64,000 nucleotides of DNA from an uncultured Bacteroidales bacterium (GTDB lineage Bacteria; Bacteroidota; Bacteroidia; Bacteroidales; F082). The position numbers and the translations under genes were made by a program. Where the stretch lies: positions 62,001 through 126,000 of the forward strand of contig CAJOIS010000001.1 in assembly GCA_905234645.1 (NCBI GenBank), in the 5' to 3' direction. Below are positions 1 through 64,000 of the stretch, one piece after another. A model generated the notes under the pieces. It was given only the letters and a program-made list of their open reading frames with translations, searched no databases and had not been told where the DNA came from. Numbering within the stretch: position 1 is the first letter of the stretch; each line of letters opens with the position of its first letter.

Positions 1-3000
1 TACTGCAAGGTGTTCGGCTGCGCCAATGAGGCCCCCATCAACCACGACATCGTCACGACCATCGGTTGCGGTGTGGGTGAGATTGGCGAACTTTACGGCG
101 GCTCCAACTTGGCTCCCATTGGCGTCAATGACCCGAACCATAAGGCCAACGTCACGCTCAACCTCTATGGCGGCGAATATGAGAGAGTGTTCGGCGGCTC
201 GAAAGGCCGTCTCGAGGGCGGCGGGTTATCAGCTGTTTCGGCTGACATCTATGGCGACGTCACACTCAACCTCTATGGCGGTACGGTCCACGATGCCTTT
301 GGCGGTTCCGACCAATTGGGCAGCATCAAGGGTATCATCACCGTCAATGTGCTTGACGATGAAGGAAGTTGCAAACTTGACCTCACCAACGTGTACGGCG
401 GTAGCAATCTGGCTGATTACGACCCCTGGACGGTCAATGGTGCAGTAGTGGAAAGCCCCATTGTCAACGTGATGCATATCAATAATGTGGATGTAGTAGG
501 GGAGCAGCAAGTCATGCAGGGCATCCGTGGCAATGTGTTTGGTGGCGGCTATCAGGCTACCGTGACCTCCAAACCGGTGGTCAACATCGGCTATGATGCC
601 GAAACGGTTGTCTATGGCACCACCACTATGGCTCAACTCAAACCCGAAGGCTATCCTGAGGAAAGCACGCTCACCAACTTCCCGCTGGCTTACATCACGG
701 GCGACGTGTTCGGCGGCGGCGATGAAGCTAATGTGTCGGGCAAGGCCACAGTGAACATGCGTCAGGCCCAAAGCCGTGTGACCAAGATTTTCGGCGGCGG
801 CAACGAAGCCGGCGTCGGTGCCACTGAGGTCAATGTCTATAATGGCAAGGTGGCTACCGCTGTGTATGGCGGCTGCAACACCAAAGGCAATGTGACTAAC
901 GACGTCGCCGTGAACGTCTATGGCGGCACCTTGGGCACGACGACCAACCCCATCAGCATCTTCGGTGGCGGTTATGGTGGCCCTGTCCCTGCCGACAACA
1001 ATCCTGGCACCACCACTGGTGGCAACGTCATCGTCACCATCGGTGGTACGGGCTATACACCTACCATTTATGGTCCTGTCTATGGCGGCTCGGCCTTGGG
1101 TAGCGTGAACGCTGCAGGCAAATTTACCAAGGTTGAACTCAAGAGCGGTACCGTCAATGGTAATGTGTTTGGCGGTGGTTTGGGTAATAACACCACTGCA
1201 GCCATTGTGAACGGCGACATCCAAGTGGTCGGCAATGGCGGCAACGTCAACGGTTTGGTCTTCGGCGCCAACGACCAGAATGGCGACCCCGCAGGCAAGG
1301 TGGAAGTCGTCATCAACGGTGGCACCATCACTGGCGATGTGTTCGGCGGCGGCAACGTGGCCGCCTACAGTTCGCCTATAGTTAATAACAATTACACCAA
1401 TTATCCCTATGTCAACATCACGGGCGGCACGGTGACCCATAAGGTGGTGGGCGGCGGTAACAACGCCAATGTCGTGGGCAACCCGTTTATCCTTATCGAA
1501 GGTGGCACCATAGGCATCAACGATGCATCCGATGCCGGCATTTACGGCGGCTGCAACACCTGGGGCACCGTTACCGGCAATACGATTGTTACGCTTACGG
1601 GTGGCAGCATCGGCGAAGAGGTAAACACTGGTACCCTTGAGGACCCTGAGTATGTAGTTCACCACGCATACATCCACGGCGGCGGTTATGGTAAGGATAC
1701 CTATGTCACTGGCAACGTTACCGTCAGTTTCGGCGCTGTTGAGATTAATGAAAGTACGGGCGAAGAAGTGCATACGGACGACCTTGTCCTCTATGGCGAA
1801 CTTTATGGTGGATCGGCTCTTGGGAATGTCAACACCAATATCGAAAACAACTCCGACCTTAAGACTATCGTCAACCTGATGAACGGCATCATCATAGGTG
1901 AAGTTTACGGTGGCGGCTTGGGACGCTTGGACGACCAGAGTACTACTGATGAAAACGAAGCCGTTGCAGCTACTGTATTTGGCGAGGTTCACGTCAATGT
2001 GGGCTCTGCAACCAATCAGTTCGATGATGAGACCTTCAGGGGCATGGCCGATCTGGCCGATTGCGAAGTGTTTGGTGGAAACAATGTAAACGGTACGCCC
2101 AAAAAGGATATCTTTGTTGATGTCTTTAAGACCTATCATACTACAAAAGACTACGTTAGTTATACTGAAGGTGATGCCACCTATGCCATCTCTCAAGTCT
2201 TTGGCGGTGGCAATCGCTCTAACTATTTACCTGAAGGAACAGACAATACAATTAATATGTATTTCCATCTGTGTGACAACACGGTGCGTCGCGTCTTCGG
2301 CGGCGGTAATGCGGCCACAGTGCCTAGTGTGAACCTTACCTTTGACGGTGGTCGTTACGATTATATTTTTGGTGGTGGTAATGGCGAAGATAATGCTGCT
2401 GCAGTTGCGGGCAATGTCACCATCATCTACGGCGGTGTAAACAGCCATTATATGTTCGGTGGCTGTAATCAATCTGGTCAAGTTGAAGAACCAAATCAAA
2501 ATGTTGGTGTTGGTGGTACCGTCACTATGAATCACATAACTAATTCTTACTGTGATGAGTTAACGATTGAGTTTTTCTTCTTGGGAGGCAATGAAACGCC
2601 TGTGAACGAAGATATCAATGCCACTTTCACATGCGCCAAAAATGATAGATATGTCAATGTGTATTGTGGTTGTAACCTGGCTCCTATTAATGGAAACATC
2701 AATGTCACCATCGAAGGAGGTACGTTTGACCGTGTGTTTGGTGGATCAAGAGGATCCGACACCTATCCCTCCAACATCAGTGGCGACGTTAACCTGATTA
2801 TAACAGGAGGTACGATAGGCGCACTTTACGGAGGTTGCGATCTCAATGGCAACATCGACGGCAAGATTAATATCGAGGTGTATGAAAACGAAAACTCGTC
2901 GTGTCCCCTCTTTATCGGTGACATCTACGGTGCGGGCAACCATACAGATTACACGCCTGAACCAGATAATCTTGGTGGTGCCTATTCTCCCAAAGTCAAG

Positions 3001-3831
3001 ATTTTGAAGGGTGTTATCGGCGGCACTTCCGAGAATTTGCCAGTTAAAGTAGGTAACCCCAGTACATTTGTCGGCAACGTGTTTGGCGGCGGTAACGAAG
3101 GCAATGTCGGCACATCTGTTAAACCCAGCAACCCGAAGGTGATTGTGGGCGATGGATCAGCCACCACCTCCGTCACCATCAATGGTAATGTGTTTGGCGG
3201 CGGCAACGAAGGCAATGTCACGGGCAGCCCCATGGTGGTTGTTGTACCCGAAACCCATACTTTGACCATCAATCAACCAGAGAACGCTTCAAGCGGTGTC
3301 GTTAGAGTGTACAATAGTTTAGGCGAAATCGTAACTTCGGGAACAGTTACACTCGGTGAAGACCTTGACATGCGTATCGAGGCCATACCTTCTATTTATG
3401 GATATAAATTCAATGGTTGGAGTGTCACTGCCAATACGGGTTCAAGCGTGGATAGTCCTACGTCGGCTTCCTCCATCTTTACCATGGGAACGGACGATAC
3501 CTCTTTGGAAGCTTCTTTCGTAGCAGCCACTTGCCATAATTTGTCTCTCGTCACCATACCTGAAAGCGGCGGAGGCAGTTTCACAGTCAAAGACCGTTTA
3601 GGCAATGACGTGGATACTACCCAAGGAATTAGTGAAGGCGCGGTGCTCTATTTGGAGGCAACACCTGCTGCAAATTATACGTTCCAAGGCTGGAATGTCA
3701 CGGGCGAAGGCTCAAGCGTGGTCAGTTCCACTTCAGCCACCACCACCTTCATTATGGGTACGAGCGGAACCTCCACCATAACGGCTACATTTGTACCATC
3801 ATCAGGATCAGGACGACACAGAAGAAGATAA
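1..3831 (+). CDS. Giant glycine-rich repeat protein (VFGGG/VYGGG repeats), 5'-truncated by window edge, C-terminal divergent InlB-B-like repeats
   Basis: Open frame continues to base 1 (YCK upstream of the GTG at 10). Dozens of [VI][FY]GG[GSC] repeats; C-terminus has two 'YxFxGWxVT...F.MG...' repeats and ends GSGRHRRR. Confidence 0.9.
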   Translation, partial: YCKVFGCANEAPINHDIVTTIGCGVGEIGELYGGSNLAPIGVNDPNHKANVTLNLYGGEYERVFGGSKGRLEGGGLSAVSADIYGDVTLNLYGGTVHDAFGGSDQLGSIKGIITVNVLDDEGSCKLDLTNVYGGSNLADYDPWTVNGAVVESPIVNVMHINNVDVVGEQQVMQGIRGNVFGGGYQATVTSKPVVNIGYDAETVVYGTTTMAQLKPEGYPEESTLTNFPLAYITGDVFGGGDEANVSGKATVNMRQAQSRVTKIFGGGNEAGVGATEVNVYNGKVATAVYGGCNTKGNVTNDVAVNVYGGTLGTTTNPISIFGGGYGGPVPADNNPGTTTGGNVIVTIGGTGYTPTIYGPVYGGSALGSVNAAGKFTKVELKSGTVNGNVFGGGLGNNTTAAIVNGDIQVVGNGGNVNGLVFGANDQNGDPAGKVEVVINGGTITGDVFGGGNVAAYSSPIVNNNYTNYPYVNITGGTVTHKVVGGGNNANVVGNPFILIEGGTIGINDASDAGIYGGCNTWGTVTGNTIVTLTGGSIGEEVNTGTLEDPEYVVHHAYIHGGGYGKDTYVTGNVTVSFGAVEINESTGEEVHTDDLVLYGELYGGSALGNVNTNIENNSDLKTIVNLMNGIIIGEVYGGGLGRLDDQSTTDENEAVAATVFGEVHVNVGSATNQFDDETFRGMADLADCEVFGGNNVNGTPKKDIFVDVFKTYHTTKDYVSYTEGDATYAISQVFGGGNRSNYLPEGTDNTINMYFHLCDNTVRRVFGGGNAATVPSVNLTFDGGRYDYIFGGGNGEDNAAAVAGNVTIIYGGVNSHYMFGGCNQSGQVEEPNQNVGVGGTVTMNHITNSYCDELTIEFFFLGGNETPVNEDINATFTCAKNDRYVNVYCGCNLAPINGNINVTIEGGTFDRVFGGSRGSDTYPSNISGDVNLIITGGTIGALYGGCDLNGNIDGKINIEVYENENSSCPLFIGDIYGAGNHTDYTPEPDNLGGAYSPKVKILKGVIGGTSENLPVKVGNPSTFVGNVFGGGNEGNVGTSVKPSNPKVIVGDGSATTSVTINGNVFGGGNEGNVTGSPMVVVVPETHTLTINQPENASSGVVRVYNSLGEIVTSGTVTLGEDLDMRIEAIPSIYGYKFNGWSVTANTGSSVDSPTSASSIFTMGTDDTSLEASFVAATCHNLSLVTIPESGGGSFTVKDRLGNDVDTTQGISEGAVLYLEATPAANYTFQGWNVTGEGSSVVSSTSATTTFIMGTSGTSTITATFVPSSGSGRHRRR

Positions 3832-3851
3832 AACATAAAAAGAATATATAA

Positions 3852-6800
3852 GTGATGAATTATATGAACAAGTCGAGTATCAATTTGAGACGCAGAACAA
3901 TTCTCCTTTTGGCTTTGCTGCTGGCAGGCGGCATTGCCTCGGCACAAACCCCCACACCTAGAGTCACCATCAAAGGCGATGTCTTTGGCGGCGGTAATCT
4001 GGGTGTCGTGAAAAATGTCAGTACTGGGACTGGGACGACTATCTCGGTGTCGAGGATCGACTCCACCACCGTGATCTTCAATGGTGGCCCCAACGACGTC
4101 ATTGAAGGCACAGTCTATGGCGGCGGCAAAGGCGTTTGCTACGATGAGACGAAGGGCCTGGTGGAAGGCAATGCCACGGTTGTCATGAAAGGCGGCTTGG
4201 TGAAACGCAGTATCTATGGCGGCGGCGAAATGGGCTCGGTGGGTACTTTCACCGAGTACTATAACACGGCAACCAACGGTCACCTCGCGGGCGAACCTAA
4301 GACCTGCTACACTGGTACTGGCTTGACCAAAGTGCTCCTCAGCGGCGGACAAGTGGGCCTCCTCAACACGATGATGCATACGCCAGAAAACGCTGACGAC
4401 GACTTCGGCTACGTCTTCGGCGCCTGTAGGGGAGAGGCTGACTCCATCACGAACTACAACCCCAATTACGATCCCCAACTTAACCCCAACGCTCCCTTCC
4501 AAAACAAGGTCTGCGTGTCGGCAGTGTGCAACAAGTCTGAATTGGAGATTAGCGGCAGGACGGTCATCGTGGCTTCCGTCTATGGCGGCAGCGAGAACGG
4601 CTTGGTGATGGACGGCACCCATGTGAAGATGAGGGGCGGCCAAATTGGTATCGGTCACTATACGACCACTGAAGGTGAGGTGACTACCCACCATTGGGAT
4701 AATCCTTATTTGGGTCCAGGTTGGGATGAAGGAGAGAACGCCAAGTGGAATTTGGCAGTTCCAAAAATACAGAATGGCACCATCACGGATGATAACATCA
4801 CTGAGTGGGGCTTCCATGGCTGTCAAGCATGGCCTTTCGTGTCTCCTTACAATATTTTCGACCCCTTCTACGGAGAGCCTGATCCGCAATACGACCCCTT
4901 AAACCCCAATCCGCTCCATCCGACTCCTACTTATGAACCTGAAAACAGTCAGAATGGTAGCGGTTCCAACGGTCAGGCCGACTTCGGCAACCTGTTTGGT
5001 GGCGGATGCGGCTTCTATCCCATAAGACCCGGTGTTTGGAGACGCTCGGCTGGCCGTGTGTGGGGCGATGTCGTTCTCGATATCGAGGGCGGCCACATCC
5101 TCACCTCAGTCTATGGCGGCAATGAGACCACCGACGTGATCGGTAAGGTGACCATCAATATGAGTGGTGGCACCATCGGTGTGCCGCGTACCCATGCTGA
5201 CCTCAATGATTGCCCGAACAGCGGCAACCTCTATGGCGCTGGCAAGGGCGACCAACGTGTTTGGGCCAACAAGTGGACCGACGTGAATGAGACGGAAGTC
5301 AACATTACTGGTGGCTCCATCTTCGGTTCTGTTTTTGGCGGTGGTGAAGACGGTCACGTGCTTGGCGATACCAAGCTGACGATGAGCAACATTGTGGCCG
5401 ACGCAGCCTATCACAACGCCCATCCTGAGGTGGCCGAGGGTACGGTTCTTTCGAGCCCCACCGTCGGCACTTGGGGCTTCACCGGCTACGACGGTAACGT
5501 CTTTGGTGGTGGCCGTGGCTTCTCGCCCGATGCCCTCACCGCAGGTGCCGTGTGCGGCAATACCGAAGTGAACCTCACGGGCGTCACCATCGTCGGTTCC
5601 GTCTTCGGTGGCGGACGTAACGGTTCGGTGGGTATCGAGCTTCGCGATGCCAACGATCCTTTGTATGGCCAAATGCCAGAGGGCGACCGTGGTCATACCA
5701 AGGTTACGATCACCGACTGCATCATCGGTAATGACTACGAATCGAAACTCCACCGTTTCGCTACCACCCAAGGTGGTAATGTGTTTGGCGGTAGCTTGGG
5801 TTCCATCAAGCTGTTGATTTCCGATGAAGTCAATCCCTTATGGCCTATGGCCGCCAAGGTGAAGAGCACCGAAATCGAGATTAACGGCGCCAATACCATC
5901 ATCAAGAACAATGTGTATGGCGGATGCGGTTACGGCTCTGTGGATGGAAACACGACAGTGACCGTCAAGAACGGCACCATCTGGCGCAACGTCTACGGCG
6001 GCGGACTGGGTAGCGACGACGACCGCGAGGCTATGGCGGCGAACTTCATTAGCCTACAAAACAATCAGACGAGCACGCTTTCGGTGAAACCCATGCGTTG
6101 CGCAGGCCGTGTCGAGGGCAACACCAACGTCTACATCCAAGGCGGTTGGGTGAAGAAGAGCGTCTATGGCGGCGGCGAGTTCGGCTCGGTAGGCTTCTAC
6201 GCGAGCGAACCTGTCCAGCATCCCGAACCTACCGATTGGAGTGTCGTCACTACAGGTTCACCCACCCACCTCAGCTGGCCCGTGGGCTTCGAATATGTGG
6301 AAGGCACCGGCACGACGAACGTCAGTATCACAGGCGGCCGTATCGGCATCACCGGAAAGGACTACATGGGCCCGTGGAATGCGGCTGGCAATCCTATTTA
6401 CTATACCTACACTCCGATTTATGGTGATTCAGAACATCCCGAGACCATCACTGGATACCAAGAAGTCGAGCATGAGTATAACCTCAACGACTTTACCAGC
6501 GGTAAAGATGGTGGTGGCGTGAAAGCCCTGAAGGAAGCCCGCGAGGACAACGGCGATGTGTATGGTGCCGGCAAGGGCGAGGCGGGTGCCCGTCACAGAA
6601 TGGCTACCCTTTGCAATGTGGACAATACGGTGGTTACCATCAACATCGACCAAGAAACCTCTGATGCCACCCCCGACAACTACAAACCGGCCAAGACTTC
6701 CGGACTCTATTTGCGTGAGAATGAAGATAAGGTATATGATTTTATCTATCAATTCCTTCCCACCTATAAAACTGACATTGTTGCCGGCGAAGAGAATTGG

Positions 6801-9800
6801 AAAACGTATGCCTCGCGTGCTTGTATCACCGGTGCCCTCTACGGCGGCGGCGAGAACGGCCACGTCAATACCAACACCAATGTCACCCTTACCGAGGGTC
6901 TTGTCGGCCACAACCTCTATGGCGGCGGCAAGGGTAGCGATACCTATAAGGAAACCCTTTATCCTTGGGAAGAGGATGGGAATCATCCCGGTAATTACAT
7001 CTACCATTACGATCAACCCTATCTCGCAGACATCACCAGCATCACCGCCGGTAAGGTGTACGGCGACACTTACGTCACCGTGAATGGTGGTTATGTGGTG
7101 CGCAACGTGTACGGCGGCGGCAACCGCGCCTCCGTGGGTAAGGCCAACTACGCCAGCGGCCCTGGCGACTACTATCCCAACGGCTACGGCGAGGCATGGA
7201 CTGCTACAACCCAGCAAGAAACACAAGCCCTCCTGGCCAATTCGGGTCACACCTATGTTTATATTAATGGGGGTCGGATTGGCACTGTCAATGGCCTGAA
7301 GGACGACTTCCCCACGGGTAACGTCTACGGCAGTTGCCGTGGTGAAGCGGCAGACCCCAGCGTGCCTGCCAAACTCAGCCCCCGTTTCTTATTCTCCCCG
7401 GAGTTCTTCCTCGGCTATACGAACCACACCTATGTCCGCATCGGCGACCCGATCAATTCTAACAGCAACCCGCGCGTTTACGGTTCGGTATACGGCGGTG
7501 GTGAAGACGGTCACGTCCGTTGGGACACCCATGTGGACATCAACAAAGGTGAGATTGGCAATGCGTATAATGATGACAACATAGCCTCGGTGGAAACCGG
7601 TGACATGAACAATGTCCAATGGCTGGCACGCGGCAATGTCTATGGTGCCGGCTCGGGCTTGGGCAAGTTTAAAGCTAATGACGACGATCCTGGTGCCTAC
7701 AACTACGCTTCCGGTTCGGTGACGCAAAACACCGAAGTCAACATCAACGGCGGCGTCTTGCACCGCAACGTGTATGGTGGCGGCTCGTTGGCTGCCGTGG
7801 GTCCGTTGAGAATCTTCCAACCCGCTGAACCGACCAAGGAACAGTCCTGCAATCAGGTCAACATCAATACGACCGTTGGCACGGAAGATGAGTTCAGAGC
7901 TGGCTACGGCGGCTATGTTTACGGCGCCGGTCGTGGTGTTGATGAAGACGGAGTTGACTTGTCGAAATTCGCCACCAGCGCCAATACCGAAGTCAACTTG
8001 GGTCCCAACGCCTTGGTATATGCCAATGTGTATGGTGGCGGTGAGTTGGGTCAGGTGAGATGGAATACCGAGGTCAACCTGAATGGCGGCACGGTCGGTT
8101 TGCTGGATTATGAGAAGGAGGAAGGCTCCGATATCTACACATCTGTGACCCACGTCAACGACTGCGGCCGTCTATTCGGCGGCGGCAAGGGCCTCCTCTC
8201 CGACCGCGACGCGGCCTTGGCGCACGGCAACACCAACGTCACCATTAGCAGCGGTAAGGTACTCAACAACGTCTATGGTGGCGGTGAAGTGGCCAGCGTG
8301 GGCGATCGTACTATCACCCAAGAACATTCGATTCCTGAGGACGAAAATTCACCTATGGTGACTACTGGCATCACCCCTGTGGCAGGCACAGGCTTGGCCA
8401 AGGTGACCATCACTGGCGGTGAGGTTGGACCTGCACCCAAAGTAGAAGGCTCCTACAACATCCCGATTGCCTTGAACAGCCAGGACGGCTACGTGTTTGG
8501 CGGCGGCAAGGGTATCGGCGACGACCCATTGGACTATACCAGTACGCCTCCTCATCCTTCAGGACGGTATTGGCAGTTCGCCGATGTCAACTACACCAGC
8601 GTCATGATTGGCGACCCCAATCCTGAAGTGACGACGGGTCCCCGCATCTGGGGTTCGATCTTCGGCGGTGCCGAGGACGGCCACGTGCTGGGCAACGACA
8701 CAGTGCGCCTCGTCAAGGGCTTGATCGGTACCAATGGTACCACCACGTGGGACGGTAACATCTTCGGCGGTGGCCGTAACTACCATCATAAGAATTTCTC
8801 GGCCGGTTATACGGGCGGCAACATTCTCGTCGAGATGACGGGTGGCCAAATCCTTGGCTCCATCTTCGGCGGTGGCCGTTTGGCCATCACCGGTATCAGC
8901 CCCATGGGCATCAAGCGTGATGGCACCTCCTGCTGGACCTATGATACGGAAAACACCAACACCGGTAAGATCTACGTCCGCGTGAAAGGCGGTGTGGTGG
9001 GTAACGAAAAGCTCATCGAAGAATGGACTTCCAGTACCATGGGCGATGTCTATGGCGGCGGCAAGGGTACTATGGAAGGCCTTGCTATTTATGATGATGA
9101 AGGACATCCAACCCACGACCCGGCTGCGGCCCTGCTGTTCTCGCTGGCTAGAGAGACCCATGTGATTATTTCTGACTCCATCAGTGATGCTGGTGACCTG
9201 GTCTCCAGCCCCGTCATCCTCGGCTCCGTCTTCGGCGGCGGCGAGGTGGCCAACGTGGGTAACTACGGCTGGACCCAGAGCGGACTCTCTTTCGAGAACA
9301 TCCACTTGGTCTCCGACGGTAAGTCTTATGTCACTGTTGACGGTGGCACCATCGGTGCTACCACTGTCAACGGCCATGCAAGCAAGGCGCAGATGCGCTA
9401 CGAACTGGCCTCTACTGCCAACGACGGCAACTACACCCTCAAATACAACGACGACCGCGGCCACGTGTTTGGCGGCGGTGAAGGACTCTTCGACAATCCA
9501 CAGAACTATGCCACCAATGTGAATGTCAATCCGACAGGTACCACTAACGGTGCCCACGCCATGAATCTTATCGACGTGATGGCCACCGTGGACGAAACCG
9601 AGGTGACCATCTCGGGCTCGGCCTTCGTGAAGGGTTCGGTCTATGGTGGCGCCATGAACGGCCACGTGCTGCACGACACCAAGGTGGTCGTGGCGGGCGG
9701 ACAAATTGGTGCCGGCTATAACCATGCCACCAATGAGGAACAAGCCAAATATACGGAAGACCAGTTCTTCAACCCGCTTGACAATAGAAATTTCTTAGCC

Positions 9801-12800
9801 GACTATTCAGACATTCTTGAGAGTAAGGCCTTGCTTGAATGCTACCAGTGGGAATACGACTCGATGAGCGTCCGTCCTTTCGACCTGAAACTCATTAAAG
9901 AAGGGTATGAAAACGATGAGTACACTTATTATCCCACCGATGGTAAGACTTGGTTCGGCAACGTCTTTGGCGGCGGTTCGGGCTACTATCCTTACTTTAG
10001 AGAAACTTCTACTGGCTCTGGCGTATATGAGCCCCATTGGAACCGCGATTGCGGTAAGGTGTACGGCAACTCCACCGTGGAGATCACCGGAGGCCACATC
10101 CTGACCAGTGTGTATGGCGGTAGCGAAATGACCGACGTGGGTCATTTCACATACGATGCTGATGGCGGCCACCCTGTTTCGGGTGGTACTGCAACCGTGA
10201 CGATGAGCGGTGGCACCTTGGGCGTGCCGCGTACCTTGGAGCAGATCAAGGCTCACCCCGTCACCTGCTACCTCTTCGGTGCAGGCAAGGGCGACCCGCG
10301 TACGGATTTCAATACCAATACCAACAGCAGTTACGCCGATGTTACGGTCAAAGGCGGCACCATCTATGGCTCTGTGTTTGGTGGTGGCGAAGACGCCCAC
10401 ATCATCGGCGACGCCAAGGTGACGATCAGCAACTTCGTGGCCGACGCAGCCTATCACGCCCTCCATCCCGAGGTGGCCGTGGGTGCTTTGGTGAGTCCCA
10501 TCATCGGCACCACGGGACATTCCTACGTCGATGGTAACATCTTCGGTGGTGGTCGTGGTTTCACGAGTGAGGCCCTCACCGCCGGTGTGATCAGCGGCAA
10601 CGTGACAGTGAACATCGGCGGCGGCACCATGCTGGGCTCCGTCTATGGCGGCGGTCGTCTGGCTGCGGTGGGTACCTATCTGGTGCCTGCCAACCACGCG
10701 AACTACGGCAGGTTTATGCCTGATAATGCAAATGGTACGCACGGCCACATCGAAGTGAACATCACGGGTGGCACCATCGGCAACGACTATGAGTCCATCT
10801 ACACCCACCAGGAGCATACCACGAGTGGCAACGTGTATGGTGGCTGCATGGGTCGTCTCAAGAAAGTGAATGGTGACATCAACAATAGATGGCCTTTGTT
10901 TGCCGTGGCGCGCACAGCCAATGTCAGCATCAACCAAACCTCATCGGATGAGGGCAAACGCACCACCATCCGTGGCACGGTATATGGCGGAGGCGAGTTC
11001 GGTGTCATTATCGACACGACCTACGTTCACGTCAGCGGTGGCACCATCTGGGATGATGTGTACGGTGCCGGTCGTGGAAGTACCGACGAAACGGAAATCA
11101 CCTATACCGACCCGGAGACTCAAGCGTCGGTCACCACTACTGCCTTGAAGCGTTCGGCCCGTGTGTTCAGAAACTCCCATGTCCTCGTCGATGGCGGTTG
11201 GATCAAGAGGAGCGTGTATGGCGGCGGCGATTTGGCCTCGGTAGGTTCGATTTCCGATTTTACCCCGCACAATGGCGCAAATGATAACTACGCCATCAGC
11301 TGGCCCTTTGCGTTTACTTTTGCAGAGGGTACCGGTAGGTCAATGGTGGAAGTCAAGGGCGGCCGTATCGGCATCTCCGGCAAGGACTTCATGGGTCCCT
11401 GGACCGAAGCGGGCATTCCTTTGATTGACCTGGGTGACGGTAATGGATACGTCCAATATAACGGCAGTGACAGCCACAAGAAAGCCCTCAAGGCGGCCCG
11501 TGAGGACAACGGCGATATCTTTGGCGCTGGTGAGGGCCGACCGGGCGACACCTGGACCTATCCCCACCTGGCCAATGTGGACAATTCAATAGTTAGAATT
11601 GAATACCCTGCTGCCATTGATGAGGCTGTACTTCCGGAAAACTTCAAGCCGTATGACCAGGACTTTCAATCCACCTGCTTCTACAACTTGGAGGATTGGC
11701 CGACCTATGGCACGACGCAGTGCATCACCGGTTCCGTGTATGGCGGCAGTGAGAACGGTCACGTCAACGACTCCGCTTACGTCAACCTCAGGAGCGGTCT
11801 TGTCGGCCATGGCATCTACGGTGGCGGCAAGGGCTCGGGCACATACACTGTGCATTATGAACCCGAAGGCGAAGATCCTTACGATGAAGAGTATTACTGC
11901 ATCACTTCCGGTAAGGTGTTTGGCAACACCCACATCCTCATCGAGGGCGGCCGCGTGGTGCGTAGCGTCTTTGGCGGCGGCAACGCAGCCTCGGTAGGTA
12001 AGGCCAACTTCCTGGGCTATGGCGAAACGGGTACTCCTATTGCCAACAATGGTCGCAGCTGGGTCGAAGTCAAGAGAGGCACTTTGGGTATGTTGCCGGT
12101 CGATAAATCCAAACCTGACGACGTGATCAAGGACAACATTCCTTACGGTTCCGTGTTTGGCGGCGCCCGTGGTTTGGTTGATGCGAATTGCGACGTCGAA
12201 GGCAGTGAGGAATCGAGGATGAGCTATGTCAGCTCTACCAAAGTCATCATTGGCGACAAGGACGGCGGTCCCACCCTCTATGGTTCTGTCTATGGCGGAG
12301 GCCAGGACGGCCACGTGCGCCATACCACCGACGTCACGATTAATAATGGTACGATTGGCCTTGCGTTCGTGAATCCCGAGACGGCTGCCACCACGGTGGG
12401 TAGCGACGATCCCGACTCCGAATACTGGACCACCCGTGGTAACGTGTTCGGTGGCGGCTCGGGTATCAGCACCTACGGTGACAATGATGACCAATACAGC
12501 CAATATGCCGGTAGCGTTTTCGAGACTACCAATGTCACCGTCAAGGGCGGTACCATCCACCGCAACGTGTATGGCGGCGGCAACCTTGCCCTTGTGGGCA
12601 GCAGTCTCACCGAAGGCAACATCACTGCTGGCGAAGACGGCAAATCCCTGAACCGTGCCAGGGTCACCATCATGGGCGGCCAAATCGGTGTCGGTACTGA
12701 TGTCAACGGAACCTATACCGCTTCCTCAGGTTCGGGCAACGGAGGCAAAGAGGACAATGAGCCTGAGCACTTCACCTACGGCGGTAGCGTGTTTGGCGGC

Positions 12801-15800
12801 GGTAAAGGTTTTGAGTCTGACGAGTTCCAGGATTACTGTAACGTCGACAGCACCAACGTCCAGATCCAAGGCAGCAATGTGCTCGGTGAAGTGTACGGCG
12901 GCGCCGAAAACGGCCACGTTGTCTACGACACCAGAGTCTTCGTGAATGGCGGTACCATCGGCACCATCGGCAACACCGGCTACGACGGCAACGTCTTCGG
13001 CGGCGGAAAGGGTAGTGGTGAAGGAATTGCTTCCACCATCGATGATCCGAATCCGGATGCGGAAGAGCCAACATACGAATATGTCACATTGAATCTCTAC
13101 AAGCACTGCGGCCGCGTGGGCGGCAACACCTACGTCAAAGTGACGGACGGCTACATCAAAGGCTCCATCTACGGTGGCGGCAGCTTGGCCCTCACCGGTG
13201 TGAACGAGGAAGGCGAGTTCCCGTACGATCCTCAACATCCTGAACAATGGGCTATCGCCGACCACGGCAACACCTTCATCACCGTCAAGGGTACAAGCAC
13301 CATGCTGGGTACCGATGACGCGGATGACCTGTTGCACACCGATGCCAGTGTCGGCGACATCTTCGGTAGCGGTAAGGGCGACATCGATAACTACGACAAT
13401 GTCCTCGCAGGCCGTACCACCAACGCCACCGTCAATGTTTCCGGAAGCCCGACCATTCACGGTACGGTTTTCGGTGGTGGTGAGATGGCCGGCGTGGGTT
13501 GGTGGGGCACCGATGGTAAGTTCTTTGGCAACGCAGACCATGGTATGACAGGTAAGACCAATGTTACCATCAATGGTAGTCCCGTCATAGGTACAGCGAC
13601 TGAGTTTACGTTGACTCCTGCGGCTAATCCTGATGATAACTGGTGGACCATGTTCGAGAACGGCAAGATAGTGCACTCCTGCACGGGTAACGTCTTTGGC
13701 GGCAGCCAGGGCGACGTGTATCCGAAGTTCGGCCACTGGGTCTCCATGGGCCGTTCCCGCGAGGCTGAAGTCAACATCAATTTGGGTGATAATGGTCTGA
13801 TCAGAGGCACTGTCTATGGCGGCGGTGAGCAGGGTTCCGTGATTGGCGACACCAAAGTCACCATCGATGGTACCGGCACCATCGGTACTCATATCACAAC
13901 AGGTACTGGTGCAGGTACAGGTAACGATTATTACTATGGTGGCGTCTTCGCTGCCGGTTATGGTAGCGATGACCCTTATGAGAATGACGACGAGATCCAT
14001 CCCAACGACTCCACCATCCACCGCAGAGACGTTTTGCATCTGGATTGGACGCCTGGTGTCATGGCCGGTCGTGTGTATGGTGATGCCCAGGCCGACATCC
14101 TCGGTTGCACCATCCTCGGTGGTATCTATGGCGGTGGTGAAAGAGCCTACGTGGGTTACGAGCGTAGCAACACCTATGGTAACGTTACCGTCAACATCGG
14201 TTCAAGAAGTGTAGTCAACTCAGGCCAGGGTGGCTCAAAAGACGACCCCACCTACACCTACTCTGGTAATGCCGACCTCGTCCATTCCGATGTGTTTGGC
14301 GCCAACAAGTATGCTGGCACACCTTTCGGCAATACCTATGTGAATGTCTATCAGACGAAACATACTGCGGCAAATACTTGCCCGACGCTTCCCGCACAAT
14401 ATGATACATGGACGCATGACCTGATGACAGCCAATACGGCTGGTAATTCACCCTTCACGCAAGCACAACAATACGCCATCCACTCCGTCTTCGGCGGTGG
14501 CGACAGGTCGCACTACATCCCGCATCAGAACAAGCACGCCCACGTGCATGTGTACACCTGCTTGAACACCATTGAAGACCTCTTCGGCGGATCCAATGCC
14601 GCTGACATTGGTGCACACAACAATACCTACGAAACCAATGCCAACCTCACCGTTGATGGCGGTCGTTTCAACCGCGTGTTCGGTGGTGGTAACGGTTTGT
14701 CGGCGACGCAAGCCGCTAACATCCATGGTGCAGCTATCACCTACATCGATGGCGGTTTGATCAACCAACTCTTCGGTGGCAGTAACAATTTCGGCAACAT
14801 CCACGACATTCAGTTGGACATCGCCGATACTCCTTCCGGTTGCAACCAGTATGTCGATGAGACCTACGGTGGTGGTAACGAGGCTCCCCACGACGGCGAT
14901 GTCGTCGTCAACGTCACTTGCGATCAAGGTTTGATCGGCCACGTCTTCTATGGTGGTGCCAACCATGGTGCCATCAATGGTAACCTTACCGTCAATGTGG
15001 CGGGCGGTAAATTCGACCTTGTCTTCGGTGGCTCGAAGAATGGTTCGGTCAACTACTATACACAAAATTATGTCAATGATTATAATGCGCTACATTTGGT
15101 AAATCCGCAGCAACCAGGAGTGTATGTGGATGGCTTTACGCCAATTACAACGAATGACGGTGGTAACATCACCCTCAACCTCTATGGTGGTAAGATTTAC
15201 GAAGCTGCCTACGGTGGTAATGACGAAGGCGGTATCATTAAGGGCAAGATCACGATCAACGTGCTTGACAACATATCTGGTGATTGTAAACTTGATTTGC
15301 AAGACTTGTATGGTGCAGGTCGTAATGCGGCCTACGCACCCGTGACTCCGGGCGACGAGCCGCAGCCGATCACTGACCAACTGTGGCCTGAAGTGAACGT
15401 CATCCATGGCACGGTGAAGGGCAACGTCTTTGGCGGTGGTCATGGTGCCACGGCTACGGTGACGTCCAACCCCGTGGTCAACATCGGCTATGACGCTAGC
15501 ATGGCACAATACGTTTCTACTAATCCGCTGGACGTCAATTATTTTGAAGATCCGGCTACCAACGCTACCGCTACCGTCCTGGGTTCTGTCCTCGGCGGCG
15601 GCAACCAAGCCCAAGTGGTTGGCAATACAAACGTGTACGTCAGGAAAGACAACACCATTATCGGTGATAAACTGAACTTTGCACAACGTTATGTGACGGA
15701 CAGAAACTTCCACGAAGTCATTAACTTCGGCAATGTCTTCGGCGGCGGTTTCGGTTTTGAAGGTGAAAACCCCACTAGCGACGACGTTAATTTGGGTAAA

Positions 15801-18800
15801 GTGACGGGCAACACCAACGTCACCATCAATGGCGGCACCGTGCGCCACAACGTGTACGGTGGTGGTCGTATGGCTACGGTGGGTGGCACCGCCAATGTCA
15901 CGGTCGAGGGCACGGCCCTTATCGGCCCCAAGAAAGCCGACCTGACCCAAAGTACGGATGCTGAAAAGCTGATCATGAAAGAAAAACTTGGCCTGGACCA
16001 CACTCCGTCAGATGCTGAGTTTATCAACTATTCCTTCAAGTACCTCGGTGGCAACGAAGGCAGCGTGTATGGCGCTGGTCGTGGCAAGTGTGAACCTGCC
16101 TACGACAACTTCGCTTATGTCAACGCCACCAATGTCATCATTGGCGGCAACGCCCAAGTGGTCAGCGGCGTGTTCGGCGGTGCCGAGAACGGCCGTGTGA
16201 CTACCGATACCGAAGTCACCATCGGTAGGCAGAATACTGACAACGATGCCCCCATCATAGGCGGTATTCCGTATCACGATGCTGGAACATACACTGTGCC
16301 AAAAAACTCAGACGTCGTGTCAGAAGTGTCCAGCATTGATGGTGAGTATATGGGTGTCAGTCGTACCATCTCCAATGCCGACAGCGAAACCGCAGAAGAT
16401 ATTTACGGCGTAGGCGCTTGCATCTTCCGTGGCGGTGTGTTCGGCGGTGGTCGTGGTACCGATACCTATGAGGTAGATCATATTCCTACGTTCAATCGCA
16501 CTGCAGGTTGGGTGAAAGGCAACTCCAATATCACCATCAACAAGGGCGCGATTTTCGGCAAGGTCTATGGCGGTGGTACCATCGCCTCGGTGGGTACCTT
16601 CGCGTACACGAATATACCTGCTAATCCTACTACACATACACCTGCTTATGATAGTATCTCAGGTTACACATCAGGCACCGGCAAGGCCACGGTCATCGTC
16701 AACGGTGGTCAGATTGGTGTCGGCGGCATCAACGATGGCGATGTGTTTGGCGGCGGTTTGGGCGTGGCCATGCAACCTGGGCACGAACTTACCCGTCTGG
16801 CTTATGTGGGTGAAACAGATGTGCAAATCAAGCCTGGTGCGGTCGTCAAGAGCAATGTGTATGGCGGCGCAGCTTCCGGCCACGTGCAAGGCGAAGCCCA
16901 CGTTACGGTGGACGGCGCCACCATCGGTGTCCAAGGCCAATACGGCTGGCACGGCAATGTGTACGGCGGCGGCGGCGGTACAGAACGTTACATCAAGGTG
17001 AATGCTCAAGGTCAACCGATTACCGTCAATAATCAGCCGGTACAGCACATGAGCATCTCGGCCGGCCGTGTGTTCGGTAGCACGTATGTTACCATCAACC
17101 AAACCGATAAGAATTATCCTACCGTCATCACAAATAGCGTTTATGGCGGTGGTGCGGCTGCTTCGGTGGGTGGTTATAGACTTGGTAATCCTCAATATGT
17201 AGGAGCGAATGCCATCATCGACCAAAACGTGAAATGTCAGGTGGATATCACCGGCGGCACCATCGGTGTCGATGGCAATGACAACGGCATGGTGTACGGC
17301 TCGGCACGTGGTTTCGTCAAAAATGACAAAGCCACCGATAACTTCGATACCTTCGCCGACAGCTTGTCGTATGCCGTTCAAACCATCGTCAATATCGGTA
17401 CGAAGACGGTGTCCGAAGATAACCCGCCTGTGATTACCTATGGCGGCGATGCTGTCATCAAGGGCAATGTCTACGGCTCTGGTGACAACGGCCACGTGGT
17501 TCTCAATACCAACGTCAACATCTATGGCGGCACTGTTGAGGGTAACGTGTTCGGCGGCGGTAGTGGCGACGAGAAATACTTAGACGAGAATGACAAAGAA
17601 CAGTACAACGCCTACTCAGGCGATGTGTCTGGCAACACCAATGTCAACATCTATCGAGGTACCATCTTGAAGAATGTCTATGGCGGCGGTGAGATTGCCT
17701 CGTTGATGAATCCTTACACCAGTCCTGTTTCCTACGGTACTTCCAATGTCACCATCGAGGGCGGCGTGATTGGTGTTGAGCTAATCGGCACTCCCCAAGA
17801 GCAAATCGATGGCGGCATCGTGTTTGGCGGCTGTTATGGTTTGGCGGGCGACAACTATGAAGGCTACTCCAACGTTGGCAATGCCAATGTCACCATCAAG
17901 GGCGGCACCATCTACAACGCAGTGTTCGGCGGCGGCGACAATGGCCATGTCAAGGGCAATACTGTGGTCGCCATCAGTGAGGACGTTTCCACCATCCCCA
18001 CCATCATCGGTCAGAAGCTCACGATGAGAGAACTTATCGTCGACAGCTTGGCTTTGGCCAGGACGCACATCTATACGGGTAGTGTGTTGGGTGGTGGACG
18101 TGGTACGGGTACCATCGCAGGCGGCATGCATAGTGAAATCACTGGCCGCGTGTATGGCAACGCCACGGTCACCGTTTCGGGCGGCACCATCCGCCACGCT
18201 GTGTACGGCGGCGGTGGCTTGGCTTCGGTGGGTACCTATACCTTAGGTGACGACGGTCTTCCTGTGTTCACTTCAGGAGGTACGACTACCGTCACCGTCA
18301 ATGGCAACGCCTTGATCGGTCCGAAGAAAGAAGACTTGTTGATTGGGTTGCTTGATCCCGAGGATCCCTATTACATTGAGGAGATGGGAAGAGCAAGAAC
18401 CGCTTTGGGTATTCCTGACGGTCAACAATTTACATCAGATGATTATAGAAATGTGGCCTTCAGGCTCTTGGGCCTCAACGAAGGTTGGGTGTTTGGCGCA
18501 GGCTGCGGTTTGGCCAGTAACGAGTTTGATGATCCCACCCACCCGCACTATAATCTGTATCATGACGATCTCAATAAGCTGACCTTCAACAAGAATACGA
18601 TTGTCAATATCGGCGGTAATGCACAGATTGCAGGTGTCGTGTTCGGCGGCGGCGAAAACGGTCGCGTCATGACCAGCACCGAGGTCAACATCACTGGCGG
18701 CGTCATAGGCGGTATCCCGCTGCATGGTGGCGGAGCCTACACCGTTCCGGCGGTCTCAAGCACCATGGACGGCGAGTATAAGGATGTTGAGCTCGACTTC

Positions 18801-21800
18801 CCCGAGAAATGGAGCGAAATCTTCGAAGACGAGTACGGCGCAGGTCGTAACGCCTTCCGTGGCTCGGTCTTCGGCGGCGGTAAGGGTTCTGATACCATTG
18901 TCCGCCTCGACTTAACCAAGCCCGAATACCGTTATAGCCGTATGGCTGGCCAAGTGTTCGGCAGCACCAACGTCAACATCAGTGCCGGTACGATTTACGG
19001 CATGGTGTATGGCGGCGGCGCTATTTCGAATGTTGGTAAGGTCACCTATGACAACAACACTGGTGCTGTTACCGCCGTCACAGGTGGCGCCTGCAATGTT
19101 ACCATCACAGGCGGTACCTTAGGCAGTGACAATGGTGCAACGAACATCGACGACAACACCATTGGCCTGAACAACGGTAATGTGTTCGGCGGCGGTCTCG
19201 GTCGTGTGGGTGCTCCCGAAAGCTCCATTGTGAACGTCTCGTACGCAGGTAGCACCAAGGTCGAAGTCAAGGACGGTGCCCACGTCCCAGGCAGCGTGTT
19301 TGGCGGCTCGGCCAACGGCCACGTGATGGGCGACTCCCATGTCATCATCGACGGCGAGGAGACGGTCATCGGTACCCCTGGTAGGGGCGGATGGCACAGC
19401 AACGTCTATGGTGCAGGCGGTGGACAACACCGTTATAATATTGTGAGGACAAAAATTGATCCTGTCACTCATGAACCGATAATAAACTCACAAACTAATC
19501 AACCAGAAACAGAAACCATCAGACACTTGAGTATCACCTCGGGTCGTGTGTTCGGCAACACCAAGGTCGAAATCAAGAATGGTACGGTGCTTCACAATGT
19601 CTATGGCGGCGGTGCCATCGCTTCGGTGGGTACTTACAATATTTCTGGTACTGATGTTTCCGTTGGTGCAAACACCGGTAAGTCTGAAGTCTTCGTCAAG
19701 GGCGGCACCATCGGTACCAATGGCGACAACAACGGTATGGTGTACGGCTCGGCCCGTGGCATTATCTGCAATCCTGCTGCCTCGGCTTATCCTGAGTGCT
19801 TCTTGGACAGCCTGGCGTATGTGGCTAACTCCGAAGTCACCATCGGCACTGCAAACGGCGGCTTTGGCGACCTCAAAGTGAACGGCTCCGTGTATGGTGG
19901 TGGCGAGAACGGCCACGTGTACCAGAAGGCCAAGGTGGATGTCTATAGCGGCACCATCGGCTGTACGGCCGGTGAGTATGCTACTGCCACCAATTCTACT
20001 TTAACAGGTTACGACCCGACATGGTTGAAGAAGAAGTTCCCGTATCGCGGCAACGTCTACGGCGCAGGTTGCGGTACCGACACTTACGATCCTGACCACG
20101 ACACGCTGTCCTTCAGCAAAGGCGCTGGTCTGGTCCAGGGCCAAACCGAAGTCAACATCCATGGCGGCTATATCAGCCGTAACGTGTATGGCGGCGGCGC
20201 CATGGCCACGGTGGGTGACATCACAGCCTTTGTTGAACGTCATAAGACGAACAATGGCCCATCGCTTGACACGCTCAGCTGGCCGATGCAACTCACCTTT
20301 GATGGAGAAGGAAATAACCAAACGGGTAAGGCTGTTGTCAACATTTATGGTGGCCACATCGGCACGGTGGCGGCTCCCGAAGCGGCTTCCGGCAATGTGT
20401 TCGGCTCGTCGCGCGGTAAGGCTGCCGACCGTTACAAGATGGCCTACTTCGCCAACGTCCGCGAGGCTCACGTCAATGTGAATTTCGACACTGCACCTGA
20501 AGGCAACACGTTTGATGAAGGAACTGTCGACTGCATCGTGGGTTCGGTGTATGGCTCAGGCGAGAGCGGCCACGTGTATGAGGACACCTACGTCACCATA
20601 GAGAACGGCCTCATCGGAGGTTCCGTGTTCGGCGGCGGCGATGGTACCGAGTTATATAAAGATGTGCTGTTGGACGGTACTACCAACGCACCTTATCCAG
20701 CCAACGTGCGCAGCATCACTGCTGGTAAGGTGTATGGCAACACCAACGTCACCATCAGTCAGGCATCAGGCAAAGCCACCTACATCAAACACAACGTGTA
20801 CGGTGGAGGCAACTTGGCCTCGGTGGGTAAGGGCAACTATTTCGGTTACGGCGAGGGTGGCGACGAAAGCACCGATGGACTCTGCACCGTGGAAATCACG
20901 GGCGGCACCATCGGCACCAACGGTTACATCGCTGCGAACGAAACCGTGCTCAACGGCTTTGTGTTTGGTTCGTCGAAAGGCACCACCTATAAGAATTTCA
21001 CCCAGGAGGAGCGCTACAAGTACACCCGCGACTTCTTCCTTGGCTATGCCAACAGTACCAATGTCACCATTGGTGGTACCACGGTGAAAGGCTCGGTGTT
21101 TGGCGGCGGCAATGACGGCCATGTGCGTTTGTCCACTATTGTCAACATCAACGAGGGCAGCGTGATTGGTGTGGCATACGATCCTAATGCTGGTTTGGGT
21201 CAACCCACTGCCGACATTTGGAAGTATCGCGGCAACGTGTACGGTGCCGGTAGAGGTGTCGACAGAATCGAAAGCACCAACGGCTATTGCTTCTCCGCAG
21301 GTTCCGTCACGCGCTACACGACGGTCAACGTCAATGGCGGTACCATCCACAACAATGTGTATGGCGGCGGATCCTTGGCCACTGTCGGCCCGCCTGAAGG
21401 CTATACTGACGAATCGCTCTGCACGGTCAATATCTACAACGGTAACATTGGTACCCAAACGGATGTGACCACTTACAGCTACGGCGGTAATGTCTTTGGC
21501 TCCTCGCGCGGTGAGCTTGGTGGTGGAGAGACTGCTCTTCTCAACCTTATGGCTTCGGCCAAGGAAACCTACGTGAATATAGGTTATCCGAATGGAACTG
21601 GCAATCCGCAGGTTTATGGCTCCGTCTTTGGCGGCGGCGATAACGGCCACGTGAACACGCATACCACCGTTTGCGTCAATGCGGGCCATGTCGGCTTCAA
21701 CGGCCAGAGTGCCACTAACACCTATAGCGGCAATGTGTTCGGCGGTGGTAATGGCACCGACACGGGTACTAATCAAGATGGTATTGTCAAGGGCCACACG

Positions 21801-24800
21801 AGAGTGTTCGTCAAGGGCGGTACCGTTCACCGCGATGTCTATGGCGGTGGCAACACCAGCATAGTGACCGCTGAACGTGTGGTCACGATTGAGGGTGCCA
21901 ACACTGTTGTCAAGGGCGATGTGTATGGCGGTTCCAACAACGGCATCGATGCCAAGGCCTACACCAGCCTGAAGACTGTGAACGTGCGCGGCGGCCAGAT
22001 CAATGGTAATGTCTTCGGCGGCAGCCACAATGCCAAGGAGAGCAATGCCGACGATGCTCAGGATAAGTGGTCCGGATTCGTCAACATTACGGGCGGCATC
22101 ATCGGCCAAGATGTGTTTGCTGCCGGTAACGGTGGCGACGTGAAGGGTTCGCTTTGCGTCAACATCGGTAAGGAAGCCGTCGTCCATGCGCCTACCTATG
22201 TTAATTTCAATGCCCCGGGTGGCCCTAACACTGACAATCCCAGTGCCAACCAGTACTATAACGTCAAGGAGGATGGAACGACCTACAATGACTTGAATGA
22301 GTCTACTGAGGATGACCTTCCGATTGGCAAGCTGATTGTTCACGGTGATGTGTACGGTGGTTCACACCACTATGGCAACACCAACACTCCAAGCTGGAAC
22401 CACTACGATGTGAACGGCTTCAGCGTGGTGTTCCTCGATGGCGAGGGCTACGACACGGAGAATAATGAAACTACCAATACTTCGCTTATTGGCCAAACTG
22501 GCTGGAAGCCCTTCATGAACCTTGAAAAAGGTATCTATGGTAGTGGCAAGCAATGTGAGTCGGGACAACTCATTATGCCATACGGTCAATCGGAAGCCCG
22601 TGGCATCGTCATCAAGGATTACGGCCATCGTACCAACAATGCTGACAGCCAGATGACGGGCGCCACCCGTGACTTGACTACCATCCAGCGTGGCGGCATC
22701 GTGGTGCTCGACAACACCAATATCCACTTTACCGGTGCTGCCCCCATCAGCAGACCTGACTATACAACCAAGTATGCTGTGAGTAGAGCCAACTTGGGCT
22801 TCTATTGCCTCAATGGCAGCGGTATCGTGTTGGGTTCCAGCATGGCGAACGACTCGGTCATCATCGATTCCGTCAGGATTGTCAAGAGTATGTATCTGCC
22901 GGCAGGCGAGTCGGTATATCAGAATGTTTTGGGTGGTGCTTCACAAACCAACTGGGAGACCGTGGGCATCCAAGAAGACAACGGGACGGCCAAGTTGTAT
23001 CGTCTGACCAATACGGGCACTACGGACAATCCTGTGATTACACCCGTAGAATTGACGGCGGCACAGGAGAACGTCATTGTCTTCTACGACAAGTCGAAGA
23101 TGAGGGTGCGCTATAAGCAAGGCAATGAAACCATGTACGGCCAGTTGCAGGGCTTCTTCCGCATGAGTGCCGATCCTAATATCTATTATCCGGAAAACAT
23201 CACGGAGAGCTTTGCCTACGCCCGCCCGAAGATTACCGACGGCAGTCCTGAGCAAGGCAATGCGTCGGACGGCGGTTTCCTGAGCTACACCAGCTCCTAC
23301 AACACCTTCACCGACAATGGTGCGGTTTACACCAAGACGAAGCAGTATCCTTACCTCAACGTCCTGGATTTCAGCAAGGGCGACCGTACGGACTACCGTA
23401 TGTGGGTGAACGCCCCGATGAGCGGACCGCGCTGGTATGTGGACGGCACCCGTGGCTGGGGTCGCGATGAGTTGAAGAGCGTTGACAACCAGGCTGGCCA
23501 GTATCCTGACAAGCCGAAGAAGACCCTCTTCGGTAAGAACGGCACCGTTGGCACGGGTATCATCTCCGACTGGTATACGGATAATGATCACAAGTACCTG
23601 AATTTCGATTACACGAAGGACATCATCTATGTGGTTGGCGCTTTGTCGGCCCAAGATGAGCAGGAGATCTTGCGCAGCGCATCCTACGAAGTTGAAAATG
23701 AAAACTTGGTCTTGGTGCCTCATACAAATGTCCCGTTGAAACTCTATCGTTACCCGGGTGGCCATGTCATGAGCAATGGCTCGGTGGATAACACTAATGC
23801 TGCTACAACAACGGTTACTCCGACTTGGGGTGCCACAGGCGAGGCCGGTCCTGGCGCGAACTATGGTGCCATGCTCGACGTGCAAGGAAACCAGAGCGTC
23901 ACCTTGCAGAACGTGACCATGGATGGCTTGTATGGCTATACGACTACTCAGAGCGGCAATACCCCGTCGGAGGTGGAAACCCACATGATTCCTGCGAGCT
24001 TCAATCCGACGCTGACCACTGAGCCTCTGATCGTGACCCACGCCGGATCCACGCTCAACCTCAGCGAAGGCACCGAACTAAAGCGCGGCTACAACGGCAC
24101 GAGCCCGGATTGGTACGCCAATGCGTTCTACAATGACGCGACGTTGACAACGGGCCACCAAGGCGGCGCCATCTATGTGGACGGCAGCGTGAATAGCAAC
24201 GGCACGGATGCCGGCGCTCAGGTGAACGTGAGCGGCAAGGTGTTCATCACCGACAACCATCAAGGCGTGACGGTTGGTGACGCCACTCAGGTCATCGCCA
24301 GCAACGTGTATCTGCCCACCTTCGCCAAGTACATCAACATCACGGGTGCCTTGGATGCAACCTCGCGTATCGGCGTGACCAGCCCGAGGGCCAATGAAGG
24401 CGACGACTATACGTACAACACCTTGTCGCCTGTGGCCAAGGCTACTAACGCTACGATGGCAGCAAACACTTGGGCGCAGTGCAATGTCTACGATGACCAA
24501 GGCTGGTTCTTCGTCAATGGCCACAACCTTGGCGAAAACGGTCAGAGAACCACTTACTACAATCCGTCGAGCACCAGCAAGACCGATAATATGAATGAGT
24601 ATTTGTATCTCGGTTGGACCTGGGCCAATGTCGTCCGCAGCAATCCTGGTACGGACAGCTATGAGGAAACCCTGTCTGGCGAGACTGTGACGGGTGTCAC
24701 CGTCAAGGACGAGAAAGGCTTGGCTTGGCTCATCAGCAAGGTGAACGGCATGAATGATCAGACCGCCTTCACGCAGGCCGTTCCGGTTGAGCAAACCGGC

Positions 24801-27719
24801 GACGCCAATCTGCTGAAGTACGTGTGGGCACCGATTGGAACCACGGCACATCCGTTCAACGGTACGTTCGACGGTAAGGGCCATACCATCTCCAACCTTG
24901 AGATCAGCTACCTCGGCGATGGCGACCGTATCTACGAGTACGACAACTACGGCTTGTTTGGCAACGTCAACAACGGCACCATCAACCGTACCTTCGTCGT
25001 GAGCGGCACGATTAGCCCTGTGGGTGTGGCCAACATCGGAGGTCTGGTGGGTAAACTCGAAGGCACGACCGCCTTACTCAAGAACAGTGAGGCTGCTGTC
25101 CAAGTTACTTATCCCGTCAGTAATAGTACCGACAAGAACTACACTGTGGGTGGCTTGGTTGGCCAAATGATAGGTGGCGACATCCACTCGTCCATGGCTA
25201 TGCCTGACATCGCCCTCAATGCCTATAGCGTTGCGGGTGGTTTGGTGGGCATCACGCAAGCCACTGAGGGTGACGCTCCCACGACTCCGACCATCAAGAA
25301 CTCGTTTGCCAATGCAAAGATTGCCGTTGGCAATACCACCGACTATGGCGCAGGCGGTCTGGTAGGACACAGCGAGCAGTTGAGTATGGAGAACTGCTAT
25401 TCCCATAATAGAGTGGCCACCACCCAGCCCAACTACGGCTCGTTGGTATCGAGTGGTAATGTTGCCAACGTGCAGCGTTGCTATGGCGAGCGAGACCTCA
25501 ATCATACCGCTACAGGTAACATCAACAACTGCTCCACCTACACGCCTGTCATCAATTCCGACGAATTGGGTTATATGTACGCCGACAACAAGGTTGTGGC
25601 CGACAATATGACCATGTTCGAGGTGCTCAACAAGAAGGTTTGGGCGCTGAACAAGGCTGCCAATGACAGCACCTACGCGCACTGGGCACGTCCTGCCTTG
25701 TCGGAGATCAACAACGACCTGCCTGTGTTGCTGCTGGGTGAGTTCGACGGTTCGGTGAAATACCAAGGCACCTTCCGTAGCGTGGGTACCTACGCTGGCG
25801 GTGCTGCCTTGCAGTATGGTGGTCCTGTCCGTGACGGTGATACTTCTGATGACTTTGACGAAGTGAATGCCGCACTCACCCGTACTAAGGCAACCGACAA
25901 CGACTACCTCTACATCTATGGTGACGTGACCGAGACCATAGCTGGCAGCATCACCCAGACCAAGGTGAGCATCAACGAACATGCCTCCATCGAACATCCA
26001 GGTGCGTTGGGTACATCGTCGTCGAAAGCCGATTATACCGATACCTATGTGGGCATCAGCTTCGACAACTCCTGCGGTCATGCCGTTTCAACGCCGGGCG
26101 TCAACGGATTGGGTGGTCAACTCTTGCCGCGCGACTGGCACATGTTCTCCACGCCGCTGAGCAATGCTCCGTTGGGATTTGATTATCATGTAGGCACGAC
26201 GAACACGAACTCGGGCGCTTACGAGGGTGGAGACTACAGCAACACGAACTTCTATAACAATCCATGGGTACCCACCTCCATTGAATTCAGTTGGCTGAAC
26301 AATGGTGGCCAAGGCGATAACCGTTATTGGATGTCGACGACAGCTGACGGTTACTTCCCGACGTCTCGTGGCACTTTGTTCAACAACGATCTTGAGTCGA
26401 TCTTCGTGTCCAACTCGGACGAGCATCCTTCGAGCGACGTCTATCGCTATCCTTATGGTATGGACTTCTATACTTGGTACGAGCCGGAATACCACTGGAT
26501 CAACTTCAAGCGTAACGGCCAGAACCACTGGCACAGTGATGAGGAAGCTCATGTCCATAAGCATTTGGACTACTTTGGCAGCGCAATGAACGTGAACGAA
26601 GAGACCCTGATTCCCGCCAAGGGTTACATGGCTTCCATCGCCACGCCGACCTTGCTGCAAAGCCACGGCACCCTGAATGCTGGCCCCCAGAACATCGCCT
26701 TGACGAAAGCAGGCAAGTACCTCAAGGGCTGGAACCTCGTGGGTAACCCGTATCATGGCTACATCGACTTCAGCAAGTTTGCCGCTGCGGCAATTGAAGG
26801 CGGCAATGGTGGGGTCCTGTCTGATGATTTGAGCCAAGTGGGAGGAACGGGGAATGTGCCGTTCTATGTCATCTATGACGCCGACGAATACCAACATGGT
26901 CATGAAGGAAGTGGATTCCTCTACTATCCGGATGGCGGTTCGCAAAATGGTGCATACGCTGGACGTTACATCCATCCGCACCAAGGCTTCTACGTCCAAC
27001 TGAAGGAAACCGCGAGTAGCAATACCTTGAAGTTTACCGAAGACATGGTGGTGCCTCGTAGCGAGGTCGGTGAGAGCCACTTCCGCGAATGGCAGCCCAG
27101 CTACCCGTTGATCAACCTCTACTTGAGCAGCGACCATGGCTGCCGCGACGTGACGGTCATCGAGCTCGAGCGTCCCGAGTGGGGTGGAGCCACCAAGATC
27201 AAAGATCTGCGTGTCGGTAACGGTCTCTTCTACGGTCACCACGAAGACGACAACTATGCCGCCATGTTCGTCAAGCAAGGCACGGAACGCGTACCGTTGC
27301 GCTTCGAGGCCAAGGAGGACGACATCTTCACCATCAGTTGGGAGACGGCTAACGGTAACTTCCATAGCATGTATCTCATTGATAACATCTTGGGCTTCCA
27401 GTATGATATGATTCGCAACAACAGCTACACCTTTGAAGGCCATAAGGACGATTACTGGTCGAGATTCTACATCGTCTTCGATGTCACCGACGTCGAGGAG
27501 CATACGGACCAGCCCTTCGTCTTCTTCGATGGTTCGGAATATGTAGTCACCGGCGACGGCGATCTCGAATTCATCGATGTCAACGGCCAGATCCTGTGGC
27601 GTTCCTACGTGAGCGGACAGACCCGTGTGGGAATACCTAAGGTGGCTGCTGGAGTGTATATGTTCAGACTCGTCAACTCAGATGATGTACAAGTCCAGAA
27701 AGTAGTTGTGAAAAAGTAA
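3852..27719 (+). CDS. Giant (~7955 aa) secreted beta-solenoid-like repeat protein with GLUG-like motifs and C-terminal T9SS type A-like sorting domain
   Basis: Single uninterrupted ORF. N-terminal signal peptide (INLRRRTILLLALLLAGGIASAQ); repeated GNVFGGGxxxxVxGNTxVxIxGGxI units; GGLVGxxxG motifs around 25030-25520; C-terminus GVYMFRLVNSDDVQVQKVVVKK. Actual start may be MNKSS at 3864. Confidence 0.93.
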   Translation: MMNYMNKSSINLRRRTILLLALLLAGGIASAQTPTPRVTIKGDVFGGGNLGVVKNVSTGTGTTISVSRIDSTTVIFNGGPNDVIEGTVYGGGKGVCYDETKGLVEGNATVVMKGGLVKRSIYGGGEMGSVGTFTEYYNTATNGHLAGEPKTCYTGTGLTKVLLSGGQVGLLNTMMHTPENADDDFGYVFGACRGEADSITNYNPNYDPQLNPNAPFQNKVCVSAVCNKSELEISGRTVIVASVYGGSENGLVMDGTHVKMRGGQIGIGHYTTTEGEVTTHHWDNPYLGPGWDEGENAKWNLAVPKIQNGTITDDNITEWGFHGCQAWPFVSPYNIFDPFYGEPDPQYDPLNPNPLHPTPTYEPENSQNGSGSNGQADFGNLFGGGCGFYPIRPGVWRRSAGRVWGDVVLDIEGGHILTSVYGGNETTDVIGKVTINMSGGTIGVPRTHADLNDCPNSGNLYGAGKGDQRVWANKWTDVNETEVNITGGSIFGSVFGGGEDGHVLGDTKLTMSNIVADAAYHNAHPEVAEGTVLSSPTVGTWGFTGYDGNVFGGGRGFSPDALTAGAVCGNTEVNLTGVTIVGSVFGGGRNGSVGIELRDANDPLYGQMPEGDRGHTKVTITDCIIGNDYESKLHRFATTQGGNVFGGSLGSIKLLISDEVNPLWPMAAKVKSTEIEINGANTIIKNNVYGGCGYGSVDGNTTVTVKNGTIWRNVYGGGLGSDDDREAMAANFISLQNNQTSTLSVKPMRCAGRVEGNTNVYIQGGWVKKSVYGGGEFGSVGFYASEPVQHPEPTDWSVVTTGSPTHLSWPVGFEYVEGTGTTNVSITGGRIGITGKDYMGPWNAAGNPIYYTYTPIYGDSEHPETITGYQEVEHEYNLNDFTSGKDGGGVKALKEAREDNGDVYGAGKGEAGARHRMATLCNVDNTVVTINIDQETSDATPDNYKPAKTSGLYLRENEDKVYDFIYQFLPTYKTDIVAGEENWKTYASRACITGALYGGGENGHVNTNTNVTLTEGLVGHNLYGGGKGSDTYKETLYPWEEDGNHPGNYIYHYDQPYLADITSITAGKVYGDTYVTVNGGYVVRNVYGGGNRASVGKANYASGPGDYYPNGYGEAWTATTQQETQALLANSGHTYVYINGGRIGTVNGLKDDFPTGNVYGSCRGEAADPSVPAKLSPRFLFSPEFFLGYTNHTYVRIGDPINSNSNPRVYGSVYGGGEDGHVRWDTHVDINKGEIGNAYNDDNIASVETGDMNNVQWLARGNVYGAGSGLGKFKANDDDPGAYNYASGSVTQNTEVNINGGVLHRNVYGGGSLAAVGPLRIFQPAEPTKEQSCNQVNINTTVGTEDEFRAGYGGYVYGAGRGVDEDGVDLSKFATSANTEVNLGPNALVYANVYGGGELGQVRWNTEVNLNGGTVGLLDYEKEEGSDIYTSVTHVNDCGRLFGGGKGLLSDRDAALAHGNTNVTISSGKVLNNVYGGGEVASVGDRTITQEHSIPEDENSPMVTTGITPVAGTGLAKVTITGGEVGPAPKVEGSYNIPIALNSQDGYVFGGGKGIGDDPLDYTSTPPHPSGRYWQFADVNYTSVMIGDPNPEVTTGPRIWGSIFGGAEDGHVLGNDTVRLVKGLIGTNGTTTWDGNIFGGGRNYHHKNFSAGYTGGNILVEMTGGQILGSIFGGGRLAITGISPMGIKRDGTSCWTYDTENTNTGKIYVRVKGGVVGNEKLIEEWTSSTMGDVYGGGKGTMEGLAIYDDEGHPTHDPAAALLFSLARETHVIISDSISDAGDLVSSPVILGSVFGGGEVANVGNYGWTQSGLSFENIHLVSDGKSYVTVDGGTIGATTVNGHASKAQMRYELASTANDGNYTLKYNDDRGHVFGGGEGLFDNPQNYATNVNVNPTGTTNGAHAMNLIDVMATVDETEVTISGSAFVKGSVYGGAMNGHVLHDTKVVVAGGQIGAGYNHATNEEQAKYTEDQFFNPLDNRNFLADYSDILESKALLECYQWEYDSMSVRPFDLKLIKEGYENDEYTYYPTDGKTWFGNVFGGGSGYYPYFRETSTGSGVYEPHWNRDCGKVYGNSTVEITGGHILTSVYGGSEMTDVGHFTYDADGGHPVSGGTATVTMSGGTLGVPRTLEQIKAHPVTCYLFGAGKGDPRTDFNTNTNSSYADVTVKGGTIYGSVFGGGEDAHIIGDAKVTISNFVADAAYHALHPEVAVGALVSPIIGTTGHSYVDGNIFGGGRGFTSEALTAGVISGNVTVNIGGGTMLGSVYGGGRLAAVGTYLVPANHANYGRFMPDNANGTHGHIEVNITGGTIGNDYESIYTHQEHTTSGNVYGGCMGRLKKVNGDINNRWPLFAVARTANVSINQTSSDEGKRTTIRGTVYGGGEFGVIIDTTYVHVSGGTIWDDVYGAGRGSTDETEITYTDPETQASVTTTALKRSARVFRNSHVLVDGGWIKRSVYGGGDLASVGSISDFTPHNGANDNYAISWPFAFTFAEGTGRSMVEVKGGRIGISGKDFMGPWTEAGIPLIDLGDGNGYVQYNGSDSHKKALKAAREDNGDIFGAGEGRPGDTWTYPHLANVDNSIVRIEYPAAIDEAVLPENFKPYDQDFQSTCFYNLEDWPTYGTTQCITGSVYGGSENGHVNDSAYVNLRSGLVGHGIYGGGKGSGTYTVHYEPEGEDPYDEEYYCITSGKVFGNTHILIEGGRVVRSVFGGGNAASVGKANFLGYGETGTPIANNGRSWVEVKRGTLGMLPVDKSKPDDVIKDNIPYGSVFGGARGLVDANCDVEGSEESRMSYVSSTKVIIGDKDGGPTLYGSVYGGGQDGHVRHTTDVTINNGTIGLAFVNPETAATTVGSDDPDSEYWTTRGNVFGGGSGISTYGDNDDQYSQYAGSVFETTNVTVKGGTIHRNVYGGGNLALVGSSLTEGNITAGEDGKSLNRARVTIMGGQIGVGTDVNGTYTASSGSGNGGKEDNEPEHFTYGGSVFGGGKGFESDEFQDYCNVDSTNVQIQGSNVLGEVYGGAENGHVVYDTRVFVNGGTIGTIGNTGYDGNVFGGGKGSGEGIASTIDDPNPDAEEPTYEYVTLNLYKHCGRVGGNTYVKVTDGYIKGSIYGGGSLALTGVNEEGEFPYDPQHPEQWAIADHGNTFITVKGTSTMLGTDDADDLLHTDASVGDIFGSGKGDIDNYDNVLAGRTTNATVNVSGSPTIHGTVFGGGEMAGVGWWGTDGKFFGNADHGMTGKTNVTINGSPVIGTATEFTLTPAANPDDNWWTMFENGKIVHSCTGNVFGGSQGDVYPKFGHWVSMGRSREAEVNINLGDNGLIRGTVYGGGEQGSVIGDTKVTIDGTGTIGTHITTGTGAGTGNDYYYGGVFAAGYGSDDPYENDDEIHPNDSTIHRRDVLHLDWTPGVMAGRVYGDAQADILGCTILGGIYGGGERAYVGYERSNTYGNVTVNIGSRSVVNSGQGGSKDDPTYTYSGNADLVHSDVFGANKYAGTPFGNTYVNVYQTKHTAANTCPTLPAQYDTWTHDLMTANTAGNSPFTQAQQYAIHSVFGGGDRSHYIPHQNKHAHVHVYTCLNTIEDLFGGSNAADIGAHNNTYETNANLTVDGGRFNRVFGGGNGLSATQAANIHGAAITYIDGGLINQLFGGSNNFGNIHDIQLDIADTPSGCNQYVDETYGGGNEAPHDGDVVVNVTCDQGLIGHVFYGGANHGAINGNLTVNVAGGKFDLVFGGSKNGSVNYYTQNYVNDYNALHLVNPQQPGVYVDGFTPITTNDGGNITLNLYGGKIYEAAYGGNDEGGIIKGKITINVLDNISGDCKLDLQDLYGAGRNAAYAPVTPGDEPQPITDQLWPEVNVIHGTVKGNVFGGGHGATATVTSNPVVNIGYDASMAQYVSTNPLDVNYFEDPATNATATVLGSVLGGGNQAQVVGNTNVYVRKDNTIIGDKLNFAQRYVTDRNFHEVINFGNVFGGGFGFEGENPTSDDVNLGKVTGNTNVTINGGTVRHNVYGGGRMATVGGTANVTVEGTALIGPKKADLTQSTDAEKLIMKEKLGLDHTPSDAEFINYSFKYLGGNEGSVYGAGRGKCEPAYDNFAYVNATNVIIGGNAQVVSGVFGGAENGRVTTDTEVTIGRQNTDNDAPIIGGIPYHDAGTYTVPKNSDVVSEVSSIDGEYMGVSRTISNADSETAEDIYGVGACIFRGGVFGGGRGTDTYEVDHIPTFNRTAGWVKGNSNITINKGAIFGKVYGGGTIASVGTFAYTNIPANPTTHTPAYDSISGYTSGTGKATVIVNGGQIGVGGINDGDVFGGGLGVAMQPGHELTRLAYVGETDVQIKPGAVVKSNVYGGAASGHVQGEAHVTVDGATIGVQGQYGWHGNVYGGGGGTERYIKVNAQGQPITVNNQPVQHMSISAGRVFGSTYVTINQTDKNYPTVITNSVYGGGAAASVGGYRLGNPQYVGANAIIDQNVKCQVDITGGTIGVDGNDNGMVYGSARGFVKNDKATDNFDTFADSLSYAVQTIVNIGTKTVSEDNPPVITYGGDAVIKGNVYGSGDNGHVVLNTNVNIYGGTVEGNVFGGGSGDEKYLDENDKEQYNAYSGDVSGNTNVNIYRGTILKNVYGGGEIASLMNPYTSPVSYGTSNVTIEGGVIGVELIGTPQEQIDGGIVFGGCYGLAGDNYEGYSNVGNANVTIKGGTIYNAVFGGGDNGHVKGNTVVAISEDVSTIPTIIGQKLTMRELIVDSLALARTHIYTGSVLGGGRGTGTIAGGMHSEITGRVYGNATVTVSGGTIRHAVYGGGGLASVGTYTLGDDGLPVFTSGGTTTVTVNGNALIGPKKEDLLIGLLDPEDPYYIEEMGRARTALGIPDGQQFTSDDYRNVAFRLLGLNEGWVFGAGCGLASNEFDDPTHPHYNLYHDDLNKLTFNKNTIVNIGGNAQIAGVVFGGGENGRVMTSTEVNITGGVIGGIPLHGGGAYTVPAVSSTMDGEYKDVELDFPEKWSEIFEDEYGAGRNAFRGSVFGGGKGSDTIVRLDLTKPEYRYSRMAGQVFGSTNVNISAGTIYGMVYGGGAISNVGKVTYDNNTGAVTAVTGGACNVTITGGTLGSDNGATNIDDNTIGLNNGNVFGGGLGRVGAPESSIVNVSYAGSTKVEVKDGAHVPGSVFGGSANGHVMGDSHVIIDGEETVIGTPGRGGWHSNVYGAGGGQHRYNIVRTKIDPVTHEPIINSQTNQPETETIRHLSITSGRVFGNTKVEIKNGTVLHNVYGGGAIASVGTYNISGTDVSVGANTGKSEVFVKGGTIGTNGDNNGMVYGSARGIICNPAASAYPECFLDSLAYVANSEVTIGTANGGFGDLKVNGSVYGGGENGHVYQKAKVDVYSGTIGCTAGEYATATNSTLTGYDPTWLKKKFPYRGNVYGAGCGTDTYDPDHDTLSFSKGAGLVQGQTEVNIHGGYISRNVYGGGAMATVGDITAFVERHKTNNGPSLDTLSWPMQLTFDGEGNNQTGKAVVNIYGGHIGTVAAPEAASGNVFGSSRGKAADRYKMAYFANVREAHVNVNFDTAPEGNTFDEGTVDCIVGSVYGSGESGHVYEDTYVTIENGLIGGSVFGGGDGTELYKDVLLDGTTNAPYPANVRSITAGKVYGNTNVTISQASGKATYIKHNVYGGGNLASVGKGNYFGYGEGGDESTDGLCTVEITGGTIGTNGYIAANETVLNGFVFGSSKGTTYKNFTQEERYKYTRDFFLGYANSTNVTIGGTTVKGSVFGGGNDGHVRLSTIVNINEGSVIGVAYDPNAGLGQPTADIWKYRGNVYGAGRGVDRIESTNGYCFSAGSVTRYTTVNVNGGTIHNNVYGGGSLATVGPPEGYTDESLCTVNIYNGNIGTQTDVTTYSYGGNVFGSSRGELGGGETALLNLMASAKETYVNIGYPNGTGNPQVYGSVFGGGDNGHVNTHTTVCVNAGHVGFNGQSATNTYSGNVFGGGNGTDTGTNQDGIVKGHTRVFVKGGTVHRDVYGGGNTSIVTAERVVTIEGANTVVKGDVYGGSNNGIDAKAYTSLKTVNVRGGQINGNVFGGSHNAKESNADDAQDKWSGFVNITGGIIGQDVFAAGNGGDVKGSLCVNIGKEAVVHAPTYVNFNAPGGPNTDNPSANQYYNVKEDGTTYNDLNESTEDDLPIGKLIVHGDVYGGSHHYGNTNTPSWNHYDVNGFSVVFLDGEGYDTENNETTNTSLIGQTGWKPFMNLEKGIYGSGKQCESGQLIMPYGQSEARGIVIKDYGHRTNNADSQMTGATRDLTTIQRGGIVVLDNTNIHFTGAAPISRPDYTTKYAVSRANLGFYCLNGSGIVLGSSMANDSVIIDSVRIVKSMYLPAGESVYQNVLGGASQTNWETVGIQEDNGTAKLYRLTNTGTTDNPVITPVELTAAQENVIVFYDKSKMRVRYKQGNETMYGQLQGFFRMSADPNIYYPENITESFAYARPKITDGSPEQGNASDGGFLSYTSSYNTFTDNGAVYTKTKQYPYLNVLDFSKGDRTDYRMWVNAPMSGPRWYVDGTRGWGRDELKSVDNQAGQYPDKPKKTLFGKNGTVGTGIISDWYTDNDHKYLNFDYTKDIIYVVGALSAQDEQEILRSASYEVENENLVLVPHTNVPLKLYRYPGGHVMSNGSVDNTNAATTTVTPTWGATGEAGPGANYGAMLDVQGNQSVTLQNVTMDGLYGYTTTQSGNTPSEVETHMIPASFNPTLTTEPLIVTHAGSTLNLSEGTELKRGYNGTSPDWYANAFYNDATLTTGHQGGAIYVDGSVNSNGTDAGAQVNVSGKVFITDNHQGVTVGDATQVIASNVYLPTFAKYINITGALDATSRIGVTSPRANEGDDYTYNTLSPVAKATNATMAANTWAQCNVYDDQGWFFVNGHNLGENGQRTTYYNPSSTSKTDNMNEYLYLGWTWANVVRSNPGTDSYEETLSGETVTGVTVKDEKGLAWLISKVNGMNDQTAFTQAVPVEQTGDANLLKYVWAPIGTTAHPFNGTFDGKGHTISNLEISYLGDGDRIYEYDNYGLFGNVNNGTINRTFVVSGTISPVGVANIGGLVGKLEGTTALLKNSEAAVQVTYPVSNSTDKNYTVGGLVGQMIGGDIHSSMAMPDIALNAYSVAGGLVGITQATEGDAPTTPTIKNSFANAKIAVGNTTDYGAGGLVGHSEQLSMENCYSHNRVATTQPNYGSLVSSGNVANVQRCYGERDLNHTATGNINNCSTYTPVINSDELGYMYADNKVVADNMTMFEVLNKKVWALNKAANDSTYAHWARPALSEINNDLPVLLLGEFDGSVKYQGTFRSVGTYAGGAALQYGGPVRDGDTSDDFDEVNAALTRTKATDNDYLYIYGDVTETIAGSITQTKVSINEHASIEHPGALGTSSSKADYTDTYVGISFDNSCGHAVSTPGVNGLGGQLLPRDWHMFSTPLSNAPLGFDYHVGTTNTNSGAYEGGDYSNTNFYNNPWVPTSIEFSWLNNGGQGDNRYWMSTTADGYFPTSRGTLFNNDLESIFVSNSDEHPSSDVYRYPYGMDFYTWYEPEYHWINFKRNGQNHWHSDEEAHVHKHLDYFGSAMNVNEETLIPAKGYMASIATPTLLQSHGTLNAGPQNIALTKAGKYLKGWNLVGNPYHGYIDFSKFAAAAIEGGNGGVLSDDLSQVGGTGNVPFYVIYDADEYQHGHEGSGFLYYPDGGSQNGAYAGRYIHPHQGFYVQLKETASSNTLKFTEDMVVPRSEVGESHFREWQPSYPLINLYLSSDHGCRDVTVIELERPEWGGATKIKDLRVGNGLFYGHHEDDNYAAMFVKQGTERVPLRFEAKEDDIFTISWETANGNFHSMYLIDNILGFQYDMIRNNSYTFEGHKDDYWSRFYIVFDVTDVEEHTDQPFVFFDGSEYVVTGDGDLEFIDVNGQILWRSYVSGQTRVGIPKVAAGVYMFRLVNSDDVQVQKVVVKK

Positions 27720-27735
27720 AAGGAGGAAACTGAAA

Positions 27736-28002
27736 ATGAAAGATATGAAGAAACGAATCCTGGCAGCGGTCATGACTATCGGACTGCTTATGCCATGCCA
27801 AATGAACGCCCAAATCTTTCTCGATGATGAGGACCAAGGCGGATCTCGTGTCTCTATCCAGGAATGGGACGGTGGTTTGATCGTCCCATACCAAGCTAGT
27901 GACATCGATGCGTATGTCCCTTTGGGAAGCGGACTGCTGGTCATGGCCGGCTTAGGCGGAGCGTATCTTTTGGCCAAGCGGCACAAGGACCAAGAAGTTT
28001 GA
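27736..28002 (+). CDS. Small secreted protein with C-terminal TM plus basic tail
   Basis: Signal peptide MKKRILAAVMTIGLLMPCQMNAQ; C-terminal VPLGSGLLVMAGLGGAYLLAKRHKD; AGGAGG just upstream. Confidence 0.75.
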   Translation: MKDMKKRILAAVMTIGLLMPCQMNAQIFLDDEDQGGSRVSIQEWDGGLIVPYQASDIDAYVPLGSGLLVMAGLGGAYLLAKRHKDQEV

Positions 28003-28050
28003 AAAAAACTGCTATTATGCAGAAAACTTATGTTGGTAAGGTAATTTCCT

Positions 28051-28058
28051 TATATTTG
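28051..28058 (+). promoter_or_regulatory. Putative Bacteroidota -7 element (TATATTTG) upstream of acyl-CoA ligase
   Basis: Matches TAnnTTTG, ~31 bp before the ATG at 28090; -33 element not convincing. Confidence 0.4.
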
Positions 28059-28089
28059 CAGAATCGATTAGAAACAAAATTGCAAGGAT

Positions 28090-29859
28090 ATGGAAATAAA
28101 GAGAGTCTTTGACCTCCTCGACAACTACGTGGAGAAGTACCCCAACCAGCAGGTGGCCCTTGCTGGAAAGAAAAACGGACAGTGGGTGAACTACAGCTCA
28201 CTGTCCTATAAGGAGCATGCCGACATATTGAGCTACGCGCTCATCGAGTTGGGCATCGAGAAAGGCGACAAGGTGGCGATGATCCTCACCAACCGCCCCG
28301 AATGGAACATGCTGGACATGGCCATTTGTCAAGTCGGTGCCATCAACGTGCCTGTTTATCCTACCATCAGCGAGGAGGACTACCGCTATATCCTTCATGA
28401 CTGCGACGCCAAGATGGTCATCATCGACGGCCTCAGCGTGATGAACAAGGTGACCGCTATTTTGCCTGACGCGCCCAATGTGAAGTTGGTCTATACCATG
28501 GTCGACCGCGAGAAATATCCTTATTTCGACCAGTTGCTCCAGTTGGGCAAGGACCATCCGCACGCCGAAGAACTGGCTGCCCGCAAGGCCGCCGTCGACG
28601 AGATGGACTGCGCCACCATCATCTACACCTCGGGTACCACAGGAACCCCCAAGGGCGTGATGCTTTCGCACCATAACCTGATGAACCAGTTCCCGAACTT
28701 CCATTACACTATTAGTGACACCTCCAACAAGGCTTTCAGCTTCTTGCCTGTGTGCCATGCCTACGAGCGTGCGCTGAACTATTGCTACCAATATCGTGGC
28801 ATGTCCATCTATTATGCCGAGAGTTTGGGTACCATTGCCTCTGACATGCGTGAGGTGCATCCCACGATGATGTGTGCCGTGCCGCGCGTCTTGGAACGCT
28901 TCTATGACGCCATCCTGCAGTCGGGCAAGAAACAGAAGGGCATTAAGAAACGCATTTTCTTCTGGGCCGTGCGCCTTGGCGAGCGTTATAAGATTGATGC
29001 GGTCAGTCGCCACTGGTTCTATGATTGGAAGCTGGGTATCGCTGACAAGCTGGTTTACGCCAAAATCAGGGAAGGTATCGGCGCCGACAACTTCGACATC
29101 ATCGTGTCGGGTGCCGCCGCCATCTCGCAAAAGATTGCTGGATTCTTCTCGGCCATCAAGATGCCTGTGTTTGAAGGCTATGGTTTGACGGAGACATCTC
29201 CTGTCATCGCCGTCAGCAACCGCAGCCCTCATGGTCGCGAAGTGGGCTATGTGGGTCAACCCTTGCCTGGCACAGAGGTGAAGATTGCGGACAACGGTGA
29301 GATTTGCTGCCGTGGCCACAATGTGATGATGGGCTACTACAAACATCCCGAACTCACCAAGGAGGTCATCGACGAGGAAGGCTGGTTCCACACGGGCGAT
29401 ATGGGCGAGATTGACCAATACAACCGCTTACGTATCACAGGCCGTATCAAGAGTCTCTTCAAGACCTCGGGCGGCAAATACATCAACCCTGATGTCATCG
29501 AAGCCAAGTTCTGCGCCTCTAAGCTGATTGAAAACATCCTAGTGGTAGGTGAGAACCAGAAGTTCGCAGGCGCCCTCATCATCCCGAGTTTCAGTGAGCT
29601 CAAGTCTTGGTGCGCTGAAGAGAAAATCCCCTATACGACCAACGAGGAGATGATCCGGAATCCCGAGGTGCTCAAACGCTTTGCGAAGGAAGTCAACGAG
29701 CTGAACAAGGGCTTGGGCGAGACCGAGAAGATCAAGAAGCATGTGCTGCTCGCCGACGAGTGGAGCATCGGCAACGGCTTGCTGACACCCACGCTTAAAG
29801 TCAAGCGCAAGGTCCTCATCGCGAAATATAAGGACGTCATCGATAAGATGTTCGAATAA
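28090..29859 (+). CDS. AMP-dependent synthetase / long-chain fatty acid-CoA ligase
   Basis: YTSGTTGTPKGVMLSH AMP-binding motif, GYGLTETSPVIAVS, GWFHTGDMGEID, ITGRIKSLFKTSGGKYI. Confidence 0.95.
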   Translation: MEIKRVFDLLDNYVEKYPNQQVALAGKKNGQWVNYSSLSYKEHADILSYALIELGIEKGDKVAMILTNRPEWNMLDMAICQVGAINVPVYPTISEEDYRYILHDCDAKMVIIDGLSVMNKVTAILPDAPNVKLVYTMVDREKYPYFDQLLQLGKDHPHAEELAARKAAVDEMDCATIIYTSGTTGTPKGVMLSHHNLMNQFPNFHYTISDTSNKAFSFLPVCHAYERALNYCYQYRGMSIYYAESLGTIASDMREVHPTMMCAVPRVLERFYDAILQSGKKQKGIKKRIFFWAVRLGERYKIDAVSRHWFYDWKLGIADKLVYAKIREGIGADNFDIIVSGAAAISQKIAGFFSAIKMPVFEGYGLTETSPVIAVSNRSPHGREVGYVGQPLPGTEVKIADNGEICCRGHNVMMGYYKHPELTKEVIDEEGWFHTGDMGEIDQYNRLRITGRIKSLFKTSGGKYINPDVIEAKFCASKLIENILVVGENQKFAGALIIPSFSELKSWCAEEKIPYTTNEEMIRNPEVLKRFAKEVNELNKGLGETEKIKKHVLLADEWSIGNGLLTPTLKVKRKVLIAKYKDVIDKMFE

Positions 29860-29863
29860 TATT

Positions 29864-29890
29864 GTAGAGACGGTGTGACACCGTCTCTGC
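29864..29890. repeat. Palindromic element GTAGAGACGGTGTGACACCGTCTCTGC (dispersed GTAGAGACG family; possible terminator)
   Basis: Near-perfect inverted repeat directly after the acyl-CoA ligase stop. Confidence 0.7.
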
Positions 29891-29898
29891 CCAAGAAC

Positions 29899-29935
29899 AA
29901 ATGGCCGCTTCAACCTCGTGTTGGGGCGGCCATTG
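29899..29935. terminator. Hairpin AATGGCCGC...GCGGCCATT
   Basis: 9-bp inverted repeat in the convergent intergenic region between 29859 and 29978. Confidence 0.4.
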
Positions 29936-29942
29936 TCGTTGT

Positions 29943-29972
29943 AGTAGAGACGGAGCACGCACCTTCTCTACA
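29943..29972. repeat. Second GTAGAGACG-family palindrome (imperfect)
   Basis: AGTAGAGACGGAGCACGCACCTTCTCTACAAA; same ends as the copies at 29864 and 49332. Confidence 0.6.
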
Positions 29973-29977
29973 AATAA

Positions 29978-30874
29978 TCAATTACCGACGGCGTCGGTAG
30001 CGTTGCGTTGCGGGGTGGACTTGGGCGAGAGGAATGCAGAACCTTTGCTCGTGCCACCGTAGCTGTTGATGCTGGCGTTGAGGGCATCTTGGCCTTGGTA
30101 GCTAGTGTAGACGGCGGGGTCGACAAAGAGGTACTGGGTGCTGACGCTGACGTCGCCGTTATTGTTGCGGCTGTGAACCCAGGCTGCTGCGCTTTCGGTG
30201 ATGGGTTGGCTCATGCCCAGGAAGCCGCCCACGGAGCAGAAACCGATGGCGTTCACCATCACCATCAAGGGCGTGTCGTCGGTGAGGTTGAGCACCACCT
30301 TGCTGCCGTTCATCTTGGCGCGAGGCACGCCCGTGACGGGATCGTGCGTTTGCACGCCGTGGATGAACGAAAGCTGGTCGCCCTCTTCCCAGTTGTCGTT
30401 GCAGCTGATGACGGCAGCGCTCAACTCAGCCACGGTGGTGTTGTCGTCGATGACGAGGCCGCCGAGGCTGATGTCGGTCACCAGCATGTCGCCCCTGTTC
30501 TTGGTGTAGAGAATCGAAGTCAGCATGCCACGTGAGACGAGATAGGGAGCCAACACGCATCCCCCGTTCAAGCGGATGTCTTTGGTGATGTACACCTTGC
30601 AGAGCTTGCTGTTGGCCTGGACGAAGGCGTTGTAGGCATTCATCTTGCCATTGCCTTCGAAAGCGTTGGCCAAATAGGGCTTGAGTTGGCTGTAGATGGC
30701 CCCCATGTTGCTGAAGAGCATGCGCATGGCGGCTTGGTTTTCGGTGCGCTGGGCAACTTTTGGCACATCGGGTGCCTCGTAAACGATCGGATGGTCACAA
30801 TTCTTGCGGTGAACCACAATCAGTCGTCCGACTTGACCGTGAATGTCGGACAACATTCCTTTAGCTTTTCCCAT
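29978..30874 (-). CDS. DUF6266-like protein
   Basis: MGKAKGMLSDIHGQVGRLIVVHRKN...NMGAIYSQLKPYLANAFEGNGKMNAYNAFVQANSKL...; start at the internal ATG encoding MGKAKG rather than the longer ORF to 30967. Confidence 0.55.
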   Translation of the reverse strand: MGKAKGMLSDIHGQVGRLIVVHRKNCDHPIVYEAPDVPKVAQRTENQAAMRMLFSNMGAIYSQLKPYLANAFEGNGKMNAYNAFVQANSKLCKVYITKDIRLNGGCVLAPYLVSRGMLTSILYTKNRGDMLVTDISLGGLVIDDNTTVAELSAAVISCNDNWEEGDQLSFIHGVQTHDPVTGVPRAKMNGSKVVLNLTDDTPLMVMVNAIGFCSVGGFLGMSQPITESAAAWVHSRNNNGDVSVSTQYLFVDPAVYTSYQGQDALNASINSYGGTSKGSAFLSPKSTPQRNATDAVGN

Positions 30875-30900
30875 GATTTTTGGTTTTTTAAGGTTAATGA

Positions 30901-31377
30901 TTAGTTTTTGGTTGTTTTGAAGATGATAAGCAGCGCGATGACTGCCAATAGGATGAAGAAAACCCATTTGAGGATGACGCCGCGGGGGCGGATGATGCCA
31001 TTGGGGGTGATCTCGGTAGAGGATCCTGCGACTGCCACGGTGTTTTGGGCTTGTTTCTCGACGTAGACCGTGTCGGTGCGGACGATGACTTTCTCCTTGA
31101 CGTCGTGGTATCGGTCGCGGGTGGAGGCCCGGATACGGTCGGTCACCGTGGTGACGCGGAGGGTGTCGCCAGTTTCCGACTCGCGCAGGGTGATGGTGGT
31201 GGTTTCCTTGAGGGTGTCGAGGACGACCACCACCATCTGTTCGCTCATCGTGTCAGTGCTCGTTTCCGAGCTTTGGCTTATGACCTCATGCGTCAGGCTT
31301 CTCTGCACCGAGCATGCTGACGCGAGAGTGGCAGCCAGTAGAATAGCAAGCCAGCTTTTTGACACATTCCAGTTCAT
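30901..31377 (-). CDS. Lipoprotein with C-terminal TM (spanin-like candidate)
   Basis: Signal plus lipobox LASACS; polar T/E/V-rich centre; C-terminal WVFFILLAVIALLIIF helix. Confidence 0.5.
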   Translation of the reverse strand: MNWNVSKSWLAILLAATLASACSVQRSLTHEVISQSSETSTDTMSEQMVVVVLDTLKETTTITLRESETGDTLRVTTVTDRIRASTRDRYHDVKEKVIVRTDTVYVEKQAQNTVAVAGSSTEITPNGIIRPRGVILKWVFFILLAVIALLIIFKTTKN

Positions 31378-31636
31378 TTTTCAGGTCTTTTACTTCTTGG
31401 GTGAGTTCGTAGACGCGGCTCTCCAAAGGCTTGACGATGTTTTTGGTGTATTCGTCCACATACATCTTGGCGAGGTCCATGTACTTCTGGCGGGTCTCGG
31501 CTTCGATGGCTTTGGCTTGGGCCTCCAGATTCTTCACTTCTTGTCGGTGCTTGCGGCGGTCGAGATACCAGTTGAGCCAGCCGCTGACCATTCCTATCAG
31601 CGACAGGATGATGGCGCTAATGTCGATGGTGTTCAT
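31286..31636 (-). CDS. Holin-like small membrane protein with N-terminal TM and coiled coil
   Basis: MNTIDISAIILSLIGMVSGWLNWYLDRRKHRQEVKNLEAQAKAIEAETRQKYMD...; overlaps the lipoprotein start. Confidence 0.55.
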   Translation of the reverse strand: MNTIDISAIILSLIGMVSGWLNWYLDRRKHRQEVKNLEAQAKAIEAETRQKYMDLAKMYVDEYTKNIVKPLESRVYELTQEVKDLKNELECVKKLACYSTGCHSRVSMLGAEKPDA

Positions 31637-31661
31637 AATTGGAGTTTTTGGTTCTTGATGG

Positions 31662-32093
31662 TTAGAGACTTGTAACGGTTGAGTAGCCTGGGGTGCCGAT
31701 CACATGCTTCAGGATGCGGTGGCGGTTGTCGCCGTTGCGCTTCCATGAGACGTGGATGAACTGAGGCTCCATCGAGCCGGTTGTGACATAAAGAATCATC
31801 TGGTCGTATTGGCCTCGTTTGGCGATGAGGCGGGCCAGCTTGAGGTTTTCGGCGGGCGAGCCTGTGGTGATGTCGGCGGCCTCGCCGAGGGTGTGTTGGC
31901 TTTTGGCGACGCCACCCACGGCGGCGTTGTGCGCAGGGCAGCGGAAGCCGCTGTTGACGTGGATGGGTTTGCCCAAAAGCTCGCGGGCAGGGTCGAGGAC
32001 GTTGTCGACCAAGGCTTCGGCGTTTGCTTTGGCTTCGGGAGGGAGCCGGCCGCAACACTTGCAGCGCAGCTCCGTGTCGGTAAAGTGTTTCAT
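31662..32093 (-). CDS. M15-family D-Ala-D-Ala carboxypeptidase-like / endolysin-like peptidase
   Basis: HVNSGFRCPAHNAAVGGVAKSQHTLGEAADI (SxHxxGxAxD metal-site signature) and FIHVSW. Confidence 0.85.
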   Translation of the reverse strand: MKHFTDTELRCKCCGRLPPEAKANAEALVDNVLDPARELLGKPIHVNSGFRCPAHNAAVGGVAKSQHTLGEAADITTGSPAENLKLARLIAKRGQYDQMILYVTTGSMEPQFIHVSWKRNGDNRHRILKHVIGTPGYSTVTSL

Positions 32094-32112
32094 ATATGTT
32101 GGTTTTTGGTTA

Positions 32113-32147
32113 TAAAAAGGGCCCGCCAGAGTATTCGGCGAGCCCTC
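32113..32147 (-). terminator. Rho-independent terminator (minus strand)
   Basis: Reverse complement GGGCTCGCC-GAATACTCT-GGCGGGCCC-TTTTTA. Confidence 0.7.
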
Positions 32148-32175
32148 ATTTCGGATGGTACTATGTCGTGTTTCG

Positions 32176-32247
32176 TCAGCCGCTTTGCTTGCGGTCGGTG
32201 TTCTTCTTATTGCCGTTGTTGGCTTTAGTCAATTTAATTTCTCCCAT
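32176..32247 (-). CDS. Small ORF, 23 aa: MGEIKLTKANNGNKKNTDRKQSG
   Basis: ATG at 32247, TGA at 32178-32176; located between an A-rich leader and the terminator at 32113-32147. Below the ORF-track length cutoff. Confidence 0.35.
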   Translation of the reverse strand: MGEIKLTKANNGNKKNTDRKQSG

Positions 32248-32346
32248 GTTTTGTCTGTTTTTAGTGGTTAAACGTGTTTTTGTTGGTTCTCTTTTAGGCC
32301 TTTTCGGATGCCTTACTCTCCTTTCTCAATCCGTGGCGGCCCTGCC

Positions 32347-32526
32347 TTAGTTGTTCTTGCTGACGATGGTTTCCTTGGCTGCGGCGAGCAACGCGTCCCA
32401 CCGATCCATCGATTGTTTCACCTTACTATCCAGGCTTCTACCCCAGGTCTGCTCATACTGTTTGTCAGAGACCGAGTTAGCCCTGATAGTATCAATCCTT
32501 TCAATGAGGTTTACTTTCTTTGTCAT
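32347..32526 (-). CDS. Small ORF, 59 aa: MTKKVNLIERIDTIRANSVSDKQYEQTWGRSLDSKVKQSMDRWDALLAAAKETIVSKNN
   Basis: Complete ATG-TAA ORF on the minus strand, protein-like composition, in the operon direction; just below the track length cutoff. Confidence 0.6.
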   Translation of the reverse strand: MTKKVNLIERIDTIRANSVSDKQYEQTWGRSLDSKVKQSMDRWDALLAAAKETIVSKNN

Positions 32527-32569
32527 AATACTGTTTACTCTTTTGATTTTACCATGATTCTATGAAATA

Positions 32570-32602
32570 AAGGGCCCGCTGGTTGTCGCCCTTGCGGGCC
32601 CT
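32570..32602 (-). terminator. Rho-independent terminator after the sigma-like ORF
   Basis: Reverse complement GGGCCCGC-AAGGGCGACAACCA-GCGGGCCC-TTTATTT. Confidence 0.7.
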
Positions 32603-32611
32603 GATGCATGA

Positions 32612-33205
32612 TTACACCTTCGCGAGCAGGTTGAGCAGCTTCTTTTCGAGTTTCAAAACCGTTTTCACGTCAGTGTTGAGAAGACTGGCGATGCCGTAAT
32701 AGTTATCGAGCTTGTACATGGCGTCGAGGTAGGCTTCCAAGTCGGGATGGCCTTTCACCGCCTTACGGGCGATTTCGTAGCCCATGTCGCGCATGTTGGC
32801 TTCAAACTTCCATTGATCGGCGAGTGCAAGGTTGGTCTCCATCTCCTCACTGAAGCTCTGGTCGCTGGTTAGTGTGTGTTCAGGCTGACCGCGTTCGTAG
32901 TAGTCTTCGATGATGTGACCCATCTTCGACTTGGCAATGTTGATCAGCTGTGTGCTTAATTTGCACGATGGTTTCCAGTGCCATTCGCCGCAGAAGAGGG
33001 CCTCTTCGCACTCGTTGCTAATGATGTCGTCGGCGTCGCCGCCCAGGGCAGCACGAGAGAAAGGCCCGTAATCGAGGCTGAAACCGCGATAGATGATCTG
33101 CCAACTCACCCACCGCCTGAGTAGTTTCAAGGCGCTTTCCCTTTCTTCTGGAGTGACCTCGGCCAGACGTTGCCACTCCTCTAAAGATAATTGGACTTTT
33201 TCCAT
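32612..33205 (-). CDS. Putative sigma-70-like/helical DNA-binding protein
   Basis: Helix-rich; DADDIISNECEEALFCGEWHWKPSCKLSTQLINIAKSKMGHIIEDY resembles sigma region 2 layout, with a C-terminal HTH-like segment. Confidence 0.4.
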   Translation of the reverse strand: MEKVQLSLEEWQRLAEVTPEERESALKLLRRWVSWQIIYRGFSLDYGPFSRAALGGDADDIISNECEEALFCGEWHWKPSCKLSTQLINIAKSKMGHIIEDYYERGQPEHTLTSDQSFSEEMETNLALADQWKFEANMRDMGYEIARKAVKGHPDLEAYLDAMYKLDNYYGIASLLNTDVKTVLKLEKKLLNLLAKV

Positions 33206-33416
33206 TATTAGTTTTTTGATTGTTGATAAATATGATTAGTTGTTTGTCCCAGTCCCGACTTAGTGTCAGCCATACCACTTCATCGGTCCCTTCACTTGTA
33301 TTTTATCCTACTTTTTTCAATTTTCAGGGGGTCGGCACGAAATTTTTTTCATTTTTTTTATGTTTCTCGTAAAAAACCCTAACGGGAACCAAGAGCTTCC
33401 ATCATTCATTCCTGCG

Positions 33417-33568
33417 TCTCGCAGTCTCGCGGTCTCGCGGTCTCGCGGTCTCGCGGTCTCGCGGTCTCGCAGTCTCGCAGTCTCGCAGTCTCGCGGTCTC
33501 GCGGTCTCGCGGTCTCGCGGTCTCGCGGTCTCGCCGTCTCGCAGTCTCGCAGTCTCGCAGTCTCGCAG
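33417..33568. repeat. Tandem array of 19 x 8-bp TCTCGCRG units
   Basis: Exact 8-bp period; variant order A GGGGG AAA GGGGG C AAAA at position 7 of the unit. Confidence 0.97.
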
Positions 33569-33722
33569 TCAATAAGGTAAGTGGAGTTGCAAAGATAGAA
33601 ATTATTCTTGGATTTGCAAGGGGAAATGTAGATGTTTTATTATCTAATATAGCATCGACTCAATAGCTATCGAGCAAATATTTTGTTGTATATTTTGTAT
33701 CTCAAAATATAGACTTTTTGCT

Positions 33723-33730
33723 TATTTTTG
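33723..33730 (+). promoter_or_regulatory. Putative -7 element TATTTTTG
   Basis: TAnnTTTG match upstream of the structured leader and the 33995 ORF. Confidence 0.35.
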
Positions 33731-33835
33731 CACATTAACTTTGAAAGAAAGGATAAAACCACATAAATAAAAAGAAAGAAAGAAAATAACATATTATCAA
33801 ACAAGGCATTAGCTGTTATTCATATTCAAATCAAA

Positions 33836-33994
33836 AGCGTCGCAAACTGATGATTTGTAATTGTTGAATCGGTAAGGAATTCACGAAGAGTGTTAGTTCG
33901 TATCCTGTCTTATGTGAAGTTAATGCTCGCATCTTTTCGGTGTGGGCTGTTTTCATAAAGACAGGATGGGGTTCATGCGACGCTCCCCGTGAAT
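33836..33994 (+). promoter_or_regulatory. Candidate structured leader with nested inverted repeats
   Basis: AGCGTCGCA (33836-33844)/TGCGACGCT (33976-33984); ATCCTGTCTTATG (33902-33914)/CATAAAGACAGGAT (33954-33967); ATTCACG (33879-33885)/CGTGAAT (33988-33994) abutting the ATG. Confidence 0.45.
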
Positions 33995-34330
33995 ATGATG
34001 GAAAAGCCCGCACCTTTTCTTTCCTTACAATTGATGGACGGCAATGCTGCAACCATCAGGAGAATTATGAAAAATAAAAAAGAAGAAAAAAATCCAAATT
34101 GTTTGTTTGTCCATGTCGGTGAAATGGTGGCTGAGGTTATGTACCAGCAGCATATTTCAAAATATGATTTTGCCGAGATTATCGGCACCGACCCAAGCAA
34201 CATCTATCGTATTTTAAAAAAAGACAGTTTGGAAATCAACCAACTTTATCGCTATTCTAAGGAATTGAACCACAATTTTTTCAAGGATTTGTCGGATGAG
34301 TTTGAAAAGAAGAATGGAGGAGCTTTATAA
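33995..34330 (+). CDS. Small HTH (XRE-like) regulator
   Basis: QQHISKYDFAEIIGTDPSNIYRILKKDSLEINQLYRYSKELN resembles a helix-turn-helix; ATG at 33995 or 33998. Confidence 0.6.
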   Translation: MMEKPAPFLSLQLMDGNAATIRRIMKNKKEEKNPNCLFVHVGEMVAEVMYQQHISKYDFAEIIGTDPSNIYRILKKDSLEINQLYRYSKELNHNFFKDLSDEFEKKNGGAL

Positions 34331-34457
34331 GGTTTCCTATAGGCAAATCCCATAGTATATGGCGAATATTACCATATTTAATGCAAATTATGCAATAAAT
34401 TTTGCTTGATTCTTTCTTTTTTTTGCAAAAAATTCAACATTAAAAAAACAAATTAAT

Positions 34458-35180
34458 ATGTCACAAAACAAGACAAGATTTCCAGGAATGGAAAATGCCG
34501 CAAACAATCCTTACAATCGGGATATGTTTGTCTCCAATGGCGATGATGAAATGAAAAGAAACGATCCAAAGGCGACTCGTTTTCCAGGAATAGAAAGTGT
34601 AGAAAACGGGCGGCAGGCCGAAGTTCCACATGACCCGATAGTTGGCTTCCTGTTCTCTGTGTCCAAAACTCCTTTTGGTGAGTATTGGCCATTATACATT
34701 GGAAAGAACACCATTGGCAGGAATACTGGTGACTCTGCGAATATGATTAACTTGCTTGAAGGCTCTGTTTCGAATGAACACGCTGCATTGGTGATTGAAC
34801 AATACACCAATCCCAACGAGACCGTGGCGGTTTTGGAAAACAAAGGTTCGAAGAATGGCACTTTTATCAACGGCAAACGTGTCATCTATGGGCGTACTGA
34901 AGAGTGCAAGAATGGTGATATCCTGCGTTTTGGGGGCAGTTATGAATGTATGTTGATTTTGTTTGATGTGAGGGAACTTGGGCTTAAGAAGGCCGAGAAT
35001 TTTATTTCAGTTGAAACTGTGGAAAGCAGTGATCCTTGGGACGAAGGTAATGATTCTCCCTATAAACCGAGCCGTCAGGATACTCCTTACTTCGACCCCA
35101 ACCAAACCTCGAAGGCTACCAACGCGATGAATGGCGAGCCTATGTTTGGAGGTAATAAGCACAAGACAGAGGCAATGTAA
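34458..35180 (+). CDS. FHA-domain protein with N-terminal TRFPGME/TRFPGIE repeats
   Basis: IGKNTIGRNTGDSANMINLLEGSVSNEHAAL...ENKGSKNGTFINGKRV FHA core. Confidence 0.9.
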   Translation: MSQNKTRFPGMENAANNPYNRDMFVSNGDDEMKRNDPKATRFPGIESVENGRQAEVPHDPIVGFLFSVSKTPFGEYWPLYIGKNTIGRNTGDSANMINLLEGSVSNEHAALVIEQYTNPNETVAVLENKGSKNGTFINGKRVIYGRTEECKNGDILRFGGSYECMLILFDVRELGLKKAENFISVETVESSDPWDEGNDSPYKPSRQDTPYFDPNQTSKATNAMNGEPMFGGNKHKTEAM

Positions 35181-35193
35181 TAATCATTGAGCT

Positions 35194-36840
35194 ATGCCGA
35201 TAATCAGATTACAGAACGGAAACGGCGAAACAAATATTCATTATGAATTTGACCCTGGCCAAAAACCGCTTGGCGAGGGAGGAATGGGACGAGTGTTTCG
35301 TGGTGTCCAGGTAGATGAAGGAAGCAATGGGTCGCGAAAGGAGCGTGAAGTTGCCATAAAATGCTTGTTAGAGGATCTTCCGGAACATGCCATTAAGCGT
35401 TCGCGACGCGAGGCTTCCATACGCCTCAAGAATGACAACCTCGTCGAAATGATTGATTTTGTGGAAACCCATGACAGTTATGTAACCCATTACCATGTCG
35501 TCAGCGAGTTGCTGGATGGAATCAATCTTGACGAGTTGCTTGAAGGGCGGACTACCAGTCATGACGGTAATCCCAATCCTACAGCCGAGCGTTTGCTTCA
35601 TAACTACAGTGAAAACCGTAAGGCTTTTGCTGGGGAAGTGTTCCGCTGTATATTGTCAGGAATCATGGCTTTGCACGATGCGGGCTACATACATCGCGAC
35701 ATCGACCCGTCAAACATTATGGTTACAACCGATGGTAAAATCAAACTGATCGATTTCGGCATCGCTAAAAAAGTCAATGAACTGTTTACCACGGGGAAGT
35801 CTTTGACCTCGCCAGGACAATTCATTGGCAAACCTTATTATGCTGCTCCCGAGTTGCTGCTTGGCGACTTGAAACAACAAAGCTACTCGACTGATGTCTA
35901 TGCATTGGGTATAGTGCTTTTCCAGTTAATGACGGGACACCTTCCTTTCGAAGGTGCGTTTCAGGAGGTGTATGAAAAGCAAATGCACGAAAAGTTGCCA
36001 TTGAATGAAGTCGCAGACAAAACTGTGCGTAAAATCATCGAAAAGGCCACTGAAAAAGACCAAAAGAAACGTTACCAGTCTGCCGCCGAATTCCGCGTTG
36101 ACCTTGACAGATGGATATCGGAAGCTCCGAAATCGGTTAAGTCTTACAAACCTGCACGACCCACAAAACAGTCACGGTCAAGTAGCGGTTCCAAACCTAT
36201 CGGGAAATGGATTGGTATTGCAGCTGCTGGATTGGTAATTGTTGGGTTGGTTGTCTATTTTGCCACGAGGCCGCCTAAGCCGTCTAAGCCGCTTGTAGAT
36301 CAACCGGAAGTAGTTGTAGAGGAACCGGAACCTGTTACTGTAAAGGAAGAGGTCCCAGAGACAGCACCCGCCTCAATGGACAGGGCCACAGAACTTCTTA
36401 AGGATAAAAACACCGCAAAGGAGGGCCTCGATATGCTTCAGCAACTTGTCGAGGAAAACAACTATGATGCCATCTTCCTGATGAGCAGGATTTATTTCGA
36501 CCCCAAAGCAGTTCCAGGTAATAAAGGAAATGAGTTTTACGACAAAAATTGGGAAACTATGCGCAAGAATTGCGGTGTAGAAACTGACAATGTTAAAGCA
36601 CACGAATTGCTCATGGATGCTTTCGAAATAAAAGAAGACGACCCCGTTCTTTTGTATGAGCTTGGTTGTGATTATATGTGGACAGAAAGATGTAACATGA
36701 AAAAATGGGAATGTGCTCATTATTGTTTTGATGAAATAAAGAAGTTGACTGGAGTAAACGAGAGTAATCCTTATTATCTGGCAGTAAAAGAGAAGTTAAA
36801 AGCTGTTTCAGGAAAGAATCGCGAAAAGCCAAGGAAATAA
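35194..36840 (+). CDS. Transmembrane Ser/Thr protein kinase with C-terminal Sel1/TPR-like exported part
   Basis: LGEGGMGRVFRG, VAIKC, HRDIDPSNIM, IDFGIAKK, YYAAPELL; TM IGIAAAGLVIVGLVVYF. Confidence 0.93.
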   Translation: MPIIRLQNGNGETNIHYEFDPGQKPLGEGGMGRVFRGVQVDEGSNGSRKEREVAIKCLLEDLPEHAIKRSRREASIRLKNDNLVEMIDFVETHDSYVTHYHVVSELLDGINLDELLEGRTTSHDGNPNPTAERLLHNYSENRKAFAGEVFRCILSGIMALHDAGYIHRDIDPSNIMVTTDGKIKLIDFGIAKKVNELFTTGKSLTSPGQFIGKPYYAAPELLLGDLKQQSYSTDVYALGIVLFQLMTGHLPFEGAFQEVYEKQMHEKLPLNEVADKTVRKIIEKATEKDQKKRYQSAAEFRVDLDRWISEAPKSVKSYKPARPTKQSRSSSGSKPIGKWIGIAAAGLVIVGLVVYFATRPPKPSKPLVDQPEVVVEEPEPVTVKEEVPETAPASMDRATELLKDKNTAKEGLDMLQQLVEENNYDAIFLMSRIYFDPKAVPGNKGNEFYDKNWETMRKNCGVETDNVKAHELLMDAFEIKEDDPVLLYELGCDYMWTERCNMKKWECAHYCFDEIKKLTGVNESNPYYLAVKEKLKAVSGKNREKPRK

Positions 36841-36852
36841 AAACATATTTTC

Positions 36853-37788
36853 ATGCCCCAAATCCAACGAAAAACGGTATTCCAACGCAAAGGCGACCCT
36901 TATCTCTACCTCTTTGTGGAGCGGGAATGGTATTGCTACAATCCTTTGGAGGAACCTCTGGGCAGTGGCGCGATGGGAACGGTTTGGCGTGGGTATCGTG
37001 TGAAGACAGGCGAGCAGATTGCCATTAAGCGTGTGAAGGATGAGTATGTCAACATTCCCATCATCCGTGAGCGGGCCCGCTTGGAGTCGTCGATGGCTTT
37101 TCGTCATCAGAATCTTATTGAGATGATAGGCTGTTGCATGGTGTATCCCGATAGAGGCCCCATTTGGCTGCTGAGCAAGTTTGTGTCTGGGCAGGATATC
37201 GATAAGTTCGCCAAGCAAATCCCCGATGGGCCACAGAAAGTTGATACCCTTTCAAGATGTATCTGCCAAGTACTTGACGCTTTGGAGTATATTCATGCCA
37301 ATGGCATCATCCACCGAGACATCAAGCCGTCCAACATCATGATCGAGGAAGAGTCAAATGCCAGATTAATGGATTTGGGCATTGCCCGCATGAGCGGTGG
37401 GAATAAGTTCTCTCAGTTTGGCTTTATCGGTACCCCGCAGTATGCTGCTCCCGAACAGGTCGTCCGCGACGTGAATAAGAACTTGCCCATCAATGCGGCA
37501 ACCGATATTTATGCTTTAGGTGTCACCTTCTTTGAGTTGTTGGCTGGCTACAATCCTTTCGACAGTGATAGTGAGATGGAAACCCTTACGCGTCAGGTAC
37601 GTGACCCATTACCCAACAGCGATCTGGTGCCAAAGCGTTTGATGCAAGTGTTGCTCAAAGCTACTGAAAAGGAACAATCTAAACGTTATCAGACTGCTGG
37701 TGAATTCCGAGCAGCAATCAACATAGCAATAGGACCACCCCCAAGCCTTTGGCAACGCATAAAGAGTTGGTTCTCAAAAACGACCTAA
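36853..37788 (+). CDS. Ser/Thr protein kinase (soluble)
   Basis: LGSGAMGTVWRG, IAIKRV, HRDIKPSNIM, MDLGIAR, QYAAPEQ. Confidence 0.93.
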   Translation: MPQIQRKTVFQRKGDPYLYLFVEREWYCYNPLEEPLGSGAMGTVWRGYRVKTGEQIAIKRVKDEYVNIPIIRERARLESSMAFRHQNLIEMIGCCMVYPDRGPIWLLSKFVSGQDIDKFAKQIPDGPQKVDTLSRCICQVLDALEYIHANGIIHRDIKPSNIMIEEESNARLMDLGIARMSGGNKFSQFGFIGTPQYAAPEQVVRDVNKNLPINAATDIYALGVTFFELLAGYNPFDSDSEMETLTRQVRDPLPNSDLVPKRLMQVLLKATEKEQSKRYQTAGEFRAAINIAIGPPPSLWQRIKSWFSKTT

Positions 37789-37800
37789 AACAAAGAAAAA

Positions 37801-38808
37801 ATGGAACTACATAAAATAGAAACAGAACATCCTTTTATCGGATATGGCGAATCTCGTCAAGGTGGACGAAGCGAAAACCAAGATTCGTTCGGCTTTGCGG
37901 ATACCAAGTTCGGCTTGTTGGTCACCGTGTGCGATGGTATGGGTGGTGGGCCAGGAGGCAAGACAGCCTCAAGCATTGCCGTGAAAGAAATCATAGATGG
38001 GGTTATAGAAGCCAATGATGATGAAACACCTTCCAATGCTCTGTTGAAGGCAATTCATCGTGCCAATCTTGCGATAGTATCCTCTGCTGAGGAGAATCCA
38101 AGATTGAAAGGCATGGGAACGACTTGCACGGCACTTTTAATTAATAAGGAGTCGGCTGTTATCGCGCATGTGGGTGACAGCCGCGTTTACCAGTTGCGCC
38201 ACCATCGTAAGGTGTTTCGCACCTTCGACCATTCTCTTGTATTCGGTCTGGTGAAGGAAAAAGTCATCACCGAGGAACAGGCGCGCCTCTCTGATCAGTC
38301 GAATGTCATTACCCGTGCACTTGGCCTTGATGCAAAGCTGGAAATCGACATCACCGAAAGAGCTTACGAAAAAGGGGATCGCTTTATGCTTTGCACAGAT
38401 GGAATTCATGGCACGATGCCTGAAAAAGAATTAATACTGAAAGCTACCAAAAGTAAAAACGCGGGGCAAACCGTCGATGACCTCGCCACTCAAGTAGATG
38501 GGGAAGGAAGAAGGAATGGCGGTGGTCACGATAACCTAACAATAGCCATCATCGAAACGAAACAAAACTCAATATTGAAGGAAAAAATGAGTACAAGAAA
38601 CAAATTCATCCTTGTCGGCATTGCGACTTTGTTGGTCGTAAGCTGCATATTGAACATCACACAATGTTCGAGTAATAATAAGCCTAAAAACAACGAGGTG
38701 TCTTCTTTAGTTTACGATACGCTCATACAAACGGACAGCACTTTGTATCTTATCAGCATTACTGATTCCAATAAATATGACACGATTATTTGTACGAAGA
38801 AACAATAA
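37801..38808 (+). CDS. PP2C-family Ser/Thr phosphatase with C-terminal TM
   Basis: GGRSENQDSFGF, VCDGMGG, IAHVGDSRVYQL, CTDGIHG, GGHDNLTIAII; TM FILVGIATLLVVSCILNI. Confidence 0.93.
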   Translation: MELHKIETEHPFIGYGESRQGGRSENQDSFGFADTKFGLLVTVCDGMGGGPGGKTASSIAVKEIIDGVIEANDDETPSNALLKAIHRANLAIVSSAEENPRLKGMGTTCTALLINKESAVIAHVGDSRVYQLRHHRKVFRTFDHSLVFGLVKEKVITEEQARLSDQSNVITRALGLDAKLEIDITERAYEKGDRFMLCTDGIHGTMPEKELILKATKSKNAGQTVDDLATQVDGEGRRNGGGHDNLTIAIIETKQNSILKEKMSTRNKFILVGIATLLVVSCILNITQCSSNNKPKNNEVSSLVYDTLIQTDSTLYLISITDSNKYDTIICTKKQ

Positions 38809-38821
38809 ATAAATCCATACC

Positions 38822-39922
38822 ATGAAAAGTTATTCAATAGGAAGAGACGCAGGCTGCGACATCGTTCTGAATGACAACACGGATGTCATCAGCCGTCGTC
38901 ATGCTGTTTTAACTGTAGCGTCATCAGGAAAGATGACCATCACCGATTTGAGTACCAACGGTACCTACATCAATGGGCAACGCATTTCTTCAAATGTGGC
39001 TGTCCCTGTCACGCGCAAGGATTCCGTTTCCTTTGCCCATGTCAGCACCCTCGACTGGAATATCATTCCCAAGTCGAACCAATGGCTGCGTTATGTGATT
39101 GGTGGCTTGGCTGCCGCCGCCCTGATTGCAGCCTGCATTATCCTCATCCCCAAGATTATTGACCCGACGAATGACGACCCGCAAATAGAAGTGCCGCAAG
39201 GCAGTTTCGCGGTGACATTCATGGCCAATGCCGATGATGCTAAGGGCGAGATGGAAGCCCAAGTGGTGAGGGGTGGAGAAACCGCATCACTGTATGAGAA
39301 CAAATACTCTCGCGAGGATTACAAATTCGTTGGTTGGAATGATCAAGCTGATGGCAAGGGCAAGGCTTATGAGGATAAAGCCACTATATCACCTACATCC
39401 AACCTCAAGCTGTATGCCCAATGGGAGAAGACGGTTGTCATTATCACTTTCAAGTCGAACTGCGGCGGAAATGATAATAATATGCCTCCTCAAAAGGTCA
39501 AGATTGCGACGGATACTGTGCTCAACGCAAATGCTTTTATCAATAAAGGCCATGTCTTTGTCGGTTGGAATACATCCGCCAATCCTCAAAAGAGTGAAAG
39601 TAGTACATCCTTTACTGATAAGGCTGTGGTTAATTTCACGAAAGACATCACTTTATATGCACAATGGAAGGCTGTGGAAGCCAATTACACCATCACTTTT
39701 GATGCCCATGGAGGAAAGGGAACGATGGCTCCCGTTACGGTGGAGAAAGGTAAGAGTGTCACGTTGCCCTCCAATACGTTTACCCGCGAAGGATACACCT
39801 TTGTCGGCTGGAAGACAGGACCTGATAGTGGAACGTCATACGGTGACAAGAGCAGCCTCAAACCCAAGGGTAATATGAAACTCTATGCCCAATGGAAGGA
39901 AAATAGTAATGAAAGACTGTAA
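38822..39922 (+). CDS. FHA domain - TM - three InlB-B (Listeria-Bacteroides) repeats
   Basis: N-terminal SIGRDAGCDIVLNDNTDVISRRHAVL...STNGTYINGQRI; TM YVIGGLAAAALIAACIILIPKI; three FVGWN/K...LYAQW repeats. Confidence 0.92.
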   Translation: MKSYSIGRDAGCDIVLNDNTDVISRRHAVLTVASSGKMTITDLSTNGTYINGQRISSNVAVPVTRKDSVSFAHVSTLDWNIIPKSNQWLRYVIGGLAAAALIAACIILIPKIIDPTNDDPQIEVPQGSFAVTFMANADDAKGEMEAQVVRGGETASLYENKYSREDYKFVGWNDQADGKGKAYEDKATISPTSNLKLYAQWEKTVVIITFKSNCGGNDNNMPPQKVKIATDTVLNANAFINKGHVFVGWNTSANPQKSESSTSFTDKAVVNFTKDITLYAQWKAVEANYTITFDAHGGKGTMAPVTVEKGKSVTLPSNTFTREGYTFVGWKTGPDSGTSYGDKSSLKPKGNMKLYAQWKENSNERL

Positions 39923-39951
39923 GTAATAGCAAACAATAAAATTAAAATATT

Positions 39952-41577
39952 ATGAGATTACTGAAAATTGGCAGTTCTCCGGACTGCGACATCGTGCTCA
40001 ATAGTAGAAGAGTCAGTGCCCTTCATGCGGAGCTGATCATGCTCAACAACGGCGATATCCTACTCGAAGATAAAGGAAGCACCAATGGCACTTATGTCAA
40101 CAACCAACCTATCAAACAGGGTGCATCAGTACCGGTGCGTCGTGGCGACCTGATTCGCTTTGCTGATACGGAGCTGCAATGGTCGTCCGTACCTCAACCT
40201 TCGAATAACAGCATGTTCAAGAAAATTTACGGCATCGGAAGTAACATGCGCTACAACGACATTCAGGTGACAGGCAATACGGTGAGCCGTTTTCACGCCA
40301 CTTTGAAGATTGACAAGCAAGGCCGTGCCTTTATCGAAGATCACAGTCTGAACGGTACGTCTATCAATGGCAAGCGTATTGCGGCTCATCAGAATGTGCG
40401 TGTGAAGCGTGGTGATGATGTGGTGGTGGGTGGGGTCCCTGTTGACCTGAAGCCTTATATCAAGCCAGATATTTGGTCGACAGTACTGAAAGTTGGCGGT
40501 AGTGCTGCTGCAATTGCTGCTGTGGTGCTATTGGTTTTAAATGTCTTGCCAAATCCTTGGCATAAGCGTCCAAGTATCGAGGCATTGATGACGGCTACAC
40601 CATGCGTCATAGGAGCTTATTATATTGATGTGACTATCAAAGACGATCCTCTTAAAGAATTGCTGCCAGGGGAATGGCCAAATTCCTGGCGATTCGGATA
40701 TGACGCAAAGTCGAATGAATGGGTTCTTGGTGGAAGTAACCCCTGCATTTATAATGGAACAGCGTTCTTCATTTCAAAATATGGTGAAATGGGTACGAAC
40801 AGACACATTGCAGTGCCATGGGATGAAGTGGCTACATCTCCTACACATGTATTTAACATTAAACTTCAGATGAAGAACGCAATACATGATCTTATTTTGG
40901 ATGAATTCAAAAAGAGGGAGAATAATAAACAGGCGGAGTTTCAAGCGGCTAAAATATATATATTGGCGAATTACGGAGTGGAAATAAAACAAGAAGATGA
41001 GGATGCTGAAACCAAATATGTAAAAAGGGTTATGGAGATGCTTGATCAATGTGAATTTCAAATATCAGGTAACTTCTCCTATCTCGGCATTCTTTTACGA
41101 GGTAACACATTTACTACCCAAGCCGACTTGATGGCTTGTCAGGTCATTGCTGAATCAGGGGATCCCAATAAAGATGTCGCTTTGCTTCGTTTGAACAATC
41201 CTGAAACGCCTCGTCGCGTTTTAGAGAGAGGGTGGTATTATATTGAGAATGCCCGTATTGATGAAACAAAATTGCGAATTAATGAGCCTCTACAAACCAT
41301 AGGATACCCTAATGGTTTGGCGACGGGTATGAATATGGGTAATGGTCAGGAACTAAATCCCTCTCATGCGAATGCCACAATGAGTAGAAAACCGGACAAC
41401 AACCGGTTCCAAATGCAAACTATTGCTATGGGAGGACAAAGTGGTTCTCCTGTAATAGATGCCAAACGCAATCTTGTCGGGGTGCTCTGTTCTGGATATC
41501 GAAACAATGAAATTACTTATTGCTGCAACATTAAGCATTTGGTGGAATTGTATAACAGATACAAATGGGTGGAATGA
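39952..41577 (+). CDS. Double FHA - TM - trypsin-like serine protease
   Basis: Two FHA cores (KGSTNGTYVNNQ, DHSLNGTSINGKR), TM, then TNRHI / KDVALLRL / GGQSGSPVID consistent with an H-D-S triad. Confidence 0.88.
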   Translation: MRLLKIGSSPDCDIVLNSRRVSALHAELIMLNNGDILLEDKGSTNGTYVNNQPIKQGASVPVRRGDLIRFADTELQWSSVPQPSNNSMFKKIYGIGSNMRYNDIQVTGNTVSRFHATLKIDKQGRAFIEDHSLNGTSINGKRIAAHQNVRVKRGDDVVVGGVPVDLKPYIKPDIWSTVLKVGGSAAAIAAVVLLVLNVLPNPWHKRPSIEALMTATPCVIGAYYIDVTIKDDPLKELLPGEWPNSWRFGYDAKSNEWVLGGSNPCIYNGTAFFISKYGEMGTNRHIAVPWDEVATSPTHVFNIKLQMKNAIHDLILDEFKKRENNKQAEFQAAKIYILANYGVEIKQEDEDAETKYVKRVMEMLDQCEFQISGNFSYLGILLRGNTFTTQADLMACQVIAESGDPNKDVALLRLNNPETPRRVLERGWYYIENARIDETKLRINEPLQTIGYPNGLATGMNMGNGQELNPSHANATMSRKPDNNRFQMQTIAMGGQSGSPVIDAKRNLVGVLCSGYRNNEITYCCNIKHLVELYNRYKWVE

Positions 41578-43145
41578 TGAAACGATCAATACTAATAATT
41601 GCCGCGATAATGCTTATGGGGTGTATGACACACGCCCAAACCGTGAAATGGTTGGTCGCACCAGAGTATGCCTCCATCACACATTACAGCGAAGACGTCT
41701 TTAAATGCATAGACAAGAATGGGAAGTTACAACTCCTGGATTGGAACGGCCAATCTTTGCTGCCTAAAGACCTTGCTGAAAGAGCTGATGCGGTTACGGA
41801 ATACTCTGACGGCTATGCCGTTGTTTTGCAGGGGAATAAGATCTTGGGATTCTTTCCCGAAGCCAAGCCTCATAATTTCAAATCTGTGAGTGGTGATTAT
41901 TATGCTACAAAATATTCTTTCTTCTCGGAAGGTTATATTGCGGTAGCTCAAGGCAGTGTTGATGGGAAACAGGGCTATATGGATTCAAATGGCAATTTGG
42001 TTCTTAAGTGTGAATATGTTGAAGCATTGCCGGTCCGACATGGATGGGCTGCAGTTACAGAGAACGGCAAAGACGCGAAAACCCTCCCTCGCAGGTATAA
42101 ACGCTCAGACGATTGGTCGGCTAAAGGAATGCCTGCACTTGTAAGTGGAGAAAGTTTTGTGTGGGTAACGTCGTTCAATGCAGATGGGTATGCCTTAGCG
42201 AAAGTGAAGGGTGGAAAATACATTGTCTTTGACACAAAGTTCACGGCGAAAAAAAACAATGTGAATGGGAACAAGGATGAGAATAAGAAACAACTCGTTA
42301 ATGCGTATGACTATTCATATAAACCTGAAGGAAGCGACAAACCTGTTCCGCCTCCTGTTAACTGCACACCTACCAGGAATGGAGATTATTCTACCTATGA
42401 AAAGGGTGGAAAAAGGGGTTTTCAGACTTCCAATGGAAGTGTTGTTCCTGCACAATTCGATGAAGCCCAAGATTTCTATGCTAACCGCGCTATCGTTTCA
42501 ATGGGAGGCAACTATGGCATTATTGAACTTCTTAGTGGCGAGTTCGTCTCTCATTGGTCAAGCGAAAGGGAACGTGTATATGAGTTAGCCAATGAGGCGG
42601 AATCGATTCTGTTTGAACTTACCACTCCTGCATCGGTTGAATCCGGTAAAATCAAATTGGAACTTGACAAAGGTGATGGATACTATGCCGAATGCAATGG
42701 TTTGACATGCAATTTCACAGTGGCTGATCAAGTTATTAATCGTAAGAACCATAAATGCGAGTTGAAAGCGAGGGCTACTTATTGTGAGAATGGATACCCC
42801 AATCTCGTATTATGGGAAGAGACGCGTGATATCAATATCAGCTATATTAACATTGACATGAGCAATCCTGTCGTTACTTCGGAATATGCTGATGAAAACG
42901 ACAACCAGACCGTTAAGGCAGCTGTAACCAACAACTCGGATGTCGCCGTTACCGTGTCGGCAAAACTCACGGTAGACGGAAAGACAGTCCCTTTCAAAGG
43001 AGAGCTTTCGCCCAAACAATCGAAAACCATAACAGTAACCGTCAAAGTGAATGAGGATAAACATGTCCAGGCGACGATAAGTGCTGGGGTTGATGGACAC
43101 AATTGTGGAAGCAAGTCAGGCTATGTATCATTAAAGAAAATCTAA
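41577..43145 (+). CDS. Secreted WG-repeat-like protein
   Basis: MKRSILIIAAIMLMGCMTHAQ signal; YMDSNGNLVLKCEYVEALPVRHGWAAVTENGK and GFQTSNGSVVPAQFDEAQDFYANRAIV repeats; start at 41574 or 41577 overlaps the upstream stop. Confidence 0.8.
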   Translation: MKRSILIIAAIMLMGCMTHAQTVKWLVAPEYASITHYSEDVFKCIDKNGKLQLLDWNGQSLLPKDLAERADAVTEYSDGYAVVLQGNKILGFFPEAKPHNFKSVSGDYYATKYSFFSEGYIAVAQGSVDGKQGYMDSNGNLVLKCEYVEALPVRHGWAAVTENGKDAKTLPRRYKRSDDWSAKGMPALVSGESFVWVTSFNADGYALAKVKGGKYIVFDTKFTAKKNNVNGNKDENKKQLVNAYDYSYKPEGSDKPVPPPVNCTPTRNGDYSTYEKGGKRGFQTSNGSVVPAQFDEAQDFYANRAIVSMGGNYGIIELLSGEFVSHWSSERERVYELANEAESILFELTTPASVESGKIKLELDKGDGYYAECNGLTCNFTVADQVINRKNHKCELKARATYCENGYPNLVLWEETRDINISYINIDMSNPVVTSEYADENDNQTVKAAVTNNSDVAVTVSAKLTVDGKTVPFKGELSPKQSKTITVTVKVNEDKHVQATISAGVDGHNCGSKSGYVSLKKI

Positions 43146-43183
43146 TCAATCAATTAATCAATTAACCTTAAATTTTAATTCTT

Positions 43184-43828
43184 ATGCGTAAACATTTATT
43201 GTTACTTCTGTTTGCAGCATTATGCTGCAACGGGTTGCTCGCCCAGGAAGAGTGCGAGGATGACAGACCTCTCCGCATGGCTATAGGCCCCAAAGTAGGT
43301 GTCGGATTGGACATGGGAAGCCATTCCAATCTTGAGAATCTTAAATTCGGAGTGGGCTTCGGTTACCAAGTTGGTGCCGCGTTCAATGCCCAATTCGGAC
43401 GTCGCACTGAAATGAGCTGTGGCGGTACTGGCTGGTTCGGTCTGCAGATTGAAGCCATGTACAGTGGCCGTAACATCAAGCTTGGTTCGTCGAGATTGGG
43501 AACAAGCTGCATTGAAGTGCCTGTGTTGGCGCAATTGTATTTCACGCCAAATTTTGCTCTTCAGGCTGGCGCTACACCAGTGTTTGTCCTTAAAGGTACA
43601 CCTAACGAGCTTAATTATGAAGGCGCAACTTACGGCACTGGAAAAATCAAAGGCAACGATGTGATGATTACTGCAGGTTTGGCTTACAAAGCCCGCTTCA
43701 ATGGTAATTCGGCCTTACTAATCGATGCTCGCTACAACATGGGCATGAGCAATTTGGCTGGCAACTTCGACACGAAGGTCAGTTCCGTCATGCTCTCGCT
43801 CTCTTACTTGTTCAACATTGTAAAATAA
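43184..43828 (+). CDS. Outer-membrane beta-barrel (PorT-like) protein
   Basis: Signal peptide; AIGPKVGVGLDMGS... LLIDARYNMGMSNL...VMLSLSYLFNIVK. Confidence 0.8.
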   Translation: MRKHLLLLLFAALCCNGLLAQEECEDDRPLRMAIGPKVGVGLDMGSHSNLENLKFGVGFGYQVGAAFNAQFGRRTEMSCGGTGWFGLQIEAMYSGRNIKLGSSRLGTSCIEVPVLAQLYFTPNFALQAGATPVFVLKGTPNELNYEGATYGTGKIKGNDVMITAGLAYKARFNGNSALLIDARYNMGMSNLAGNFDTKVSSVMLSLSYLFNIVK

Positions 43829-43836
43829 CCTAAAAA

Positions 43837-44808
43837 ATGAGAGTCATGAAGAAATATATGATTATGTGCATGGCAGTTGTTGCCTTGCTGTTTGCATCTT
43901 GTAAAAATGAGGACATCTCGATTTCGAGAGAAGTGAGATTTACAGTGAATCCTTATGATGTCATCAATGGGTTTGTGAACAATCAAGCAAATGAAGGCGA
44001 TCTGGATTTGCTTCCCAATTCGTATAGAGTCCGTACCCAAGTGTATGTGTATGACACGGATGGGAAATTGGTGAATTATGATGTGGATTATCTGAAAGAT
44101 TATCATTCCACCATGAATACCTCATTTGATTTGCCTGATGGTAATTATATTGCAATTGCCACAACGGATGTGGTGGAGTATAATGGCAGGGTTGATTTTG
44201 AGTTTTGGAAATTTGAAGGCAAAGAAAAACTTACCGAGCTAAAAATCAATCATGCTGGTTATTTAGGCTATGAACACAAGATTTTGGGCGTAGGCCGTCA
44301 AAATGTCAATGTGCAACATGGTCAAACCGAATATGCCATCCGATTGGAACCTCAGGGGGCTTTGGCCTTGTGCATTGTATGGGGTATCCAATCGTTTAAT
44401 GATGTCACATGTTATAATTTGATGACTAATAGAGCATTTAAATGCTGCTCGTTTAATAGTGATGGAACTTGGGAAGTGTCATGCGAGGAAGTCATATTCA
44501 ACAAGTATGTATATCGTTTTTATCCTAATAACTATTCTAGTTATGGTGGATATGGCTATCAGTTTATTCCAGTGGGCGGATCGAATTTCAGGTGGGATGC
44601 TGATACCAATTCGGGCGAGTTGGAAGATATTACGGATGGCGCAAAGAGCCAGAACATTGTACCAGGTAAAACCTATCAATTTGAGCTGTTTTTACCTGAA
44701 TTGGAGTTCTCCATCACAAATCTTGATGGTAAAGGAACGCCTAGTTTAGGGAATCAGCTTTCAAAAGATACCGATATGAGCCGTTGTGTTGGAGTTGATG
44801 CAAACTAA
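43837..44808 (+). CDS. DUF5119-like lipoprotein
   Basis: Lipobox LLFASCKN, ISREVRFTVNPYDVING; internal ATG MKKYMIM is the likely start (43846). Confidence 0.65.
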   Translation: MRVMKKYMIMCMAVVALLFASCKNEDISISREVRFTVNPYDVINGFVNNQANEGDLDLLPNSYRVRTQVYVYDTDGKLVNYDVDYLKDYHSTMNTSFDLPDGNYIAIATTDVVEYNGRVDFEFWKFEGKEKLTELKINHAGYLGYEHKILGVGRQNVNVQHGQTEYAIRLEPQGALALCIVWGIQSFNDVTCYNLMTNRAFKCCSFNSDGTWEVSCEEVIFNKYVYRFYPNNYSSYGGYGYQFIPVGGSNFRWDADTNSGELEDITDGAKSQNIVPGKTYQFELFLPELEFSITNLDGKGTPSLGNQLSKDTDMSRCVGVDAN

Positions 44809-44814
44809 ACTCTT

Positions 44815-46056
44815 ATGAAAAAGTACTTAATGATGATTGCCTTGGCCGTTGGCTGTATGCTGCCGGCCAAGGCCCAAGTTGTGCAGACCCTGACTCTGAA
44901 AAACGGTTCTCGACTGCATGGCTACATGAAAAGCCAGAAACCTGGCAATAACTGCGTTTTCTATGCAGAAACCGCTGAAGTGGTGATGGATGGTCAGAAA
45001 GCGAAAAGCGTTGTCGGGAAAAAGGTCGGCTATAACAGCCTCTCTGCCGAATGGAAAGCCTATGCTGATGAAAATGGCTTGTTAGACAAGAAGAAAGAGC
45101 TGACCCTCAGCAGCATTGATACGGGTGCCATGATTGAAAACGTGCTAGTGCTTGAGCAAGGTCGCTTCGTGAAATATATCGAGTTGAAGCATGATTATAC
45201 ACTACGGTGGAACAAAATCGGCATGATGGAATACATGCAGCGAGATGAGTTGCTTCTTTCGGGTGTCAATCATACGTTCAAAGTCAAAACAGGCGACATG
45301 GCAAGAACCGTTACGGGACAATGTATCAAAAAGATTCCTGGAGCATTGACTTTTCTCTTGCGAGAAGACGGTGTGATAGAGTCGATTGAAACCAAAGATA
45401 TCTTGAAAGACAATCTGGTTCCCAACAATCCAAATCAAACCATCTTTGAGCAGAGTGTTCTGCTTGATGAGGTAAGGATGAAGGACGGTGAAATCCATCA
45501 AGGCATTATCATGGAAAACAACTACGAGGAAAATCCCAATTGTCTCTTGCTTGTAAAAAAGGTTGGAGAAGTGGAAACTCCCGTGATGCTGAAAATGAGC
45601 GATGTGATGGAATATCGTAATCTTCCCAATCCTGATTATGTAGAAGTTCGCGATATCCTGCTCAACCCTGGCCAAATTCTTGTCAATGGCAATGAGGCTG
45701 AACTTGTGAAACTTACCGAACAGTCGAATGGTTATGTTGTTGCTCCTGCCGCGAAGCGTGTCACTTTGAAGCATGAAGGCCATAACTTTGAGGTATGTAT
45801 CCAAGCCAACTTTAAAGACGAGAAAGAGGCTAAGGACAACTACTTCATCAAGACCCGCACTTATGAAAACGATAAGAAACGTGCCGGTTGGTATTACTTC
45901 AAGTACAAAGACCTCATCGAGTCGAGCATTCAGCCCAATGAGAGTGGAACCAGTATGAACAACACCACCAAGGCTACATATACGGTCAATTCAAAAGGTG
46001 TGTATGTGTTTTACAACTCTAACACTAAAAAAGCGGTGGTGATTGTAGTAGAATGA
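44815..46056 (+). CDS. Secreted protein of unknown function
   Basis: Signal peptide MKKYLMMIALAVGCMLPAKAQ; complete ORF following the upstream genes. Confidence 0.75.
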   Translation: MKKYLMMIALAVGCMLPAKAQVVQTLTLKNGSRLHGYMKSQKPGNNCVFYAETAEVVMDGQKAKSVVGKKVGYNSLSAEWKAYADENGLLDKKKELTLSSIDTGAMIENVLVLEQGRFVKYIELKHDYTLRWNKIGMMEYMQRDELLLSGVNHTFKVKTGDMARTVTGQCIKKIPGALTFLLREDGVIESIETKDILKDNLVPNNPNQTIFEQSVLLDEVRMKDGEIHQGIIMENNYEENPNCLLLVKKVGEVETPVMLKMSDVMEYRNLPNPDYVEVRDILLNPGQILVNGNEAELVKLTEQSNGYVVAPAAKRVTLKHEGHNFEVCIQANFKDEKEAKDNYFIKTRTYENDKKRAGWYYFKYKDLIESSIQPNESGTSMNNTTKATYTVNSKGVYVFYNSNTKKAVVIVVE

Positions 46057-46114
46057 AAAACAATTATTGGAGAAGACATTGTGAAACACAGAGGATTATG
46101 TATTTATTCGAACG

Positions 46115-46149
46115 GAGGACAGCAAGATCGAATCAAACTGTCCTCTTTT
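46115..46149 (+). terminator. Possible terminator GAGGACAG...CTGTCCTCTTTT
   Basis: 8-bp stem, 15-nt loop, short T run between 46056 and 46186. Confidence 0.5.
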
Positions 46150-46185
46150 GAGTAATTGGTGTCAAACTCATTTTAGAAGCATAAT

Positions 46186-46809
46186 TTGACAATAATACAA
46201 ACTTTTCATAAAATGAGAAATACAACTCGTTGGGATACACTTTATTCTTTTGTTAGGGATAGGAAGAGAGATGAAAGCAAAGCCAACCTTATAGGGCTTA
46301 CATATTATCCAATTGGGTATTGTAGTCATCCGATAGCTAATCCAATTCAATGTGAAATAATAACTATGGGAGCATTCCCAATTATTTTTGGCGAGCCCCA
46401 AGTTTCGTTATATCTAAATAGAATAATACACCATGATTTCAGTTTTAACATGCAGCTAATCGTGGATGTGAAAAGCGGAGAAAAGACAGATGATTGGAAA
46501 TTGCACAAATTGCAATGCGGGAGTGAGATAGGAGAATTGTTGTCTCCATCAAGTGTTATGTTATGGGATATCACGGCGGAGTTTTCTTACATGATTACAG
46601 AACCGAGTGATTATGTCTTTGTCAATGATAAGAGTAGAAGTTTTGTCGTGTTTGAGATAAAGAAAAGATATGTAGGAAACCAATGCCCTCGTTGTGGATA
46701 CGGACCGATGACAGCATTCCAGTATCCTCATAATACGCTTGATAGTTTATTAACAGATAGGAGATTTGGATTTAGATGTATGAATTGTGGATATGAAGAA
46801 TACAAATGA
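46186..46809 (+). CDS. Hypothetical protein with C-terminal zinc ribbon
   Basis: QCPRCGYGP...RCMNCGYEEYK; start may be the internal MRNTTRW. Confidence 0.6.
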   Translation: MTIIQTFHKMRNTTRWDTLYSFVRDRKRDESKANLIGLTYYPIGYCSHPIANPIQCEIITMGAFPIIFGEPQVSLYLNRIIHHDFSFNMQLIVDVKSGEKTDDWKLHKLQCGSEIGELLSPSSVMLWDITAEFSYMITEPSDYVFVNDKSRSFVVFEIKKRYVGNQCPRCGYGPMTAFQYPHNTLDSLLTDRRFGFRCMNCGYEEYK

Positions 46810-46825
46810 TTAATATTGCTACGTT

Positions 46826-47797
46826 ATGGCTAGTATTAGACTACAAAACGAATTCGAGAAGAATATCTATTATGAGTATGATTCTTCTACAAAGCCTTTG
46901 GGTGAAGGCGGTATGGGACGTGTGTTCCGTGGAAAACGAATTGAAACCAATAATCAGGGAACCGTTTTGAGGGAGAGAAATGTGGCTATCAAATGCATGT
47001 ATGATAATCTCCCTGAACACGTCATTATGAGAGCCCGGCGCGAAGCATCCATACGTGTCAAGAGCCTTAATTTAATCGAAATGATTGATTTTGTGGAGAT
47101 TAAAAAGGGTCAAAATGTTTATTACCATGTGGTCAGTGAGCTTCTTGAAGGTGTTAACTTGGATGAATTATTGGAAGGCCGAGTTGACAATCATGATGGA
47201 AGCCCCAACCCGTTTGCAAAAAAGTTGTATAACCAATATCAACAGAATCGCAAAGCCTTCATTGGCATGGTGTTTAGGGGACTTCTTTCTGGAATTAGCG
47301 TGTTGCATGATCAGGGATATATCCATAGAGATATTGATCCATCGAATATTATGATTACATCCGATGGTGATGTTAAGCTTATTGACTTCGGAATTGCAAA
47401 AAAGATTGATGCCCTTGCTACCACTGATAAGCAACTAACTTCGGACGGGCAATTCGCAGGAAAAGTTTGTTATGCGGCCCCAGAACTTGTTTTAGGTGAT
47501 TTAAAGCATCAAAGTAAGACCACAGATATCTATGCTTTGGGTGTCACCTTGTTTCAACTTGTGACCGGGCATCTCCCATTCGAAGGGTCTTTTACAGAAG
47601 TTTATAAGAAACAACTTAATGACAAATTGCCTCTGAAGGAAATCAATGACAAAGTGTTGAGATCCATTATCGACAAAGCTACTGATAAGGATCAGAATAA
47701 AAGATATCAAAGTGCAGCTGAGTTCAGAGTGGCGATAGATGAATGGATGTCTGGCAACGGTGGACAAGACGATGGCAAGAAGAAAAAATCATTATAG
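46826..47797 (+). CDS. Ser/Thr protein kinase, paralog of the 35194 kinase; likely N-terminal half of a kinase-TM-MORN protein
   Basis: LGEGGMGRVFRG, HRDIDPSNIM, IDFGIAKK; ends GQDDGKKKKSL* exactly where the -1 frame gives a TM helix. Confidence 0.88.
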   Translation: MASIRLQNEFEKNIYYEYDSSTKPLGEGGMGRVFRGKRIETNNQGTVLRERNVAIKCMYDNLPEHVIMRARREASIRVKSLNLIEMIDFVEIKKGQNVYYHVVSELLEGVNLDELLEGRVDNHDGSPNPFAKKLYNQYQQNRKAFIGMVFRGLLSGISVLHDQGYIHRDIDPSNIMITSDGDVKLIDFGIAKKIDALATTDKQLTSDGQFAGKVCYAAPELVLGDLKHQSKTTDIYALGVTLFQLVTGHLPFEGSFTEVYKKQLNDKLPLKEINDKVLRSIIDKATDKDQNKRYQSAAEFRVAIDEWMSGNGGQDDGKKKKSL

Positions 47798-48276
47798 GTG
47801 CTGCAGCTTTGATGGCCATATTGGCATGTTTTTTAGTTTGGAAAGCCTTCCATGGTCCGGATGATAGCGGCAAAGATAATAATCAAGATAATGGTGAAAT
47901 TGTTAATCCTTCAAAACCGGATTCGGTCATTTGCTATACTCTTGGCCAACGATATGTGTATAAGGGTGAAATGGATAGCCTGGGTAAACCAAATGGACAA
48001 GGAGAGGCTGTGTTTGACTTGTTTGAGTATTTTGGCTCATTCAAAGATGGTGATTTGGAAGGTTACGGGAAAATGACATATATGAGTGGTGAATGGGAAG
48101 GACGTGTGTATGAAGGTTATTTCACGGGAAGTGAAATTGACTCGGGCAGTATGAATAGTGGAAAATACCATTATGAAGGTACGTTTATGCACATGGAACC
48201 ATGGGATGGTATCATGTATAACATGGATGACACAACTGAATTTTTAATGAAAGAAGGAAAATACATTTTTGAATAA
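47743..48276 (+). CDS. TM plus MORN-repeat segment in the -1 frame, probable C-terminal half of the upstream kinase
   Basis: IIIGAAALMAILACFLVWKAF TM, then KGEMDSLGKPNGQGEAVF...GSFKDGDLEGYGKMTYMSGEWEGRVYEGYF. Confidence 0.7.
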   Translation: MDVWQRWTRRWQEEKIIIGAAALMAILACFLVWKAFHGPDDSGKDNNQDNGEIVNPSKPDSVICYTLGQRYVYKGEMDSLGKPNGQGEAVFDLFEYFGSFKDGDLEGYGKMTYMSGEWEGRVYEGYFTGSEIDSGSMNSGKYHYEGTFMHMEPWDGIMYNMDDTTEFLMKEGKYIFE

Positions 48277-48287
48277 AACATTTTTTT

Positions 48288-49334
48288 ATGAAAACAAATA
48301 AGAGAATATTTGCAACTGTATGTGGGCTGCTGTTTCTGTCTCTGATTCCGTTACAAGCGCAAACGACCGACGAATTGAGGCTGACCAATAATCAATTAAG
48401 TGCAAAAAACAAGTTGTTAGAGGATAAGAACCAGTCCCTGGAAAAACAATTAAAAAAATGTCAGAGAAAGGCATATGGTAGTAATTATAGTGAACTGCAA
48501 GCCGAAAATGATCGGTTGAAAGAAGAAGTCAAAAAGCTGGAGGCTGATTTGGCTGCGCTATCAAGTGTAAACAGTAGTGAGAATAAAACAGCTCTTGACA
48601 TCAAAGACCCTGCATTCAAGGCCCATTTGTTGCATTATTGCGACATGGATAATGATGGTGTAATTACTACTTGGGATGCCGAACATACGTATGTGATAGA
48701 TTGCAGTCATAAAAACAAAGGGTTATTTTTGAATAGTGGGTCTTAACCGATATATAGTCTTGAGGGCATCGAGGCATACAAAAACCTAAAGAAACTTATA
48801 TGTTCTGGCAACGAAATTCGTATAATTGACTTGAGCCATAATTCTTTACTCGAAACAGTTGAAGTGGATGGGTGTAGTTTAAAGGTGCTTAAAATTAATG
48901 AAAACACAGATTTGAAGCGATTGTCATGTAAAAATAATGCATTGCGTGAACTTGACATAAACAATAACCCTAATCTGACTTTTTTGGATGTCAGTGATAA
49001 TGAACTCAATGTTATTTCATTAAATAATAATCCGAATCTTACAGAGTTATATTGTGCTAACAATGGATTGGTATCAATAATGGCTTCGAACAATGTTGAA
49101 TTGGAAGTTATTGATTGTTCCAACAATATGTTGAATAGCCTAGATTTGTCGAATACCGCAGTTGATAGCGTCATGTGCCAGAACAACTCGCTGACTTTCC
49201 TTGATTTGCGAAACGAAAGAACTATCTCATACCTTGATTGTACGAAGAATAAGAAACTTGAGAAAGTGTTGATTAGCCAAGAACATTTTGTTGTGACGGA
49301 TAAGAACAAGAAAATACGTTATGAAAACGAATAG
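48288..49334 (+). pseudogene. Secreted coiled-coil / EF-hand-like / LRR protein split by one in-frame TAA at 48744-48746
   Basis: ORFs 48288-48746 and 48831-49334 share a frame; the joining translation ...LFLNSGS*PIYSLEGIEAYKNLKKLICSGNEIRIIDLSHNSLLETVEV keeps the LRR pattern. Confidence 0.75.
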
Positions 49335-49363
49335 TAGAGACGGTGCACGCACCGTCTCTACAA
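49332..49363. repeat. GTAGAGACG-family palindrome TAGTAGAGACGGTGCACGCACCGTCTCTACAAA
   Basis: Long inverted repeat at the end of the LRR gene. Confidence 0.75.
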
Positions 49364-49377
49364 ATTTTATTTGGTTT

Positions 49378-49409
49378 GGTTACTTTTTCAGGTTTGCCGT
49401 CATAAACAG
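49378..49409 (+). promoter_or_regulatory. Candidate ECF-type promoter: GGTTACTTTT - spacer - CATAAACAG
   Basis: Same bipartite motif and start-to-start spacing as 54557-54588. Confidence 0.5.
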
Positions 49410-49458
49410 ACAAAAAACAGACTAACCCATTAAAAGTTGCGTACGACACGAAATATCG

Positions 49459-49466
49459 TATTTTTG
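49459..49466 (+). promoter_or_regulatory. Putative -7 element TATTTTTG (possible -33 TTGC at 49437)
   Basis: TAnnTTTG match 30 bp before the caspase ATG at 49497. Confidence 0.45.
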
Positions 49467-49496
49467 CAACCCATAAGCCATGTTAAAACTGCTTTC

Positions 49497-50357
49497 ATGA
49501 AAACCATATCGTATATAGCGGCTATCTTTTTCTTGTTTTTGTCTTCGCATCTCCCTGCCCAGACCAAAAGAGCACTCGTCATTGGATTGGGCAAACAAGA
49601 AGACAAGAATTGGGCAAAAATCAATGGTGACAAGGATGTGCGTTATGTGAAAGACATGCTGACATGGGCGGGATACGACGAATTGGATACACTGGTCAAT
49701 GAGGAGGCCACAAAAAAGGGAATTGTCGCTGCGTTCCATGATCTGGCGGCAAAATGCGGAAAGGGCGATGTGGTCTATATCCACTTTTCAGGCCACGGGC
49801 AGCAGGTGACAGATGTTGACGGTGATGAGGAAGACGGTTGGGATGAATCTTGGATTCCATACGATGCATACGTGGAGTATGGTGACATGGACCAGGGAGA
49901 GAAGCACCTTGTCGACGATGAAATCAATGTGTTGCTATATGCCATCAGGGACAAGATCGGCGACGAGGGGGCTTTGTTGGTCGTCGTTGACGCATGCCAT
50001 AGTGGAGGCTCCGCATCATCGCGAAGCGCCGCTATCAAGGAGGGCAATGCGGTGAGGGGAATTGACAAGCGATTTGTGATCCCGACAACCGAAAAGACAA
50101 GGAGGACACCGGATTCAGAGCCATGGTTGACTTTGAGCGCCTGCGCCGATTACCAGTCGAATTTCGAATTGAAAAGCCCTCAAGTCGGCAAGCTGACCTA
50201 TGCCTTGTATTCCGTTTCAGGAAAAGGGGTGGTGACGATGGATTCGATTGTCGGCTTTATGAAAAGCCTGAGAAGCGATAGACGAAGCAGTAACGTCCAG
50301 ACCCCTGTGTTGACGGGTGATGCAACAAAATATGAGTTGTCAAAAATCTTACAATAA
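49497..50357 (+). CDS. Exported caspase-family (peptidase C14) protein
   Basis: Signal peptide MKTISYIAAIFFLFLSSHLPAQ; catalytic-type motifs YIHFSGHGQQ and VVDACHSGG. Confidence 0.92.
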   Translation: MKTISYIAAIFFLFLSSHLPAQTKRALVIGLGKQEDKNWAKINGDKDVRYVKDMLTWAGYDELDTLVNEEATKKGIVAAFHDLAAKCGKGDVVYIHFSGHGQQVTDVDGDEEDGWDESWIPYDAYVEYGDMDQGEKHLVDDEINVLLYAIRDKIGDEGALLVVVDACHSGGSASSRSAAIKEGNAVRGIDKRFVIPTTEKTRRTPDSEPWLTLSACADYQSNFELKSPQVGKLTYALYSVSGKGVVTMDSIVGFMKSLRSDRRSSNVQTPVLTGDATKYELSKILQ

Positions 50358-51007
50358 TGGCCAAAACATTTCAATTGTTCTCAAAAAAATACACGGATGT
50401 TGATTTCGTTGAAGGTGTGTATAAACATGACAGAAGGATAGAGCGATCCTTATTTGACCATTGCCAGGAATACTATGATGAAAAATACGGAAGTGTATTC
50501 TTTGCGGGTGACGAAAAAAAACACGATATCTTTCAAGAGTCGTTCATGGTGATGTGGAAGAATATCATGCAAGGAAAACTATATGTCGAAAACGGTGTGC
50601 TTTACGGTGGAGGCGAGCCATTCAAGGCAAAGCTTACTACTTATTTCATGAGTATTGCCATGAATAAATTCAAGGAGTGGCTTCGCGACAATCCACATGC
50701 AACCTATACCGACGAGGAACTTGCGATGGCAAAGCAACTCTATGAACAGTGGAATGCTGATACGGATGTTATGGACGAACGAGAAAAGAAGTTTGAGATT
50801 TTGGAGGAATGCATTGCCAATATGCCGAATCATTGCAGGCAAATCCTTACGATGTTCTATTATGAAATGAAATCGTTGGATAGGATTTTGGATGAACTCG
50901 CATCATATTTGAGCAAAGATGCCCTCAAGACAGCCAAATACAAATGTATGGAAAGATTGAAAACCACTGCGAATGAAGTCTATGACAGATATTTGGCCAA
51001 AGCATAA
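50357..51007 (+). CDS. ECF-like RNA polymerase sigma-70 family factor
   Basis: DIFQESFMVMWKNIMQGKL...LTTYFMSIAMNKFKEWLRDN region-2-like; C-terminal MPNHCRQILTMFYYEMKSLDRILDEL region-4-like; TAATG overlap with the caspase gene. Confidence 0.85.
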   Translation: MAKTFQLFSKKYTDVDFVEGVYKHDRRIERSLFDHCQEYYDEKYGSVFFAGDEKKHDIFQESFMVMWKNIMQGKLYVENGVLYGGGEPFKAKLTTYFMSIAMNKFKEWLRDNPHATYTDEELAMAKQLYEQWNADTDVMDEREKKFEILEECIANMPNHCRQILTMFYYEMKSLDRILDELASYLSKDALKTAKYKCMERLKTTANEVYDRYLAKA

Positions 51008-51034
51008 AAACAAACAATATAAAACTAAAAGATC

Positions 51035-51706
51035 ATGAAAATTGATTATCAAGACAGAATTGACGATTACCTGTTGGATAGGATGACGCCAGGGCAACGC
51101 TCGGCATTTGAGCGGGAACTTGATTCCAACAGCGAACTGAAAGAGCAGCTTGAGTTTACTCAAGACATGCAACATGCCCTGAAAAGCCGAAACGAGAAAC
51201 TGGAGGCCATGAAAGAGTGGGAGGGCCAAGGTGCTCATACCCACAAAAGCGTGGTTTATTGGGTTTCAAGCATCGCGGCCGTACTCGTTATCGGCCTGTT
51301 CCTGTTCCCTGGCATTAATAGAATGCAAAGGAGTCCTGATTTGTCAGAATGGGTGCGATTCCAAGAAGGTGTCCGGTCTGGCGGTACTTCCTACGCCACC
51401 ATTGACTCACTGCTTTTGCAAGAGAACTACGAGGACGCTCTTGTCCTGATAGAGAAGGAAATCTCGGAACTGAAAGCCGATTCATGCAGAATTGCCAACG
51501 ACACGACTATCAACGAAGAGGCATTGGAATACAACATGCTTCTTGTCGATGAAAGCAATGACGATCTGAAATGGATGGAAGCCATTGCACTGCTAGGCCT
51601 TGACAGGAAAGACGAAGCCTTGACAATACTGGACGAACTTCGAAATAAGGAAGGGATTTACCAAGAACAAGCTAAGTCGCTATATAAACTTGTTAAAAAG
51701 AAGTAA
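51035..51706 (+). CDS. Anti-sigma-factor-like protein with single TM and TPR-like exported part
   Basis: IDDYLLDRMTPGQRSAFERELDSNSELKEQLEF N-terminus; TM VVYWVSSIAAVLVIGLFLFPGI; follows the sigma gene. Confidence 0.7.
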   Translation: MKIDYQDRIDDYLLDRMTPGQRSAFERELDSNSELKEQLEFTQDMQHALKSRNEKLEAMKEWEGQGAHTHKSVVYWVSSIAAVLVIGLFLFPGINRMQRSPDLSEWVRFQEGVRSGGTSYATIDSLLLQENYEDALVLIEKEISELKADSCRIANDTTINEEALEYNMLLVDESNDDLKWMEAIALLGLDRKDEALTILDELRNKEGIYQEQAKSLYKLVKKK

Positions 51707-54484
51707 ATGAAAAAAACAATTGTCGTCGTTTTGTCCCTCGTTTTGATGGGCTTGCCATTGGTGGCGCAAGAAACCTCTGAAGATGTGGTTTCGCCTGAGA
51801 CTTTGTATATCGAGGGAACTCGTTCCCTTGAAAAATATGATGTAGGGCAAGCACTTCGGTGCTTTGAAAATGCACAAAAGGGTTTCCATGAAAAAGGAGA
51901 CAAGAAGTATGAACTCGATTCATGGTGCCATGTCGGCTGGATAAAAAGGTTTCTCGGTGATTTCCATGGGGCATGGGAAGCCTATCGTCAAGCCGAGCTG
52001 ATGGCGTTGTCCTTGCAAAGTAGCGATAAACTGGCGTCAATTTACAAGGAACAATACTTGTTAAGCAAAGATCTCAACAATAATGGGTTGAGGCAAGAAT
52101 TAATGCAAAAAATGGATTCATTGGCTGATTCTTTCCTTGACGACAAGACAAGGTTCCCTTATTATGACATGTTGGGAGACATGGCTAAGGAATACGGCGA
52201 CTTCATCATGGCTGAACGCTGGTATAAAAAAAACGATCCATACATCATGAGTTTGGACAAGGGCAAACCCAATGGCGATAGGCGTATGCATTATGGCAAT
52301 TTGTGCTCGCTTTATGAGCACATGGGCAGATGGGACGATGCTTTGTATTATGCTCAGCTTAACAAAAAGGAAATCCAAAAAGAGGAAGACGCAATCGATC
52401 CTTCCCAATACGTTTACTCTTACAACGAAGAGGCCCTAATATATCGTCGCATGGGAGATAGTGTCCGATGCTTTCAGGCCATTGACACGATGTTTTCCTT
52501 GCTGAACCTGGTTGATGAGCCAAGGAAATCCAGTAAGCTATATTTGACCAGAGCCGTTTGTAATAATGCATTCGGGAATTATGAAAACGCTTTGGATGAT
52601 TATAAGGCCGCTGACAGTTTGCTGGCGACTAAATATGGAGAGCTTGACGAGGACAGGGTAAGGCTGTTGCCACTCATGGGAGGCGTAGAGCATCGGCTAG
52701 GCCGTTATGAATCGTCGGAAAACTATTATCGGCAATATGCGGAAAGATTAAGGGAATTGCTTGGAGAAAGGCATAGTGATTATATTAATTCATTGGTCTA
52801 TCTCGCTAATGCGGAAGGAATTAATGGCAGTATCGATGCGGCTTGCGAGGATTACACCATAGCTTTCGCGAAATTGAGACAAAAGGTTCAGGATGATTTC
52901 CCTTATCTTACCACCTACGAAAGAGAAGGATATTGGAAATCCGTTTCCGAGGCAATATGGAACATGACGCCTTTTGCCATAGCTGCGCAAGAGTTGCAAA
53001 CACCTTTCACAGAGACCTGCTATAATGGACTGATCCTTTCAAAGTCATTTTTGCTCGAATCGGAACGCACGGTTTATGACCTGATAAAGAAAGAAGGGAC
53101 CGAAAACGACAAGCGTGATTTGGCTGCGATTGATGCTGCACGCTCCGAAATCCGTGAATTGGAGAGGAAAGAAGACAAGGATACGGATAGCATACTTTTG
53201 CTGACCAAAAAAATCGAGCGCTTGGAGTCGCAGCTGGCAAGCAGATGCCGCAGCTATGGTGACATGACCGCTTTTATGAAAACGGATTATCAAAAGGTAA
53301 AGGAAAAGCTGAAAGACGGTGACGTCCTCATTGATTTTACTGACTTCGTCTCACGATCACAGGGCAGGAAATATGTGGCATATTTGATCAGGAAAGAAGA
53401 TGATTATCCGCTTCTCATGAGCCTTTTTGCCGAAAGTAAGATTGACTCCATGCAGATAGCTTATCCGGATTTGTTTTACGAAAGCCCGTATGCCGAAGCA
53501 ATCTGGCACGTTTTATGGGAGCCATTTCAAGATTATGTAAAAGAGGGGTCGACGGTTTATTATGTGCCGTCACAAGTCTTGCTAAAGATAGCAATCGAGT
53601 CATTGCCCTATGGCGACGGGTCGCTTTTGGGCGACCATTATCGTTTCATCAGGCTTTCTTCGGCACGCGAATTAACAAGGATGAATGTCAAGTTGTCTAT
53701 GAAGGTGGATCCGGAAAGGACAGATGCCGTGCTTTATGGAGGCCTGGTTTACGATGTTGCCCCAAACACGATGCGGGAAGAAGCCCACAAGTATGATATT
53801 CAGGATTTGCTTGCTCAAAGAGGAAGCCGTGTACGAGGCGATTCCCTGTGTTATCTTCCATGGTCAAGGGTCGAGATAGATTCCATTGAGACCGTCCTCA
53901 AAGCGCATCATTTTAATGTGTTGACATATTTTGAAGAGAAAGGAACGGAAGAGTCGTTTTTGAGTTTGGATGGTATGGCCCCTCCCGTATTGCATTTGGC
54001 TACACATGGTTTCTTTTACACGCCGAATGAGGCAGCTGAAATTGACTATTTGAGAGGTTATAGCGATGCCATGTCCCTCTCTGGCCTTGTGATGGCTGGT
54101 GGAAATAGGGCGTGGACGGGAAAAGCACTCCCGGAAGGAGTGTTAGGGGGCATATTGACGGCCTCCGACATCGCGAGCCTCGATTTGAGCGACGTGGAGC
54201 TTGTCGTGCTTTCGGCCTGTCGCACGGGAGATGGTGAAGCCACTGCCGAAGGCTTGTATGGCTTGCAACGTGCTTTCAAGAAAGCAGGAGTAAAGACGAT
54301 GGTCATGTCGCTGTGGGATGTTGACGATATGGTCGGCACTGAGTTGATGACGGCTTTCTATAAGAACCTATTGGACGAATCCTATGCCATGGACAAAAGG
54401 AAAGCGTTTGATGCCGCGAAATCACTTATCCGTGACAAGTATCGTGAACCCTATTATTGGGCTGGCTTTGTGATGTTGGATTAG
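51707..54484 (+). CDS. Exported TPR-CHAT domain protein
   Basis: Signal peptide MKKTIVVVLSLVLMGLPLVAQ; TPR region; CHAT motifs VLHLATHGFF and LVVLSACRTGDGEATAEGLYGLQRAFKKAGVKTMVMSLWDVDD. Confidence 0.93.
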   Translation: MKKTIVVVLSLVLMGLPLVAQETSEDVVSPETLYIEGTRSLEKYDVGQALRCFENAQKGFHEKGDKKYELDSWCHVGWIKRFLGDFHGAWEAYRQAELMALSLQSSDKLASIYKEQYLLSKDLNNNGLRQELMQKMDSLADSFLDDKTRFPYYDMLGDMAKEYGDFIMAERWYKKNDPYIMSLDKGKPNGDRRMHYGNLCSLYEHMGRWDDALYYAQLNKKEIQKEEDAIDPSQYVYSYNEEALIYRRMGDSVRCFQAIDTMFSLLNLVDEPRKSSKLYLTRAVCNNAFGNYENALDDYKAADSLLATKYGELDEDRVRLLPLMGGVEHRLGRYESSENYYRQYAERLRELLGERHSDYINSLVYLANAEGINGSIDAACEDYTIAFAKLRQKVQDDFPYLTTYEREGYWKSVSEAIWNMTPFAIAAQELQTPFTETCYNGLILSKSFLLESERTVYDLIKKEGTENDKRDLAAIDAARSEIRELERKEDKDTDSILLLTKKIERLESQLASRCRSYGDMTAFMKTDYQKVKEKLKDGDVLIDFTDFVSRSQGRKYVAYLIRKEDDYPLLMSLFAESKIDSMQIAYPDLFYESPYAEAIWHVLWEPFQDYVKEGSTVYYVPSQVLLKIAIESLPYGDGSLLGDHYRFIRLSSARELTRMNVKLSMKVDPERTDAVLYGGLVYDVAPNTMREEAHKYDIQDLLAQRGSRVRGDSLCYLPWSRVEIDSIETVLKAHHFNVLTYFEEKGTEESFLSLDGMAPPVLHLATHGFFYTPNEAAEIDYLRGYSDAMSLSGLVMAGGNRAWTGKALPEGVLGGILTASDIASLDLSDVELVVLSACRTGDGEATAEGLYGLQRAFKKAGVKTMVMSLWDVDDMVGTELMTAFYKNLLDESYAMDKRKAFDAAKSLIRDKYREPYYWAGFVMLD

Positions 54485-54509
54485 GCGTTTGCACTACATC
54501 GTTTCCATC

Positions 54510-54548
54510 AAAATTGCGTGAGCGAAACCGCTCGCGCAATTTTTTTTG
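54510..54548 (+). terminator. Rho-independent terminator after the CHAT gene
   Basis: AAATTGCGTGAGCG-AAAC-CGCTCGCGCAATTTTTTTT. Confidence 0.85.
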
Positions 54549-54556
54549 TCCGGCTG

Positions 54557-54588
54557 GGTTACTTTTCGCCTTTTGGGAACATAAACAG
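54557..54588 (+). promoter_or_regulatory. Candidate ECF-type promoter: GGTTACTTTT - spacer - CATAAACAG (second copy)
   Basis: Same motif and spacing as 49378-49409, between the CHAT terminator and the lipoprotein gene. Confidence 0.5.
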
Positions 54589-54663
54589 TCAAATCAAACA
54601 AAACAACAACACTTAATAATCAATTTAGAAGTTGCGCACGACACGGATTTAGTGCATTGAACA

Positions 54664-55101
54664 ATGAAAAACCTCAAGAAAACCTTCAGAAACTTGACAA
54701 TGGCTGCAATGATGATGACAGCGACTTTCTCTCTCTCATCTTGTGATGTGCTGCTAGGTACAATGGCCGGTATGTATTCTTATCCTTACGGTACGATGTC
54801 ATATTCTGGAAATAACGACTACTTGTTGGATCCGGGCTATGCCGTTTGGCAAGTCCAAAATGGCATTTACTTGGGAGGTACGAGTGGCTCAAGCAGCACC
54901 TCAAGCAGTTCGACTACCACTTCTTCGACGACTACCAAAACCCACAAGTGTGGTGTTTGTGGAGGAACTGGAAGAATGACAGAAACCAAGGGTGTCCCTT
55001 CATTCGGCAATACCAAGTATTGCAAAGAATGTGGTAAGACTGTTCCTGACAACCACTACCATACAAAATGTGTAAGCTGCGACGGCAAGGGCTGGTGGTA
55101 A
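54664..55101 (+). CDS. Lipoprotein with DnaJ-type zinc-ribbon CxxCxGxG motifs
   Basis: Lipobox SLSSCD; CGVCGGTGRM, CKECGK, CVSCDGKGWW; Ser/Thr-rich linker. Confidence 0.8.
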   Translation: MKNLKKTFRNLTMAAMMMTATFSLSSCDVLLGTMAGMYSYPYGTMSYSGNNDYLLDPGYAVWQVQNGIYLGGTSGSSSTSSSSTTTSSTTTKTHKCGVCGGTGRMTETKGVPSFGNTKYCKECGKTVPDNHYHTKCVSCDGKGWW

Positions 55102-55148
55102 TGAGTTATTTCATTGACAATTAAAGTTTATCTAAGTTACATAAAGCC

Positions 55149-56324
55149 ATGAGTAAAAACAACAATTCAGAAAAGACCACCTCCCTCGGCAGAGGCATCA
55201 AGCAAGCCGCCCGCTGGGCAGCCAAGATGTTCGGCTACAAAGCCGAGAACAAGTACGCAAGGGGCGTGTGGTATGTGTTCGCCACAAGCGCTGCCGCGTT
55301 GACACTGTATGCAGCCGTCTCACTTACCATCCTCGTCATCCAGGAAGTGGATCGGTACAAGTACAATCGCCAGAGCAAACGCGAGGCAAACGACCCCACC
55401 TTCCTTCACAACTATCGCAACACCTACGTCAGCCCTTATGTCGTCCACCACGACGGCTCGCCCAACTACCTCTACAACATGAGGACGGGCCGTCGCACCC
55501 TGACGGGCATCAACTGGATCGCCAAGCCGAGCGATGGCGACAGCTTGGCTTGCTTCTGCGCGGGCTACGATCATGAACGCAAACGCGGTTATTTCAACGT
55601 GTTCACGGGCGAGCCAGTCATCCCGGCGCAATATGACAAGGCATGGATTTTTTCCGACGGCTTGGCCTGTGTCTACGAAAAGGGAATGCTCCACTTCATC
55701 GACCATGATGGGAGAAAAGTGATGGACAAGGAGTTCCCTTACGGCATCCGCAACGACGACTATTGCTTCCACAATGGGCTTTGCATCATGTATGACGAAA
55801 ACGGACGCTTCGGCCTCATCGACAAGCAGGGCGAATGGGTGGTGGAGCCACAATACTACGAGATTGAGTATGACACAAAAGGCTTCTGGCTGGTGCAGGA
55901 CTGCGATTGGAATTATGGCCTGCTCGATGCAAAGGGGCAGATGTTGCTGCCTGTCGAGTATGGCAACATCACCATCCACCATGACGACAGCTGCATTTTT
56001 ACGCGCCATCTGAACCATGTCAATCAGGTGCTCGACTTCGAATGCAATGTGCTGAACAGCTGCAATTACATGAGTGTCGAAATGCTGGAATACAACAATG
56101 GCGAATACGATGAGAATGGGGATCTGAAAACCTATCCGGCGAACTGCATGGAATACTTCACCACCGAATGGTATTGTGGCCTGATGGACAAACAAGGCAA
56201 CATCATTACGCCACCCATCTATTCCAGAATCGAGGCCATATCAGCCAACCGTTACCATTGCGACCGGGCTTATGGCTCGGTGATATTGGACGACAAAGGA
56301 CGGGAAGTAGGGGAGAAACTGTAA
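55149..56324 (+). CDS. Membrane-anchored WG-repeat protein
   Basis: N-terminal TM YVFATSAAALTLYAAVSLTILVIQ; FGLIDKQGEWVVEPQYYEIEYDTKGFWLVQ, YGLLDAKGQMLLPVEYGNI, CGLMDKQGNIITPPIYSRIEAI. Confidence 0.9.
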   Translation: MSKNNNSEKTTSLGRGIKQAARWAAKMFGYKAENKYARGVWYVFATSAAALTLYAAVSLTILVIQEVDRYKYNRQSKREANDPTFLHNYRNTYVSPYVVHHDGSPNYLYNMRTGRRTLTGINWIAKPSDGDSLACFCAGYDHERKRGYFNVFTGEPVIPAQYDKAWIFSDGLACVYEKGMLHFIDHDGRKVMDKEFPYGIRNDDYCFHNGLCIMYDENGRFGLIDKQGEWVVEPQYYEIEYDTKGFWLVQDCDWNYGLLDAKGQMLLPVEYGNITIHHDDSCIFTRHLNHVNQVLDFECNVLNSCNYMSVEMLEYNNGEYDENGDLKTYPANCMEYFTTEWYCGLMDKQGNIITPPIYSRIEAISANRYHCDRAYGSVILDDKGREVGEKL

Positions 56325-56340
56325 AGATTATGATATTATG

Positions 56341-56384
56341 AAGGTCTGCAAGGCTGTGGAGACGGTCTTGCAGACCTTTTTTTT
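56341..56384 (+). terminator. Rho-independent terminator
   Basis: AAGGTCTGCAAG...CTTGCAGACCTTTTTTTT. Confidence 0.85.
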
Positions 56385-56477
56385 ATTCAAATACTTATCT
56401 TTATGCGAGTGTGTCTGTTACCGAAGGGTTAGACTAGGCTTACCCAACCCTTACCCAAGGGATGCCCAAGGGTTCCA

Positions 56478-56603
56478 TCACTCCAAATAAGTGTACCCAT
56501 ACAACCCCGACCGATAGTTGGAAAGGAATTCCTTTCCTTCCTCAACGGAGATTTTGCCTTCCTTGACGCACTTGGTGACCCAAGTCTCCACGGTGCGGAC
56601 GAA
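56478..56603 (-). pseudogene. Duplicated 3' fragment of speA (about 40 codons)
   Basis: Reverse-strand translation ...TVETWVTKCVKEGKISVEEGKEFLSNYRSGLYGYTYLE* is nearly identical to the SpeA C-terminus encoded at 58215 onward. Confidence 0.9.
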
Positions 56604-56652
56604 GGTGGGATTGTCTTACCCTCACACTTGAAAAATTGACAAAATTCCCAAA

Positions 56653-56731
56653 GTGGCGAACGATTTTTGGCCAATTGGGTGAACGATTTTTAGCCAAATG
56701 GGTGAACGATTTTTGGCCAAATGGGTGAACG
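56653..56731. repeat. 23-bp direct repeats (GAACGATTTTTGGCCAAATGGGT) upstream of the ATPase gene
   Basis: GAACG at 56658, 56681, 56704 and 56727: exact 23-bp period. Confidence 0.93.
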
Positions 56732-56745
56732 TAAAAGAATTTTCG

Positions 56746-56753
56746 TATTTTTG
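56746..56753 (+). promoter_or_regulatory. Putative -7 element TATTTTTG
   Basis: TAnnTTTG match 23 bp before the ATG at 56777. Confidence 0.5.
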
Positions 56754-56776
56754 CGTCACAATTCAAACAAAAAAGT

Positions 56777-58051
56777 ATGGACAAGACCTATAAGAAAAGA
56801 ATAGCTGACAGGCTGTTGGAGCGTAAATTAGCAGGCAAAGGGGCTGTGCTTATCGAGGGCGCGAAGTGGTGCGGAAAGACCACCACAGCGGAGCAGATTG
56901 CCAAGAGCGTGAAATATATGACGGAAACAGGAATGGTTGACCAGAATATCAAGATGGCGACGCTGAATCCGAAGCTGCTGTTAAGAGGTAATTTTCCTCG
57001 GCTTATCGATGAATGGCAGATTGCCCCTCAACTGTGGGACAGCATTCGTTTTGAATCAGACCACGGCGCGCTGGGTCAGTTTATTCTGACAGGCTCAGCC
57101 GTCCCTGCTGACATGAGCAAGGTGGTTCACTCAGGAACAGGACGCATTGGGTGGCTTAGGATGCGCCCCATGAGCCTATGGGAGTCGCAGGAATCGACTG
57201 GAGAGGTGTCGTTGGCTGAATTGTTTGAAACACCCGAACAAGTTGGAGCCATCAACAATATGGACATTGACCGATTGGCTTTCCTGACCTGCCGCGGAGG
57301 ATGGCCATTGGCTGTGGATATGGAACACGAGATAGCCTTAGACCAGGCGTTTGACTATGTGGAGGCGGTTGAGAAACGTGATATTTCGAAGGTGGACGGT
57401 GTGGAGCGCGACCCCGTAAGGGTTCACCGCCTGCTGCGCTCACTGGCGCGAAACCAAGGCAGCCAGGCATCGTGCGGCACTATCAAGGCAGACTTGATAG
57501 CGAATGAGTCGGACGCTTTGTCGGAAGATACCATCGCATCGTATATCAAGGCTCTGAAAGAGATTTTTGTGGTAGAGGACAGCGAGGCTTGGAATCCGAA
57601 CTTGCGGAGCAAGACGGCGATACGGACGAGCGACACGCGGTATTACACCGACCCATCGATTGCCACCGCTGCATTAGGCATAGGCCCTCGCGACTTGGTG
57701 AACGACTTGAACACCTTCGGATTGATGTTTGAAACATTGGCCGTGCGAGACCTGCGAGCCTACGCCGATGCACTCAACGGTAAGGTGTACCATTTCCGGG
57801 ACAAGAACGGTCTGGAATGCGATGCTGTGGTGCATCTAAGGAATGGTCGTTATGGCTTGGTTGAAATAAAGCTGGGGGGCGATGACCTCATCAATGAAGG
57901 CGCAGCATCATTATTGGATCTTGCAGGCAAGATTGACACGGAGAAGATGAAGGATCCTTCGTTTATGATGGTGCTGGTGGGCGTGGGAACGTATGCCTAT
58001 CGCCGTGAAGACGGAGTGTTTGTTGTGCCCATTGGGTGCTTGAAGGATTAA
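56777..58051 (+). CDS. AAA_14/DUF4143-type ATP-binding protein
   Basis: VLIEGAKWCGKTTTAEQ Walker A, RLIDEWQ, FILTGSA, C-terminal GLECDAVVHLRNGRYGLVEIKLG. Confidence 0.93.
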   Translation: MDKTYKKRIADRLLERKLAGKGAVLIEGAKWCGKTTTAEQIAKSVKYMTETGMVDQNIKMATLNPKLLLRGNFPRLIDEWQIAPQLWDSIRFESDHGALGQFILTGSAVPADMSKVVHSGTGRIGWLRMRPMSLWESQESTGEVSLAELFETPEQVGAINNMDIDRLAFLTCRGGWPLAVDMEHEIALDQAFDYVEAVEKRDISKVDGVERDPVRVHRLLRSLARNQGSQASCGTIKADLIANESDALSEDTIASYIKALKEIFVVEDSEAWNPNLRSKTAIRTSDTRYYTDPSIATAALGIGPRDLVNDLNTFGLMFETLAVRDLRAYADALNGKVYHFRDKNGLECDAVVHLRNGRYGLVEIKLGGDDLINEGAASLLDLAGKIDTEKMKDPSFMMVLVGVGTYAYRREDGVFVVPIGCLKD

Positions 58052-58120
58052 GTAACATCACATCAACCCTCTCCGAGCGGAGAGGGAGGAGCGGCTATAT
58101 TTCAAACATACCCCCGATGT

Positions 58121-58210
58121 CTTAGACTAGGGATACCCAAGGGTTAGACTTGGGTTAGACTTGGGTTAGACTGGGGTTAGACTGGGGTTACCCATGGCTT
58201 ACCCAAGGGT
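58121..58210. repeat. 11-bp tandem repeat GGGTTAGACTK next to the speA 3' end
   Basis: Units at 58141, 58152, 58163, 58174 and a partial at 58185. Confidence 0.85.
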
Positions 58211-58214
58211 TCCA

Positions 58215-60101
58215 TCATTCCAAGTAGGTGTACCCGTACAACCCCGAGCGATAGTTCGAAAGGAACTCCTTGCCCTCTTCGACGGTGATTTTGCCTTCCT
58301 TGACGCACTTGGTGACCCAGGTCTCCACCGTGCGGACGAGTTTCTTGGGACTGTATTGTACGTATTCGAGCACGTCGGCCACGGTCTCGCCATCGATGAC
58401 TTGGTCAATGTAGTAGCCTTTTTCGTCCACCGAGACGTGCACGGCATTGGTGTCGCCAAATAGGTTGTGGAGGTCGCCCAAAATCTCTTGGTAGGCACCT
58501 ACGAGGAACACTCCTATATAATAATGCTCCTTGTCAGTGAACGAATGCAGCGGGATGGTGTGCTGCGTCGACTTGGCCACGAAGTTGGTGATTTTGCCGT
58601 CACTGTCGCAGGTGATGTCTTGCAGGGTAGCGAGGTGGGTCGGGTTCTCGTCAAGCCTTTGAATCGGGATGATGGGGAAGAGCTGGTCAATGGCCCAAAG
58701 GTCGGGCAGCGACTGGAATAGTGAGAAGTTGCAGAAGTATTTGTCAGCCAAGAGTTTCGGCAAGGAGGCGAAGTCCTCGGGCACACGTTTCAGGCTGTTG
58801 GCGATGTGGTTCACCTCGCGGGCGATGCTCCAGAACAATCTTTCAATCTTGGCGCGCGACTTGAGGTCGAGCAAGCCGAGGCTGAACAGGTTGAGGGCTT
58901 CTTCACGGATTTCCTGGGCATCGTGCCAAATCTCAAGAGAAGAGTTTTTGGTAAGCTCGTCCCACGACTCGTAAAGTTCCTTGATGAGCTCGTGGTCGTT
59001 TTCTTCGGGTTCTTCGTTGTCGTCCCATTCAGGCAATGAGGTCTTTTCCAGCACTTCGAAAATGAGCACGGAGTGATGTGCGGTCAGGGCGCGACCAGAT
59101 TCACAGATGACGTTGGGATGGGGCAGTTCGTTTTTGTCGCAGGCATCCACGATGGTGTAGATGGCGTTGTTGGCGTACTCCTGGATGCTGTAGTTGACCG
59201 AGCTTGCGCTGCTTGAGCTGGTGCCGTCGTAGTCGACGCCGAGACCACCACCCATGTCGACGTATTCGATATGGTAGCCCATCTTGTAGAGCTGCACGTA
59301 GAACTGTGCCGCCTCACGCAAGGCCACGTTGATTTTCTTGATCTTGCTGACTTGGCTGCCGATGTGGTAGTGGACAAGCTTGAGGCAGTCCTTCATGTCG
59401 TGTTCCTCGAGGAAGTCGAGGGCTTCGAGGAGCTCGGAGGAGGTGAGGCCAAACTTGCTGCCGTCGCCGCCCGATTCTTCCCATTTGCCTGCACCCGAGC
59501 TGGCCAATTTGATTCGCACGCCCAAATTAGGCGTGACCTTCAGCCGACGGGCGATCTTTGCCGTGATTTTCAGCTCGTTGAGCTTCTCAATGACGATGAT
59601 GATTTTGCGCCCCATCTTCTGGGCGAGCAGGGCGAGCTCGATGAATTCCTCGTCCTTATATCCATTGCAGACGATGAGCGAGTCGGAGTCGGTGCCAAGG
59701 GCAATGATGGCATGAAGCTCTGGTTTCGAGCCAGCTTCTAGACCGATGTTGCACTTCTTGCCGTGGCTGACAATCTCTTCAACCACAGGACGCATTTGGT
59801 TCACCTTGATGGGCATCACCACGAAGTTCTGGCCGTGGAATTCATATTCTTTAGCAGCCTCCTTGAAGCAGGAGTCAATCTTGTTGATGCGGTCGTCAAG
59901 GATGTCTGGAAAACGTATCAGCATGGGGGCTGAAACATCTCTAAGTGACAGCTCGTCAACCAGTTCCGGTAGGTCGACCGAGGCACAGCCTTCTTTGGGT
60001 GTAACGACCATGTGGCCTTTTTCGTTGATGGAAAAATAACTGCCTCCCCAGCCTTTCACGTTGTAAAGGTCCTCGGAGTCTTCAATGCGCCATTTTCTCA
60101 T
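58215..60101 (-). CDS. speA: Biosynthetic arginine decarboxylase
   Basis: MPIKVNQMRPVVEEIVSHGKKCNIGLEAGSKPEL, YVDMGGGLGVDYDGT, NVICESGRALTAHHSVLI; start chosen at MRKWRIED. Confidence 0.93.
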   Translation of the reverse strand: MRKWRIEDSEDLYNVKGWGGSYFSINEKGHMVVTPKEGCASVDLPELVDELSLRDVSAPMLIRFPDILDDRINKIDSCFKEAAKEYEFHGQNFVVMPIKVNQMRPVVEEIVSHGKKCNIGLEAGSKPELHAIIALGTDSDSLIVCNGYKDEEFIELALLAQKMGRKIIIVIEKLNELKITAKIARRLKVTPNLGVRIKLASSGAGKWEESGGDGSKFGLTSSELLEALDFLEEHDMKDCLKLVHYHIGSQVSKIKKINVALREAAQFYVQLYKMGYHIEYVDMGGGLGVDYDGTSSSSASSVNYSIQEYANNAIYTIVDACDKNELPHPNVICESGRALTAHHSVLIFEVLEKTSLPEWDDNEEPEENDHELIKELYESWDELTKNSSLEIWHDAQEIREEALNLFSLGLLDLKSRAKIERLFWSIAREVNHIANSLKRVPEDFASLPKLLADKYFCNFSLFQSLPDLWAIDQLFPIIPIQRLDENPTHLATLQDITCDSDGKITNFVAKSTQHTIPLHSFTDKEHYYIGVFLVGAYQEILGDLHNLFGDTNAVHVSVDEKGYYIDQVIDGETVADVLEYVQYSPKKLVRTVETWVTKCVKEGKITVEEGKEFLSNYRSGLYGYTYLE

Positions 60102-60173
60102 TGCTACAGGTTTTGTTAGGTTATAAATGGGCTGCAAAACTATTAAAAATATTCGGTTTTACGCAGTTTTCCT

Positions 60174-60181
60174 TATTTTTG
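60174..60181 (+). promoter_or_regulatory. Putative -7 element TATTTTTG
   Basis: TAnnTTTG match 18 bp before the ATG at 60199. Confidence 0.45.
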
Positions 60182-60198
60182 CACAAAAATATGCATCT

Positions 60199-61086
60199 AT
60201 GAGGCTCATTATCGATGCCGGTTCCACCAAGATGGAATGGATCCTGATGGATGGAAATGAGGTAAAATCCCGTTTCGAGACGGAAGGTTTCAATCCAAAT
60301 TATTCCGATAGGCAATGCCTTGAAAACACCATCAACTTTGTAGAGACGCGATTTATCGCGTCTCCAAATAATGATTGTCATGTTTCGAGACGCGATGAAT
60401 CGGCGTCTCTACATGCCATATTTTATTACGGCACCGGTTGTGGCAACGAACAGAATTGCCAAACCATCAAGGAGGTGTTCCAAAACCGTTTTCCTGATGC
60501 TGAAATCCATGTCACCCACGACCTGATGGCGGCCTGCCATGCCGTTTTGGGTCACGAAAAAGGCATTGCCTGTATTTTGGGAACAGGCTCGAATGCCTGT
60601 GTTTATGATGGTGAAAAGATTGTGGAAAAAGCCGTTTCACTTGGCTATCTCGTTGGCGACGAAGGCAGTGGGATGCATATCGGCAGGGAAGTGGTGCGCG
60701 CCTATTTTTATGGCTTCATGCCTGAGGAATTGCGGATGAGATTCGATGCGGAGTATCATTTGGATTTGAAGGAATTCATCCAGCGGCTATATCATGAGGG
60801 GCAGCCATCGAAGTATCTGGCCGCTTTCGCCAAGTTTGCGGGCGAAAACCAAATGCATCCTTATGATCGAGGTTTGGTGAAAACCTGTTTCAAGGCCTTT
60901 ATCGAGGCATTTATCCTTCGTTTCGGAGAATGCCGCTCTCTGAAAATGGGTTTCGTGGGATCGGTGGCCTATCATTTCAGCGATGTGCTGGAGGAAACAC
61001 TGTCGGATTTTGGTCTCACAATGGGTGAGGTCATGCAAGCTCCTGCCGAAGGACTGATACGGTATTATCAAAATCTTCCGGAGTAA
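60199..61086 (+). CDS. BadF/BadG-type ATPase / N-acetylglucosamine kinase-like protein
   Basis: MRLIIDAGSTKMEWIL, AIFYYGTGCGNE, ACILGTGSNACVYDGE, YLVGDEGSGMHIG. Confidence 0.88.
   Translation: MRLIIDAGSTKMEWILMDGNEVKSRFETEGFNPNYSDRQCLENTINFVETRFIASPNNDCHVSRRDESASLHAIFYYGTGCGNEQNCQTIKEVFQNRFPDAEIHVTHDLMAACHAVLGHEKGIACILGTGSNACVYDGEKIVEKAVSLGYLVGDEGSGMHIGREVVRAYFYGFMPEELRMRFDAEYHLDLKEFIQRLYHEGQPSKYLAAFAKFAGENQMHPYDRGLVKTCFKAFIEAFILRFGECRSLKMGFVGSVAYHFSDVLEETLSDFGLTMGEVMQAPAEGLIRYYQNLPE
60340..60413. repeat. GTAGAGACGCGA-family double palindrome inside the BadF-type gene
   Basis: GTAGAGACGCGATTTATCGCGTCTCC...TTTCGAGACGCGATGAATCGGCGTCTCTAC, translated in frame. Confidence 0.85.
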
Positions 61087-61930
61087 TCCACTGATAGCTG
61101 CTGTCCTTCCTTAACCACGTCATCTGCCGCTTGGCATATTGCCGCGTGTGGATCTTGATTTGTTCCACGGCCTCTTCCAGAGTGCAGATGCCATCGAAAT
61201 AGGCGAATAATTCTTTGTAACCAACGGTGTTCAAGGCGTTCAGATCCCGCTTGGGATAGCGTGCTTTGGCTTCTTCCAACAGCCCTTGCTCCATCATCAT
61301 GTCAACCCGCCTGTCGATGCGCTCGATGAGGGCTTGTCGGTCCCAAAGCAGGGCGTATTTCTTGATGGCGAAGTCGCGCTTGACCGTTTCGCCACTGCGG
61401 AACGAAGAGAATGGCTTTCCTGTTTGGTAGCAGACCTCCAAAGCGCGTTGTAGGCGGCGTGGGTTCTGCTGGTCTACGATGGCGTAATAGTCGGAGTCGA
61501 GACGCTGCAAGGCCTCTTGCATGCCATGCAAGCCTTCGTCATGGTATAGTTTCTCTACTTTCTCTCGGATTTCAGGCTCTACGTCGGGCATGGCGTCGAT
61601 GCCGTTGCAGACGGCGTCGATGAAGAGACCAGAGCCGCCGGTCATGACAACAGTGTCATGGGTTTTGAAGAGCTCGTCCAAAAGTTGTATGGCGTCGCTC
61701 TCGTAGTCGGCCACATCGTATTTGTCCTCGATGCTGATGTGATGCACAAAATAATGCTTGGCTTGACTCAGTTCATCCTCGGTGGGTGCTGCCGTACCGA
61801 TGCTCATCTCCTTGTAGAACTGACGGCTGTCGGCGGAGAGGATGACGGTATTCAAGGCCTTGGCCAACTCAATGGAGAAGGCGGTCTTGCCTGAGGCAGT
61901 GGGGCCGGCTATGACGATGAGGGTTTTCAT
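61031..61930 (-). CDS. miaA: tRNA dimethylallyltransferase
   Basis: VIAGPTASGKTAFSIELAKAL, ILSADSRQFYKEMSIGTAAPT, VMTGGSGLFIDAV. Confidence 0.95.
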   Translation of the reverse strand: MKTLIVIAGPTASGKTAFSIELAKALNTVILSADSRQFYKEMSIGTAAPTEDELSQAKHYFVHHISIEDKYDVADYESDAIQLLDELFKTHDTVVMTGGSGLFIDAVCNGIDAMPDVEPEIREKVEKLYHDEGLHGMQEALQRLDSDYYAIVDQQNPRRLQRALEVCYQTGKPFSSFRSGETVKRDFAIKKYALLWDRQALIERIDRRVDMMMEQGLLEEAKARYPKRDLNALNTVGYKELFAYFDGICTLEEAVEQIKIHTRQYAKRQMTWLRKDSSYQWITPEDFDNTVSVLRQELA

Positions 61931-61953
61931 TGAATGCCATTGTTGTCGCTTTG

Positions 61954-62032
61954 CGTCATTGCGAGGAGGTTCGACGAAGCAATCCAGAAAAGAACTTTTT
62001 CTCTGGACTGCTTCGTTCCTCGCAGTGACGTA
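61954..62032. repeat. Long palindromic repeat (REP/MITE-like) CGTCATTGCGAGG...CCTCGCAGTGACG
   Basis: CGTCATTGCGAGGAGGTTCGACGAAGCAATCCAGA...TCTGGACTGCTTCGTTCCTCGCAGTGACG inverted repeat between miaA and cca. Confidence 0.85.
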
Positions 62033-62048
62033 AAACGTGTCATAAGCT

Positions 62049-63524
62049 TTAAAGTTTATTCGGCACCGGTCCGTTATTTGCTACCACGATGGGCTCTTGG
62101 ATTTCCTTCACCACACTAAGCCCCAGCTTCTTTCCTTCTTCCTTCATGAATGCGTAAGCCTCGGTGAAGTTGTTGCCGATGACACCGTCGAGGATGGCCT
62201 CGCGGATGGCGTTCTTGATGACGCCGACCTCGCGACCCTCAGGGATGCCAAAGGTCTCCATGATGGCATTGCCGTCGATGGGCGGCTGCCAGTTGCGCAG
62301 GTGGTCCTTGGCCTCGATTTCCTTTAGCTTTTCCTGCACGATCTCGAAATTGTGGTGGAACTTCTTGACTTTTTCCTCGTTTTTCGAGGTGATGTCGGCA
62401 TGGCAGAGCAGCATAAGGTCGTCGATGTCGTCACCGGCATCAAACAAAAGCCTTCTCACTGCGCTGTCTGTGACCACGTCTTCGGCCAGGACGATGGGGC
62501 GAAGGTGGAGCAACACCAGCTTCTCCACATATTTCATCTTCTCGTTCAAGGGCAGCTTCATGGCGGCGAAGATCTTGGGCACCATTTTGGAACCTTTGAA
62601 CTCATGGCCGTGGAAGGTCCAGCCTGTGCCGTCTTCCCAACGTTTGGTCTGGGGCTTGGCGATGTCGTGCAGCAAGGCAGCCCATCGCAGCCAGAGGTCG
62701 TCGCTTTTCTCGGCCACTTGGTCAAGCACTTGCAATGTGTGCAGGAAGTTGTCCTTATGGCCTCGGCCTTGCACGACTTCCACGCCTTTCAATTGGCAAA
62801 GCTGCGGGAAGATGAGCTTTAGCAGCCCGCTTTCATCCAATAGCTTGAATCCGATGGAAGGCTTCGGCGAGAGGATGATTTTGTTCAGCTCCTCGGTGAC
62901 ACGCTCCATCGAGACGATCTTGATGCGCTCGGCATTGCGCTTAATGGCCTCAAAAGATTCATGTTCAATGTAGAACTTGAGTTGCGAAGCAAACCTGATG
63001 GCCCGCATCATGCGGAGTGGGTCGTCGGAATAGGTGATGTCAGGGTCAAGGGGTGTTCTTAATAACAGTTCCTCCATGTCGGCCATGCCGCCGTAAAGGT
63101 CGATGAGCGTGCCGAAGTCCTCGGCATTGAGGCTGAGGGCCATGGCGTTGATGGTGAAGTCGCGGCGACTGATGTCGTCTTCCAACGTGCCGTTTTCCAC
63201 CACGGGCTTGCGGCTGTTGCGGTCGTAGGACTCTTTCCTCGCGCCCACAAACTCTACTTCCATGCCATCGAAGCGAATCATGGCCGTGCCGAAGGCGCCG
63301 TAGTATTTGGCTTCCTTATGACCGGGCAGGAGAGAGGCGACCTTCTTTGCGAGGGTGATGCCGCTGCCCACGGTGACCACGTCAATGTCATTCGACGGAC
63401 GGCGCAACAGGATGTCGCGCACATAGCCGCCGATGACATAGCTCTTGTAGCCCAACTCCGCACTGGCGTAGGCAATCACCTTAAAGATCTTGCTGCTGAT
63501 ATGTTTCTTGAAGTCGTAGTTCAT
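62049..63524 (-). CDS. cca: CCA tRNA nucleotidyltransferase / poly(A) polymerase family protein with HD domain
   Basis: SYVIGGYVRDILLRRPSNDIDVVTVG, RDFTINAMALSL, RWAALLHDIAKPQTK. Confidence 0.92.
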   Translation of the reverse strand: MNYDFKKHISSKIFKVIAYASAELGYKSYVIGGYVRDILLRRPSNDIDVVTVGSGITLAKKVASLLPGHKEAKYYGAFGTAMIRFDGMEVEFVGARKESYDRNSRKPVVENGTLEDDISRRDFTINAMALSLNAEDFGTLIDLYGGMADMEELLLRTPLDPDITYSDDPLRMMRAIRFASQLKFYIEHESFEAIKRNAERIKIVSMERVTEELNKIILSPKPSIGFKLLDESGLLKLIFPQLCQLKGVEVVQGRGHKDNFLHTLQVLDQVAEKSDDLWLRWAALLHDIAKPQTKRWEDGTGWTFHGHEFKGSKMVPKIFAAMKLPLNEKMKYVEKLVLLHLRPIVLAEDVVTDSAVRRLLFDAGDDIDDLMLLCHADITSKNEEKVKKFHHNFEIVQEKLKEIEAKDHLRNWQPPIDGNAIMETFGIPEGREVGVIKNAIREAILDGVIGNNFTEAYAFMKEEGKKLGLSVVKEIQEPIVVANNGPVPNKL

Positions 63525-64000
63525 CAGACTTTGGCTTCTTCAAGGACTTTCTTTTCGGTCGGGATGATGTTGACGATGGTCTCTTCGCCCTTTTCGTCGA
63601 GGTCGATACTGATGGTGTCGCCGATATGGAGGTTGGCGGAGATGATGGCCTCGGCCAAGACGTCTTCCACATACTTCTGGACGGCACGCTTCAACGGACG
63701 GGCACCATATTGTTCGTCCCAGCCCTTCTCGGCGAGGAAGTCCATGGCCTTCTCGGTGATTTCGATCTTGTAGCCCATCTCTTCGACGCGCTTGACCACC
63801 TGACGAATCTCGATGCCGATAATTTTCTGGATGTCATTCTTTTCCAAAGCGTTGAACATCACCACATCGTCGACGCGGTTGAGGAACTCGGGCGCGAAGG
63901 TGCGCTTCAAGGCATTGTCGATGACGCTCTGTGAATACTCGTTCTTCGCGTTGAGCTTGGCCTGTGTGCCGAAGCCGACACCTTGACCGAAGTCCTTCAG
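63524..64000 (-). CDS. clpC: ClpC-like AAA+ chaperone, C-terminal part (cut by window edge)
   Basis: RTFAPEFLNRVDDVVMFNAL, EKGWDEQYGARPLKRAVQKYVEDVLAEAI; frame remains open to 64000. Confidence 0.9.
   Translation of the reverse strand: MKDFGQGVGFGTQAKLNAKNEYSQSVIDNALKRTFAPEFLNRVDDVVMFNALEKNDIQKIIGIEIRQVVKRVEEMGYKIEITEKAMDFLAEKGWDEQYGARPLKRAVQKYVEDVLAEAIISANLHIGDTISIDLDEKGEETIVNIIPTEKKVLEEAKV

Follow-up and report, generated by a model that had tools for sequence, protein, structure and literature searches.

The window analysed here, a stretch of 64,000 nucleotides from an uncultured Bacteroidales bacterium of lineage F082, encodes a giant protein that is real, conserved and lineage-restricted. 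It belongs to an unnamed family of coil repeats, bears a type IX secretion system (T9SS) tail, and would form a rod at the cell surface.

The giant gene and its coil repeat

Positions 3852–27719 of the forward strand form a single unbroken ORF of 7955 codons with no stop (∼840 kDa, pI 4.8), in agreement with the 23.9-kb ORF described in a first-pass annotation of this DNA. The start codon is GTG, and since ATG codons stand right behind it, at 3855 and 3864, the true start may lie 3–12 nt further 3′. Twelve residues separate the presumed signal-peptide cleavage site from the first coil motif. The features of the giant gene and its surroundings are as follows.

1..3831, + strand: 3′ part of a 3091-aa tail-less coil ORF whose start, at G000:C1:56556, lies 5′ of the window (product with a signal peptide, 54 coil motifs and, at the C-terminus, InlB B-repeats)
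3852..27719, + strand: giant coil protein (ORF reading, 7955 aa, pI 4.8)
3852..3944, + strand: signal-peptide-like N-terminus, ending in RRRTILLLALLLAGGIASA before Q (from the sequence; cleavage site presumed)
3981..22625, + strand: predicted solenoid region, ∼115 coil units of four types in repeating order, ∼200-aa super-repeat (motif count, alignment, AlphaFold2)
4569..7751, + strand: segmental duplication, copy 1, aa ∼240–1300 (self-comparison)
9549..12701, + strand: segmental duplication, copy 2, aa ∼1900–2950 (self-comparison)
22752..26456, + strand: non-repetitive C-terminal region (comparison of relatives)
24693..25481, + strand: GLUG beta-helix part with structural likeness to a portion of IgA1 (M26) proteases (Pfam, AlphaFold2, Foldseek)
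26457..27716, + strand: 420-aa C-terminal module common to many other T9SS proteins of the genus (profile search)
27546..27713, + strand: T9SS type A sorting domain TIGR04183 (above curated cut-off)
27736..28002, + strand: 88-aa putative partner protein with signal peptide, short acidic stretch and C-terminal VPLGSGLLVMAGLGGAYLLAKRHK (TM plus basic tail; profile searches)
28051..28058, + strand: TAnnTTTG element, the Bacteroidales −7 consensus, preceding the next gene (consensus match only)
28090..29859, + strand: AMP-binding (acyl-CoA ligase-like) gene (Pfam), a flank kept in relatives and outside the system

The source is a draft MAG (77 contigs, 84% complete), and an ORF of this kind might be an assembly artefact or a decaying gene. 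This is barely credible: the ORF contains no exact DNA repeat of ≥25 nt, so a collapse of short reads is unlikely, and many other genomes have intact giants built in the same way, the longest of 9577 aa. Moreover, dN/dS was 0.39 over 7381 codons between genomes G369 and G364 (0.13–0.39 by block) and 0.23 between G014 and G384; the giant gene is under purifying selection. A collapsed or broken ORF, a possibility raised at first pass, was rejected on these grounds.

The coil motif [VIL][FY]G[AGSC][GACSN] was matched 115 times between aa 44 and 6228, while shuffled copies of the protein gave a mean of 2.5 matches and a maximum of 7. Each unit starts with V/I-F/Y-G-G-G, continues through a loop of variable length, and ends in T-x-V-x-I-x-G-G-x-I-x-G-N. 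The shortest coils of the giant have 26 aa and the median is 50, the longer ones bearing long variable loops. A length of 26 aa marks a sharp lower edge: in seven giants, 27 units were of exactly this length and eight were shorter. Four kinds of coil (GHV, GxG, ASVG and SxRG) tend to succeed one another in fixed order, and the four-coil cycle makes up a super-repeat of ∼200 aa that aligns at ∼40% identity. The 'hundreds' of copies of a 20–25-aa rung initially proposed must thus be replaced by ∼115 longer coils in this higher-order arrangement. Self-comparison also revealed a segmental duplication ∼1000 aa long (aa ∼240–1300 versus ∼1900–2950, offset ∼1650 aa, 30–51% identity). When the coils were compared with Pfam, as the first-pass annotation had proposed for the rung, no family of Pfam or NCBIfam matched the coil region above its cut-off; a PDB sequence search with the coils returned nothing useful. 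As judged from these searches, the coil family is uncatalogued and unnamed.

Two super-repeats were modelled with AlphaFold2, using 41 aligned windows as input, which gave a mean pLDDT of 88.4 and a pTM of 0.92. In the model, short strands recur at the TxVxI part, at the same place in every coil. The strand pattern, the repeat and the confidence of the model together support the assignment of the coil region to the beta-solenoids, as had been anticipated before any structure was predicted. When Foldseek was run with this model, no match at E ≤ 0.001 was found in the PDB or in a viral library (best PDB E value, 1.5). Foldseek can do badly on solenoids; nevertheless, it did match IgA1-protease beta-helix structures from a far poorer model of the C-terminal region, which indicates that it can see beta-helices.

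The anchor end, the gene cluster and the small downstream protein

The last 1.7 kaa of the giant are non-repetitive, include the GLUG part and end in the T9SS tail. The whole C-terminal region has ∼1600-aa matches, at 45–57% identity, at eight loci in seven other genomes. The records containing the C-terminal module, found with a 15-row alignment, come nearly all from ruminant gut samples, with a few from horse faeces. The same module is present in giants of 3.9–4.1 kaa that lack coils (L034, L037 and L038). AlphaFold2 modelling of aa 6341–7535 yielded a pLDDT of 54 and only two usable parts. Both C-terminal features recognised at first pass were borne out: GLUG (PF07581) exceeds the Pfam cut-off once, in a single stretch within the C-terminal region only, and the tail scores 23.8 bits with TIGR04183 against a curated cut-off of 23 (29.4 bits in the genome search), the match to PF18962 of Pfam being sub-threshold. 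The source genome encodes ∼107 TIGR04183 tails and SprA (TIGR04189, 1939 bits); the GldM model TIGR03517 had no match anywhere, controls included, and so carries no information. The sorting tail and the presence of SprA in the same genome support a T9SS-dependent secretion of the giant.

The giant is the last large gene of a cluster of five same-strand genes, an apparent operon, that reaches 5′ of the window. The cluster spans ∼39 kb, or 1.5% of the genome assembly, with intergenic gaps of at most about 66 nt. The three upstream ORFs (1229, 759 and 3091 aa) specify proteins with signal peptides and 4, 14 and 54 coil motifs, respectively, in none of which a domain search found a T9SS tail. The 1229-aa protein, encoded by the first gene, has an M26 N-terminal match. 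Since a TAnnTTTG element stands before the gene that follows the 88-aa ORF, the cluster probably ends with the latter; a second such element, likewise a consensus match only, lies 86 nt before the first gene of the cluster (L009:428). Elsewhere in the window, positions 34458–54484 hold a low-GC run of same-strand genes (0.38–0.46 versus ∼0.55) for FHA proteins, two Ser/Thr kinases, and FHA/trypsin-like, WG-repeat and CHAT-domain proteins, which has the look of a signalling or defence-type cluster that was acquired. A gene for an AAA_14/DUF4143 ATPase is located at 56777–58051.

The 88-aa protein belongs to a family of ∼80–105 aa (L147–L166, L172 and L175–L178) whose members consist of a signal peptide, a short variable stretch, and an A-P-L/I-G-x-G motif (APLGSG) followed by a TM segment and a K/R-rich basic tail. 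Searched with a first profile, 30 of the 31 genomes examined from the genus carry the family, in as many as 19 copies, and 20 genomes from other families gave no match. With a broader profile, six genomes from other families proved to have one to three copies each. Eighteen of 20 sampled copies lie directly 3′ of a same-strand gene, and all 18 upstream genes pass TIGR04183; with ∼107 tails among roughly 2000 genes, chance alone would give about 5%, kinship being ignored in the sampling. Four copies in other families occupy the same position 3′ of T9SS-tailed genes. The short motif, TM helix and basic tail at the C-terminus recall PEP-CTERM and LPXTG-type tails, but all matches of the family to library families were below cut-off and no sorting enzyme was identified. 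No directly relevant paper came up in a literature search for small T9SS partners.

Relatives and chain ends

A super-repeat profile detected coil proteins in 30 of the 100 genomes sampled from the genus, that of the ruminant-gut 'bacterium F082', and, among 295 genomes of the order, in three genomes of one other Bacteroidales family. None besides the window's own appeared in 397 genomes of the phylum, and the viral contigs and plasmids searched held no relatives. The relatives have 3.8–9.6 kaa, and the order of the coil modules is retained from species to species. Residues 0–3800 of the giant aligned to the protein of G023, while aa ∼3960–5900 follow the N-terminal part of those of G384, G353 and G369; from these alignments the giant looks like a mosaic. 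The giants of G369 and G364 (L133–L136) are nearly identical over aa ∼1500–5250, while dS reaches 0.6–1.5 in the C-terminal third. This points to exchange by recombination, and it seems that the anchor end of the giants has been swapped in this way. A literature search for the coil family, or for F082 together with T9SS, found nothing direct.

The ends of the chains show a regularity of their own. In nearly all giants that begin with coils, the first [FY]GGG follows the presumed mature N-terminal Q at a distance of 7 aa, and tail-less proteins ending in coils stop 19–29 aa past their last motif (one exception at 47). In G014, G384 and L140, the C-terminal end of the upstream protein and the N-terminal end of the next one add up to 26 aa (19 + 7), the length of the minimal coil; the sums are longer in other relatives. 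In G014, the joined ends, VFGGGKEASVRGNAKVEVK plus QVKVHGN, read like one coil (compare coils of the VYGGGENGHVNTNTNVTLTEGLVGHN type). Within the genus, an adjacent upstream tail-less coil gene accompanies all 14 coil-first giants and none of the four giants that start with another domain of >1000 aa (L026, L028, L031 and L033), a difference with P about 3 × 10−4 if the genomes, which are related, were independent. In G330, of another family, the tail-less genes lie downstream. The placing of chain ends on coil boundaries in most relatives suggests, as a lead, an end-to-end assembly.

Two readings of these ends were weighed. One holds that the giant is a stand-alone T9SS adhesin or rod, that the upstream genes are independent paralogues generated by duplication and splitting, and that the matching ends are simply the natural start and stop of the fold. 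The signs of tandem paralogy and of segmental duplication are clear, giants that carry N-terminal domains have no such companions, and common descent could explain both the constant ends and the 14/14 versus 0/4 pattern. In the source genome itself, moreover, the junctions form no minimal coil: the first protein ends 28 aa past its last motif and the second starts with 13, while the third ends in InlB repeats. Against it stand the coil-boundary ends, the 26-aa sums in three genomes and the pairing itself, and we give this reading a chance only a little short of even. According to the other, giant chains would dock by completing a split 26-residue coil, only the base chain being anchored through T9SS, and T9SS cargo would have small signal-peptide/TM partners of an unnamed family across several Bacteroidales families. 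In this full form the composite rod is a tentative and somewhat unlikely proposal.

Proposed working of the rod

In the arrangement that we consider reasonably probable, the giant is an anchored T9SS solenoid rod and probable adhesin, extended by the upstream proteins and assisted by the 88-aa protein in the inner membrane. The giant would leave the cytoplasm by Sec and then cross the outer membrane via the type IX system, the sorting tail holding it at the cell surface. Its ∼115 coils would fold into one long, acidic, rigid beta-solenoid bearing variable loops, with a length of some 55 nm, assuming one coil with a rise of ∼0.48 nm per unit. Such a rod would most likely work as an adhesin. The three tail-less upstream proteins would extend the anchored giant from its free N-terminus, giving a multi-subunit rod; the proposal provides no outer-membrane route for them. 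As for the 88-aa protein, it probably sits in the inner membrane as a partner of the T9SS cargo encoded next to it, with a part in the handling or retention of that cargo.

Other roles for the giant fit less well. It might belong to a fimbria-like appendage or form the tip of one: in the other Bacteroidales family, coil giants stand beside an Mfa_like_1 (fimbrillin-like) gene at L143 (667–7021) and beside genes for lipoproteins similar by eye at L146 (13349–19541). However, no fimbrillin-like gene was recognised in the source cluster, and of the seven neighbours of fimbrial type that were tested, just one matched the Mfa_like_1 family, which makes this role improbable. It is very unlikely that the giant, instead of being structural, is a beta-helix enzyme, whether carbohydrate-active or a protease. 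The GLUG part resembles IgA1 (M26) proteases and the first cluster gene contributes its M26 N-terminal match, but the former spans ∼260 of 7955 residues; the HExxH catalytic motif is absent throughout the giant, no Pfam or NCBIfam enzyme family exceeded its cut-off, and the coils match no pectate-lyase-type structure. The identification as an enzyme was therefore rejected. The Gly/Asn/Thr-rich beta repeats might also recall a functional amyloid, a curli-like fibre, and curli subunits have been treated structurally as head-to-tail beta-solenoids (PMC10192328). Yet the giant is not a small subunit that polymerises with itself: it is a single chain of 840 kDa whose coils have diverged and are conserved individually, and it bears a T9SS tail. 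No evidence was obtained for the amyloid-like nature first suggested, which is extremely unlikely.

The preferred reading, an anchored solenoid rod, has partial counterparts among known systems. SprB of Flavobacterium johnsoniae is a T9SS adhesin of several hundred kilodaltons with a type B tail that serves gliding (PMC10202324); the giant resembles it as a very large surface protein with predicted T9SS export, but has a type A tail, an uncatalogued glycine-rich coil and tail-less companion genes. In Apilactobacillus kunkeei, consecutive genes encode Giant1–5, surface proteins of great size in which beta-solenoid parts are predicted (PMC12863079), a plan similar to that proposed here. Their solenoid, however, is short and N-terminal, is carried on alpha-helical repeats and has a match among solved structures, whereas the present giant is nearly all coil and no solved match was found for it. 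Curli and bactofilins arise by polymerisation of units that are beta-solenoids or extended beta structures (PMC10192328, PMC4372379), but their subunits are small and identical, while here giant, non-identical chains would join.

Among giant surface proteins of bacteria, this one brings in an uncatalogued coil family, whose fold is predicted with confidence and for which no solved relative was found. It makes testable the ideas that giant solenoids may arise from several gene products through split-coil completion, and that T9SS cargo may have dedicated small membrane partners. Since its relatives come almost wholly from ruminant gut genomes, the rod may matter in the colonisation of feed particles or of the gut wall.

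Follow-up and report, generated by a model that had tools for sequence, protein, structure and literature searches.

A caspase, ECF sigma, anti-sigma and TPR-CHAT operon of gut Bacteroidales as a possible self-amplifying extracytoplasmic switch

We have confirmed a set of four genes, encoding a caspase, an ECF sigma factor, an anti-sigma factor and a TPR-CHAT protease, at positions 49497-54484 of a 64,000-nucleotide stretch of DNA (the window). This module is conserved but patchily distributed among gut Bacteroidales. We slightly favour the view that it forms a self-amplifying extracytoplasmic sigma switch driven by exported clan-CD proteases, and the sequences suggest that a cut of the anti-sigma outside the cytoplasm would turn on a small gene set, the switch included. 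In the resting state, the ECF sigma would be held at the inner membrane by the anti-sigma, which has one transmembrane (TM) segment. An envelope or periplasmic signal would activate the exported TPR-CHAT protease, the metacaspase-like protease or both, and one of the two would cut the anti-sigma after a conserved linker arginine (VR114/SGG here). Housekeeping intramembrane or cytoplasmic proteolysis would then free the sigma, which would act on the promoter of its own operon, giving positive feedback, and on a neighbouring operon of exported proteins. A coupling of the proteases to sigma release had been proposed in a preliminary description of this DNA, and it gains support from invariant catalytic residues, a linker Arg motif that tracks CHAT and a promoter that appears self-directed.

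The four genes lie head-to-tail on the + strand and are bounded by two terminators, namely an intrinsic terminator-like hairpin on the 5' side (49334..49361, +; 12-bp stem with 7 GC pairs) and an intrinsic terminator 3' of the CHAT gene (54510..54543, +). The operon was found as previously described (49497-50357, 50357-51007, 51035-51706 and 51707-54484, all +), with the TAATG overlap joining the caspase and sigma genes, the sigma start at 50357 being the caspase end, and with the CHAT ATG immediately after the anti-sigma stop (51706/51707). Among 74 sigma genes from 90 related loci, a caspase gene stood immediately 5' of the sigma gene in 62, a one-TM anti-sigma gene came next after it in 70, and a CHAT gene followed the anti-sigma in 33, with median intergenic gaps of 2, 11 and -4 bp along the unit. 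This linkage is far beyond chance, and the genes co-diverge, with Mantel r values of 0.78-0.92 in the 25 complete quartets. When the phylum was sampled by sigma alone, CHAT lay at most four genes away in 13 of 39 loci. Caspases of the large fused type, which occur elsewhere in the class, showed no sigma linkage. Bearers of the module include isolates of Prevotella and Leyella; Prevotella sp. P2-180, for instance, has all four genes. A kinase/FHA/PP2C cluster lies close by within the 64-kb window; around related modules, a conserved kinase/FHA neighbourhood was sought and not found.

The first gene (49497..50357, +) encodes a C14 metacaspase-like protein of 286 aa, assigned by Pfam (Peptidase_C14, E=3.8e-15), by dyad conservation and by PDB matches, in which the closest solved structures by sequence are metacaspases. 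Its catalytic dyad, H100 and C167 (49794-49796 / 49995-49997, +), is kept in 62/62 related caspases; the motif earlier given as HSGHGQQ actually reads HFSGHGQQ. The S1 acids D47 (60/62) and D165 (62/62) are conserved as well, align with yeast Mca1 at the positions of ND and DSCHSG, and support a basic (Arg/Lys) P1 specificity as the favoured prediction. Characterised non-metazoan C14 enzymes cleave after Arg/Lys (PMC5756287), and the linker of the caspase itself contains R187-G188.

The last gene (51707..54484, +) encodes a TPR-CHAT protease of 925 aa, recognised by Pfam, dyad and fold search, in which a TPR arm is combined with a CHAT domain (Pfam E=1.7e-47) carrying the His-Cys dyad H767 / C838 (54005-54007 / 54218-54220, +). 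Both residues are intact in 29/29 CHATs of related loci. The top PDB fold matches of the model are Csx29 (best, 8eey, E=1.7e-12), the Myxococcus xanthus anti-sigma DdvA (second-best, E=4e-12; 8rot, 8rw5) and separase. The DdvA match spans the whole fold, and its low TM-score (0.25) probably reflects flexibility of the TPR arm. A PDB sequence search with the CHAT domain returned no relative, so that its relatives come from the fold search only. Both proteases are predicted to be exported, as earlier proposed, the signal peptides being called from hydrophobic N-termini by eye and with a crude script, and the contrast drawn with cytoplasmic CHAT effectors is supported to the same degree. To our knowledge, natural substrates have been identified for few of the caspases and CHAT proteases of bacteria.

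The second gene (50357..51007, +) encodes a divergent ECF sigma of 216 aa, which scores just over the curated cut-off of TIGR02937 (43.7 bits vs 42.9), falls under the Pfam cut-offs for sigma domains on sequence alone and is weakly matched by ECF sigmas of the PDB (E 0.0007-0.01). It consists of sigma2 and sigma4 regions only, which is the ECF architecture. For the 223-aa product of the third gene (51035..51706, +), the assignment as an anti-sigma is drawn from its place in the gene order, its one TM segment and the structure model, and sigma binding is predicted; its sequence alone lies under the Pfam cut-off and its NF052375 match far under the cut-off. The model comprises a three-helix N-terminal domain (3-65), a TM segment (74-90), a disordered linker (91-117) and a TPR-like C-terminal bundle (118-222). 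A single TM segment is present in 70/70 anti-sigmas of related loci.

Within the periplasmic linker, a juxtamembrane and low-confidence part of the model, R114 (VR/SGG; 51374..51376, +) is a candidate basic P1 cleavage site. R[GSA] occurs in the periplasmic linker of 52 of 58 non-redundant tails (shuffles: mean 21, max 33), and K/E/D[GSA] showed no enrichment in the same tails; a looser pattern, [RK][GSAT], was dropped as frequent by chance alone. Sixteen related anti-sigmas with periplasmic tails of about 34-63 residues and no TPR retain the Arg motif, and the earlier suggestion of the periplasmic TPR as substrate or sensor is accordingly not upheld as a general one. Within the same sigma family, Arg-[Gly/Ser/Ala] was present in 15/18 CHAT-linked anti-sigmas vs 4/18 long CHAT-free ones (p=6e-4, a value that overstates independence because the sequences are related, for a motif identified post hoc). 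We rejected a caspase-specific meaning of the motif: CHAT-linked anti-sigmas without a compact caspase share it, so that the caspase is not singled out.

On the one hand, these features could be read without proteolysis. The TPR-CHAT protein would then be a receptor whose TPR arm binds a ligand or envelope protein and which contacts the anti-sigma linker, altering sigma binding without cleavage. We find this improbable; the large TPR arm, a possible docking role of the Arg motif and the fold resemblance to the TM anti-sigma DdvA speak for it, but selection on a receptor alone does not require the invariant CHAT dyad, and many partner anti-sigmas offer tails of only 34-63 residues. On the other hand, the proteases could be outputs, with the signal sensed by the anti-sigma or another site-1 protease, and with caspase and CHAT serving as periplasmic effectors in quality control, remodelling or self-killing. 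Most long CHAT-free anti-sigmas of the same sigma family carry a trypsin motif, and a trypsin domain was found by Pfam in 3/3 of those tested; since same-family anti-sigmas may carry a fused trypsin domain, the site-1 role can be filled otherwise. Also, CHAT is missing from about half of the caspase loci, where exported proteins of ~230 and ~490 aa take its place, and it is therefore dispensable there. These points favour the output reading, as do sigma promoters before caspase genes and exported-protein genes. However, the linker Arg motif tracks CHAT linkage and fits the basic P1 preference of C14 enzymes, and pure outputs would not need the tight sigma/anti-sigma coupling seen at nearly every locus. 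We thus regard the output reading as unlikely, though the most serious rival of the proteolytic switch.

Evidence for feedback comes from a promoter-like element found by pattern search, GGTTACTT-N15-CAT[A/T]A, which the sigma presumably recognises. Its exact copies in the 2.59-Mb genome, where the regulon was sought by pattern only, are P1 and P2, both GGTTACTT-N15-CATAA. P1 (49378..49405, +) precedes the four-gene operon and is predicted to be autoregulatory. P2 (54557..54584, +) precedes the next operon, which encodes a predicted lipoprotein with an LSSC lipobox and a DnaJ-type CxxCxGxG zinc ribbon (54664..55101, +), a predicted regulon member, and a TM protein with WG repeats (55149..56324, +), the predicted second gene of the transcript, followed by a terminator (56340..56379, +). 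In 1.32 Mb of related loci we counted 78 matches, about 90-fold more than the mean of 0.8 (maximum 4) obtained when the -35 sequence was permuted 30 times. Of the 78, 61 are at most 150 bp 5' of an ORF, which is a sigma gene in nine cases and a caspase gene in seven; exported-protein genes are also preceded by the element. In module-bearing genomes of the genus, 6/7 matches are at the module. Since the promoter appears self-directed, a feedback switch is likely.

In the DegS/RseP-RseA system, sigma release depends on a site-1 protease that cuts the one-TM anti-sigma in the periplasm (cited in PMC10028731). Our proposed switch would share such a cut, and sister anti-sigmas of the same sigma family bear a trypsin domain; DegS is an S1 serine protease, whereas the site-1 candidate here is a clan-CD cysteine protease of predicted basic specificity. 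In ECF54, genes for CHAT and other proteases are conserved beside the ECF sigma and proteolytic control has been proposed, but this group is described without an anti-sigma (PMC8999054), whereas here a one-TM anti-sigma adjoins 70/74 sigma genes. M. xanthus DdvS, active once DdvA is inactivated (PMC4374960), shares the pairing of an ECF sigma with a TM anti-sigma. Unlike DdvA, itself named as the anti-sigma, our anti-sigma and TPR-CHAT are separate genes, the similarity being of fold only, and a caspase is present. Metacaspase and sigma-70 genes are likewise co-encoded in Myxococcus operons, of a different phylum; the part of that account available to us mentions neither a TM anti-sigma nor TPR-CHAT (PMC3501461).

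The best reading, by analogy, is that the module may be a periplasmic counterpart of the type III-E CRISPR output, made up of Csx29 (TPR-CHAT), Csx30 (sigma inhibitor) and CASP-sigma (PMC10028731). Both co-encode a TPR-CHAT protease, an ECF-like sigma and a sigma inhibitor, and both have sigma motifs inside their own locus (PMC10028731). They differ in that the proteases here are predicted to be exported, a caspase is added and Cas7-11 is absent; Pfam, PADLOC and NCBIfam scans of neighbouring genes in the window showed no Cas7-11/gRAMP gene. The inhibitor here is a one-TM anti-sigma, likened to Csx30 by its predicted role, and the sigma scores 16.9 bits against a cut-off of 100 with the CASP-sigma model NF041236. 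This analogy, together with the patchy presence of the module (8/173 genomes of the family), a weak PADLOC caspase match and the nearby kinase/FHA/PP2C cluster, could suggest a system for conflict or phage defence, with a sensed attack leading to protease-driven cell death. We consider this highly improbable, given that the module proteins are predicted to be exported, a nucleic-acid sensor was not found, the neighbouring kinases are not conserved around the module and the predicted regulon contains exported small proteins. Quite doubtful, too, is an extended form of the switch, a bistable cascade in which the two proteases would activate one another, or would attack the anti-sigma in turn, and the sigma would remake both in an all-or-none manner; the extracytoplasmic form would then be the more general one, from which the III-E protease-sigma output arose by recruitment.

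If the proteolytic switch is true, bacterial caspase-family proteases gain a clear role in regulation, distinct from both cell death and CRISPR immunity. TPR-CHAT paired with a sigma, as in type III-E CRISPR, is now seen in what would be ordinary chromosomal signalling of gut Bacteroidales; the literature searched describes no such association of CHAT and sigma factor for Bacteroidetes. The prediction is concrete and cheap, namely a single Arg in the short linker of a co-encoded anti-sigma, with a defined promoter as reporter.

A second repeated element, GTTGCGnnCGACACG, was first read as a promoter because, locally, its exact copies stand only before two operons. We rejected it as a sigma promoter after a genus-wide search gave 90-odd exact copies in 50/99 genomes. 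The Rfam search of the leaders returned no known RNA. These copies stand just 5' of start codons and fold as a covarying hairpin across the genus, and we therefore regard the element as a general 5' leader, which is not specific to the module; it is present here as AAGTTGCG-TAC-GACACG...-GTA (49434..49490, +) and in a second copy with a CAC...GTG stem (54629..54661, +).

The four genes of the module lie head to tail on the + strand, and their coordinates bear out the order proposed in the preliminary description. A predicted exported caspase (49497-50357, +; Pfam C14, E=3.8e-15) is followed by an ECF sigma factor (50357-51007, +; TIGR02937, cut-off narrowly passed), a one-TM anti-sigma factor (51035-51706, +) and a predicted exported TPR-CHAT protein (51707-54484, +; Pfam CHAT, E=1.7e-47). 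The sigma start overlaps the caspase stop as TAATG, and terminator-like hairpins at 49334-49361 and 54510-54543 form the two boundaries of the unit. The source assembly (2.59 Mb, 77 contigs, 84% complete) holds one copy of TPR-CHAT plus one weak match to its TPR region. We consider regulated periplasmic proteolysis of the anti-sigma factor, with sigma release and positive feedback, to be the most economical reading. On a presumed trigger, CHAT, the caspase or both in sequence would cut the anti-sigma in the periplasm, the sigma factor would be released via RseP/Clp-type downstream steps, and it would then activate the module together with a few exported proteins encoded nearby. Of this scheme, computation shows the gene linkage, the intact catalytic dyads, the promoter element and the Arg motif with its co-variation.

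The caspase-sigma-anti-sigma order was seen in other families already in the first sample (247 order genomes). Named genomes were then scanned with a caspase alignment, and of the 80 loci recovered almost all belong to gut, rumen or faecal Bacteroidales, among them Prevotella, Phocaeicola, Paraprevotella, Leyella, Muribaculaceae, Alistipes and Paludibacteraceae. Across these 80 loci, ten other loci and the window, with 74 sigma genes, the caspase lies directly upstream of sigma in 62/74, a one-TM anti-sigma comes next in 70/74 and CHAT follows the anti-sigma in 33, counts that are slightly inflated because a few loci entered twice under two names (e.g. L070/L177 and L077/L163). The median gaps along the module are 2, 11 and -4 bp. 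Other loci have CHAT ahead of the caspase, or in a membrane-anchored form. A second architecture has predicted exported proteins of ~230 and ~490 aa in place of CHAT, after caspase-sigma-anti-sigma (L077, L126-L129, L141-L145, L161 and L163); genes for an LPP20-like and an FGE-sulfatase/PEGA protein lie upstream, and sigma-type promoters precede several of these genes. When sampled phylum-wide by sigma alone, 13 of 39 loci had CHAT within four genes. The module is accessory, with matches to this caspase in 8 of the 173 family genomes. Divergence is correlated among the four proteins (Mantel 0.78-0.92, 25 quartets), as expected if they are inherited as a unit, but also under a shared species history.

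A promoter was derived by comparing the regions upstream of the module, the next operon (54664) and related caspase genes. The element GGTTACTT-N15-CATAA was found at 49378 and 54557, its only exact copies in the genome, where one-mismatch copies were at control level. In 1.32 Mb of related loci, its general form had 78 matches, whereas 30 permuted -35 sequences averaged 0.8 (max 4); spacers of 14-16 were sharply preferred, and 61 of the 78 lay within 150 bp upstream of a same-strand ORF. The element was at background level across the 173 family genomes; in module-bearing members of the genus, 6/7 matches were at the module. From this position and co-occurrence, we infer that the module sigma binds the element. 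Nine sigma genes and seven caspase genes are among the targets of the element, and the proteases might themselves be outputs of the sigma factor, which we regard as rather unlikely. Further targets are a second sigma-like protein (190 aa), ~230-aa proteins and small proteins with predicted export, part of which contain a DnaJ-type CxxCxGxG ribbon (5/40 targets versus 10/811 other ORFs). Such ribbons recur in small exported proteins or lipoproteins at 54664-55101 in the window and in L113, L116, L121, L125, L132, L150, L173 and L180. The divergent ~190-aa protein stands behind the same promoter type in L121, L125, L148, L149, L155, L156 and L173, a possible sigma cascade.

In the AlphaFold2 model of the anti-sigma (mean pLDDT 87.5), residues 3-65 form three N-terminal helices and residues 74-90 the TM helix; a linker modelled with low confidence (91-117) then leads to a TPR-like bundle (118-222). 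Foldseek found TPR-type matches, all of them weak. Sixteen related anti-sigmas have tails of 34-63 residues without TPR. What is retained is a hydrophobic residue, Arg and Gly/Ser/Ala, ~13-30 residues after the TM helix, which reads VR114-SGG in the window (R114 falls in alignment column 115, as MAFFT is off by one residue at this point). Of 58 non-redundant tails, 52 contain R[GSA], against 21 on average after shuffling (max 33); no enrichment was seen for K[GSA], E[GSA] or D[GSA]. The motif is present in caspase-free relatives too. Phylum-wide, it occurs in 15/18 CHAT-linked versus 4/18 long CHAT-free anti-sigmas (Fisher p=6e-4), where p-values are indicative because the motif was found post hoc and the sequences are related. 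All three long CHAT-free anti-sigmas tested carry a Pfam trypsin domain, and short anti-sigmas with no CHAT nearby are mixed (4/9). Accordingly, anti-sigmas of one sigma family have either a built-in serine protease or a separate clan-CD protease and an Arg site. Elsewhere in the phylum (L294, L300, L309-L313, L318 and L321-L328), the anti-sigmas paired with this sigma family are ~360 aa long, and in most of them the periplasmic part has a fused trypsin-like domain or a trypsin-like motif. Circumstantial evidence from these sequences suggests that the Arg may be cut by CHAT or the caspase.

Both proteases have intact dyads. His and Cys are kept in 62/62 caspases, whose best solved relatives by sequence search are metacaspases. 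D47 (60/62) and D165 (62/62) align with the ND and DSCHSG positions of yeast Mca1, and such acids form the S1 pocket in metacaspases. A P1 preference for Arg or Lys is common to all characterised C14 enzymes from outside the Metazoa (PMC5756287). Downstream of the catalytic Cys, the caspase linker carries an invariant R187-G188 (62/62), possibly a self-processing site; RG also occurs in unlinked fused caspases and is thus a family trait. His and Cys are likewise kept in 29/29 CHATs. The best PDB fold matches of the predicted TPR-CHAT structure (pLDDT 85.8) are Csx29 of type III-E CRISPR, the M. xanthus TM anti-sigma DdvA and separase, none of which was found by sequence search with CHAT. Separase cuts after Arg. 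That CHAT would act as a non-proteolytic receptor is, in our view, improbable.

The nearest system in its way of working is Csx29-Csx30-CASP-sigma (PMC10028731). The module is not a member of the type III-E system, because no Cas7-11 was found among the scanned window neighbours and its sigma factor did not match the sigma model. We hold it very improbable that the module is a conflict system. ECF54 has CHAT neighbours but is described without an anti-sigma (PMC8999054). Metacaspase operons with sigma-70 genes are recorded for Myxococcus (PMC3501461). A literature search, largely of papers outside subscription, found none that combines CHAT domain, sigma factor and Bacteroidetes; "CHAT domain" with ECF or anti-sigma terms gave the III-E paper only, among the matches listed.

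In the neighbourhood, a short 5' leader, AAGTTGCG-NNC-GACACGnA(n)-GNN, sits just before start codons (49434-49490 and 54629-54661 in the window; L035, L036 and L225-L259). Genus-wide, ~90 exact copies occur in 50/99 genomes and none in the reversed control; some copies are arranged in tandem together with small genes. Co-variation is seen in the 3-bp stem (CCC/GGG, CAC/GUG, UAC/GUA, UCC/GGG), and an Rfam search gave no family matches. An in-frame TAA at 48744-48746 breaks up what would be one exported LRR protein (48288-49334); a pseudogene, an assembly error or a recent mutation would explain it. A single ORF of 7955 aa spans 3852-27719, and an ATPase-like protein at 56777-58051 matches PADLOC candidate family PDC-S01 (E=8e-59). 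A dense signalling cluster at 34458-47797 contains FHA proteins, three Ser/Thr kinases, PP2C, an FHA-trypsin fusion, WG and MORN; elsewhere, its pieces lie near the module in rare loci only, such as L114.
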